Source: Candidatus Coatesbacteria bacterium (GTDB taxonomy: Bacteria > RBG-13-66-14). From it: a stretch of DNA of 36,517 nucleotides. Both the position numbers and the translations under genes were made by a program. This document shows positions 1 through 36,517 of this stretch, one piece after another. The notes beneath the pieces were generated by a model, which saw nothing but the letters and a program-made list of their open reading frames with translations, made no database searches and was not told where the DNA came from. The DNA lies in assembly GCA_014728225.1 (NCBI GenBank), contig WJLX01000141.1, positions 1 through 36,517 of the forward strand, written 5' to 3'. Every line of letters starts with the position of its first letter. Within the stretch, counting starts at the first letter, position 1.

Positions 1-641
1 ACGTACTGGTAGCCGTCGGGGTTGACCACGGGGATGATCCAGACCTCGCGGTTGTCGACGATGTCGGTGACCTCGTCGTCAGAGCCGTAGTTCTCGCACA
101 GGTATTCGGCGAACAGGTAGTTCACCACGGGGGTCGAGATCTCGCGGGCGTGGTGGCAGCCGTTGAGCATCACGTCGGCCTCGCCGGTGTCGTCGGTGCC
201 GACGTTGTCGGAGATCTTGAGGCCGTAGATGTGACGACCCTCCTCGGTCGGCAGGCCCCACTCGTCAGTGAAGTCGTAGAGTTCGCAGATGGCCGGGTAG
301 GAATCGGCCAGGTCGGTGATGAACTTAACGATCTCGCCGTGGTCCATATAGCCCGAGGGCAGGTCGTTGGAGCCCTCGATGACGGCGCGCAGGGCGGCGG
401 AGACGTCGTCGTAGAGCACCTCCTGCTCGGTCAGACCGGCTGAGTAGAGCAGGTGGCGGTCCACTTCATCGATGACGATGTCGACGGCCTGCTCGTCGAG
501 CATCCAGCCGGCAACGTCGAAATCGCTCCAGTTGATGCTCTCCTGGAGCTCGCGGTCGATGTAGCACCGGATGAGCATGGTGCTGCCCAGGGCCGGCAGG
601 ACGAGGAAGGTGAGCAGTAGACAAGCGAGAATCTTGCGCAT
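1..641 (-). CDS. Secreted zinc carboxypeptidase, M14 family (N-terminal part, cut by window edge)
   Basis: The first 213 codons are visible; the 3' end lies beyond position 1. The protein begins with a hydrophobic signal peptide (MRKILACLLLTFLVLPALGS), then a prodomain-like stretch of about 90 residues, then the M14 carboxypeptidase domain. The motif GCHHAREIST carries the His and Glu zinc ligands (HxxE), and NPDGYQY is the conserved substrate-pocket segment following it. M14 enzymes remove C-terminal residues from peptides, here outside the cytoplasm. The ATG at 639-641 is preceded by CGGAG about 5 nt upstream. The gene follows a strong terminator (694-725), so it is probably transcribed on its own. 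The catalytic C-terminal Glu and any surface-anchoring domain are out of view. Confidence 0.9.
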   Translation of the reverse strand, partial: MRKILACLLLTFLVLPALGSTMLIRCYIDRELQESINWSDFDVAGWMLDEQAVDIVIDEVDRHLLYSAGLTEQEVLYDDVSAALRAVIEGSNDLPSGYMDHGEIVKFITDLADSYPAICELYDFTDEWGLPTEEGRHIYGLKISDNVGTDDTGEADVMLNGCHHAREISTPVVNYLFAEYLCENYGSDDEVTDIVDNREVWIIPVVNPDGYQY

Positions 642-693
642 GGGGCTCCGAAAGTGGGGGTAAGGGTCTGCGGCAACGGTGTAGAATTAGCAT

Positions 694-725
694 AAAAAAC
701 GGCCGCCTTCAAGCCACGGCGGCCG
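694..725 (-). terminator. Rho-independent terminator of the mre/rnhB transcription unit
   Basis: On the minus strand a perfect 8-bp stem (CGGCCGCC at 700-707 with GGCGGCCG at 718-725, 10-nt loop) is followed by six T residues (694-699). It lies about 55 nt past the stop of the 2TM-domain gene and about 50 nt before the carboxypeptidase start, so it separates the two transcripts. Confidence 0.85.
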
Positions 726-780
726 AATATATCTAAAAGATGCCTCAGCGGCCGTCGGCGGACCGCCGGGGCCGCGTGGG

Positions 781-1386
781 CTAGTCCAGGTTATGCTTGC
801 GGCGCAGACGCTCGTACTCGCGCTCGACGGCCTCGCCGCTCTCGAAGCCGGTCAGGGCGACCACGGCGTGGATCAGCACGGCGACGGCCCAGCCCGCCGT
901 GGGCCAGATCGCCCACCAGTTGATCCGCGCATCACCCATCTGGGTGATATAGTTCAGCGCCCACAGCCCGGCGTTGATGACCAGGTAGACCAGCAGGTGC
1001 ATCTTGAACTCGGCCCGGGCCTTGGCCTGCTTGCGCAGGCGTTTCTCCAGGCGCTTGTCCTCCAGCGGTTCCACGACGCCTCCCTCGGTCAGGCCGCGCC
1101 GACGGCGCAACCGGTAATACTCGCGCTCCGTCAGGGATTCCTCGTTCAACCCGGTGAAGGCCGAAAACAGGTGGAACATCAGGCCGATCCCCCAGCCCAG
1201 GGTCGGCCAGATCGCCCACCAGTAGATGGCGCGGTCGTTCATCTGAGTCAAGTAGTTGATGGCCCACAGGGCGCCGATGATAATGACGAAAGTCAGCAGG
1301 TGGCGCTTGAACTCGACGCGCTCCCTGGCCTGTTTGCGCAGGCGCTTCTCCAGGCGTTCGTCCCGTTCGTTTTCGTACCCTTCCAT
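781..1386 (-). CDS. Tandem 2TM-domain membrane protein
   Basis: This 201-residue protein consists of two copies of one module of about 95 residues. Each copy has a basic amphipathic lead-in (LEKRLRKQA, then EFK.HLL), a first membrane helix, the motif W..NY.TQM, a WWAIWP..GW segment, a second helix ending in TG, and a charged tail with a REY..LRR motif. This is the architecture of the 2TM domain (Pfam 2TM family), normally found once per protein, alone or fused to histidine kinases and DNA-binding regulators. No enzymatic domain is fused here. GAGGAGG precedes the ATG. It is the last gene before the 694-725 terminator and is separated from rnhB by an inverted-repeat element. The family's molecular function is not established; a membrane scaffolding or sensing role would be speculation. 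Confidence 0.85.
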   Translation of the reverse strand: MEGYENERDERLEKRLRKQARERVEFKRHLLTFVIIIGALWAINYLTQMNDRAIYWWAIWPTLGWGIGLMFHLFSAFTGLNEESLTEREYYRLRRRRGLTEGGVVEPLEDKRLEKRLRKQAKARAEFKMHLLVYLVINAGLWALNYITQMGDARINWWAIWPTAGWAVAVLIHAVVALTGFESGEAVEREYERLRRKHNLD

Positions 1387-1439
1387 TCCCCTCCTCAGTT
1401 ACGGACGTAATCTGCAGGTAAAGACGCCGCACACTGCTC

Positions 1440-1628
1440 CCGGCTCGGCAAAACAGCCCGGTGAAACGTAACTTGTCGCAGTTACAGCGGGCGGAGTTGG
1501 CACGGTTTTTGCGATAACCGTGCCTTGCCGCCGCCCCCGGGTACGCTGCGATTTGCAAAAACCGTGCCAACTCCGCCCGCCCAAGGTTTGGCGAGGGTCA
1601 TTGCGCCGGGGCTGTTTTGCCGAGCCGG
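1440..1628. repeat. Nested inverted-repeat element, copy 1
   Basis: The outer arms 1440-1459 and 1609-1628 are perfectly complementary over 20 nt (CCGGCTCGGCAAAACAGCCC and its reverse complement). The inner arms 1487-1512 and 1555-1580 are perfectly complementary over 26 nt and end in GGCACGGTTTTTGC-type sequence, around a 42-nt loop. It begins 12 nt after the rnhB stop and fills most of the rnhB/2TM-gene gap. The loop does not resemble that of copies 3-5. No coding sequence and no flanking direct duplication is visible. Confidence 0.9.
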
Positions 1629-1639
1629 CGGCGGCCGCT

Positions 1640-2248
1640 TCAACCGAAGAGCGCGGTCTGTTGGACGGCGCGCCAGCTCCAGCGGTGGGCCGGGCAGGGG
1701 CCCAGGCGGCGCAGGGCTTCGAGGGCCTGGGTGCCGTAGCCCTTGTTGGCGGCGAAGCCGTAGCCGGGGTACAGCTCATCCAGGCGGACCATCAGCCGGT
1801 CGCGGTAGACCTTGGCCAGGATGCCGGCGGCGGCGATGCTGGCGATGCGGCCGTCGCCGCCGACGATGAAGCGGGCGGGTACGTTGAGGCTGTGTTGATG
1901 CAGGTGTTGGGGCGGACCGTCGACCAACAACAGGCGGGGCCGGGTGGCCAGTTCCGCAACGGCCCGACCCATGGCGGCGAAGGAGGCGCCGATGACGTTG
2001 AGGCGGGCGATCTGGCCGGGGCAGGCGTGGGCGACGGCCCAGGCGGCGGCGTGGTTTTCGATCTCGGCGGCCAGGCACGCGCGCCGCTTAGGGCTCAGGC
2101 GTTTGGAATCGTCCAGCCCGGCGGGCACGTCGGCCGGATCGAGGATCACGGCGGCGGCGGTCACCGGACCGGCCAGGGGACCGCGGCCGGCCTCGTCGAG
2201 ACCGGCCACGGGGCCTTGCAGACTGTTTTCATAGGTGTAGTCCAGCAT
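1640..2248 (-). CDS. rnhB: Ribonuclease HII
   Basis: RNase HII cleaves the RNA strand of RNA-DNA hybrids and incises at ribonucleotides misincorporated in DNA. At 202 residues it has the usual length. The family motifs are intact: LDEAGRGPLAGPV with the catalytic Asp18-Glu19, LDDSKRLS, LLLVDG with Asp110, and GGDGRIASIAAAGILAKVYRD with Asp132 and the conserved AKVxRD helix. The ATG overlaps the TGA of the upstream lipoprotein gene by one base (TGATG), which implies translational coupling. A nested inverted repeat follows 12 nt after the stop. Assignment is firm. Confidence 0.96.
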   Translation of the reverse strand: MLDYTYENSLQGPVAGLDEAGRGPLAGPVTAAAVILDPADVPAGLDDSKRLSPKRRACLAAEIENHAAAWAVAHACPGQIARLNVIGASFAAMGRAVAELATRPRLLLVDGPPQHLHQHSLNVPARFIVGGDGRIASIAAAGILAKVYRDRLMVRLDELYPGYGFAANKGYGTQALEALRRLGPCPAHRWSWRAVQQTALFG

Positions 2249-2919
2249 CAGCTCGCGGCCAGGGCGGCGATGAGTTCGAGGGCCAGCCGGCCGCCCTGGG
2301 GCCAGAAGGTCGCCGTACCGACACCCTGATCGAGGACGACGTCGTCCTCTTCGACGATGACGGCGCCGGAGTCCTCGCAGAGTTGGCGCTTGGCCCCGTA
2401 GGGGGCCGTCCGAATCCCGTCGAGGACGCCGGCCCGGGCCAGGGCTTCGACGGCGATCCCCGAGGCGGCCACCAGGGCGCCGGACTCCCGGGTCCGGCGC
2501 ACGAGCCGGTGGACGCTTTCCAGCTTGGTCAGGCGTTCCATCCCCCGGGACTGCATTAGATACAGGGCGTCGTATTCAGCGGTTTCGTCGAGCTCTTCGA
2601 GCTGGAGATCGACGAGGATCTCGCTGCTGCCCAGACCGAAGAGCCGTCCTCCCGTGGAGGCCACCAGCAAGCGGGCGCCGGAGGCCAGCAACAGCCGGCG
2701 GACGTCGTAGAACTCGGGATCATAGAAGTGGCTGCCGACGCAGACGACGATGGTGCGGCCCGCGAGGGCGCCGTCGAGTTCGGCGGGCAGCTCGAGCCGT
2801 TCATCTTCGACTTCGGACTCGGCGGGCGCCGCCGCGGCGGCATCCTCCTCGGCGGGCGGGTCCTCGCCGCAGGCCAGACAAAGCGACAGGGCGATCGGGA
2901 TGACAAGCAGATAACGCAT
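2248..2919 (-). CDS. Lipoprotein with DJ-1/PfpI-like domain, nucleophile cysteine apparently missing
   Basis: The 223-residue protein starts with a lipoprotein signal ending in LSLCLAC (lipidated Cys17), followed by an acidic, Ala-rich linker. Residues from about 50 on form a DJ-1/PfpI-like Rossmann domain: strand TIVVCVGSHFYDPEFYDVRRLL, then GGRLFGLGSSEILVDLQLEEL, then YDALYLMQS. In active family members the nucleophile elbow reads like AAICHG; here the equivalent segment is VAASGIAVEALARAGVLDG, so Ser seems to replace Cys and the following His is absent. It may therefore be a non-catalytic binding protein. It lies 14 nt after apgM and overlaps rnhB by one base. Domain assignment is moderately sure; function is unknown. 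Confidence 0.75.
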   Translation of the reverse strand: MRYLLVIPIALSLCLACGEDPPAEEDAAAAAPAESEVEDERLELPAELDGALAGRTIVVCVGSHFYDPEFYDVRRLLLASGARLLVASTGGRLFGLGSSEILVDLQLEELDETAEYDALYLMQSRGMERLTKLESVHRLVRRTRESGALVAASGIAVEALARAGVLDGIRTAPYGAKRQLCEDSGAVIVEEDDVVLDQGVGTATFWPQGGRLALELIAALAAS

Positions 2920-2933
2920 GGTTTCACCTCGGC

Positions 2934-4202
2934 TCAGGCGCCGAATTTGGAATAACGGTTGGCCAGGTTGAGCAGGACGGGCAGCAGGTCGTCGCCGCGC
3001 AAGCGACCCAGGGAACCGGCGGGGCAGGTGAATTCGTCGAAGGTCTCGCCGCAGTCCGGGCGTACCGCGGGACCGTGGACCAGCAGGGGCACGGGATCAC
3101 CGGCATGGTCCATGCACTCGCAAGGAGTGGAGTGGTCGGCGGTCACGGCGAGGATCGTCTCGCCCTGCCACAGCTCGCGCAGCAGGCCGAGGAGGCGGTC
3201 GACCATCTCGCAGGCCCGGATCTTCTCCCGGGGGTTGTCGTCGTGGCCGGCCAGGTCCGGGGCCTTGACGTTGCAGAAGATGAAGTCGTAATCGTCCCAG
3301 GCGGCGTTGATCGTCGAAGCCATGGCCTCGATGTCGGTGTCGAGCCCGCCGGTGGCGCCGGGGCATTCCAGCAGGTCCAGTCCCAGGTAACGGCCCAGCA
3401 GGCCGGTCAACAGGCCGACCTCGACCAGAGCGGCGGCGCGGACGCCCCGCAGCTCCGGGAAGGCGGGAATGTGGGGCACCAGTCCCCCGCCCCGGGGCAG
3501 GATGCAGTTGGCCGGGGGTTGACCGGCCCCTCGGCGCTCCTCGTTGAGTTCGTGCTCCTCGAGGACCCGATGGCTGAGGGCGACGAACTCGTTGACGGCC
3601 TCGGCGGTGCGCCGGGCGGCGGCGTACTCGGGATGTTCCTTGCCGACGCTGGGTTTGCAGTGATGGAGCAGCTCGTCCTCGACGTGGGGATCGACGTCGA
3701 TCACCCGGCCGGAGAGCCCGTCGCCGCGTAGCACCAGGGCGGCGCGGTGGGCGATGGATTCACGGAACAGGGCCGTCACCCGGCCGTCGACGAGCTTGAC
3801 GCCGTCGAGGGCCCGGGCCAGTTCCCGGGTGCCCTCCTTGATCCGTCCGGCGCGGCGGTCGCGGACGATCAATTCGCCGGAGCGCTCCTCGACGGTGGAG
3901 AAGTTGCAGCGGAAAGCCACGTCACCCTCGTGCAGGCGCAGCCCGACGCCGGCGGCCTCCAGGGGTCCACGGCCGGTGTAGTACTCGTAGGGGTCGTAGC
4001 CTAGCAGGGCCAGATGGGCGGTGTCGCTGCCGGCGCAGATACCGGGGGCGATGGGGTCCATCAGTCCCACGGTCCCGGCGGCGGCCAGCTCGTCGAGCAC
4101 CGGCGTCTGCGCCGCGGCCAGGGGGGTGCGGCCGTCGAGTTCGGCGATGGGGCGGTCGCCCATCCCGTCGCCGACGATCAACAGGATCTTCCTTTGCTGC
4201 AT
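2934..4202 (-). CDS. apgM: 2,3-bisphosphoglycerate-independent phosphoglycerate mutase, archaeal type
   Basis: This 422-residue enzyme belongs to the alkaline phosphatase superfamily and interconverts 3- and 2-phosphoglycerate in glycolysis. The N-terminal metal site IVGDGMGDRP (Asp12), the phosphoserine motif CAGSDTAH (Ser59), a metal-site segment NVKAPDLAGHDDNP and the C-terminal TADHSTPCE are all present. Its length and motifs match the shorter ApgM group, not the roughly 510-residue GpmI group. The ATG at 4200-4202 was chosen: it sits 2 nt after the mreD stop with AAGGGCAGG about 7 nt upstream. A TTG at 4206-4208 in the same frame would add two residues and overlap mreD. The gene is co-transcribed with mreBCD, an unusual neighbour for a glycolytic enzyme. 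Confidence 0.93.
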   Translation of the reverse strand: MQQRKILLIVGDGMGDRPIAELDGRTPLAAAQTPVLDELAAAGTVGLMDPIAPGICAGSDTAHLALLGYDPYEYYTGRGPLEAAGVGLRLHEGDVAFRCNFSTVEERSGELIVRDRRAGRIKEGTRELARALDGVKLVDGRVTALFRESIAHRAALVLRGDGLSGRVIDVDPHVEDELLHHCKPSVGKEHPEYAAARRTAEAVNEFVALSHRVLEEHELNEERRGAGQPPANCILPRGGGLVPHIPAFPELRGVRAAALVEVGLLTGLLGRYLGLDLLECPGATGGLDTDIEAMASTINAAWDDYDFIFCNVKAPDLAGHDDNPREKIRACEMVDRLLGLLRELWQGETILAVTADHSTPCECMDHAGDPVPLLVHGPAVRPDCGETFDEFTCPAGSLGRLRGDDLLPVLLNLANRYSKFGA

Positions 4203-4204
4203 GG

Positions 4205-4684
4205 TCAAACCTGCCCTTCATAGCTGGTGTTCATCAGGCGATCGAAGAGTTCGTATAGCGGCGGCGCGGCCAGGGCCGTGGCGCCGATGCGGCTGAGCAT
4301 CGTCCAGCCGCCCGGGGGCGCCTGGGCACCGGTCAAACTGGCCAAGGCCCAGAGGATCAGCCAGGCGTAGAACCCGGCGGCGGCGACGGTGACGAAGCGC
4401 ACCAGGGGGCTCTTGGGGTAGAGGCTTTCGCGCAACAGGGCGACGATGAGGGCCGTCGAGCCCAGGCAGAACAGCCAGGCCCCCAGGGGACCCCAGCCGC
4501 TGAAATCGAGCAGCAGACCGGCGGCCGCGGCGGTAAGCACGGCGGCGGCGGGTTTTTCGGTCAGCCCCAGGTAGCAGACGGCCAGCAGGACGAGCAGGGG
4601 CTTGAACAGCTCCCAGCCGCCCCAGAGGGCGAACAGGCCGCGCTCGAGGATTAGGGCCGCCAGTAGGGGAAGATAGCGCTTCAC
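4205..4684 (-). CDS. mreD: Rod shape-determining protein MreD
   Basis: The 159-residue protein is almost entirely hydrophobic with about five predicted membrane helices (for example FKPLLVLLAVCYLGLTE, AAAVLTAAAAGLLLDFSGWGPLGAWLFCLGS, FYAWLILWALASL). The small intramembrane LLLDFS..GPLGA segment resembles the conserved MreD pattern. MreD is the membrane component of the elongasome, linking MreB and MreC to peptidoglycan synthesis. Sequence conservation is weak in this family, so the call rests mainly on topology, length and position directly behind mreC, whose stop it overlaps by 4 nt (ATGA). No pbp2 or rodA follows; apgM does. Confidence 0.85.
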   Translation of the reverse strand: MKRYLPLLAALILERGLFALWGGWELFKPLLVLLAVCYLGLTEKPAAAVLTAAAAGLLLDFSGWGPLGAWLFCLGSTALIVALLRESLYPKSPLVRFVTVAAAGFYAWLILWALASLTGAQAPPGGWTMLSRIGATALAAPPLYELFDRLMNTSYEGQV

Positions 4685-5433
4685 GGGGTCACCGAGAGTA
4701 CCAGTTGACCGAACTCGGCGCCGGCGGGATCGGCGGGTCGACCGAGGCTGCAGGCGGCGTCCAGGGCGCCCGGTTCCCAGTCCACCCGGGTTACCCGCCC
4801 CAGGGGGATGCCCGCCGGCAGGCGGCCCAGCCCGCTGGTGACGGCCAATTCCCCCTGCCGTGGCAGAGTCTGACTGCCCAGGTGCCTGACCAACAACTCA
4901 CCCTCGATGTATTCGGCCACGCCGTCGGCCCGGCAGGAGACCAGGCGCGCCCCGCAGGCCCCGGCCCGCGCGAGGGGGACGATTTCAGCGTAATCGTAAG
5001 CCAAGCCGCCGACGACGCCGGCCAGACGGCCGTCGATGATCAGGGCTTCGCCGCCTCGCAGTCCGTCGCTCGCGCCCGCGTCGATGGTCGGCGGCCGGTT
5101 CGCCGTCAACTCCACGGTCAGCAGGCGCCAGGGACTGCGCAGGCGCAGACCCAACTGCTCGCGCAGCGCCTGGTTCTCGGCGGCCAGCACCTCGGCCCGG
5201 GCCAGCTCCTGTTCGACGGCGGCTGTCCGGGCGATAACGGCCAGCTCGTCGTCCTCGTCGGCCAGGAAAGCGTCCCAGCGCTCTCCCAGGGTGGCCAAGG
5301 CGCTGGGCAGGGCGGCCAGCCCGGCACGCAGTTTCTCCAGCGGCGCGAGATCGACGGCGTCGGCCCAAACCAGCAGGGACGACAGCACCAGCAGTCCGAC
5401 GACCAGGGGCGCCAGGCTGCGGACGTCGCTCAT
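4681..5433 (-). CDS. mreC: Rod shape-determining protein MreC
   Basis: MreC is a bitopic membrane protein of the elongasome whose periplasmic beta domains contact class B penicillin-binding proteins. The 250-residue product has an N-terminal membrane anchor (about residues 8-25), a helical, Ala/Glu-rich coiled coil (about 55-100, ending AAENQALREQLGL) and a beta-rich C-terminal part with the family pattern TANRPPTIDAGASDGLRGGEALI..GRLAGVV and TSGLGRLPAGIPLGRV. The gene begins 1 nt after the mreB stop (TGAGATG) and overlaps mreD by 4 nt. It is near the short end of the family's length range but appears complete. Confidence 0.92.
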   Translation of the reverse strand: MSDVRSLAPLVVGLLVLSSLLVWADAVDLAPLEKLRAGLAALPSALATLGERWDAFLADEDDELAVIARTAAVEQELARAEVLAAENQALREQLGLRLRSPWRLLTVELTANRPPTIDAGASDGLRGGEALIIDGRLAGVVGGLAYDYAEIVPLARAGACGARLVSCRADGVAEYIEGELLVRHLGSQTLPRQGELAVTSGLGRLPAGIPLGRVTRVDWEPGALDAACSLGRPADPAGAEFGQLVLSVTP

Positions 5434-5434
5434 C

Positions 5435-6475
5435 TCAGGCCTCCTCGCCGCGCAGGACGACCTTGGCGAAGCGCTCGCCGTCGTCGATGATCTTGCCGGC
5501 TCCGGCGACGACGGTTGTCAGCGGGTTGTCGACCCGGGTGATGGTCAGCTTGGTCTCACTGGAGATCAGACGGTCCAGGTCGCGCAGCAGGGAGCCGCCG
5601 CCGGCCATGAACACTCCGCGATCGACGATGTCGGCGGACAGCTCGGGCGGGGTCTTCTCCAGGGTCTGGCGAACGGCGAGGAGGATGTTACCCACGGGTT
5701 CCGCAATGGCCTCGCGCACCTCGGCCGAGGTTATCTCCAGGGTCCGTGGCACGCCCTCGACGACGTCGCGGCCGCGGATCAGCATCGTTTCCTCCTCGTC
5801 CTGGGGAAAGGCGGTGCCGATCTTGAGCTTGATCGATTCGGCCGTCTGTTCACCGACGAGGAGGTTGTAGGTCTTGCGCAGGTACTTGTCGATGGCGGCG
5901 TCCATCTCGTCGCCGCCGATGCGGATGCTAGTGTTGGTGACGATGCCGGAGAGAGAGATCACGGCGACCTCGGTGGTTCCGCCGCCGATGTCGACGATCA
6001 CGTTGCCCACCGGCTCGTGGACGGGCAGGTCGGCGCCGATGGCGGCGGCCATCGGTTCGTAGACCATCAACACCTCGCGGGCGCCGGCGTGGAGGGCGGA
6101 GTCGCGCACGGCGCGCTTCTCGACCTCGGTGATCCCCGAGGGGACGCAGATCAGCGTCCGCGGTCGGATCAGCCGCCGCCGACCGTGGCTTTTCGAGATG
6201 AAGTACTTGAGCATCCGCTCGGTGACTTCATAGTTGGCGATCACACCGTCCTTCATCGGCCGCAGGGCGCTGATCGTCCCCGGGGTGCGCCCGAGCATCG
6301 TCTTGGCCTCCAGGCCGACGGCGATCACCTGCTGGGTGTCGCGCTTGAGGGCGACCACGGAGGGCTCGTCGATGACCACGCCCTCGCCGCGGACGTAGAC
6401 CAGCGTGTTGGCCGTGCCCAGATCGATGGCGATGTCGTGGGAGAACAGACCGAAGATGGCGCCGAGTAGGCCCAC
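5435..6475 (-). CDS. mreB: Rod shape-determining protein MreB (bacterial actin)
   Basis: MreB polymerises under the inner membrane and positions the cell-wall elongation machinery. The 346-residue product carries the actin-fold phosphate loops IAIDLGTANTLVYV and VIVDIGGGTTEVAVISL, the adenosine motif GVFMAGGGSLLRDLD, and the conserved segments IGGDEMDAAI and GEQTAESIKLKIG. The hydrophobic N-terminal residues GLLGAIFGLF probably serve as the membrane-binding helix. The GTG at 6473-6475 is chosen because GGGGG lies just upstream and the start falls 8 nt after the upstream stop; a start at 6544 would overlap the preceding gene by about 60 nt and add residues without MreB similarity. First gene of the mreBCD set. 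Confidence 0.95.
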   Translation of the reverse strand: MGLLGAIFGLFSHDIAIDLGTANTLVYVRGEGVVIDEPSVVALKRDTQQVIAVGLEAKTMLGRTPGTISALRPMKDGVIANYEVTERMLKYFISKSHGRRRLIRPRTLICVPSGITEVEKRAVRDSALHAGAREVLMVYEPMAAAIGADLPVHEPVGNVIVDIGGGTTEVAVISLSGIVTNTSIRIGGDEMDAAIDKYLRKTYNLLVGEQTAESIKLKIGTAFPQDEEETMLIRGRDVVEGVPRTLEITSAEVREAIAEPVGNILLAVRQTLEKTPPELSADIVDRGVFMAGGGSLLRDLDRLISSETKLTITRVDNPLTTVVAGAGKIIDDGERFAKVVLRGEEA

Positions 6476-6483
6476 GTTGCCCC

Positions 6484-8061
6484 CTAGTTTCCGTCGGTGC
6501 TGGTGAAAGGACCGGGTTGGCCGATGTCGTAGATTCCCATCCAAAAAACCCTCTCGTCGAAGATATAACTGTAGGGATCGGAGAGGAAGACCCGCTGGTC
6601 GGCCCGGACGGTGATGCTGTCGCCACCGCCGTGAAGCCGTGAAGGCAATTCCAGTGTGAAGCTCTCGAGACCCTTGCTCATCAGGGCGTGATGGGCGAAG
6701 AATTCCACACGGTTATTGCGGAAATACTCGGCCAGACGCCCTTCGGCCAGTACACGCTGATAATCGTAGTCGTTGACCAGGCCGTCGAGGTTGATGGTCG
6801 GACGCTGGCTGAAGTAACCGAAGATGCCGGCGTCGCGCATGGCGAAGACGGTGCCGGGCGGGGTATTGCGGCGGGCCCACAGCGCCCCCTCGTAAGCGGC
6901 GCGGTGAAAGTCGGCCCCGCGCTGACTGAAGGAGATTACGTGGCCGGCGACGACCGCCGCCGCGGCCAGGATGGTCAGGCTCAACCGCAGCCAGCGGCGG
7001 CGCTCGAAGAAGGCGGAAAAGACATCACCACCGAAGAGGGCCAGCAACGGTACGCCGAGCGCCACGGCGTAATAAGGGAAGGCCGCCCAGTGGATGAAGA
7101 AGACGTTGTAGGCCAGAAAGAGCAGATAACCCCAGGCCAGTATCCCCACCAGCGGCCCTTGTCGACGGTGCCGGGCGGCGAACCAGACCAGGGCCGCCAG
7201 ACCGAGGATGCCGAGTTCCCGGAAGATCAGCAGGTTGCCGTAGAAGAATCCCGGTACGGGGAAACTGGTTTTCAAGCTCCCCGATAGGGGCAACAGGTGG
7301 CCGAAGGTCAGCTGGTTCCAGAGCAGCAAGCCGACCAGGGCGATCATGGTCGGGGCGAACAAGCGCAATCCACGGCGGATGAAACCCGACCAGCCACCGT
7401 GGCGTTGCCTATCGCGGATGAAGGAGAGCAGGAAATAGATCCCGGCGGTCAGGTGGAGGAAGGCCGTATCCAGGCGGGCCAGAAAAACCAGGCCCAGCAG
7501 AATCCCCACCGCCCATTCGATCCGTGGGAGGCTCTCCAGGCGCAACAGCGCATGCCGATCCGCCAGCTCGACCGCCGTCAGCAACAGCGGCAGTGCGATC
7601 GCCATCTCCATGCCGCTGCCGATGTTATGGATGATCATCGGCCAGCTGAGGCAGATGATGACGAACAACCCCGTCCGTTCTCCGTAACGACGGTTGACGA
7701 GGCGGTGCAGCAGGATCAGCGAATAGGCGGCCAACAGGTAGTTGAGCGTCAGGATCAAGCGATAGGACCATTCGACCCCGATACCCAACAGGTGGGGCAG
7801 GGCGCAAACGAGCTGCCAGAGTGGATGGAAGCCGTTGGTCTGGTGCAGACCGTCGAAGGTGAAGCCCCGCCCGGCGGCGAGGTTCTGACCGATTTTGAGG
7901 TAGTACAACACGTCATCGTAGACGTAATGCACCAGCTGGCCCAGCGGCAGGGCCAGAACCATGGCCAGCTTGTAGCCGATGATAACGGCCAGCGCCAGTA
8001 AACCGAGGCGGCGGTAACGCCGTTGCGTGTCTTCGGTGAGGGTAAGCGGTTGGTCGTTCAC
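6484..8061 (-). CDS. Multi-pass GT-C-type glycosyltransferase-like membrane protein
   Basis: This 525-residue protein has about ten membrane helices and a soluble C-terminal region of about 140 residues. The first extracytoplasmic loop reads VYDDVLYYLKIGQNLAAGRGFTFDG..QTNGFHPLWQL, with paired Asp49-Asp50 placed as in GT-C glycosyltransferases (PMT/ArnT/Alg superfamily), which transfer sugars from polyprenyl-phosphate carriers at the outer face of the inner membrane. The C-terminal part (ALWARRNTPPGTVFAMRDAGIFGYFS) is typical of bacterial members of this superfamily. The GTG start is preceded by CCGAGG and a promoter at 8167-8195. It heads the mreBCD operon, suggesting an envelope-building role. 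Substrate and acceptor cannot be read from sequence. Confidence 0.8.
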   Translation of the reverse strand: MNDQPLTLTEDTQRRYRRLGLLALAVIIGYKLAMVLALPLGQLVHYVYDDVLYYLKIGQNLAAGRGFTFDGLHQTNGFHPLWQLVCALPHLLGIGVEWSYRLILTLNYLLAAYSLILLHRLVNRRYGERTGLFVIICLSWPMIIHNIGSGMEMAIALPLLLTAVELADRHALLRLESLPRIEWAVGILLGLVFLARLDTAFLHLTAGIYFLLSFIRDRQRHGGWSGFIRRGLRLFAPTMIALVGLLLWNQLTFGHLLPLSGSLKTSFPVPGFFYGNLLIFRELGILGLAALVWFAARHRRQGPLVGILAWGYLLFLAYNVFFIHWAAFPYYAVALGVPLLALFGGDVFSAFFERRRWLRLSLTILAAAAVVAGHVISFSQRGADFHRAAYEGALWARRNTPPGTVFAMRDAGIFGYFSQRPTINLDGLVNDYDYQRVLAEGRLAEYFRNNRVEFFAHHALMSKGLESFTLELPSRLHGGGDSITVRADQRVFLSDPYSYIFDERVFWMGIYDIGQPGPFTSTDGN

Positions 8062-8166
8062 TGTTGAGGACCTCGGAAGATTGCTCGAAAAACCCGATCA
8101 TCGAAGCGCCGCACACCAGCGGAAGGCCGGCCGTCAGTGCGCTCCGCTATAATGGTGACACGGACA

Positions 8167-8195
8167 AATATAGCAGAAAGCACCGATTAGTGTAA
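8167..8195 (-). promoter_or_regulatory. Sigma70-like promoter for the GT-C/mreBCD operon
   Basis: On the minus strand TTACAC (8190-8195) and TATATT (8167-8172) are separated by exactly 17 bp. Transcription would begin near 8160, giving a leader of about 100 nt before the GTG at 8061. No other good hexamer pair was seen between the tRNA terminator and the gene. Confidence 0.65.
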
Positions 8196-8271
8196 CTCAT
8201 CAGCCCGGCGGATTGGAAATCCATCCCCCAACCGGGCCGTCTCACAGCCTCGGTCGGTGACAAACAAGAAG

Positions 8272-8292
8272 CGGTCCCCCGAAAGGGGACCG
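8272..8292 (-). terminator. Stem-loop terminator after tRNA-Arg
   Basis: CGGTCCCC (8272-8279) pairs perfectly with GGGGACCG (8285-8292) around a 5-nt loop, immediately after the tRNA-Arg 3' end. On the minus strand it is followed by CTTCTTGTTTGT, a loose T-rich tail, so it is a plausible but not textbook intrinsic terminator. Confidence 0.6.
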
Positions 8293-8295
8293 CGG

Positions 8296-8374
<79 letters not shown>

Positions 8375-8412
8375 GATCGACCGCCGAAGCGGTCGTAACA
8401 CTACAGGTACCG

Positions 8413-8506
<94 letters not shown>

Positions 8507-8552
8507 GCGGGGCCACTGGTGAACAGGTACCGCCCGTTTGATGGGCCAGGGG

Positions 8553-8582
8553 ATTATACCGACGCCGCAGGCCGGAGGTAAA
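8553..8582 (-). promoter_or_regulatory. Promoter for the tRNA-Ser(GCT)/tRNA-Arg pair
   Basis: A perfect TATAAT -10 (8553-8558 on the minus strand) is preceded by TTTACC (8577-8582) at 18-bp spacing. It lies directly downstream of a terminator for the preceding transcript, as expected for an independent tRNA unit. Transcription would start about 40 nt before the mature tRNA-Ser. Confidence 0.6.
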
Positions 8583-8584
8583 GG

Positions 8585-8610
8585 AAAAAACCGCCCCGGC
8601 AATGTCGGGG
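8585..8610 (-). terminator. Rho-independent terminator behind the alpha operon/tRNA-Ser(TGA) transcript
   Basis: On the minus strand CCCCG (8606-8610) pairs with CGGGG (8594-8598), followed by CGG and then six T (8585-8590). The short stem is followed by a strong T tract. It probably ends read-through from rplQ and tRNA-Ser(TGA). Confidence 0.65.
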
Positions 8611-8670
8611 TGAAAGCTGCGCTCGGTTGACAACTGCTTGACCAAGCGGCCTCGCGGTTCGAGGCGCGAA

Positions 8671-8858
8671 CCTTTGAAAAACAGCCTCGCCCGGCTTCAA
8701 CCGCGCCCGCCAGCCGCGCGAGCCGGAACTGGCACGGTTTTTGCAGCTCCGGACCCGTCCGGACGTTTAGCGGCACAGGATTGCGCAAAAACCGTGCCAG
8801 TTCCGGCGGCTTGGGCTGTTGTCAGGTGTTATCGAATACGGGGGCTGTTTTTCAAAGG
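8671..8858. repeat. Nested inverted-repeat element, copy 2
   Basis: The outer arms CCTTTGAAAAACAGCC (8671-8686) and GGCTGTTTTTCAAAGG (8843-8858) are perfectly complementary. The inner arms 8722-8744 and 8785-8807 are perfectly complementary over 23 nt (GCCGGAACTGGCACGG... ending TTTTTGC) around a 40-nt loop that itself contains CCGGAC/GTCCGG. It lies between tRNA-Ser(TGA) and the terminator at 8585-8610. Confidence 0.9.
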
Positions 8859-9271
8859 TCCGCCCGAATGCTGGTAAGAGAAGCCGCGGAAGTCGCTGAA
8901 GCCGTTTTGGGATAGGCGCTCGGTAAGCACCTGGTGGCCGCGGTCTGGATCGTTCGCTGATACGGCGAGAGTTGACACCGGCTCGCTGATAACACTCAGC
9001 CCCGGCGGGGGGCTTGGGGTGATGTTGGGTCCGTTTGTCTCCGCGGTTACTTTTTATGCTTGCTCCCCGGAGATATTCCAGTACTTGTTGTGGTGGGGGC
9101 TGTTACAACCTGCGCCGAAAACCACGTTACCACGTAGTTGATAAACGTGCATTGCTCTTCAGGCTCTTCAGAACAATCCAGCCCCGGAAGCAGCTCAGCT
9201 CCGGTGATCAAGCCGTCTTGGTGGTGAAGCGGCCCCGGAAGCAGCTCAGCCCCGGAAAAACTCAGCCCCGG
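8859..9271. other. Gene-free spacer between inverted-repeat copy 2 and tRNA-Ser(TGA)
   Basis: No credible gene or RNA is seen. The part next to the tRNA holds a 19-nt exact direct repeat GCCCCGGAAGCAGCTCAGC (9181-9199 and 9232-9250) and further CTCAGCCCCGG units near 8996 and 9261. On the minus strand these would be in the 3' trailer of the tRNA-Ser(TGA) transcript. Confidence 0.6.
9181..9250. repeat. 19-nt direct repeat pair
   Basis: GCCCCGGAAGCAGCTCAGC occurs at 9181-9199 and 9232-9250, a period of 51 nt, each followed by a (C/T)CCGG. A third partial unit (CTCAGCCCCGG) directly abuts the tRNA. Two copies are too few for a CRISPR array. Confidence 0.8.
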
Positions 9272-9363
9272 TGGCGGAGGGCACAGGATTCGAACCTGCA
9301 AGGGCCTTTTGCGGGCCCGGCGGATTTCAAGTCCGCTGCCTTACCAGTTAGGACTAGCCCTCC
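9272..9363 (-). tRNA. tRNA-Ser (anticodon TGA)
   Basis: A class II tRNA of 92 nt with encoded CCA, acceptor stem GGAGGGC/GCCCTCC, discriminator G, anticodon loop CTTGAAA (TGA) and a long variable arm GGGCCCGCAAAAGGCCC. It reads UCA and other UCN codons. It lies 34 nt downstream of rplQ and may be processed from the alpha-operon transcript, as no promoter is evident between them. Confidence 0.96.
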
Positions 9364-9397
9364 GCGAGGGTAATTCGAATCCCGGCCGCCGGTTTTC

Positions 9398-9811
9398 TTA
9401 CTCGGTGATTTTCTTTTTGAGTTTGATGACGCGGGGTTCGGCGAAATCGTCGCCCATCTCGCAGAGTTCGACGTAGGAGACCTCGGCGCCGTCGCCTTTA
9501 CGGAAGCCGCGGGGGATGATGCGGACGAAGCCGCCTTCGCGGTTGTCGTAGCGTGGCAGGACGACATCGAAGAGCTTGCGGGCGGCCTTGCGGTCGTTGG
9601 CCAGGGCGGTGTAGACGGCGCGGCGCGCGGCGGTGGAGCCGGCGCGGGCCTTGGCTAGTTGGCGATCGGCGTAGCTTTTGAGTGCCTTGGCTTTGGTGTG
9701 GGTGGTCTCGATGCGCTCGTGGCGGATGAGCGAGCGAAAGAGGTTGCGCAGCAGCGCCCTGCGGTGGGGGGCGTTGCGTCCGAGTTTGTAGCCGCTGTGA
9801 CGGTGTCTCAT
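9398..9811 (-). CDS. rplQ: 50S ribosomal protein L17
   Basis: The 137-residue product begins with the L17 signature MRHRHSGYKLGRNAPHRRALLRNL and continues with ERIETTHTKAKALKSYADRQL, which binds domain III of 23S rRNA. The C-terminal extension GGFVRIIPRGFRKGDGAEVSYVELC is the usual bacterial L17 ending. It is the last gene of the alpha operon, 34 nt after rpoA, and is followed by tRNA-Ser(TGA). Confidence 0.97.
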   Translation of the reverse strand: MRHRHSGYKLGRNAPHRRALLRNLFRSLIRHERIETTHTKAKALKSYADRQLAKARAGSTAARRAVYTALANDRKAARKLFDVVLPRYDNREGGFVRIIPRGFRKGDGAEVSYVELCEMGDDFAEPRVIKLKKKITE

Positions 9812-9845
9812 GGTGTGCCTTTAGCTGAAACGGGCCGTGGCCGCG

Positions 9846-10832
9846 TTAGTCCTCGATATAGTTGGAGGTGTCCATCCCGAGTTCCAGGCCGTAGCCGTCG
9901 AGGAATTCCTGGATCTCGGCCAGGGATTTCTTGCCGAAGTTGCGGTACTGGAGCAGCTCGGATTCGGTTTTGGCCACCAAATCGCCGAGGTTGTTGATGT
10001 TGGCTGCTTTGAGGCAGTTGGCCGAGCGGACGGAGAGTTCGAGATCGGAGACGGGGCGGGCGAAGAGCTCGCGCATACGGCGGCGTTCCTCGTCCTCTCG
10101 TTCCTGCTGTGGTGTTTTGCGGGCCTCGGCGGAGCTGATGACGGAGAAGAAGTCGATCAGGATGCCGGCGGCGTTCTCGAGGGCCTCACGCGGAGTGAGG
10201 CTGCCGTCGGTGGCGATCTCGACGGTCAGCTTGTCGAAGTTTGTCATTTGGCCGACGCGGGTTTCATCGACGGTGTAGTTGACCTTGCGGATGGGGGTGA
10301 AGACGGCGTCGATGGGGATCATGCCGATGAAGTCGTGCTCCTCGGGAAGCTCGATTTCATGGGCGGTCAGGTAACCGCGGCCGTTCATCAGCAACATCTC
10401 GATCTCGAGCACGCCGTCGTCGTCGAGGGTGGCGACGTGGGCCTCGGGATTGAGGATATGGAAGCCGGCGGGAAGGTGGAGGTCGGCGCCGGTTACCTCG
10501 CCGGGGCCCTCGGCACGGATGCCGACGAGTTGGGGTTCGACGGTGTCGATATCGGCGGAGAAGACGAGTTGGCGCAGGTTGAGGATGATGTCGGAAACAT
10601 CCTCGACGACGCCGTCGAGGGTGTCGTATTCGTGCTTGGCGCCCTCGACGCGGACGGCGACGACGGCGAAGGAGCTCAGGCTGGATAACAGTACGCGCCG
10701 CAGGGCGTTGCCTACGGTGGTGCCGAAGCCTGAGGCCAGCGGTTCGAAGATGAACTCGGCCCGGTTGGGGTTGTTGTCATCCTCGTTGAGCTGGACCTTG
10801 ACGTCAGTTTGTAAGACCTTGCCGATGATCAT
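9846..10832 (-). CDS. rpoA: DNA-directed RNA polymerase subunit alpha
   Basis: At 328 residues this is a full-length alpha subunit. The N-terminal dimerisation domain (about 1-230) includes [23 protein letters not shown], the conserved assembly motif, and a second insert domain with [20 protein letters not shown] charged linker (EREDEERRR) leads to the C-terminal domain with helix-hairpin-helix motifs ([26 protein letters not shown], then [14 protein letters not shown]), which binds UP elements and activators. Its presence supports normal alpha-CTD promoter recognition. It follows rpsD after 116 nt. Confidence 0.98.
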
Positions 10833-10948
10833 CTTACCTTACGTCCCGTCGGAAGCGGTCCGCGCGCCGGGCGTCGCGGACGTCAATCTCGCCAAAGCGG
10901 GCGGGCAACCGAAGCTGTAAGTCGACCCACCCGCGAAGAAAGCAGGTA

Positions 10949-11575
10949 TTAACGCGAATATAGCTCGACCACGAGCTGCTCGTTGAACGGCATGGCGATG
11001 TCGTCGCGCTGTGGCAGCCGGGAAACGGTGATTTCGAGTTTGTTGCGATCGACCTCGAGCCAGGAAGGCGCCTGGGGTTGGAGCTTTTCGAGGCGGAACT
11101 TGACCTGGGGGACGGTGCTTGACTTTTCACGGATCTTGAGCACGTCCTCTTCGGCGAGGCGTTGGCTGGGGATATTGACCTTGCGCCCGTTGAGTTCGAG
11201 ATGGCCGTGCCGGATGAGCTGGCGGGCCTGCTGGCGCGTGCCGACGAAGCCGGAACGGAACAGGACGTTGTCCAGCCGGGTCTCGAGCATGATCAACAGG
11301 TTGTGGCCGGTGATGCCCTTGGATTGCTCGGCCTTCCTGTAGGTGTTGAAGAACTGGCGTTCGAGCAGTCCGTAGGTGCGGCGAATGCGCTGCTTCTCGC
11401 GGAGCTGGAGTCCGTAGGAGGAGCTGCGGCGCCGCCGGCGGCGGCCCTGCTGTCCCGGTGGGTTGGGGCGACGCTCCATAGCGCACTTGGCGGTGTTGCA
11501 GCGCTGTCCTTTAAGGTACAGCTTGACGCCCTCGCGGCGGCAGAGTTTGCAGTTGGGTCCGGTGTAGCGAGCCAA
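10949..11575 (-). CDS. rpsD: 30S ribosomal protein S4, zinc-binding form
   Basis: S4 (208 residues) nucleates 30S assembly on the 16S 5' domain. The N-terminus has CKLCRREG...GQRCNTAKC, the four-cysteine zinc site of the C+ form. The S4 RNA-binding domain follows at about residues 97-160 (LDNVLFRSGFVGTRQQARQLIRHGHLELNGRKVNIPS). It lies between rpsK and rpoA in the canonical alpha-operon order. In some bacteria S4 represses this operon, but no specific operator structure was identified here. Confidence 0.97.
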   Translation of the reverse strand: MARYTGPNCKLCRREGVKLYLKGQRCNTAKCAMERRPNPPGQQGRRRRRRSSSYGLQLREKQRIRRTYGLLERQFFNTYRKAEQSKGITGHNLLIMLETRLDNVLFRSGFVGTRQQARQLIRHGHLELNGRKVNIPSQRLAEEDVLKIREKSSTVPQVKFRLEKLQPQAPSWLEVDRNKLEITVSRLPQRDDIAMPFNEQLVVELYSR

Positions 11576-11597
11576 AGGGTTCCCTCCTGTGAAGCGG

Positions 11598-11987
11598 CTA
11601 GAGGCGACGCCGCTTCTTGGGGCGGCAGCCGTTGTGGGGCACGCTGGTGATGTCCTTGATGGCGGTGATGCCCAAACCGGCGGCGGAGAGCCCGCGGATG
11701 GCGGATTCGCGTCCGGAGCCGGGGCCCTTGATGTGGACCTCGACCTTGCGGATGCCGGCGTCGAGGGCCTTTTTGGCGCAGTTGCCGGCGGTGACCTGGG
11801 CGGCGAAGGGGGTGGACTTCTTGGAGCCCTTGAAGCCGGCGGTGCCGGCGCTACCCCAGCCGATGACCCGACCGTCGAGGGTGGTCACGCTGATGATGGT
11901 GTTGTTGAAGGAGGAGCGGATATTGATTATCCCCTCGGGGCTGCCCTCAACGAACTTGATCGAACGCCGGCTGCGTCGTGCTGACAT
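11598..11987 (-). CDS. rpsK: 30S ribosomal protein S11
   Basis: The 129-residue protein shows the S11 landmarks: [44 protein letters not shown] near the N-terminus, [23 protein letters not shown] in the centre and the C-terminal [18 protein letters not shown]11 forms part of the 30S platform near the Shine-Dalgarno helix. It is 32 nt downstream of rpsM. Confidence 0.98.
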
Positions 11988-12019
11988 TTCCTTACCTCTC
12001 TGGAGTTGCGCCGGGCGGG

Positions 12020-12394
12020 CTAGACTTTGGCGCGCCGGGCACCGACGGTGCGCTTGGGTCCCTTGCGGGTGCGCGCGTTGGTGCGGGTGCGTTGGCCGTG
12101 AACGGGCAGACCGCGCTTGTGGCGCAGGCCGCGGTAGCAGTTGATGGCCATCAGGCGCTTGATGTTGCGGGCCACGGAGGCGCGCAGGGTGCCCTCGACG
12201 GTGTAATCGTTCTCGATCACGTTACGCAGCCGCGTGATCTCATCGTCGGTGAGGTCCTTGGTGGCGGTGCCCCGGGGAACCTCGGCCTTGTCACAGACCT
12301 TGCGGGCGCTGGTGCGACCGATGCCGTAGATGTAGGTCAGGCTGATCTCAACCCGTTTGTTGTTGGGAAGATCGACGCCGGCGATGCGAGCCAT
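12020..12394 (-). CDS. rpsM: 30S ribosomal protein S13
   Basis: S13 (124 residues) sits in the 30S head and contacts the 50S subunit and P-site tRNA. The sequence starts [26 protein letters not shown], has the helix-hairpin-helix region, and ends in the conserved [30 protein letters not shown] tail. The ATG lies 9 nt after rpmJ ends, with an AAAGGAG site between them. Confidence 0.98.
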
Positions 12395-12403
12395 CGGTCT
12401 CCT

Positions 12404-12517
12404 TTATCCTTGTCGCTGCTTGTGGCGCGGGTTCTTGCAAATGACGCGAACGACGCCGCGGCGCTTGATGACGCGGCACTTGTCGCACATGGGCTTGACT
12501 GAGCTGCGGACCTTCAT
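12404..12517 (-). CDS. rpmJ: 50S ribosomal protein L36, zinc-ribbon form
   Basis: This 37-residue protein reads [20 protein letters not shown], then [17 protein letters not shown]. The CxxC...C...H zinc ribbon (Cys11, Cys14, Cys27, His32) is intact, so it is the C+ form. GGAGGAGCACC lies just upstream of the ATG. It heads the alpha operon before rpsM, as in most bacteria, but is separated from infA by an unusually long spacer. Confidence 0.96.
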
Positions 12518-12835
12518 GGTGCTCCTCCGCTGGATGCGGAAATCTCCCCGTTGGGTCGTCGGCGACCCGGAGGAGTCGACTTGCGTTATAGACCGAATGA
12601 TGACCGAATGCTGCCGGAACAGGCGGGTTTTAGTCTCGTATAACCGGTCCTTTTCGACCTAGGCCTGAACGATACTTGACCAACCACCGCCCAACCAGCC
12701 GGATAACGGACCGTCGGTGGGTACGCAGGCGGCGAGACGACGCCGCGTTGGTCGAACCCCGCGAGCGGAACCTTCGCTACTGCCGGGTGTGGCGCTGGCG
12801 GACCCGCGAGCCCCTCCCGACCATCGGCAAGCCCC
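12518..12835. other. Gene-free spacer between infA and rpmJ
   Basis: This 318-nt interval has no credible reading frame. On the minus strand it contains AT-richer patches around 12590-12660 (for example GGTCTATAACG and GGTTATACGAG) that could be -10 elements for an alpha-operon promoter, but neither has a convincing -35 partner, so no promoter is called. Confidence 0.5.
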
Positions 12836-13054
12836 TTACTTGAAGCGCCAGGTGATGCGGCCCTTGGTCAGGTCGTAGGGGGTGACTTCGACGCGGACCC
12901 GATCTCCGGGGAGGATGCGGACGAAGTTCATCCGCATCTTGCCGCAGATGTGGGCCAGGATGGAGCGGCCGTTGTCCAGCTTGACGCGGAACATCGCGTT
13001 GGGCAGGGCCTCGGTGACCACACCCTCGACCTGGATTACCTCTTCTTTGGCCAT
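12836..13054 (-). CDS. infA: Translation initiation factor IF-1
   Basis: IF-1 (72 residues) is a single OB-fold protein that occupies the 30S A site during initiation. The sequence [29 protein letters not shown], then [39 protein letters not shown] matches the family end to end. It lies about 110 nt downstream of map. Confidence 0.98.
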
Positions 13055-13167
13055 CGTGAGCTTGCTCTTTTGTTTGGGCTGTGCTCTCTATGTCGATGCG
13101 GGCGGCAAGTTTAAGTCAGGTCGGGTTGTCAAGTCAAGAGCGACACGGGTCTTTTTGGGCGTTATGT

Positions 13168-13932
13168 TCAGTCGAACAGGCCGTCGGCCGACCAGGGGGT
13201 GGTGACCTCACAGCCCTCGTCGGTGACGACGAGGCTGCGTTCGTAGTGGGCGCTGAGTCCGCCGTCGTAGGTGACCACGGTCCAGTTGTCGGCCAGGACC
13301 TTGGTGGCGATGGTGCCCATGTTAAGCATGGGCTCGATGGCCAGTCCGTCGCCGGGCTGGACGCGGGGGCCGCGGCCGGGCTTGCCGAAATTGGGGATCT
13401 GGGGCCGTTCGTGCAGCTTGCGACCCACGCCGTGGCCGGTGAAGTCGCGGACCACGTGATACCCACGGCTCTCAGCGTGGGTCTGCACGGCGGCGCCGAT
13501 GTCACCGATATGGACGCCGGGGCCAACCAGAGCCACGGCGCGCTCCAGACACTCGTAGGTCGTCCGCATCAGCCGATGGGCCTCGGCGCTGATTTGACCG
13601 ACGGCAACGGTCAGGGCGGCGTCGCCGTGGTAGCCGCCCAGGTAAGCGCCGACGTCGAAGCTGGCGATGTCGCCCTCGACCAGTCTGCGCTCACCGGGGA
13701 TGCCGTGGACGATCTGCTCGTTGATAGAGATGCAGACGCTGGACGGGTAGCCGTTGTAGCCCTTGAATGAAGGCTTGGCGCCGGCGGTACGGATCAGCTC
13801 CTCGATCCGGGCGTCGATGTCGCGGGTGCGGGCACCGGGTTGGGCCAGCTCCCGACAGAGGTAGAGGGCGTCGACGACGATGGCGCCGCTGGCCCGCATG
13901 GCCGTCAGCTTCTGTCGCTGCGCTTCGGTCAC
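13168..13932 (-). CDS. map: Methionine aminopeptidase, type I
   Basis: This enzyme removes the initiator methionine from nascent proteins. The 254-residue pita-bread fold shows metal ligands in SFDVGAYLGGYHGDAA (two Asp), FTGHGVGRKLHE (His), AIEPM (Glu) and HYERSLVVT (Glu). No N-terminal zinc-finger extension is present. The GTG at 13930-13932 is chosen because it overlaps the adk stop in a GTGA arrangement with GGGGGT upstream; longer in-frame versions add non-homologous sequence inside adk. Confidence 0.96.
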   Translation of the reverse strand: MTEAQRQKLTAMRASGAIVVDALYLCRELAQPGARTRDIDARIEELIRTAGAKPSFKGYNGYPSSVCISINEQIVHGIPGERRLVEGDIASFDVGAYLGGYHGDAALTVAVGQISAEAHRLMRTTYECLERAVALVGPGVHIGDIGAAVQTHAESRGYHVVRDFTGHGVGRKLHERPQIPNFGKPGRGPRVQPGDGLAIEPMLNMGTIATKVLADNWTVVTYDGGLSAHYERSLVVTDEGCEVTTPWSADGLFD

Positions 13933-14591
13933 CGCAGGACCCCCAGTTCGTTCAAGGCGTCGACGACGCGCCCATAGACGTTTTCGATCGGGCCGACGCC
14001 GGTAACCTGAGCCAGCGCTTTGCGCCCGGCGTAGTAATCGATCAGGGGCGCGGTTCGCTCGCGGTAGACCTCGAGGCGCCGCTGGACCGTCTCGGCGCTG
14101 TCGTCGCTGCGCTGAACGAGTTCGGCGTCGTCGGCGTCGCAGCGGCGGTCGCGCCGCGGCGGCTTGGTGATGCTGTTGTAAACGCGACCGCAAACCGGAC
14201 AGCGAAGCCGGGCGGTCAAGCGGCGGACGACTTCCTCCTCCGGGACCTCGAGCGCCACGGCGCCGGCCAATTGCCCCGGAACCTCATTCATCAAGCCCTC
14301 CAGACGGCGGGCTTGGTTGAGATTGCGCGGGTAGCCGTCGAAGAGGAAGGCCTGTCCGGCGTCGGTGTTGAGCCGGCGACGCAGGAGCTCCTCGACGGTG
14401 TCGTCGTCGACCAGACGACCCTCCTTAACGACACCCTCGATGCGCCGGCCCAGTCCGTCGCCGGCGGCGATGGCGGCGCGGATCAGATCACCCGTGGAGA
14501 GGTGCACCAGCCCCCGACGCCGCTCGAGTAGCTCGGCGATGGTGCCCTTGCCGGCTCCCGGCGGACCGAGGAAGACGACGCTCTGACTCAC
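13929..14591 (-). CDS. adk: Adenylate kinase with zinc-type LID domain
   Basis: Adenylate kinase converts AMP and ATP into two ADP. The 220-residue protein has the P-loop GPPGAGKGT, the AMP-binding LSTGDLIR and FLFDGYPRNLNQA, and a long LID with CPVC...CDAD, i.e. three Cys plus an Asp as zinc ligands. Arg residues of the QRSDDSAETVQRRL segment are conserved. The start chosen is GTG at 14589-14591, with GGGAG upstream; upstream codons run into inverted-repeat copy 3 and are not homologous. It overlaps map by 4 nt. The usual direct secY-adk coupling is broken by a spacer of about 640 nt. Confidence 0.95.
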   Translation of the reverse strand: MSQSVVFLGPPGAGKGTIAELLERRRGLVHLSTGDLIRAAIAAGDGLGRRIEGVVKEGRLVDDDTVEELLRRRLNTDAGQAFLFDGYPRNLNQARRLEGLMNEVPGQLAGAVALEVPEEEVVRRLTARLRCPVCGRVYNSITKPPRRDRRCDADDAELVQRSDDSAETVQRRLEVYRERTAPLIDYYAGRKALAQVTGVGPIENVYGRVVDALNELGVLR

Positions 14592-14626
14592 GATGGCTCC
14601 CCGTTGAGGAAGGTGTTCGGTGGCGC

Positions 14627-14806
14627 CGCCGGAAAAACAGCCTCCGGGGGCGTCGATAAGCGACCGCCACCGCCGGAACCGGCACGGTTTTTGCATCTCG
14701 GCGCCCGTTCGAACGATGATAACGGGTCGCCTCCGCAAGAACCGTGCCGGTTCCGGCGGTGGCGGTTTTTGGCGGTCGGTCGAGGAGGGAGGCTGTTTTT
14801 CCGGCG
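14627..14806. repeat. Nested inverted-repeat element, copy 3 (in the adk leader)
   Basis: The outer arms CGCCGGAAAAACAGCCTCC (14627-14645) and 14788-14806 are perfectly complementary over 19 nt. The inner arms 14664-14694 and 14735-14765 match over 31 nt with one mismatch, around a 40-nt loop (14695-14734) whose GGCG, CCCGTT, AACGGG and CGCC blocks can form an inner hairpin. The loop closely resembles copies 4 and 5. The element ends 36 nt upstream of the adk start. Confidence 0.9.
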
Positions 14807-15228
14807 GGAGCGGATCGGGGTCGCCGGCGGACGATCCGGGTGATGCTATTCTGGTGCGCTCCAGCACCTTTTGCGAGGGGCTGTTCTGCTTGTTGATTGT
14901 TGGCGCGGCGGCGGCGGATTTATCGCGCCGGCCCGCCAGCGGCCCGGGACCAGCCCAATCAAGGCGTAGGGCTTGAATTTCTCACCCCCACGAACCTGTC
15001 CCGCTAATCCTGTCCCCCAGTCCAGTCCCCTGTCCTGCCCAATCAAGTCCTTGCTTCGGTCTCCATTCCAGCTTAAAACGGGGTCCCCAGTCCGGTTCTT
15101 GATCATGAACCGCGGACCCGTTCCAATCCAGCCCCCAATCCAGCCCCCCAATCCAGCCCCTTTGGGGAAGCGGACCGTGGCGACGGGGCCGACGGTCCGC
15201 GGGAGTGCGACGGGGCCCGTTGGCGGAG
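14807..15228. other. Gene-free spacer between secY and inverted-repeat copy 3
   Basis: There is no credible gene in these 422 nt. The plus strand is C-rich with many CCCAGTCCAGTCCCC-like runs (about 14988-15165), so the transcribed minus strand is G-rich. A tandem AATCCAGCCCC(C) unit is annotated separately. GGGGCTGTTCTGC near 14876 resembles a solitary outer arm of the inverted-repeat family. Confidence 0.6.
15125..15160. repeat. Three tandem AATCCAGCCCCC units (G-rich on the transcribed strand)
   Basis: Units at 15125-15136, 15137-15149 and 15150-15160 differ only in the number of C residues. Read on the minus strand they give successive GGGG runs separated by CTGGATT, a potential G-quadruplex. 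They are followed on the plus side by TTTGGGG, which can pair with CCCC. Confidence 0.8.
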
Positions 15229-16545
15229 CTAGCGGCGTCCGCGGATGCGGCCCTTCTTGAGGAAGCCGTCGTAGTGGCGCATCAGCAGGTGGCTTTCGAT
15301 CTGGCGCATGGTATCCAGGGCCACGCCGACGACGATCAGCAGTCCGGTGCCGCCGAAGGCGAAGGGGGCCTGGAAGATCTGGCTCATCACGATGGGCAGC
15401 AGGGCGATGATGGCCAGGAAGATGGCGCCGGCCAGGGTGATGCGCGTCAGGATGCGGTCGATGAAGGCTTCGGTGCGTTTGCCTGGTCGGACGCCGGGGA
15501 TGAAGCCGCCGTACTTTTTCATGTTGTCGGCCAGGTCGGCCGGATTGAGCACGATGGCGGTGTAGAAGTAGGCGAAGAAGATAATCAGTGTGGCGTAGAT
15601 CACCATGTAGAGGGGTTCGCCGGGGGCGAGCCAGCCGGCGAGGGTGCGCAGCCACTCGGCGTCGGTGAACATTAGGATGGTGTTGGGGAACATGATCAGG
15701 GCGCTGGCGAAGATGATCGGGATGACGCCGGCGGTATTGACCCGCAGGGGTATGTGGGTTGTTTGGCCGCCGTATATCTTGCGTCCGACGATGCGTTTGG
15801 CGTACTGGACGCGGATGCGGCGCTGACCCTGCTGGATGAGGACGACGGCTGCGACGACGAGGACCATCACCAGCAGGAGGATGACGGTGTTGATCATGTT
15901 GCTCTCGCCGAGGAACAGCTTATCGACGTTGGCGGTGAAGTCTGCTGGTATGCGGGCGATGATGCCGATGAAGATGATCAGGGAGATGCCGTTGCCGATA
16001 CCGCGTTCGGAGATCTGTTCGCCGAGCCACATGATGAAGGCGGTGCCGGCGGTCATGGTGATCATGGCCAGCAGGGTGAAGCCCCAGGGTCCCAGGGAGG
16101 GGTCGAGGAGACCGGGGATCTCGCTGGCGCCGAGGTTGCGGATCCAGGCGGAGATGCCGTAGCTCTGCAGCAGGGAGAGGCCGATGGTGCCGTAGCGGGT
16201 GTACTGGGTGATCTTCTTGCGTCCGGCCTCGCCTTCCTTCTTGAGCTTCTCCAGGGCCGGGATGACGGCGGTGAGGAGCTGGAGGATGATCGAGGCGGAG
16301 ATGTAGGGCATGATGCCCAGAGCGAAGATGGTGGCCTTGCGCAGGTTGCCGCCGGCGAACATGTCGAAGAAACCGAAGACGCCGCCGGAGGCTTTGCTGG
16401 CGAACCAGTCGGAGAGGGCGCCGGCGTTGACCCCGGGGGTGGGGATGTGGCCGCCGATGCGGTAGACGAACAGCAGCAACAGGGTGAAGAGGATGCGCTG
16501 CCGCAGCTCCGGGATCGCGAACATGTTGCGGATGCTCTTGAACAC
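15229..16545 (-). CDS. secY: Protein translocase subunit SecY
   Basis: SecY forms the protein-conducting channel of the inner membrane with SecE and SecG. The 438-residue product has ten predicted membrane helices. Family landmarks include the N-terminal IPELRQRILFTLLLLFVYRIGGHIPTPGV, the plug/TM2 segment with GIMPYISASIILQLL, the cytoplasmic loop VQYAKRIVGRKIYGGQTTHIPLRVNTAGVIPIIFASALIMFP, and FIPGVRPGKRTE. The GTG start overlaps the rplO stop by one base (TAGTG). It is the last gene before a long spacer. Confidence 0.97.
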   Translation of the reverse strand: MFKSIRNMFAIPELRQRILFTLLLLFVYRIGGHIPTPGVNAGALSDWFASKASGGVFGFFDMFAGGNLRKATIFALGIMPYISASIILQLLTAVIPALEKLKKEGEAGRKKITQYTRYGTIGLSLLQSYGISAWIRNLGASEIPGLLDPSLGPWGFTLLAMITMTAGTAFIMWLGEQISERGIGNGISLIIFIGIIARIPADFTANVDKLFLGESNMINTVILLLVMVLVVAAVVLIQQGQRRIRVQYAKRIVGRKIYGGQTTHIPLRVNTAGVIPIIFASALIMFPNTILMFTDAEWLRTLAGWLAPGEPLYMVIYATLIIFFAYFYTAIVLNPADLADNMKKYGGFIPGVRPGKRTEAFIDRILTRITLAGAIFLAIIALLPIVMSQIFQAPFAFGGTGLLIVVGVALDTMRQIESHLLMRHYDGFLKKGRIRGRR

Positions 16546-16979
16546 TAGACCACCACCGCTTTCCCTCCGGCGGCCTCGATTTTGGCCCGGGCGCCGGCGC
16601 TGAAGGCGTTGGCGCGGACCTCGTAGGCGCCGGTGATTTCCCCGTCACCGAGGATCTTGACGCGGCTTGCGTGGGTACGCACGCGGCGTCGGGCTTTGAG
16701 CAGTTCGATGTCGACGACGCCTTCGGCGCCCAGGGCGTCGAGCTCGCCGACGTTGACGAAGTCGTAGTGTTTTTTCATCAAGCCGCGGCGGGAGTTGAAG
16801 CCGCGCTTGGGCAGGCGGCGAAACAGGGGCATCTGTCCGCCCTCGAAACCGCGTCGCACTCCGCCGCCGGAGCGGGAGTTCTGGCCGTTCATGCCGCGCC
16901 CGCAGTAGGTGCCGCGGCCCGAGCCGTTGCCGCGGCCGACGCGCCGCCTCTTCTTGTTGTTGGAGGGTTTGAGTTGCAT
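16545..16979 (-). CDS. rplO: 50S ribosomal protein L15
   Basis: L15 (144 residues) is a late 50S assembly protein. The Gly/Arg-rich N-terminal extension KKRRRVGRGNGSGRGTYCGRGMNGQNSR is characteristic, followed by EGGQMPLFRRLPKRGF and the globular C-terminal domain ending IEAAGGKAVVV. It is 18 nt downstream of rpmD and coupled to secY. Confidence 0.97.
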   Translation of the reverse strand: MQLKPSNNKKRRRVGRGNGSGRGTYCGRGMNGQNSRSGGGVRRGFEGGQMPLFRRLPKRGFNSRRGLMKKHYDFVNVGELDALGAEGVVDIELLKARRRVRTHASRVKILGDGEITGAYEVRANAFSAGARAKIEAAGGKAVVV

Positions 16980-16997
16980 GGTTCCCCTTTGGCGGGA

Positions 16998-17183
16998 TTA
17001 GTCCTCTAGGGTCTCGACTTCGACCAGATGGCGCACGGCGTAGGCCATCCCGCGGATCTGCGGGGTGTCGTCGTGGACGACGGTCCGGCCGATCTTGCCC
17101 AGGCCGAGGGTCTTGAGGGTGACCTTGTGTTGTTTGAGGGCGCCGATCTGGCTCTTGATCTGGGTGATGGCGACTTTATTCAT
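16998..17183 (-). CDS. rpmD: 50S ribosomal protein L30
   Basis: The 61-residue protein [46 protein letters not shown] has the typical L30 length and [20 protein letters not shown] motif. The ATG at 17181-17183 lies within the last codons of rpsE (overlap of 8 nt); a GTG directly upstream (17184-17186) is an alternative start adding one residue. Confidence 0.94.
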
Positions 17184-17796
17184 CACGTTCCTCGCGGCTG
17201 CCGCCGGCGGTGTAGCCGACGATCGGCCCCTCTTCGGCGTCTTCTTCTTCGGGCTTTTCCTCTTCGCTTTCGCTGCGCTGGCTGCGGAAGGTGAAGTAGC
17301 CGTGGTGACGCATCAGGGGTCGCTTACCCCGCCGCTTGGCCACGCTGTCGATGTCCATCATGTTTTCCAGGGCGTCAAAGACGGCGTGGACGACGTTGTG
17401 CGGGTTGTTGGTGTTGAGGGTCTTGGTCAGGATGTCGCCGATGCCGGCGACCTCGAGGATGTCGCGGACGGGACCGCCGGCGATGACCCCGGTACCGGGG
17501 GCGGCGGGCTTGAGCAGCACACGGCCGGCGCCGGCGTGACCGACGATCTTGTGGGGGATGGTGGTGCCGATCATGGGGACCTTGTGCATATCCTTCTTGG
17601 CGGCTTCGATGCCTTTGCGCACGGCGTCGGGCACCTCGGGGGCCTTGCCGAGGCCCCAGCCGACACGACCCTTCTTGTCGCCGACGACGACGAGGGCGTT
17701 GAAGCTGAAGCGCCGGCCGCCCTTGACCACCTTGGCGACGCGGTTGATGGTGATCACGCGGTCTTCGAGATCACCGAGGATGTCCTTTCTTCTCAT
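17176..17796 (-). CDS. rpsE: 30S ribosomal protein S5 with acidic C-terminal extension
   Basis: S5 acts in decoding fidelity and mRNA helicase activity at the 30S entry. The core (about 1-165) is standard: [42 protein letters not shown] and [19 protein letters not shown], then the segment VAKRRGKRP. Beyond it a tail of about 40 residues includes [15 protein letters not shown] and ends GGSREERDE, a very acidic stretch unusual for a ribosomal protein. Two adjacent ATGs exist (17797-17799 and 17794-17796); the second gives better spacing to AAAGGGG. The end overlaps rpmD. Confidence 0.95.
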
Positions 17797-17813
17797 CATT
17801 CCCCTTTATCAGG

Positions 17814-18173
17814 TTAAAACTGCAACCCGCTCTTGCGGGCGGCGTCGGCCAGAGCCTTGACGCGTCCGTGGTAGCGGAAACCGCCGCGGTCGAAGACGAC
17901 GCGTTCAACGCCGGCGTTCTTGGCCCGCTCGGCGATCAGCTCGCCCACCCGGGCGGCGTTGGCGATATTGCAGGCCGAAGCGGCGCCGCTCTCGTTACGC
18001 AGCTCCAGGGTGCTGGCGCTGGTCAGAGTCCGACCGGCCTCGTCGTCGATGAGCTGGACGTAAAGGTGGCGGTTGGAGCGGAAGACGGCCAACCGCGGGC
18101 GTTCGGGCGTGCCCGAGACGTGTTTGCGGATATGGGTGTGCCGCCGCATTCTGAGTCGCTGTTTCTTGAGCAT
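17814..18173 (-). CDS. rplR: 50S ribosomal protein L18
   Basis: L18 (119 residues) binds 5S rRNA. The basic N-terminus [39 protein letters not shown] and the C-terminal [30 protein letters not shown] are diagnostic. It lies 14-17 nt upstream of rpsE and about 76 nt downstream of rplF. Confidence 0.97.
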
Positions 18174-18249
18174 GGTTCTCCTGTCGGTCGGTCCGCGTGT
18201 CGGCGGACCTCGGGCCCCGGAGGACCCCCCGTTACAGTGGTTGGTGCGG

Positions 18250-18798
18250 CTAGGCGACGGTGGCCTTGCCGGCCTTCTGGCGGACCCACTCGCCGTCGTA
18301 GCGGATGCCCTTGCCCTTGTAGGGTTCCGGGGGCCGTACGCGGCGGATGCGGGCGGCGGTCTCGCCGACGAGCTGCTTGTCGATGCCGGAGACGGTGATC
18401 AGGGTGAAGTCGCCCCGGGGTTCGACGGCGAAGGCGATGCCTTCGGGCGCCGGGATCTCGACGGGGTGGCAGAAACCGACGTTGAGGAGGAGGGTCGAGC
18501 CTTTGACCTGGGCGCGGTAGCCGGTGCCGCGGATCTCGAGCTTCTTCTCGAAACCCTCGGTGACCCCCTGGATCATGTTGGCGGTCAGCGAGCGGGCCAG
18601 GCCGTGGAGGGACTTGGATTGCTTGGTCTCGTCGGGCCGGGTGAAGCACAGCCCTTCGTCGCGCAGCTCGAAGGCGATGGGGTTGACGACTTCCCAGCTC
18701 AACTCGCCCCGGGGTCCCTTGACGTGGATGATCCGACCGTCGAGCTTGATGTCGACCTTGTCGGGCACGGGGATGGGGTTGGCGCCGATGCGGCTCAT
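18250..18798 (-). CDS. rplF: 50S ribosomal protein L6
   Basis: L6 (182 residues) has two related alpha/beta domains. It begins [21 protein letters not shown] and contains [43 protein letters not shown] and the C-terminal [29 protein letters not shown]. The ATG at 18796-18798 has a strong GGAGG 6 nt upstream. The reading frame remains open for a further 600 nt upstream, through a repeat-bearing spacer and into rpsH in another frame, but that part has no L6 similarity. Confidence 0.97.
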
Positions 18799-19162
18799 CG
18801 TGACCTCCTGGGGGGACGACGTCGGGGCGGTTCCTGGTTGCGTCGGTCCCGGTGGCGTTTCCTCGATACGGATGCCGGTGGATGTTGGTGACTGCTTGTA
18901 CGCCGGCGTCCCGGGGGGTGGACTTGCGCAGCGGGTTTTAGGAAACGGGGCCGGACCGCTTTCTTGACCGTCGTGCTTGGCTAGTTTGGGGTTGCGGGCC
19001 GGCTCGCGGGTTCGCTGGCGTTTTCTTCGCTGGCGTTTTCTTCGCTGGCGTTTTCGTAGGTCGGTTTTGAAAGTCGCTTTCGTGTCTGCTTCTCGCTCGC
19101 CCTTGCGGGCTGCGATCATTCTCGATCGGGCCGGCGGCGGGTTCGCCGTTTGCAATCGCTCC
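18799..19162. other. Gene-free spacer between rpsH and rplF
   Basis: This 364-nt gap interrupts the normally tight spc operon. It contains a perfect three-unit 15-bp tandem repeat (19011-19055) and no separate credible gene. The minus strand is open in the rplF frame across the whole gap and would encode a very basic KRQRR-repeat peptide, most likely a chance product of the repeat. Confidence 0.6.
19011..19055. repeat. Three perfect 15-bp tandem units
   Basis: TTCGCTGGCGTTTTC is repeated without change at 19011-19025, 19026-19040 and 19041-19055. The 15-bp period keeps reading frame, giving KRQRR on the minus strand. Confidence 0.9.
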
Positions 19163-19561
19163 CTACCAGACGCGGCAGATGTATTCGCCGCCGACGCCCT
19201 TGCGCCGGGCGGCGTAGTCGGGCAGTACGCCGTGGGAGGTGGAGATGACGGCGACACCCAGTCCGTTCTTGACGTAGGGGATGGTGTCCCGGCGGACGTA
19301 GATGCGCAGGCCGGGCTTGGAGACCCGTTCGAGACCCCGGATGGCGGGTTCGCCGCGGTCGCCGTACTTGATGTCGACGACGAGACTGGGGTGGCCTTCA
19401 TCACGCTCGACGCGGTAGCCGGTGAGGTAGCCTTCGTCGACGAGGAGCTTGACGATGGATTCCTTGAACTTGGAGTAGCCGATGGTGACCCGTTGATGGT
19501 CGGCCCGGAAGGCGTTGCGGATGCGGGTCAGCAGATCGGCGATGGGGTCTGTCATCACCAT
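19163..19561 (-). CDS. rpsH: 30S ribosomal protein S8
   Basis: S8 (132 residues) binds the central domain of 16S rRNA. It starts MVMTDPIADLLTRIRNAFRADHQ and ends in the signature VISTSHGVLPDYAARRKGVGGEYICRVW. In many bacteria S8 represses the spc operon by binding its mRNA; no matching structure was identified here. There is a gap of about 70 nt from rpsN. Confidence 0.97.
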   Translation of the reverse strand: MVMTDPIADLLTRIRNAFRADHQRVTIGYSKFKESIVKLLVDEGYLTGYRVERDEGHPSLVVDIKYGDRGEPAIRGLERVSKPGLRIYVRRDTIPYVKNGLGVAVISTSHGVLPDYAARRKGVGGEYICRVW

Positions 19562-19630
19562 AATTGGTAGAACCTCTAACTGGCGGCCGTCGCCGCGTGG
19601 GAAGAAGGTGCTAGAAATCGCGTTCTGCGC

Positions 19631-19816
19631 TTACCAGCTGGCCTTGGTTACGCCGGGGAGCTTCCCCTCGAGGGCCAGTTTGCGCAAGCAGATGCGGCAC
19701 ATGTCGAAGCGCCGGTAGTAGGCGCGGGCGCGTCCGCACAGCGGGCAGCGGTTGTATTCGCGCACCTTGTACTTTTGCGGGCGTCGGGCCTTGACTCGTA
19801 AGGCGGTGCGGGCCAC
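19631..19816 (-). CDS. rpsN: 30S ribosomal protein S14, zinc-binding (type Z)
   Basis: The 61-residue protein has [38 protein letters not shown], the two CxxC pairs of the short zinc-containing S14 class. It is located at the standard position between rplE and rpsH, 18 nt after rplE. Confidence 0.97.
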
Positions 19817-19834
19817 CGGTTCCTCCTGCGGCTG

Positions 19835-20386
19835 TTAGGGCAGCGGTTTGCTGAAAGGCATACCCAGCTCTTGTAACAGGGCTTTGGCCTGTTCGTCGTC
19901 GGGGGCGTTGGTGCAGATGGTGACGGTCATCCCGGCGACCTGGGAGATATCATCGTAGTTGATCTCGGGGAAGATCACCTGTTCAGTCAGCCCGAGGTTG
20001 TAGTTGCCGCGGCCGTCGAAGGCGCGATCGCCCATGCCCTGGAAATCGCGGATCTGGGGCAGGGCGACGCTGATCAGACGGTCGAAGAACTCGTACATCC
20101 GTTGGCGGCGCAGGGTGACGCGGCAGCCGACGACGTAGCCCTCGCGGATCTTGAATTGGGCGATCGACTTTTTGGCCCGGGTCAACACGGGCTTTTGACC
20201 GGTAATGGCGGTCAGGTCCTCGACGGCGCCCTCGACGATCTTGGGGTTCTCCTTGGAGTCACCGATGCCGCGGTTGAGGACGATCTTGGTCAGCCGGGGC
20301 ACCTGCATCGGGTTATGGAACCCGAAGCGCTTGGTGAGGGCCGGGCGGACCTGCTCTTGGTAATGCTGTTGAAGCCTGGCGGTCAC
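19835..20386 (-). CDS. rplE: 50S ribosomal protein L5
   Basis: L5 (183 residues) binds 5S rRNA and contacts P-site tRNA. Landmarks include NPMQVPRLTKIVLNRGIGD, LTAITGQKPVLTRAKKSIAQFKIREG, RISVALPQIRDFQGM (with local variation) and the C-terminal MTVTICTNAPDDEQAKALLQELGMPF. The GTG start (20384-20386) is preceded by GGAGG at 5 nt spacing, supporting it over internal starts. Confidence 0.97.
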   Translation of the reverse strand: MTARLQQHYQEQVRPALTKRFGFHNPMQVPRLTKIVLNRGIGDSKENPKIVEGAVEDLTAITGQKPVLTRAKKSIAQFKIREGYVVGCRVTLRRQRMYEFFDRLISVALPQIRDFQGMGDRAFDGRGNYNLGLTEQVIFPEINYDDISQVAGMTVTICTNAPDDEQAKALLQELGMPFSKPLP

Positions 20387-20398
20387 GACTGCCTCCTG

Positions 20399-20719
20399 CT
20401 AAGCGAACTCGGCGTCGCAGCGCTTGCAGACGCGCTTGCGTTCGCCGTCGGTGCGGACGATGCCCAGGCGGCTGGGCTTGCCGCACTTGGGGCAGACCAG
20501 CATCAGGTTGCTCAGACGAACGGGGGCCTCGAGTTCGATGATGCCGCCCTGGACGTCTTGGCTGGTCTGTCGCTGGTGCTTCTTGACGAAGTTGACGCCC
20601 TGGACGACGGCGCGTTGATCATCGAGGAAGATCTTGAGGATCTCGCCGCGCTTGCCGCGGTCCTCGCCGGAGATGACCTCGACGGTGTCGCCCTTGCGCA
20701 GTTTGGTAATCCGAGACAT
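20399..20719 (-). CDS. rplX: 50S ribosomal protein L24 with zinc-ribbon C-terminus
   Basis: L24 (106 residues) initiates 50S assembly. The KOW motif KLRKGDTVEVISGEDRGKRGEILKIFLDDQRAVVQGVNFVKKH is followed by a C-terminal zinc ribbon, CPKCGKPSRLGI...CKRCDAEFA, found in a subset of bacterial L24 proteins. The start lies 2 nt after rplN. Confidence 0.97.
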   Translation of the reverse strand: MSRITKLRKGDTVEVISGEDRGKRGEILKIFLDDQRAVVQGVNFVKKHQRQTSQDVQGGIIELEAPVRLSNLMLVCPKCGKPSRLGIVRTDGERKRVCKRCDAEFA

Positions 20720-20721
20720 TG

Positions 20722-21090
20722 CTAGAGCACCTCCGGGGCCAGGGCGACGACGCGGTAGAATTTCTTCTCCCTGAGTTCGCGGGCCACGGGGCCGAAGACG
20801 CGGGTGGCGACGGGCTCGCCCAGGGGGCCGATGATCACCGCGGCGTTGTCGTCGAAGCGGATGTAGGAGCCGTCCTTGCGGCGGATCTCCTTGCGGGTGC
20901 GCACGATGACGGCGCGTACCACGGAGCTGGCCTTGACCTGGCTGTTGGGCAGGGCCTCTTTAATGGTGACCACGACGACATCGCCCACCGAGGCGTAGCG
21001 GCGTCGCGATCCACCGAGGACCTTGATGCACAATGCCTTTTTCGCACCGGAGTTGTCGGTGACGTTGAGGATGCTTTCTTGTTGAATCAT
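20722..21090 (-). CDS. rplN: 50S ribosomal protein L14
   Basis: L14 (122 residues) forms part of an intersubunit bridge. [48 protein letters not shown] and [46 protein letters not shown] match the family throughout. It follows rpsQ after an 86-nt spacer and opens the spc part of the cluster. Confidence 0.98.
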
Positions 21091-21176
21091 CTGCTACCGC
21101 CTTTGGCCCCGCCGTCGTCCCACGAAGGGCGGAGGCGCGCCGCCGCCGGGGCGTGGTGGTTATGGGGTCCGGGCGC

Positions 21177-21434
21177 TCACGCGCTGGACCGTTCGAGAAT
21201 GTCCAGCACCCGCCAGCACTTGCGCTTGGACAGCGGCCGGGTTTCTTCGATGAGGACCCGGTCGCCGGCGCGACACTCGTTGTTCTCGTCGTGGGCCATG
21301 TAACGGCTGGTCAGGGTGATCGTCTTGCGATACAGGGGATGGGACTGACGGCGCTCGACGACGACCACCACGGTCTTGGCGTGGGCGTCGGAGGCCACTC
21401 GTCCGATCCGGCGTTTGCGTTTGCTTACGGCCAT
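21177..21434 (-). CDS. rpsQ: 30S ribosomal protein S17
   Basis: S17 (85 residues) is an OB-fold primary rRNA-binding protein. MAVSKRKRRIGRVASDAHAKTVVVVVERRQSHPLYRKTITLTSRYMAHDENNECRAGDRVLIEETRPLSKRKCWRVLDIL covers the family from end to end. The start is 2 nt after the rpmC stop. Last gene of the S10 part. Confidence 0.97.
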   Translation of the reverse strand: MAVSKRKRRIGRVASDAHAKTVVVVVERRQSHPLYRKTITLTSRYMAHDENNECRAGDRVLIEETRPLSKRKCWRVLDILERSSA

Positions 21435-21436
21435 CG

Positions 21437-21643
21437 TTAACCCTCGTCGGCGGGGGCGTGGCGACGCTCCCAGAGGATGGTTTTAATGCGGGCGATATCT
21501 TTGCGCACCTGCCGGATGCGCGCCGGGTTGGAGAGCTGCTTCATGCGCAGCTGGAAGCGCAGGTTCATCAGCTCGGTGGTGAGCTCGTCATGGGTGCTCT
21601 CCAGCTCGGCCTCGGTCATCTGCTTCAGCTCGGTCGACTTCAT
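21437..21643 (-). CDS. rpmC: 50S ribosomal protein L29
   Basis: The 68-residue two-helix protein MKSTELKQMTEAELESTHDELTTELMNLRFQLRMKQLSNPARIRQVRKDIARIKTIL has the L29 core NLRFQL...N..RIR.VRKDIARIKT. L29 lies at the peptide exit tunnel. It is 26 nt downstream of rplP. Confidence 0.97.
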   Translation of the reverse strand: MKSTELKQMTEAELESTHDELTTELMNLRFQLRMKQLSNPARIRQVRKDIARIKTILWERRHAPADEG

Positions 21644-21669
21644 GCCTACAAGCTCCTAGTGTTCGGATA

Positions 21670-22074
21670 CTAGCGTTCGACGAAGCGGGTGCGGATGGGC
21701 AGCTTGTGGCTGGCCAGGCGCATGGCCTCGTAGGCGGTGGCGCGGTCGATGCCGTCGAGTTCGAACATGATCCGGCCCGGCTTGACCACGGCCACCCAGC
21801 CCTCGGGAGCGCCCTTACCGGATCCCATGCGGACTTCCTGCGGCTTCTTGGTATAGGTCTTGGTGGGGAAGATGCGGATCCACAGCTTCCCGCCGCGCTT
21901 GACGTGGCGGTTGATGGTCACGCGGGCGGCCTCAATCTGCCGGCCGGTGATCCAGTGGGGATCCAGGGCCATCAGGCCGTACTGGCCGTAGTTCAGGGAG
22001 CTGCCGCGATGGGCCTTGCCGCGCATCCGGCCGCGCTGGTGCTTGCGCCACTTGGTTCGTTTGGGTTGCAGCAT
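21670..22074 (-). CDS. rplP: 50S ribosomal protein L16
   Basis: L16 (134 residues) shapes the A-site of the peptidyl transferase centre. [39 protein letters not shown] and [32 protein letters not shown] are fully typical. Its ATG overlaps the rpsC stop by one base (TGATG), indicating translational coupling. Confidence 0.98.
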
Positions 22075-22811
22075 CAGCGGTTCCTCCTGCCGTCACGCCG
22101 ACCGCCGCGGGGCGGGCGACGATCGCCGCGCCGGCCGCCGCCCCGGGGGGCGTTGATATCGGAGCCCTTGAGGCCCTCGGTGCCGGGCAGCTTCTCGCCG
22201 TGGTAGATCCAGACCTTGACGCCGATGCGACCGGCGGTGGTGCCGGCCTCGGCCAGGCCGAAGTCGATGTCGGCGCGCAGGGTGTGCAGCGGCACACGGC
22301 CGACGATGTAACGCTCGGTGCGGCTCATCTCGGCGCCGCCCAGGCGGCCCGAGCAGATGATCTTGACGCCCAGGGCGCCGCGACGCAGGGCGGCCTCCTG
22401 GACCTTTTTCATCGCCCGGCGGAAGCCCATACGCTTCTCGAGCTGTTGGGCGACGTTCTCGGCGACAAGTTGGGCGTTGGTCTCGGGAGAGCGCACCTCG
22501 TCGATGGCCACCTTGACGGGCTTGCCGAGACGTTCGGCCAGCTCGTCACGCAGTTTGTTGACCTCGCTGCCCTTGCGGCCGATGATGATCCCGGGCCGGC
22601 TGCAGCGGATGATCACGGTGACCAGGTTGGGCAGACGCTCGAACTCGATCGCGCTGACCCCGGCGCCGTAGAAGCGTTCCTTGAGCTCCCGCCGCAGATG
22701 GATGTCCTGATGGAGCTGCTCGCGGTAGGTGTCGCCGCGGGCGAACCAGCGGGATTTCCAGGGCTTGATGTAGCCCAGGCGAAAGCCGGTGGGGTGGGTT
22801 TTCTGTCCCAT
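22074..22811 (-). CDS. rpsC: 30S ribosomal protein S3
   Basis: S3 (245 residues) has an N-terminal KH type-2 domain ([66 protein letters not shown]) and a C-terminal domain with [36 protein letters not shown] Gly/Arg-rich tail from about residue 215 is longer than in many species. S3 lines the mRNA entry tunnel. It lies 30 nt after rplV. Confidence 0.97.
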
Positions 22812-22841
22812 AACGTCTCTTTTCCCCTCGTCGGTGGTTGG

Positions 22842-23183
22842 CTAGGCGGCGGGCTCGGCCAGGCGGACGCGCAGCTTGGAAGTCCGCTTGAGGACGCGAC
22901 CGAACATGCCCTTGGCCTTGTAACGCATCCGTTTAAGCGTGGGCCCCTGGTCGACCTGCAGATCCTTGATGATCAGGGTGTCCAGATCGAGGACGCCGTC
23001 AAGGTCGTTGGAGGCGGCGTTGGCCAGGGCGGAGTTGAGCAGCTTGCGGATGATCGGCGCCGAGGCGCCCTTCATGTAGCCCAGCATGGCGATGGCCTCG
23101 TTGACGTTGCGACCGCGCACGGCGTCGGCGACGCGCCGGAGCTTGAAGGGTGAAATGCGCACGTATTTGATCTTGGCCTGCAT
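22842..23183 (-). CDS. rplV: 50S ribosomal protein L22
   Basis: L22 (113 residues) lines the nascent peptide tunnel with a beta hairpin. MQAKIKYVRISPFKLRRVADAVRGRNVNEAIAML and KRMRYKAKGMFGRVLKRTSKLRVRLAE are typical. The ATG at 23181-23183 gives the standard length; earlier in-frame codons lie in the rpsS spacer and are not homologous. It has only a weak GAGAG ribosome-binding site. Confidence 0.95.
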   Translation of the reverse strand: MQAKIKYVRISPFKLRRVADAVRGRNVNEAIAMLGYMKGASAPIIRKLLNSALANAASNDLDGVLDLDTLIIKDLQVDQGPTLKRMRYKAKGMFGRVLKRTSKLRVRLAEPAA

Positions 23184-23292
23184 GTTGCGCTCTCTTTGGC
23201 GGAAGGCTCTGTCGTTCGAGCCGGCGTAGAGGGTCAGGGCGACGGCGTCGGCGTCGGCCGGACCGCTGCCGGTGAAATCGGCCCCTCTTCGG

Positions 23293-23577
23293 TTACTTGA
23301 GCGAGGTGGAACGGGCGGTCTTGCCGCCGTGGCTGCGGAAGGTCCGTGTCGGGGCGAACTCACCCAGCTTGTGACCCACCATCTCTTCGGTGATGTAGAC
23401 GGGCACGTGCTTGCGGCCGTTGTAGACGGCGATGGTCTGGCGGATGAACTCGGGCGGGATCGTGGAGCTGCGCGCCCAGGTCTTGATCACCCTGCGTTCG
23501 CCGGTGCGATTGAGTTCCTCGATCTTGGCCAGCAAACGGGCGTCTACGTAGGGCCCTTTCTTGATGGATCTGGACAT
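23293..23577 (-). CDS. rpsS: 30S ribosomal protein S19
   Basis: S19 (94 residues) binds the 16S 3' major domain with S13. [23 protein letters not shown] and [51 protein letters not shown] are diagnostic. It is separated from rplB by 93 nt and from rplV by 109 nt, looser spacing than usual. Confidence 0.98.
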
Positions 23578-23670
23578 CGGTTGGTCTGCTCCTCCGGCGG
23601 TCGGCGTTGTTGACGGCCGCCAGGTTTGTCGGACCGGCGCCGGCTGTCCGGCGACGGAGCGGCTGATGGG

Positions 23671-24534
23671 CTACGAGGTTTTGACCTGACCCTTGGCGCG
23701 GGCGCCGCCCTGCTTGCCGCGACGACGGCCCAGGACCATGTAGCGGTTCTTGGACTTGCGGGTGCGCTTGCCCTTGGTCAGCTTGCCCCAGGGGGAGCTG
23801 GGGTGGCGACCGCCCGAGGTGCGGCCCTCGCCGCCGCCGTGGGGGTGGTCGACGGGGTTCATCACCACGCCGCGGACCTTGGGACGCCGGCCGAGCCAGC
23901 GCTTGCGGCCGGCCTTGCCCAGGGCGACCTGGTTGTGCTCGGCCAGGCCGACCTGGCCGATGGTGGCCCGGCAGTTGAGGTTGACCAGGCGGACCTCGCC
24001 CGAGGGCAGGCGCAGGTGGCCCCAGTCGCCCTCCTTGGCGGCCAAGCGGGCCCAGGCGCCGGCGCTGCGGGCCATCTGCCCGCCCTTGCCGGGCTTGAGC
24101 TCGACGTTGTGGACCAGGTGGCCGACGGGGACGCTGCGCAGGGGCATGGCGTTGCCGGGCTTGACCTCGACGGCCTCGCCGCTGATGACGGTGTCGCCGA
24201 CGGTCAGGCCGCGGGCGTGAAGGATATAACGCCAGTCGCCGTCGAGGTACTTGACCAGGGCCAGATTGGACGAGCGGTTGGGATCGTAGTCGATCGAGGC
24301 GACCACGCCGGGGACGCCGTCCTTGGTGCGCTTGAAGTCGACGACGCGGAGCTGGCGTTTGTGGCCGCCGCCCAGACGCCGCATGGTGATGCGGCCGGTG
24401 TTGTTGCGGCCGCCCTTGCTGTGCTTGGCCTTGCGCAGGCCCTTGGGCGAGCGGGCTTTGTTCAAGCCGTCGGCCTTGAGCCGGGTGGCGTGGCGGGTGC
24501 CGGCCGAGGTCGGCTTCATTTTCTTGACGGACAT
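23671..24534 (-). CDS. rplB: 50S ribosomal protein L2
   Basis: L2 (287 residues) is essential for subunit association and near the peptidyl transferase centre. Landmarks are GRNNTGRITMRRLGGGHKRQLRVVDFKRTKDGVPGVVASIDYDPNRSSNLALV, the SH3-like domain, and VMNPVDHPHGGGEGRTSGGRHPSSPWG with the conserved His at the active-site side. Slightly longer than the common 273-277 residues, mainly at the N-terminus. Confidence 0.98.
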   Translation of the reverse strand: MSVKKMKPTSAGTRHATRLKADGLNKARSPKGLRKAKHSKGGRNNTGRITMRRLGGGHKRQLRVVDFKRTKDGVPGVVASIDYDPNRSSNLALVKYLDGDWRYILHARGLTVGDTVISGEAVEVKPGNAMPLRSVPVGHLVHNVELKPGKGGQMARSAGAWARLAAKEGDWGHLRLPSGEVRLVNLNCRATIGQVGLAEHNQVALGKAGRKRWLGRRPKVRGVVMNPVDHPHGGGEGRTSGGRHPSSPWGKLTKGKRTRKSKNRYMVLGRRRGKQGGARAKGQVKTS

Positions 24535-24588
24535 CGTGGGCTCCTTGGCGGCTGAGTTCCGGGGCGCCTGGCCGCCGGAACGGCTCGC

Positions 24589-24879
24589 TTAGGCGTTCTC
24601 GAAGATATTGATCCGGTTGTCCGGGGCCAGGGTGACGACGGCCTTCTTGTAGGCGGCCGTGCTGCCCTCTTTAAAACGCTGGGTGCGCTTCTTGCCGGAG
24701 AAATTGGCGGTGTTGACCCGCAGCACCTTGACCTTGAAGGCCTCTTCGACGGCGTGCTTGATCTCGATCTTGTTGGCGTCGTGCAGGACGATGAAGTGGT
24801 ACTTGTTGCGGTCCTCGCGATCGAGGGAGGCCTTGTCGCCCAGCACGGGGCGGATGAGGATCTCGTGGGGCTCTCTCAC
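24589..24879 (-). CDS. rplW: 50S ribosomal protein L23
   Basis: L23 (96 residues) sits at the tunnel exit and docks trigger factor and SRP. EILIRPVLGDKASLDREDRNKYHFIVLHDANKIEIKHAVEEAFKVKVLRVNTANFSGKKRTQRFKEGSTAAYKKAVVTLAP matches the family. The GTG start overlaps the rplD stop by 4 nt (GTGA), indicating coupling. Confidence 0.96.
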   Translation of the reverse strand: MREPHEILIRPVLGDKASLDREDRNKYHFIVLHDANKIEIKHAVEEAFKVKVLRVNTANFSGKKRTQRFKEGSTAAYKKAVVTLAPDNRINIFENA

Positions 24880-25499
24880 CGGGAGTCACCTCCGAGCTTG
24901 CCGGCCAGGCGCTCGGCGGCGGCGCGGGTGAAGACCAGCTTGCCGTGCCAGAGCACCAGGTGGGGGTTGAGATCGTCGACGCGGGTCAGCCGGCAGCCGG
25001 GGATGTTGCGGCTGGACTTCCAGAGGACGGCGTCGCCGTCGGTGGTGACGAGGAGAGGCTTCTCCCGGGCGTCGAGGTTGCCCAGCACCCGGAAGACCTC
25101 ACGGGTTTTGGGTTCGTCGATCCGCCACTCGTCGAGGATGCGGATGTCGGTGGTGCGGCAGCCCAGGGCCTCGGCCAGGGCGCGGCGCCGGACCTTCTTG
25201 GGCAGGCGCTGCTCGTAGCTGCGCGGCCGGGGCCCGAAGGTGATGCCGCCGGTGCGCCAGATGGGGCTGCGCCGGGAGCCGTGACGGGCCCGGCCGGTGC
25301 CCTTCTGCCGCCAGGGTTTGCGGCCGCCGCCGCGCACTTCGGCGCGGGTCTTGGTCGAGGCGGTGCCGCGGCGCCGGTTGGCGTGCAGGGCGCGGACCAC
25401 GTTGGAGACGGTGGTCGTGGGACCGTCGAGCTCCTCGAGGGGCAGCTCCAGCTCGCCGACGGATTCGCCGTCACGGTTGAAAACTTCGAAGGTCAGCAT
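24876..25499 (-). CDS. rplD: 50S ribosomal protein L4
   Basis: L4 (207 residues) has a globular domain and a long tunnel-reaching loop, seen here as ALHANRRRGTASTKTRAEVRGGGRKPWRQKGTGRARHGSRRSPIWRTGGITFGPRPR. In some bacteria L4 autoregulates the S10 operon. The start is 3 nt downstream of rplC and the end overlaps rplW. Confidence 0.97.
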   Translation of the reverse strand: MLTFEVFNRDGESVGELELPLEELDGPTTTVSNVVRALHANRRRGTASTKTRAEVRGGGRKPWRQKGTGRARHGSRRSPIWRTGGITFGPRPRSYEQRLPKKVRRRALAEALGCRTTDIRILDEWRIDEPKTREVFRVLGNLDAREKPLLVTTDGDAVLWKSSRNIPGCRLTRVDDLNPHLVLWHGKLVFTRAAAERLAGKLGGDSR

Positions 25500-25502
25500 G
25501 GT

Positions 25503-26123
25503 CTAGCTCCGAACGCGGACGATGATCCGTCCGCCCTTGGCGCCGGGGACGGCGCCCTTGACGTAAAGCAGATTGTTTTCGGCGTCTACGCGGACGACTT
25601 TGAGGTTGCGCGTCGTCTGGCGCTCGTTACCGTAATGCCCGGGCAGGCGCTTGCCCTTGACCACCTTGGAGGGCCAGGCGCAGGCGCCGATGGAGCCCGG
25701 GGCGCGGTGGAAATGAGCGCCGTGGGTGTTGGGACCGCCGGCGAAACCGTGGCGTTTGACCGCTCCGGCGAAGCCGCGTCCCTTGGTGCGTCCGATGACG
25801 TCGACGGCTTCAATTTCGTCGAAGAGGGAGACGTCGACGGTGTCGCCCGGTGTGTAGTCGTCGTCGGCCTCACAGGGAACCTCGGCCAGCCAGCGCCGCG
25901 GTTCGAGCTTGCGCTGCTCGAACTGGCCGCGCAGGGGCCGGGTCAGCCGGGCGGCCTTGACCTGGCCGTAGCCCAACTGAACGGCGGTATAGCCGTGGCG
26001 GTCCGGGGTTCGCACGTCGGTGACGGTGCAGGGGCCCAACTCGAGGACCGTGACGGGCACGAGGGCGTCCTCGACGTAGATCTGGGTCATTCCCAGTTTG
26101 CGACCTAATAAGCCCTTTACCAC
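25503..26123 (-). CDS. rplC: 50S ribosomal protein L3
   Basis: L3 (206 residues) starts MVKGLLGRKLGMTQIYVEDALVPVTVLELGPCTVTDVRT and contains the central extension KGRGFAGAVKRHGFAGGPNTHGAHFHRAPGSIGACAWPSKVVKGKRLPGHYGNERQTTRNLKVV that reaches the peptidyl transferase centre. It lies 67 nt after rpsJ. Confidence 0.98.
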   Translation of the reverse strand: MVKGLLGRKLGMTQIYVEDALVPVTVLELGPCTVTDVRTPDRHGYTAVQLGYGQVKAARLTRPLRGQFEQRKLEPRRWLAEVPCEADDDYTPGDTVDVSLFDEIEAVDVIGRTKGRGFAGAVKRHGFAGGPNTHGAHFHRAPGSIGACAWPSKVVKGKRLPGHYGNERQTTRNLKVVRVDAENNLLYVKGAVPGAKGGRIIVRVRS

Positions 26124-26190
26124 TTTGACTCTCTCTTGTTCGGGCGTCCGGTGGGGGAGCGTGCGGGCCGCTCCGGCCGTTGCGGCGCCG

Positions 26191-26502
<312 letters not shown>

Positions 26503-26577
26503 AACCCTTCTTTGGTTCGTTATCCGGGGGATCGAGTCGGCCGGTGTGGCTACAGCCGCGGCGGACCCGGTGATTGA

Positions 26578-26603
26578 CCGGGCGACGGTCGGCCGTCGCC
26601 CGG
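26578..26603 (-). other. Strong 10-bp stem-loop between tuf and rpsJ
   Basis: CCGGGCGACG (26578-26587) is perfectly complementary to CGTCGCCCGG (26594-26603), with a 6-nt loop. It begins 16 nt past the tuf stop and has no T tract on either strand. It could be a processing, pausing or attenuation structure separating tuf from the S10 genes; no promoter for rpsJ was recognised downstream. Confidence 0.6.
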
Positions 26604-26619
26604 CCTGTTCCACTGACGC

Positions 26620-27822
<1,203 letters not shown>

Positions 27823-28059
27823 CTTGGTCTCCTCTAAATGGGCTCATGAGCCGAGTTTGGAAACATGCCAGCGTGTCTGTCTTTTTCAAAGGTTAAGTAA
27901 TCAAGCTGCGAAAACTCGATACCGTTGGGTGGTCGCTTTTGGCTGTTCCGGAGCAAAGCCTTGTACGTTGCCGAGACGGTGCCGGTCCGGGCCTGGAAAC
28001 GGGAACACGAACCCGACCGGCACTTGGCAGTCTTTGGCCAGGCTTAGGCCATGCTTAGC

Positions 28060-28133
28060 GGATCCTTCTGCGCGGATCCTCCTGCGGGTCCTCCTGCGGG
28101 TCCTCCTGCGGGTCCTTCTGCGGGTCCTTCTGC
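28060..28133. repeat. 12-bp tandem repeat in the fusA-tuf spacer (SD-like on the transcribed strand)
   Basis: Six units related to GGGTCCTCCTGC: 28060-28071, 28074-28085, 28086-28097, 28098-28109, 28110-28121 and 28122-28133, with a decayed seventh after that. On the minus strand each unit reads GCAGGAGGACCC or GCAGAAGGACCC, so every unit presents an AGGAGGA- or AGAAGGA-like Shine-Dalgarno sequence, without a suitably placed start codon, about 240-310 nt upstream of tuf. Confidence 0.85.
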
Positions 28134-28233
28134 GGGTGCTTCGGTCGGCTACTTATGGAGCGTACTCCCGAGAAGTCCGGTCCTCACGGTCTCGACCGCA
28201 CGCGGTCCCGCTCGTGAGGTGCAAAGGGCCGAC

Positions 28234-28242
28234 AATATAACA
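28234..28242 (-). promoter_or_regulatory. Possible extended -10 promoter for tuf
   Basis: On the minus strand TGTTATATT (28234-28242) is an extended -10 (TGn plus TATATT) about 70 nt past the fusA stop. The -35 region is not recognisable. It would give tuf its own transcript with a leader of roughly 400 nt through the tandem repeat. Confidence 0.35.
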
Positions 28243-28308
28243 CAGGTCGCCGAGACAAGTCCAGCCCCAAAAGGTGCGCCCTGCGTCTTTTCGACCTGTG
28301 CGGGTCGT

Positions 28309-30399
28309 TTATTTGTCCCACCAGCGCCCCGGGGCGTCCTCGGGAACGGGATCATAACGCTCGAACTGCATGTGATAGGCGGCGCGGCCCTGGGTCAGCG
28401 AGCGCACGGCGGTGGCGTAGCCGAACATCGCCGACAGCGGCACCAGGGCGTCGATGATCTGGGCGCCGCCGCGAACCTGGGTCTCCAGGATCTGACCCCG
28501 GCGGGCGACCAGGTCCTTGAGCACATTGCCGACGAAGTCCTCGGGACAGGTGATCTCCAGGGCCATGGTCGGTTCGAGGACCACGGCGGCGGCCTGTTCG
28601 CAGGCCTGATGGAAGGCCCGGAAGGCGGCGGCCTGGAAGACCTCGGGCGTCGAGGCCTCGTCGTCGTGGCGCGCCCCGACGAGGCGGGCCTTGACGTCGA
28701 CCATCGGATAGCCGGCGACGGGGCCGGAGAAGGTGCCCTGACGGCAGCCCTCGGCGATCGCCGCGTGGAAATCCCGGGGCAGTTCATCGATATCGCCGGT
28801 GAAGGCGAAGCCGGCGCCGGATGCGTTGGGTTCAACGGCCACAGCGACCTCGGCGAACTGCCGCCTGCCGCCCAGCAAGCGATCGAGGGTGAAACGGGCC
28901 TTGCCGGCGGCGGTGACGGATTCCTTGTAGGCGATCTGGGGCTCGCCGACGCGACAGCCGACGTTGAACTCGCGCCGCAGGCGGTCGACGATCACCTCGA
29001 GGTGCAGCTCGCCCATGCCGGAGATGATCCGTTGGCCGGTCTCGGCGTCTTCGTGAACGGTGAAGGTCGGATCGTCGGCGGCCAGCTCGTCCAGGGACGC
29101 CTCGAGCTTCTTCTCGTCCTCCGTCGAGCGGGGCTCGATGGCCACGCGGACGACGGGCTCCGGGAATTCGATCTCGCCGAGGACCAGGGGGTACCGGGGA
29201 TCGCAGAGGGTGTCGTTGGTGCGACAGCCTTTGAGGCCGACGGCGGCGCCGATCTCGCCGGGACCCAGGGTCTTGACGTCGTGCTTTTTATTGGCGTGCA
29301 TCTCCAGCAGGCGGTTGATGCGCACCTTGCGGCCGGTGTGGCTGTTGAGCAGGACGTCCTTGACGCTCAGGGTGCCCGAGTAGGTGCGGAAGAAGGTCAG
29401 GTTGCCGACGAAGGGGTCGGTGGCCGTCTTGAAGACGTAGGCCGTGGACGGTTCGCCGGCGTCGGGCCGGCGCGTCTCCCGTTCACCGTTTTCCGGGTTG
29501 AGCCCGCCGACGGCGCCGCGGTCCAGCGGACTGGGCAGCAGATCGATGACGGCGTCGATGACCGGCTGGACGCCCTTGTTGCGCAGGGCGCTGGCGGCGA
29601 AGACCGGGTGCAGCTCGCTGGCCAGGGTGCCGGCGCGCAGGGCGGCCAGCAAGAGCCCGGGGTCCAGCTCCTCACCGTGAAGGTAGGCCTCGAGCAGCCC
29701 ATCGTCGTAGTCGCAGGCGGCCTCGACGAGACGCTCCCGGTAGGGCGCGGCGTAGTCGCGCTCCCCGTCGGTCAGGGTACGGCGCTCGACGGACAGGCCC
29801 AGATCATCGCCGAAGGTGACCAGCTCCTCGCGGACCAGGTCGATGACGCCGCGGAACTCGTCCTCCAGCCCCAGGGGGATGGTGACGGGGACGGGGGAGG
29901 CTTCGAGTTTGTCGACGAGGTCGGCGACGGCGCGGTCGTAATCGGCGCCGATGCGGTCGAGCTTGTTGATGACGGCGATGCGCGGTACGCCGTAACGGGC
30001 GGCCTGGCGCCAGACGGTCTCGGACTGCGGCTGAACTCCCGCCACGCCGCAGAAGACGCCCACGGCGCCGTCCAGAACTCTCAAAGAACGCTCCACCTCG
30101 ACGGTGAAGTCGACGTGGCCCGGGGTGTCGATGATGTTGATCCGGTGCTCGCGCCAGAAGCAGGTGGTGGCGGCGGAGGTGATGGTGATGCCGCGCTCCT
30201 TCTCCTGCTCCATCCAGTCCATCTCGGCGGCCCCGTCGTGGACCTCGCCGATCTTGTGAGTCTTGCCCGTATAGTAAAGGATCCGCTCGGTCAGGGTGGT
30301 CTTGCCGGCGTCGATATGGGCGGTGATCCCGACGTTGCGCACCCGGGCGATCTCGGCGTCGGTTTTCGCGCTGGCGTTTGTGTGGCTCGCTTTACTCAC
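28309..30399 (-). CDS. fusA: Elongation factor G
   Basis: EF-G (696 residues) drives translocation and ribosome recycling. The G domain shows [79 protein letters not shown] and [11 protein letters not shown]. Domains II-V follow, with [20 protein letters not shown], the domain IV segment [15 protein letters not shown] and [30 protein letters not shown]. The GTG at 30397-30399 yields the family's length; upstream codons have no similarity. Separated from rpsG by an atypically long 626-nt spacer. Confidence 0.97.
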
Positions 30400-31025
30400 G
30401 GGTGATCCTGACGGCCGGGACGGCGTACGGCGGGTAAAGTCCGCCCAGAACCGGCCCGGCGGCGTCCCGGGCCGATGTCGGGTGGATGTCGGGCGTACAT
30501 CCGCCGCACGGACGCCGGTGAGACCGCTGTCGTCTCGGCGGTTCCGTGCGCGATGGTTTAAGCTGTAGTTGCAGTCGCCCCATGGGCGGGTGCGAGGTCG
30601 GGCGCGGCCCGACACTGACCGGTCGCCGGCGAACCGTCTGCCGCCCGCTGATCGTCGCCCGCTGCCCGATGATATGCGTCGACGGGGTACGGCTGAGATC
30701 TCGGGGACGGCTGGGGTATGGCGCGGGGCCTATCTCAGCCCCTCCGGTCTTTCCGGGGGCCCTTGTCGGTCGGCGCTCCGACGGGAGACGTGCGGCGCGG
30801 CGGCCTTAGCGGGCGCTGATTATGGCTGGACGAGGTGCTTCGGCGGTCTCATTCGGGGTGCCTTGTCGATAAGGTCCCTGTCGAATGCCGACCGTCCTGG
30901 GATAGCGACCGTGCCGATTGCCCGGTCCCCAGTCCAGCCCACCCGGCTCGGTGGGGGGTTGACGAGTTTCCCGCCGCGCAGGCGGGACGGCGTCAAGACC
31001 CCGGGGAAGGGTGTTGCTGCTGCGC
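30400..31025. other. Gene-free spacer between rpsG and fusA
   Basis: This is the longest gap inside the supercluster (626 nt). Reading frames on the plus strand here are overlapping, Arg- or Pro-rich and without recognisable family, ribosome-binding site or membrane segment, so none is called. An AGTCCAGCCC unit at 30931-30940 resembles the motif repeated in the secY, tuf and tRNA spacers. Confidence 0.55.
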
Positions 31026-31496
31026 TTAGACGCGGAAGTGGGCGAAGGCCTTGTTGGCCTCGGCCATGCGGTGCGTGTCCTCGCGCTTCTTGACGGAGGC
31101 GCCGACGCCGTTATGGGCGTCGATCAGCTCCATGGCTAGCTTATTGGTCATGCCGTGCTCGTGACGCTTGCGGGCGAAAGAGATCATCCAGCGGATGGCC
31201 AGGGTGACCTTGCGCTCCGGCGAAACCTCGAGGGGCACCTGGTAGGTGGCGCCGCCGATGCGGCGGCTCTTGACCTCGAGGGTCGGCTTGACGTTCTTGA
31301 GGGCGTCCTGGAAGACCTGGAAGCCTTCCTTGCCCGTTTTCTTTTCGACGAGCTCGAGGGCGTCGTAGAAGATGTGCTCGGCGGTGGACTTCTTGCCGTC
31401 GTACATCAGATTGTTGATGAAGCGCGTCACCAACGGTGAACCGTGAAGTGGATCCGGGGTCAGCTTGCGCCGGGAGACCTTCTGTCTGCGGGACAT
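31026..31496 (-). CDS. rpsG: 30S ribosomal protein S7
   Basis: S7 (156 residues) organises the 30S head and the mRNA exit. [69 protein letters not shown] and [39 protein letters not shown] are family-typical. It starts 3 nt after rpsL. Confidence 0.98.
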
Positions 31497-31499
31497 GGG

Positions 31500-31871
31500 C
31501 TAACCCTCCTTCCGGGTGCCGTACTTGGAACGCTGCTGCTTGCGACCGCTGACGCCGATAGCGTCCAGGGTGCCGCGGACGATGTGGTAGCGCACGCCGG
31601 GAAGATCCTTGACACGGCCGCCGCGGACCAGCACGATGCTGTGCTCCTGCAGGTTGTGGCCCTCGCCGGGGATGTAGCTGGTTACCTCAATCCCGTTGGT
31701 CAGACGCACACGGGCGACCTTGCGCAGGGCCGAGTTCGGCTTCTTGGGCGTCACGGTCCAGACGCGGGTGCAGACGCCCTTGCGCTGCGGACAGGACTGC
31801 AGGGCCGGCGACTTGGTCTTTTTCCGGTGGACCTTGCGACCCTTGCGGACGAGCTGGTTGACGGTCGGCAT
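31500..31871 (-). CDS. rpsL: 30S ribosomal protein S12
   Basis: S12 (123 residues) lies at the decoding centre. [60 protein letters not shown] and [29 protein letters not shown] are diagnostic. The Lys residues of TPKKPNS and GRVKDLPG, sites of known streptomycin-resistance changes, are wild type. First gene of the str operon, behind the promoter at 32015-32043. Confidence 0.98.
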
Positions 31872-32014
31872 CGGTGTTTCTACCTCGGATGCGTTGTAAG
31901 GGCGCTTAGCGGGAAAGAGTCCGGCGAGCGGTTCGTTACATCCACCCGTTAGCCCTTGGTAAATCGTAACTTACTCAGCAATAGCCTCAAAGCAGTGCGC
32001 TCGAAGGGCGATGA

Positions 32015-32043
32015 GAATAAGATAGCCTCCCGGAGTCTGTCAA
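32015..32043 (-). promoter_or_regulatory. Sigma70 promoter of the str operon
   Basis: A consensus TTGACA (32038-32043, minus strand) is followed at 17 bp by TTATTC (32015-32020). Transcription from near 32008 would give a leader of about 135 nt before rpsL. It is the strongest promoter seen upstream of the ribosomal genes and may drive much of the supercluster. The inverted-repeat copy 4 starts 58 bp upstream of the -35. Confidence 0.7.
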
Positions 32044-32100
32044 GGTTTTTCGTCGGACAAAAGCGCGCCGACACACCGCCGACACAACTACCGGGGCGAC

Positions 32101-32295
32101 CGCCCCCGCGAAAAATAGCATCCCTTGACCAAACGGTTCACCAGCGCCCGTACCGCCGGAACCGGCACGGTTTTTGCGGAGGCGGACCGTTAGCTTCCGT
32201 CGCAACGATCGCCGAGATGCAAAAACCGTGCCGGTTCCGGCGGCGGACGCTTCCAGCGGGGTGCGTAACGGGCGGGGCTGTTTTTCGCGGGGGCG
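32101..32295. repeat. Nested inverted-repeat element, copy 4 (between divergent str operon and GT-C/TPR gene)
   Basis: The outer arms CGCCCCCGCGAAAAA (32101-32115) and TTTTTCGCGGGGGCG (32281-32295) are perfect; they continue as TAGC against GCTG, where the single mismatch becomes a U-G wobble in RNA. The inner arms 32153-32177 and 32219-32243 are perfect over 25 nt around a 41-nt loop. The loop is the reverse complement of the copy 3/5 type, so this copy is inverted relative to them. Confidence 0.9.
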
Positions 32296-32373
32296 TCTTG
32301 TTTCCCTGCGGCCCAGGCGTTAAACTGGTCGTTGTTTCATCGAGCAAGCATCCCGTTCTCCGATGAGGAGCTC

Positions 32374-34461
32374 ATGAGTATTGAAACCGCAACGGCTGTG
32401 GTTGGGGGCGACGAGGGCCTCTGGGCTTGGATCCGGCGCCGCCGCTGGCCGCTCGTCATCTTTACCGTGGCGTTGGCCCTGCGGCTGGGTGCGGTGTTCA
32501 CCCTGGCCGATGAGCCCCTGGGCATGGTCAACGTCGCCGACGCCTACAAGTACGAGGAGCTGGCCGACGAGATCCTGTCCGGGGACCTGCTGGCCGGTGA
32601 CGAGGCCTTTTTTCATTCGTCGACGGGTTACCCCTACCTGCTGGCCCTGGTCTGGTCGATCTTCGGCAAGTCGCTGACCTTGGTGCGGGTGTTGCAGGCC
32701 CTGGCGGGGGCGCTGACGGCGGTGGTGCTGTTCGCGATCGCCCGGCGGTTGTTCGGCGGCGAAGCGGACACCGAACGGCGGCGCGGCGAGATCGTCGGCC
32801 GAATCACGGGTTTGGCGACGGCGTTCTACGGCTATCTGGCCTTCCTGGAATGGGACACCTTGATGACGGCCTGGGAGCTGCTGTTTCTGGCCTTGGCGCT
32901 ATGGTTTCTGCTGCGCTTTTTGGACGAGCGCGGCTGGGGGCGACTCGTTGGCGCCGGAGTTTTCTGCGGCCTGGCGGCGCTGGGGCGGCCGAACACCTGG
33001 CTGGTGGCGCTGGTGTTGGCGGTGTTCCTCATCGTGTATCTACGGCGCAGCGCGGGCTGGCGCTGGCTCAAGGCCCTCGGCGCGGGCGCGCTGATCGTCG
33101 GGCTGTGTTTCGTCTTCATCCTCCCGGTGACCCTGCGCAACGCTGCGGTGGATGAGGAGGGCGTCCTGCTGTCCTGCAACGGCGGGGTCGTTTTCTGGAT
33201 CGGCAACCATCGCGGCGCCGACGGGACCTTCAACGTACCCGATGAATTCAAGGACGAGCTCTACGCCGCGACGAAGCAACGGGCCGAGGCGATCCGCGGC
33301 CGTAGTTTGAGCGCGGCGGAGTACGACGCCTTCTGGTTCGACGAAGCGTTGGAGGAGATCTTCGCCGATCTGCCGGCGGCGATCGGCTTGATCGGCCGCA
33401 AGGCGCTGCTGTTGGTCAACGATTACGAGATGCCCAACCATCTCGACTTCTACTTCGTCCGCCGTCACGGCGGTTGGTGGTTCTGGCTGCTGCCGGTGGG
33501 CTTCTGGCTGTTGTTGCCCCTGGCTGTGGTCGGATTGGCCCGCTGGCGGCCCTGGCGGACGCGGCACTGGCTAGTCGGCGTCTACTTGTTGCTGTACGCC
33601 GTCATGGTGGTCGGGATGTTCGTCACCGGCCGTTACCGCATGCCGCTGACGCTGCTGTTGATTCCCTTCGCTGCTTACGGTGTTTATCATCTGATCGATG
33701 TTCTACGCAACCGTCGTTGGCGGGAGCTGCGTTGGACGGTGCTGTGGCTGGCGCCGGCGGCGCTGCTGGTCAACGGTCCCTGGCCGGCGGACTACCGGGT
33801 CGAGGAGGCCTACAACTGGGGGCGGCTGGCCGAGGCCCACCGACGGCTCGATGATCCGGCGGGAGCCGTGGCGGCCTATCAGGCGGCCATCGAGGAAGAA
33901 CCGGACAACCCCTTCTTCTACAACAACCTGGGCCTCTACGCCCTGGAGCGTGGCGAGCTCGAGGAGGCCGAAGGACTGCTGCGACGGGCTTACGACCTCT
34001 CGGGCGGACAGCCGGACAACGCCGCCAACCTGGCCATCGCCCTGGCCCGCAGGGGGAAAACGGTCGAGGTCGTCGGTTTGCTCGAACGGGCCCTGGAGCG
34101 CCAACCCAACCATCTCGGCTGCCTGACCAATCTGGCGGCCAGCTACCTCAATCTGGGTCGTCCTGACCTGGCGCTGGAGTACAGCGCTCGGGCCCTCGAG
34201 CTGGGCGAGGCCGCGCCCCAGCTCTACAACGTCCGGGTCTACGCCCTGCTGGGCGTTGGACGGGCCGGTGAAGCGCTCGGCCTGCTGGAGCGGGCCCTGG
34301 CCGAACTGCCCGACGAGCGCTCCCTTTGGACCACGCGCAGCTACGTCCTGTTGCAGACGGGGGACGCCGCCGGGGCCCGCTCGGCCCTGCGGCGGGCCCT
34401 GGAGCTCGAGGGGTTGCCGGATCCGCGCCTTGACACTCTGCGCGCCCAACTGGGACTGTGA
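32374..34461 (+). CDS. GT-C glycosyltransferase-like membrane protein fused to C-terminal TPR repeats
   Basis: The 695-residue protein has about ten membrane helices (residues about 27-480) followed by a soluble TPR region (about 485-690, five to six repeats such as NPFFYNNLGLYALERGELEEAEGLLRRAYDL). The first loop holds Asp56 (NVADAYKYEELADEIL) and HSSTGYPYLLALVWSIFG, the layout of PMT/ArnT-type GT-C enzymes that use lipid-linked sugars. The TPR domain probably binds a protein partner or substrate. The ATG at 32374-32376 has GATGAGGAG upstream; an earlier in-frame TTG (32332) lacks such a site. Its stop overlaps the next gene (TGATG). Sugar and acceptor are unknown. Confidence 0.85.
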   Translation: MSIETATAVVGGDEGLWAWIRRRRWPLVIFTVALALRLGAVFTLADEPLGMVNVADAYKYEELADEILSGDLLAGDEAFFHSSTGYPYLLALVWSIFGKSLTLVRVLQALAGALTAVVLFAIARRLFGGEADTERRRGEIVGRITGLATAFYGYLAFLEWDTLMTAWELLFLALALWFLLRFLDERGWGRLVGAGVFCGLAALGRPNTWLVALVLAVFLIVYLRRSAGWRWLKALGAGALIVGLCFVFILPVTLRNAAVDEEGVLLSCNGGVVFWIGNHRGADGTFNVPDEFKDELYAATKQRAEAIRGRSLSAAEYDAFWFDEALEEIFADLPAAIGLIGRKALLLVNDYEMPNHLDFYFVRRHGGWWFWLLPVGFWLLLPLAVVGLARWRPWRTRHWLVGVYLLLYAVMVVGMFVTGRYRMPLTLLLIPFAAYGVYHLIDVLRNRRWRELRWTVLWLAPAALLVNGPWPADYRVEEAYNWGRLAEAHRRLDDPAGAVAAYQAAIEEEPDNPFFYNNLGLYALERGELEEAEGLLRRAYDLSGGQPDNAANLAIALARRGKTVEVVGLLERALERQPNHLGCLTNLAASYLNLGRPDLALEYSARALELGEAAPQLYNVRVYALLGVGRAGEALGLLERALAELPDERSLWTTRSYVLLQTGDAAGARSALRRALELEGLPDPRLDTLRAQLGL

Positions 34462-35114
34462 TGCCGGCCTGGACGCCCCCCGAGCGGCCACCCCGGTCAG
34501 GCGACTACGCCCCCTTCTGGCGTTTGGCGGCCGCCCTGACCGAGGTCCGCGTCTTTCGCCTGCGGATCATGGGCCGGTCCGGCTGGATAAAACTGCTGGA
34601 TACGCTGGGAAAACCGTTGGGCGTAGAGCTCTCCGGCTTCGACGCTTTCACCTGGAACGGAACCGTCCATCTGGCCGAGCGGCTGTTCGGCACCCGGGCG
34701 GGCTACCTGGTGCTGCGCCACGAGGCCGTCCACCTACTGGATCAGCAACGCCTGGGACCGCTGCCCTTCATCATCGCCTACCTGCTGTTGCCTCTGCCCG
34801 CGGTGATCACTCTGCGGGCGCTGTTCGAATGGCGGGGCTACCGCGAGACCCTGCGGGCCTACCGAGAACGCAGCCCCAAGCTGGCCCGGCGCCGGGCGGA
34901 GAAGCTCGTCCGCCAGTTCGCCTCGGGGCGCTACCTCTTCATGTGGCCCTTTCGCCGCGCGGTCGAGGGCTGGATCGAGCGGGAACTGGCGCGGCTCGAG
35001 TCCAGCGGCGGCCGGGCGCCCCGGGGGCTGGAAGAGCTGGAGCGCCTCACCGCCGCCGCTCCCCAGGGCGAAGGCGGCGACAGCCTTCCCGGCCCGCCCT
35101 CGATCATCGATTGA
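34461..35114 (+). CDS. HExxH putative membrane-associated zinc metalloprotease-like protein
   Basis: The 217-residue protein contains the zincin motif in YLVLRHEAVHLLDQQRLG (His87-Glu88, His91), followed by a hydrophobic stretch FIIAYLLLPLPAVITLRALF that may be a membrane segment, then EWRGYRETLRAYRE, where Glu123 or Glu129 could supply the third zinc ligand. The C-terminal half is helical and basic. The arrangement recalls uncharacterised gluzincin-like families with HExxH...Q and a downstream E..AY motif, but I cannot name the family. The start ATG overlaps the TGA of the GT-C/TPR gene by one base, so the two are translationally coupled and likely act together in the envelope. Confidence 0.75.
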   Translation: MPAWTPPERPPRSGDYAPFWRLAAALTEVRVFRLRIMGRSGWIKLLDTLGKPLGVELSGFDAFTWNGTVHLAERLFGTRAGYLVLRHEAVHLLDQQRLGPLPFIIAYLLLPLPAVITLRALFEWRGYRETLRAYRERSPKLARRRAEKLVRQFASGRYLFMWPFRRAVEGWIERELARLESSGGRAPRGLEELERLTAAAPQGEGGDSLPGPPSIID

Positions 35115-35138
35115 ACCGGGTAGATTGAACCGGGTAAT
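35111..35138. repeat. Direct repeat of TTGAACCGGGTA at the promoter of the secreted-protein gene
   Basis: TTGAACCGGGTAGA (35111-35124) is followed directly by TTGAACCGGGTAAT (35125-35138), a 14-bp period. The first unit covers the end of the preceding gene and the second abuts the -35 element, a placement suited to a regulator site but also compatible with simple slippage. Confidence 0.75.
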
Positions 35139-35166
35139 TGACCCCGCCCGCCGACGGTTGTATCCT
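35138..35166 (+). promoter_or_regulatory. Sigma70-like promoter for the secreted-protein gene
   Basis: TTGACC (35138-35143) and TATCCT (35161-35166) are separated by 17 bp. A transcript starting near 35173 would have a short leader before the ATG at 35199, which has GGAGG at good spacing. Confidence 0.6.
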
Positions 35167-35198
35167 TATTAATGTAACCTACCCAGCCGGAGGCAGCC

Positions 35199-35816
35199 AT
35201 GAAACGGACAACCCTCGTTCTGCTCGGCCTGCTGTGCGCCGCCGGCGCCTTCGAAGTCGTCGTCGGCCAGGCCGAGACGCCCACCAACATCCCCTTCTGC
35301 GGCCACTGAGTGAACTCCTACCGAGTCCAGGATCTGGTACTCGCCCAGGAGATCTGCACTTCCGGCACGCTGACCGAGATCACCTTCCAAGCCGCCTCCG
35401 CCGCAACCAGGGCCGAGTTCAACGGTTGGGAGATGCGCCTCTGCCACACCTCCCTCGACGAGCTGACCGACAACTTCGCCGACAACTACGACGGCAACAC
35501 CCCCCAGCTCGTCCACGCCGCCGACCCCCTCATCCTCTCCTGCGCCGTCGACGACTGGTTGACCCTCGAAGGTTTCATCACCTTCGAATACAACGGCGTC
35601 GACAATCTCCTCGTCGAGTACCAGTGGTCCGGCGACAACTCGACAGACATCGACACCTGGATGTGGACGGCGGATGGCGACCGCCTGCTGTACCACAAGT
35701 ACCTGGACAGCCCGACGGGTTACCTGTCCACCAAGCTGCACCGCTTCCGCCTGAGCTTCGCGGACGCCGCCGTCGAACCCGCCAGTTGGGGTGAGATCAA
35801 AGCCGCAGGACTATAG
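35199..35816 (+). pseudogene. Secreted protein gene interrupted by a single in-frame TGA
   Basis: From the ATG at 35199 (GGAGG upstream) the frame encodes a signal peptide MKRTTLVLLGLLCAAGAFEVVVG and the mature start TPTNIPFCGH, then meets TGA at 35307-35309. The same frame continues without interruption for 168 more codons, from VNSYRVQDLVLAQEIC to EIKAAGL, ending in TAG at 35814-35816. Promoter, ribosome-binding site and signal peptide belong to the first part and the folded domain to the second, so this is one gene with a nonsense codon; a TGG (Trp) to TGA change is the simplest origin. Alternatives are recoding, reinitiation at the GTG directly after the stop (35310), or a sequencing error. 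The mature domain looks like a beta-rich extracellular module; function unknown. Confidence 0.75.
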
Positions 35817-36106
35817 AAGGTCAAAGATACCGCGGCAAACCGCCGTTGCGGACCGGCTCATTCTAATGGCGGTCGCCCCGTCCAAGGGCGACAACGCTGA
35901 AGCTCCAGTCATCCATCTTCCGCCGGCCGGACAGCCTTAGCCCGCCGGAAAACGGTCGGGCCGGACTCCGGCTGACGCCTACTCATCAATGACGACAGCT
36001 CGTGCTGTTTCCTGATCTTCCTTTTCGGCCCCCGCCTGTGCTCCAGCCTGTTCTCGCCCAAGGCCTAGGCCTCGGCCTCGGCCACACCTTCTAGGTGGTG
36101 GCAGCC
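35817..36106. other. Gene-free region downstream of the secreted-protein gene
   Basis: No credible gene is seen. GTCGCCC (35872-35878) can pair with GGGCGAC (35886-35892) but no T tract follows, so it is only a weak terminator candidate. A short GGCCTAGGCCTCGGCCTCGG run lies near 36062-36081. Confidence 0.5.
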
Positions 36107-36335
36107 GCGGACCTTTGACAAACAGCCTGTTTACTTATATGGGCTGGGGCCTTGAATCGGAGTTTCGACACTAGTCGAAACGCCGTCGCTACGAAGCAGC
36201 GCAGGCACAGGTTTTTGCATCTCGGCGACCGTTCAAGCTAATGATAACGGTCCGCCTCCGCAAAAACCCTGCCGGTTCCGGCGCCGCGGACTCGGGCGAC
36301 GTCGCCGGTCGTTTGGACGCTTTTTCAAAGATCCG
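36107..36335. repeat. Nested inverted-repeat element, copy 5 (degenerate)
   Basis: The left outer arm CGGACCTTTGACAAACAGCC (ending 36126) pairs imperfectly with the right arm around 36315-36335 (CTTTTTCAAAGATCCG). The inner arm is reduced to GGTTTTTGC/GCAAAAACC plus an imperfect GGCA/TGCC extension. The loop (about 36218-36259) is well preserved and matches copy 3: ATCTCGGCG, ACCGTT, AATGATAACGGT and CGCCTCC. The left inter-arm segment is about 40 nt longer than in other copies. Confidence 0.8.
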
Positions 36336-36352
36336 CTGCTTACGCAGTACGG

Positions 36353-36380
36353 CGGGCGGGGTTTGCCCCCGCCCGTTTTC
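36353..36380 (+). terminator. Rho-independent terminator-like hairpin
   Basis: CGGGCGGGG (36353-36361) pairs perfectly with CCCCGCCCG (36367-36375) around a 5-nt loop, followed by TTTTC on the plus strand. It could end plus-strand transcripts from the secreted-protein gene or the repeat element, and the hairpin also lies just past the stop of the minus-strand partial gene. Confidence 0.6.
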
Positions 36381-36397
36381 TGTGTGGTCGCCCCAAT

Positions 36398-36517
36398 TCA
36401 TTCATCATCACTAGGAAAATCAAACTCCTCAGGATCGGATTCCTTAGGAAAGCTAAGACAATGATAGCTAGGTATTTTACCATCGTATGTTCCCTCCATT
36501 CTTCGTATTAAATCAAA
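36398..36517 (-). CDS. 3' end of an unrecognised gene (partial, AT-rich)
   Basis: Reading inwards from the right edge, one minus-strand frame is open for 39 codons and ends in TGA at 36398-36400: FDLIRRMEGTYDGKIPSYHC followed by LSFPKESDPEEFDFPSDDE. The hydrophilic, acidic ending looks like a natural C-terminus. By hand count the segment is about 37% GC, far below the rest of the window, which suggests foreign origin. Its start lies outside the window, and the family is not recognised. Confidence 0.4.
   Translation of the reverse strand, partial: FDLIRRMEGTYDGKIPSYHCLSFPKESDPEEFDFPSDDE

What the first reader, a model, noticed from the sequence alone, without database searches (positions are those of the whole stretch)
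1440..36335. Five-copy family of nested inverted-repeat elements whose outer arms co-vary
Seen directly: elements at 1440-1628, 8671-8858, 14627-14806, 32101-32295 and 36107-36335 share one plan: outer arm with A(A/C)AAACAGCC, inner arm ending GGCACGGTTTTTGC, loop of 40-42 nt. The outermost 6-10 nt are different in each copy (CCGGCTCGGC, CCTTTGA, CGCCGG, CGCCCCCGCG, CGGACCTTTGA), yet within copies 1-4 the two ends are exactly complementary. Simple transposon terminal repeats would be the same in every copy and need not track each other. Copy-specific complementarity suggests either selection for a long paired structure (structured RNA or DNA cruciform) or a copying mechanism that regenerates the arm. 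No target duplications and no encoded protein are visible.
Basis: partly seen in the sequence, partly recalled or inferred. Interest (0 to 1): 0.88.

Follow-up and report, generated by a model that had tools for sequence, protein, structure and literature searches.

The report
Hundreds of nested face-to-face promoter palindromes
A little-known bacterium carries about 300 scattered copies of a 190-base nested DNA palindrome whose inner arms look like two sigma-54 promoters facing each other and whose outer arms differ from copy to copy yet always match each other, most likely because copying errors during DNA replication keep rewriting one arm from the other.

Summary
The window's five elements belong to a family of about 300 copies in this genome, which is in the same family as the Coatesbacteria MAG Bin_537. 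Bin_537 holds at least 147 copies. Of 386 genomes searched, only four had a strict match to the core, all from this taxonomic family. The plan is: copy-specific outer arm, unpaired variable spacer, conserved inner arm, 40-43 nt loop, then mirror image. Outer arms pair 98% against 71% when arms are dealt between copies. Departures from consensus in the inner arm are almost always the same in both arms (86 against 13; 105 against 8). G-T pairs are not favoured over other mismatches, which argues against RNA. The loop has been inverted in one recent duplicate pair and one orthologous pair. Twenty-one of 24 syntenic sites are empty in the other genus.

The genome has rpoN, and eight of eight informative single copies of the motif point at gene starts. 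Best reading: a dispersed MITE/ERIC-like palindromic element with two convergent sigma-54 promoters, its arms kept matched by replication template switching. No mobilising enzyme was found.

The parts
1440..1628 (.). element copy 1, complete (outer arms 1440-1459 and 1609-1628, CCGGCTCGGCAAAACAGCCC)
1499..1512 (+). copy 1 inner arm, sigma-54-type promoter core reading into the loop
   Evidence: consensus comparison
1555..1568 (-). copy 1 inner arm, opposite promoter core
8671..8858 (.). element copy 2, complete (outer arms 8671-8686 and 8843-8858, CCTTTGAAAAACAGCC)
8731..8744 (+). copy 2 inner arm, sigma-54-type promoter core (TGGCACGGTTTTTGC)
8785..8798 (-). copy 2 inner arm, opposite promoter core
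14627..14806 (.). element copy 3, complete (outer arms about 14627-14645 and 14788-14806)
14681..14694 (+). copy 3 inner arm, sigma-54-type promoter core
14735..14748 (-). copy 3 inner arm, opposite core with one one-sided change (GCAAGAACCGTGCC)
32101..32295 (.). element copy 4, complete (outer arms 32101-32119 and 32277-32295, one mismatch)
32164..32177 (+). copy 4 inner arm, sigma-54-type promoter core
32219..32232 (-). copy 4 inner arm, opposite promoter core
36107..36335 (.). element copy 5, decayed: outer arms CGGACCTTTGACAAA / CGGATCTTTGAAAAA no longer match fully, inner arms changed
36204..36218 (+). copy 5 inner arm GGCACAGGTTTTTGC (GG-N11-GC, promoter spacing broken)
36260..36273 (-). 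copy 5 opposite inner arm GCAAAAACCCTGCC

Best explanation
The elements are copies of a dispersed, non-coding, intergenic DNA element of about 190 bp that is confined to one family of Coatesbacteria. It is a nested inverted repeat: copy-specific outer arm (P1, about 15-20 bp), unpaired spacer, conserved inner arm (P2, about 20-28 bp), a 40-43 bp loop with a weaker inner hairpin, then the mirror image. Shown: copy number, anatomy, intergenic placement about 20-30 nt after stop codons, dispersal with empty sites, one recent duplication bounded by the outer arms, two-sided changes in the arms, loop inversion. Shown by sequence only: the inner arm is the sigma-54 promoter consensus with exact GG-N10-GC spacing, so each element carries two convergent sigma-54-type promoters. 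Inferred: RpoN binds them. Inferred, most likely: the arms stay matched because a replicating strand that has folded or switched template at the palindrome copies one arm from the other (template switching, also called quasipalindrome correction). That process rewrites single changes into both arms without a G-U stage and, as a by-product, inverts the loop. Long tracts that would also copy the spacers are probably lost because long perfect palindromes are unstable. How the element moves is not known.
For: Copy number and control: 299+302 against 1+0; a strict core pattern gives 109 copies in the own genome, 147 in Bin_537, 2 and 1 in two others of the family and 0 elsewhere among 386 genomes. 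Outer arms: own 19.7 against other-copy 9.0; the same in Bin_537, 17.0 against 9.1; column pairing 98.3% against at most 77.2% re-dealt, with up to 28 of 48 copies changed on both sides at one position. Inner arms and the 6 nt outside them: the same departure in both arms 86 times, differing arms 13 times (own); 105 against 8 (Bin_537). Base -26 is C/C in 64 and T/T in 48 copies with no mixed pair. No wobble preference or strand bias. Loop inversion: orientation random against the intrinsic side asymmetry of Bin_537, 28 against 36; inverted between the ~90% identical duplicates L225:521 and L228:5563, whose similarity runs from outer arm to outer arm; inverted between the orthologous copies in L085 and L259. 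Dispersal: 24 syntenic sites, 3 shared. Sigma-54: rpoN present; eight activator-type matches with E below 1e-60 in the own genome; in the own sample all 13 single motif hits are intergenic, and all 8 that are not contig-end halves or paired sites point at a gene start 29-214 nt away, among them a sigma-70 factor, a small heat-shock protein and NtrC-like regulators as read from sequence; no N9 or N11 spacing variants against 215 and 203 N10 sites. Literature: template switching homogenises inverted-repeat arms and inverts spacers (PMC8604942) and can maintain hairpin stems without a G-U intermediate (PMC8794818).
Against: Two-sided changes are also what selection for pairing would leave. The spacers between P1 and P2 are never homogenised, which template switching needs an extra assumption to explain. 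In the orthologous pair L085/L259 both P1 and P2 are unchanged while spacers are unalignable, which points to purifying selection at that locus. The 14-mer is almost frozen at all positions, including those sigma-54 does not need. The few decayed copies have mismatched outer arms too, as selection would predict. In the duplicate pair no target duplication is visible; 42-nt and 13-nt flanking direct repeats occur in only two other copies. No mobilising enzyme was identified.
Confidence: 0.55

Rival explanations
1. A host-serving sigma-54 module kept by selection: two sigma-54 RNA polymerases bind the convergent promoters, and the paired outer arms (cruciform, or the same upstream activator site placed in front of each promoter) are selected in each copy.
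For: Native sigma-54 promoters in this genome have the same motif. Loop length is held at 40-42 (own) and mostly 43 (Bin_537) although its middle varies. In Bin_537 the outer arm sits about 35 nt from the core on one side and about 46 on the other, one helical turn apart, with the long gap on the GAGGC side. P1 and P2 are unchanged in the orthologous pair L085/L259. Copies sit mainly just after stop codons and few lie between divergent genes (8 of 107 in the own genome).
Against: Only 3 of 24 syntenic sites are shared, about what the density of copies would give by chance. Copy number in genus g4 is 0, 1, 2 and 40 for one core type. The better promoter (TTGCA) points with the genes no more often than against them, 32:32 and 28:26. 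Some copies have both arms changed at conserved sigma-54 positions, such as GGTACGG and GGCATGC. A shared activator site would not need identity at every position.
Confidence: 0.24
2. An ordinary MITE moved by an IS transposase through its terminal inverted repeats.
For: Size, intergenic location, copy number, palindromic form, and a recent duplicate bounded by the outer arms. In G006 a subset of copies lies inside a unit of about 430 bp with terminal repeats GGGAT.. resembling those of the decayed IS1595-like family.
Against: The outer ends differ between copies, no general target duplication is seen, and the IS1595-like relics have other ends (GGGAT..). No DDE_Tnp_1, Y1 or reverse transcriptase domain was found in the own genome or Bin_537; other transposase families were not searched.
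Confidence: 0.12
3. A high-copy structured RNA with a conserved fold.
For: Covariation of P1, P2 and partly the inner hairpin; very stable predicted folds.
Against: Wobble pairs are no commoner than other mismatches and show no strand bias; the loop occurs in both orientations; no Rfam match besides tRNAs; promoters inside the element would transcribe only half of the hairpin.
Confidence: 0.05
4. Bidirectional transcription terminators of the neighbouring genes.
For: Placement about 20-30 nt after stop codons; A5/T5 tracts in the outer arm of the own genome.
Against: Several neighbouring genes have their own hairpin-like terminators between stop codon and element (read by eye); the outer arm of Bin_537 mostly lacks the T tract; genes at empty sites lack the element.
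Confidence: 0.04

Closest known systems
ERIC / Correia-type bacterial MITEs
   Same: Non-coding palindromic elements of about 100-200 bp, tens to hundreds of copies, intergenic; Correia repeats carry promoters and can invert (PMC10969869).
   Different: Here the promoters are of sigma-54 type and form the inner arms themselves; outer ends are copy-specific; no general target duplication; the loop, not the whole element, inverts.
REP / BIME repeats with RAYT (Y1) transposase
   Same: High-copy intergenic palindromes located mainly downstream of genes (PMC3733652).
   Different: Much larger, nested, and no Y1 transposase in the own genome or Bin_537; the GTAG or CGTC tag was not examined.
Template-switch (quasipalindrome) mutation of inverted repeats
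   Same: Arm homogenisation and spacer inversion, as described for yeast genes (PMC8604942) and RNA stems (PMC8794818).
   Different: Seen here as a genome-wide pattern in a high-copy bacterial element and in much longer arms and spacers.
Sigma-54 (RpoN) -24/-12 promoters
   Same: TGGCACG-N4-TTGC with exact GG-N10-GC spacing; the same motif as single sites in front of genes of this genome.
   Different: Two promoters placed face to face in a palindrome, about 300 times per genome, with no obvious target gene.

Membership tests
MITE | short, non-coding, multi-copy, intergenic | tested here: met
   about 300 copies, about 190 bp, 0 of 107 classified copies inside predicted genes
MITE | conserved terminal inverted repeats shared by all copies | tested here: not met
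   outer arms are inverted repeats but copy-specific; only a loose GACC..GAAAAAC or GACC..GGC core is shared
MITE | target site duplication | tested here: not met
   direct repeats flanking copies no commoner than with shuffled partners, except two copies
MITE | related autonomous element with transposase | tested here: inconclusive
   no DDE_Tnp_1, Y1 or RVT_1 in G000 and G001; IS1595-like relics have different ends; other transposase families not searched
MITE | insertion polymorphism / dispersal | tested here: met
   21 of 24 syntenic sites lack the element in the own genome; one recent duplicate pair
REP/RAYT | Y1 transposase in the genome | tested here: not met
   no PF01797 match in G000 or G001
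sigma-54 promoter | GG-N10-GC spacing and TGGCAC..TTGC consensus | tested here: met
   215 and 203 N10 sites, no N9 or N11 variant
sigma-54 promoter | RpoN present in the genome | tested here: met
   PF04552, E 1.2e-56 in G000
sigma-54 promoter | binding by RpoN and activator-dependent transcription | not testable with these tools
   needs ChIP or in vitro transcription
structured RNA | wobble pairs tolerated on the transcribed strand | tested here: not met
   P1: 17 against 16 by strand and 64 transversions; core columns 3, 2 and 5
template-switch mutation | arm homogenisation plus spacer inversion | tested here: met
   two-sided changes 86:13 and 105:8; inverted loops

The most novel reading that the evidence does not exclude
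A genome-wide sigma-54 architecture: several hundred face-to-face sigma-54 promoter pairs act as transcriptional roadblocks or bidirectional antisense promoters at gene ends, and the copy-specific outer arms are selected paired sites (cruciform or shared activator site) that give each element its own address.
Probability: 0.15. Interest if true: 0.85.

Novelty: new variant of a known kind. Interest (0 to 1): 0.62.

Why it matters
The family would be a clear natural case of bacterial inverted-repeat arms rewritten from each other and of loops flipped, with hundreds of parallel copies in one genome; this makes the question 'selection or template switching behind compensatory changes' directly countable. 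It also warns that copy-specific covariation, usually taken as proof of a functional RNA, can appear in DNA elements that show no sign of RNA constraint. If RpoN binds the arms, these genomes carry about 600 sigma-54 sites in convergent pairs, which would be an unusual load on, or use of, a sigma factor with only about eight activators.

Tried and rejected
Rfam: nothing but tRNAs. REP/RAYT: no Y1 transposase in the own genome or Bin_537. DDE_Tnp_1 and reverse transcriptase: none. IS1595-like relics as the mother element: ends differ; but in G006 the core rides inside such a unit. Target duplications: no general excess. RNA: wobble test negative. A preferred direction of the better promoter relative to genes: none. 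Other phyla: the Glassbacteria and Clostridia genomes each hold a single pattern match; viral hits L337 and L338 are tandem or irregular motif pairs, not this element. Orthologous maintenance of all copies: only 3 of 24 sites shared. A dedicated RNA/covariance model was considered but not built; column counts with re-dealt arms were used instead. A side-asymmetry recount used too strict a text match to classify many copies; the count is used.
Full report
What was checked. Copies 1-4 have copy-specific, complementary outer ends; copy 5 is decayed. The inner 14-mer GGCACGGTTTTTGC occurs 299 times forward and 302 times reverse in the own genome with at most one mismatch, against 1 and 0 for the same pattern read backwards, so the family has about 300 copies, one per 10 kb. 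A scan of named genomes gave almost only contigs of Candidatus Coatesbacteria bacterium Bin_537; its copies match those of handle G001, which lies in the same family as the window's genome but in another genus. The window therefore comes from a Coatesbacteria-type MAG; its own record is not named.

Anatomy. In 78 complete copies, later 108 of the own genome and 111 of Bin_537, the plan is the same: outer arm P1, unpaired spacer, inner arm P2, loop, and mirror image. The loop is 40-42 nt in the own genome and most often 43 in Bin_537. The loop of the own genome (ATCTCGGCGACCGTTA..TAACGGTC.GCCTCC) forms a third, weaker hairpin and is found in both orientations. In Bin_537 one side has CCGGC next to the core and a gap of about 35 nt to P1, the other GAGGC and about 46 nt; the loop orientation is random against this asymmetry (28 against 36). 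G006, of a third genus, has the same CCGGC/GAGGC asymmetry around the core, but there the loop orientation is fixed in all copies read, one arm has an extra base (GG-N11-GC), and outer arms are mostly missing.

Covariation. P1 arms of one copy align with a median score of 19.7, arms of different copies with 9.0; 17.0 against 9.1 in Bin_537. Column by column, positions with almost no conservation are paired in 98-100% of anchored copies. Re-dealing arms between copies gives at most 77.2% pairing against 98.3% observed. In the inner arm and the 6 nt outside it, the two arms carry the same departure from consensus 86 times and differ 13 times in the own genome, 105 and 8 in Bin_537. Base -26 is C/C or T/T, never mixed, in the own genome. 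These counts rest on arms placed by local alignment, so column values for weakly paired ends are somewhat inflated.

RNA or DNA. If the pairing were kept as RNA, G-U pairs on the transcribed strand should be tolerated. Mismatches in P1 are 17 and 16 of GU type by strand and 64 transversions in the own genome, close to the 1:1:4 of random mismatches; relative to gene direction 7 and 7. In the core columns they are 3, 2 and 5. Bin_537 has relatively more transitions (23 and 31 against 59; 17, 13 and 28 in core columns), again without strand bias, as ordinary mutation would give. The pairing is therefore a DNA-level feature, or is produced by a process that does not pass through G-U.

Dispersal. 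Between Bin_537 and the own genome 268 reciprocal best protein pairs (median identity 68%) gave 24 syntenic intergenic sites with an element in Bin_537; the own genome has an element at only 3, no more than density would give. Several empty sites are only 9-44 bp long. One pair of recent duplicates in Bin_537 (L225:521, L228:5563) is about 90% identical from GCCCCGGCAAAGCCC to GGGCTTTGCCGGGGC and unrelated outside, and its loop is inverted. One site is shared with clear homology: the copies in L085 (own) and L259 (Bin_537) have the same P1 (GACCTCGGCTGAC) and P2 in both arms, diverged spacers and an inverted loop. This is the strongest sign of constraint on a single copy. Flanking direct repeats are not enriched; a 42-nt one flanks L085 and a 13-nt one flanks L050:2066.

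Enzymes. No Y1 transposase in the own genome or Bin_537, no DDE_Tnp_1 and no reverse transcriptase there or in G006. The own genome holds many decayed copies of one transposase gene that I read as IS1595-like from its sequence (no family search was run on it); their ends are GGGATACC.. and GGGATCACACACGATCATGGACC. In G006 part of the core copies lie inside a unit of about 430 bp with similar GGGAT ends, so there the core appears to have been carried along by another element.

Sigma-54. The inner arm reads (C/T)GGCACGGTTTTTGC in the own genome, TTGGCACGTTTCTTGC in Bin_537 and TGGCACAGTTTTTGC in G006. This is the consensus of sigma-54 promoters (TGGCACG-N4-TTGC, GG-N10-GC; from general knowledge). 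The genome has one RpoN and eight activator-type proteins with E below 1e-60. Outside elements, TGGCAC[AG]-N4-TTGC occurs 13 times in 1.22 Mb, always between genes although about 81% of the sequence is coding; the 8 that are not element halves at contig ends or paired sites all point at a gene start 29-214 nt away, among them genes that read as a sigma-70 factor, a small heat-shock protein and two NtrC-like regulators. So the motif is used as a promoter in this genome, and each element holds two of them face to face. One has A and the other G after TTGC; the A promoter points with or against co-directional genes equally (32:32; 28:26). Whether RpoN binds the elements is not shown.

Placement. 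Copies lie between genes, median 21.5 nt (own) and 26 nt (Bin_537) from the upstream stop codon and 83.5 and 94 nt from the next start for co-directional genes; 8 and 11 lie between divergent genes. Gene calls come from a home-made codon-pair score, so distances are approximate.

Mechanism. Template switching between short inverted repeats makes the arms identical and inverts the spacer (PMC8604942), and can keep stems paired without a G-U stage (PMC8794818). Both signs are found here in many copies, which makes this the best single account of the copy-specific outer arms. It does not by itself explain why spacers stay unpaired, why the 14-mer is nearly frozen, or why P1 and P2 are unchanged in the orthologous pair. 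Selection on the sigma-54 cores, and perhaps on hairpin formation, is likely to act as well. I give the combined account 0.55 and a mainly selected sigma-54 module 0.24.

Distribution. Among 386 genomes the strict core pattern is found only in four genomes of this family: 109 in the own genome, 147 in Bin_537, 2 and 1 in others. Viral contigs gave two unrelated motif arrays. I found no paper describing these repeats in Coatesbacteria and none on sigma-54 promoters as arms of repeats; the library is limited to open-licence papers.

Noticed in passing
L038:2196, L042:157 and 12250, L044:5177, L100:1802 and 4279, L116:5441, L117:10774: A second, shorter family: GGCRCGGTTNTTGC - a perfect copy-specific hairpin of about 30 nt - GCAANAACCGTGACG, with copy-specific outer extensions; a likely cousin with a shorter loop.
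   Followed up: partly
L117:18555-19028, L315:1357-1782, L090:7967-8381, L046:7740-8184 and many others: A decayed high-copy element with an IS1595-like transposase gene and ends GGGATACC.. / GGGATCACACACGATCATGGACC; many remnants in 1.22 Mb of the own genome, some also in Bin_537 and G006.
   Followed up: partly
L085:1790-2080: One copy of Bin_537 type (GGCACGTTTCTTGC) in the own genome, orthologous to that in L259, flanked by a 42-nt direct repeat of the end of the neighbouring gene.
   Followed up: partly
L163, L165, L136, L160 (G006): The core palindrome sits inside a unit of about 430 bp with GGGAT-type terminal repeats; one promoter arm has GG-N11-GC in the copies read.
   Followed up: partly
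L337:3662-3735 and L338:8861-8933: IMG/VR contigs with tandem or irregular pairs of sigma-54-like motifs facing each other (TTGGCACGCTTATTGC-TAT-GCAAGAATCGTGCCAA in L337).
   Followed up: no
contig ends of the own genome (e.g. L036 at 18822, L048 at 14514, L084 at 2968): Many contigs break inside an element, so the assembly is fragmented by the palindromes and the copy count is a lower bound.
   Followed up: no
window 28072-28140: A 12-nt tandem repeat (GCGGGTCCTCCT) between the large minus-strand ORFs that end at 28309 and start at 27822.
   Followed up: no
window 937-1060 and 1240-1363: Two 124-nt direct repeats, 75% identical, just before element copy 1.
   Followed up: no

Follow-up and report, generated by a model that had tools for sequence, protein, structure and literature searches.

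The hairpin at positions 14,695 to 14,734 of the window (the whole stretch analysed, 36,517 nucleotides, contig 141 of the 2.96-Mb genome of a Candidatus Coatesbacteria bacterium, here G000) may well form the apex of a nested, non-coding palindrome some 180 bp long, which multiplied separately in two Coatesbacteria genera or more and whose arms are kept complementary by rewriting at the DNA level; this reading is held with middling confidence. One arm would repeatedly be rewritten from the other, so that the two stay complementary. The simplest route would be template switching by the polymerase at the hairpin during replication, an event that would also invert the loop. Base-pair "covariation", in the inner stem too, would then come chiefly from DNA copying and would not be the signature of a functional RNA.

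From the outside in, the element has outer inverted repeats some 20 bp long, a spacer of about 25–50 nt, core arms of 20–30 bp (23 bp or more) and a loop, mostly of 40–42 nt, that contains an inner stem of 10 bp. The outer repeat differs from copy to copy and is identical at both ends of one copy, and the spacer sequence appears unrelated between copies. The window holds five copies of this larger palindrome. Copy 3, on the forward strand, runs from its copy-specific left outer repeat CCGCCGGAAAAACAGCCTCC (14626–14645) through the extended left core arm (14663–14694; 32 nt, with 97% complementarity to its right-hand counterpart), the left side of the inner stem GGCGCCCGTT (14700–14709), its right side AACGGG-T-CGCC (14721–14731) and the extended right core arm (14735–14766), which carries the sole wobble cell (T·G) among the core arms, to the right outer repeat GGAGGCTGTTTTTCCGGCGG (14788–14807). 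Copies 1 (1440–1628, core 1493–1574) and 2 (8666–8863, core 8725–8804), both forward, are without an inner stem of the copy-3 type. Copy 4 (32101–32295, core 32158–32238) lies on the reverse strand with its loop reversed, and copy 5 (36107–36337, forward) is decayed, with mismatches in its core arms and outer repeat. The loops are as an earlier note on this DNA read them: GGCG-CCCGTT...AACGGG-T-CGCC in copy 3 (14700–14731, forward), GGCG-ACCGTT...AACGGT-C-CGCC in copy 5 (about 36219–36259, forward) and, as the reverse complement within 32158–32238, GGCG-ATCGTT...AACGGT-C-CGCC in copy 4, where the T·G wobble is present. Between the element and secY, positions 15000–15180 are occupied by a tract of near-repeated ccaatccagcccc-like units.

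The arm CCGGAACCGGCACGGTTTTTGC, searched with at most three mismatches, matched the genome 286 times forward and 267 times in reverse, corresponding to about 276 copies; the reversed-pattern control gave no match in the same genome. Most counts for this genome come from stretches totalling about 0.81 Mb, 27% of its length, with home-made gene calls and one MAG per genus. This sample contains 117 full arm pairs belonging to two families, and 98 copies of the main family were oriented by the asymmetric loop ATCTC...CCTCC. The closest SecY relatives are Candidatus Coatesbacteria MAGs at 84% and 79% identity, other phyla reaching at most 64%. The exact 20-mer arm was not found in other GTDB r220 genomes, nor was the arm-plus-loop pattern in IMG/VR; among 60 relatives, sequence of the own type gave weak matches in G001 and G005 only. 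At least 18 contig ends fall within an element (for example L308–L311, L313–L320, L322, L325, L326, L003, L052 and L098), and assembly trouble is the usual consequence of long palindromes. The element itself is unlikely to be an assembly artefact, because a second MAG has the identical architecture. Contig ends screened for loop inversion within the population gave no support for it, and the clearest one-locus pair of ends, C26/C133, which shares an outer repeat, has the same loop orientation. The end of C21 and the start of C49 have the same copy-specific outer repeat with a one-base difference in the inner stem.

In the 23-bp core arms, 2250 of 2254 cells are Watson–Crick, with 84 alternative Watson–Crick cells, one G·T and no A·C; the cells that are not Watson–Crick are the T·G of copy 3 and three from a single copy with an indel. 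In an alignment of 39 copies every pair of the arm helix is kept (100%) and none varies on one side only, and slid controls of the whole structure drop to 28–45% paired. Arm positions 20–22, unused in detection, are likewise perfect, with two-sided changes in 10 cases at position 21 and 24 at position 22. The copies do not look like recent duplicates, since they have little sequence in common outside the conserved islands, and mismatched intermediates are nonetheless absent. The outer ends are matched in a similar fashion: the median score is 19 for the two ends of one copy against 8 for ends from other copies. With GAAAA as the sole anchor, the two ends of a copy agree at 323 of 330 adjacent positions, the match fading to background about 13–15 nt further out. 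A loose consensus of the outer ends, CGGCGACCTTTGAAAAACAGCC, can be written, the actual letters being copy-specific.

In the sister genus (G001) some 210 copies (215 forward and 203 reverse matches) carry arms of the sequence TTGGCACGTTTCTTGC, both arms having changed together. These copies also have copy-specific outer repeats, and their spacers, unrelated in sequence, fall into two length clusters near 33 and 45 nt. A conserved mismatch just outside the arms (C·T in 15, A·G in 15) marks flank orientation. In the 25 scorable copies the loop and the flanks are oriented independently of each other (6/7/6/6; 12 against 13), and the loop must therefore have flipped many times relative to the flanks. 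Insertions are lineage-specific on synteny comparison, because sites occupied in one lineage are empty in another: among 39 syntenic junctions, two hold an element only in G000, four only in G001, one in both and 32 in neither, and the secY–adk gap, occupied in the own genome, holds no element in two relatives (L117, L118). The sole shared site of this sample (L115:5974–6074 in G001, L106:13953–14032 in G000) is possibly ancestral; its G001 copy is the only one seen there with arms of the own-genus type.

Template switching is reported to make the arms of inverted repeats alike and to turn round the stretch that separates them (PMC8604942), and also to produce multibase compensatory changes in hairpins (PMC8794818). 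The element resembles such hairpins in its homogenised two-sided arms, found in the own genome, in its multibase changes without intermediates, and in the inversion of the inter-arm segment, which was scored in the sister genus. Published cases are single hairpins in RNA genes and in yeast coding DNA (PMC8794818; PMC8604942), whereas the element is present in hundreds of dispersed copies with fully randomised loop orientation. Homogenised arms, inverted loops and absent intermediates fit template switching or hairpin-based mobility better than a selected RNA. Against arm rewriting stands the conserved mismatch that the sister genus retains beside its arms, which indiscriminate correction should erase. 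Because template switching leaves this mismatch, the conserved spacer lengths and the spread of the element unexplained, a protein specific to the element, or selection, is probably at work too, and the sister-genus spacer clusters, alike in length and unrelated in sequence, suggest the same. More tentatively, the elements may be bacterial mobile palindromes of a new class, each copy having its own matched ends and an invertible loop, being spread and kept symmetric by hairpin copying (replicative template switching or an enzyme), and carrying genus-specific arms that were amplified separately in Coatesbacteria.

Another explanation, which is rather unlikely, is a transposition or recombination system of the element's own, whose hypothetical enzyme would act on the hairpin or the inverted arms, copy one end from the other, and flip the loop when moving or recombining. 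In its favour are arms that differ by genus, amplification that took place separately, and sites particular to one lineage, and it would suit the conserved islands and spacer lengths as well as the occurrence of the outer motif only with the core, save for one exception beside the decayed copy 5. However, Y1 (RAYT-type) transposase (PF01797) has no match in the own genome while the control genomes match, no RVT_1 reverse transcriptase was found in G000 or G001, and the search for tyrosine recombinases gave only two. Direct target-site duplications of 2–8 nt show no excess over shuffled partners, with element ends that are known inexactly, and the 0.81 Mb read contains no autonomous copy or parent transposon with the same ends. 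Very short segments are moreover hard to invert as double-stranded DNA, and the loop is such a segment.

The inner hairpin is the loosely kept core of the 180-base palindrome. Its paired structure is real and covaries above chance: of the 920 cells in 92 oriented copies, 780 (85%) are Watson–Crick against 725 ± 4.7 (79%) in shuffles, and in 39 aligned copies 91.8% of this helix is paired, compared with 100% of the arm helix around it. The earlier note had read a change from C-G to A-T beside GGCG, with pairing kept, together with the wobble, as favouring an RNA acting in one sense, had proposed aligning all copies for covariation, and had named changes without pairing as contrary evidence. The compensatory change stands in the three window copies and is rare over the 92, in which this pair is A-T in 60, C·T in 17, G·T in 6, C-G in 3, A·G in 3, C·C in 2 and G-C in 1; most changes break the pair, and it is unpaired in 22 copies, the very outcome that the note had said would count against its reading. 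Selection on a single RNA strand is expected to favour G·U. In the loop orientation G·T occurs 23 times and A·C 16 times, both below the 33 and 30 expected from column make-up, and no wobble signature favours either strand. The alignment thus bears out covariation above chance in the inner stem but no preference of G·T over A·C.

A structured RNA acting in one sense, its pairs kept by selection on the RNA, is improbable. It would account for covariation of the inner stem and arms above shuffles and slid controls and for a very stable predicted fold (z −12.7), but the DNA fold is equally exceptional (z −11.9). Besides the missing G·U preference and the frequent breaking of the stressed pair, the evidence against it comes from the sister genus, where no consistent inner hairpin is seen by eye and the loop is randomly oriented relative to the flanks, and from sites that are mostly unshared between genera. 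The element reaches the gathering score of no Rfam family, on which ground a known RNA family was rejected, and long-hairpin miRNA models remain far under their cut-offs.

Gene context bears on the same question. In the own-genome sample the element is strictly intergenic. Of 54 copies between tandem genes, 38 have the loop, in the orientation that the earlier note took as sense, antisense to the neighbouring genes (uncorrected p = 0.004), a bias in which gene direction, GC skew and replication direction are confounded; an orientation bias as such favours a structured RNA, but this one runs against the proposed sense. The element may have an RNA role in addition, but nothing found requires one: a terminator-like hairpin already sits between gene and element at 33 of 90 gene 3′ ends and both orientations occur. 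Bidirectional transcription terminators or mRNA 3′-end stabilisers, which the intergenic location, the runs of A and of T within the outer arms and a slightly commoner placement in convergent-gene gaps (19 of 84 copies against 32 of 186 element-free gaps) would suit, are very improbable given the 11 of 84 copies between divergent genes, the hairpins already ahead of the element and the mostly unshared sites.

Several known systems share features with the element. Bacterial MITEs and ERIC-like repeats, as outlined in PMC10969869 and PMC2229807, are similarly short, non-coding, intergenic and high in copy number, with terminal inverted repeats and lineage-specific sites; unlike theirs, the terminal repeats here are copy-specific rather than family-wide, and neither a target-site duplication nor a parent transposase was found. 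REP/BIME sequences with RAYT, in the accounts given by PMC2817692 and PMC3733652, likewise comprise more than 100 extragenic palindromes per genome. REP/RAYT identity was rejected, as those palindromes measure 20–40 bp against a nested element of about 180 bp in a genome without Y1 transposase, and so was a reverse-transcription origin, on the missing RVT_1 in both genomes. The selfish palindromes and double-hairpin elements of mitochondria, for example in Volvox as sketched in PMC2670323, are also dispersed, apparently selfish, non-coding DNA, a likeness drawn without sequence comparison, whereas the element belongs to a bacterial chromosome and has a nested build.

A second, related family is built on a conserved core, CGGTTnTTGC/GCAAnAACC, which encloses an apical hairpin of about 11–14 bp, different in almost all copies; a base that is paired and copy-specific goes with mismatches that are fixed. 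Orientation counts for this family were set aside, its pattern matching in either direction. The family often lies between convergent genes; examples are L084:6632–6694, L089:15473–15535 and L099:12250–12309 in the own genome and L198–L203 in the sister genus. A relative of this core, GGCGCTGTCACGGTTTTTGC...GCAAAAACGCGTGCCAGCGCC, with longer loops, is found in another genus (L206–L209 in G003, L211–L213 in G005).

Within a phylum that has been little studied, the element is a very abundant repeat, for which searches for Y1 transposase and reverse transcriptase returned no mobility enzyme. Compensatory stem changes are usually taken as proof of a functional RNA. With arms rewritten at the DNA level, as preferred here, the hundreds of palindromes in two genera, whose stems change on both sides with no intermediates and whose loops are inverted at random, look as would be expected if DNA copying alone yielded "covariation". 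They form a natural test set for whether covariation tests can separate RNA selection from template switching.
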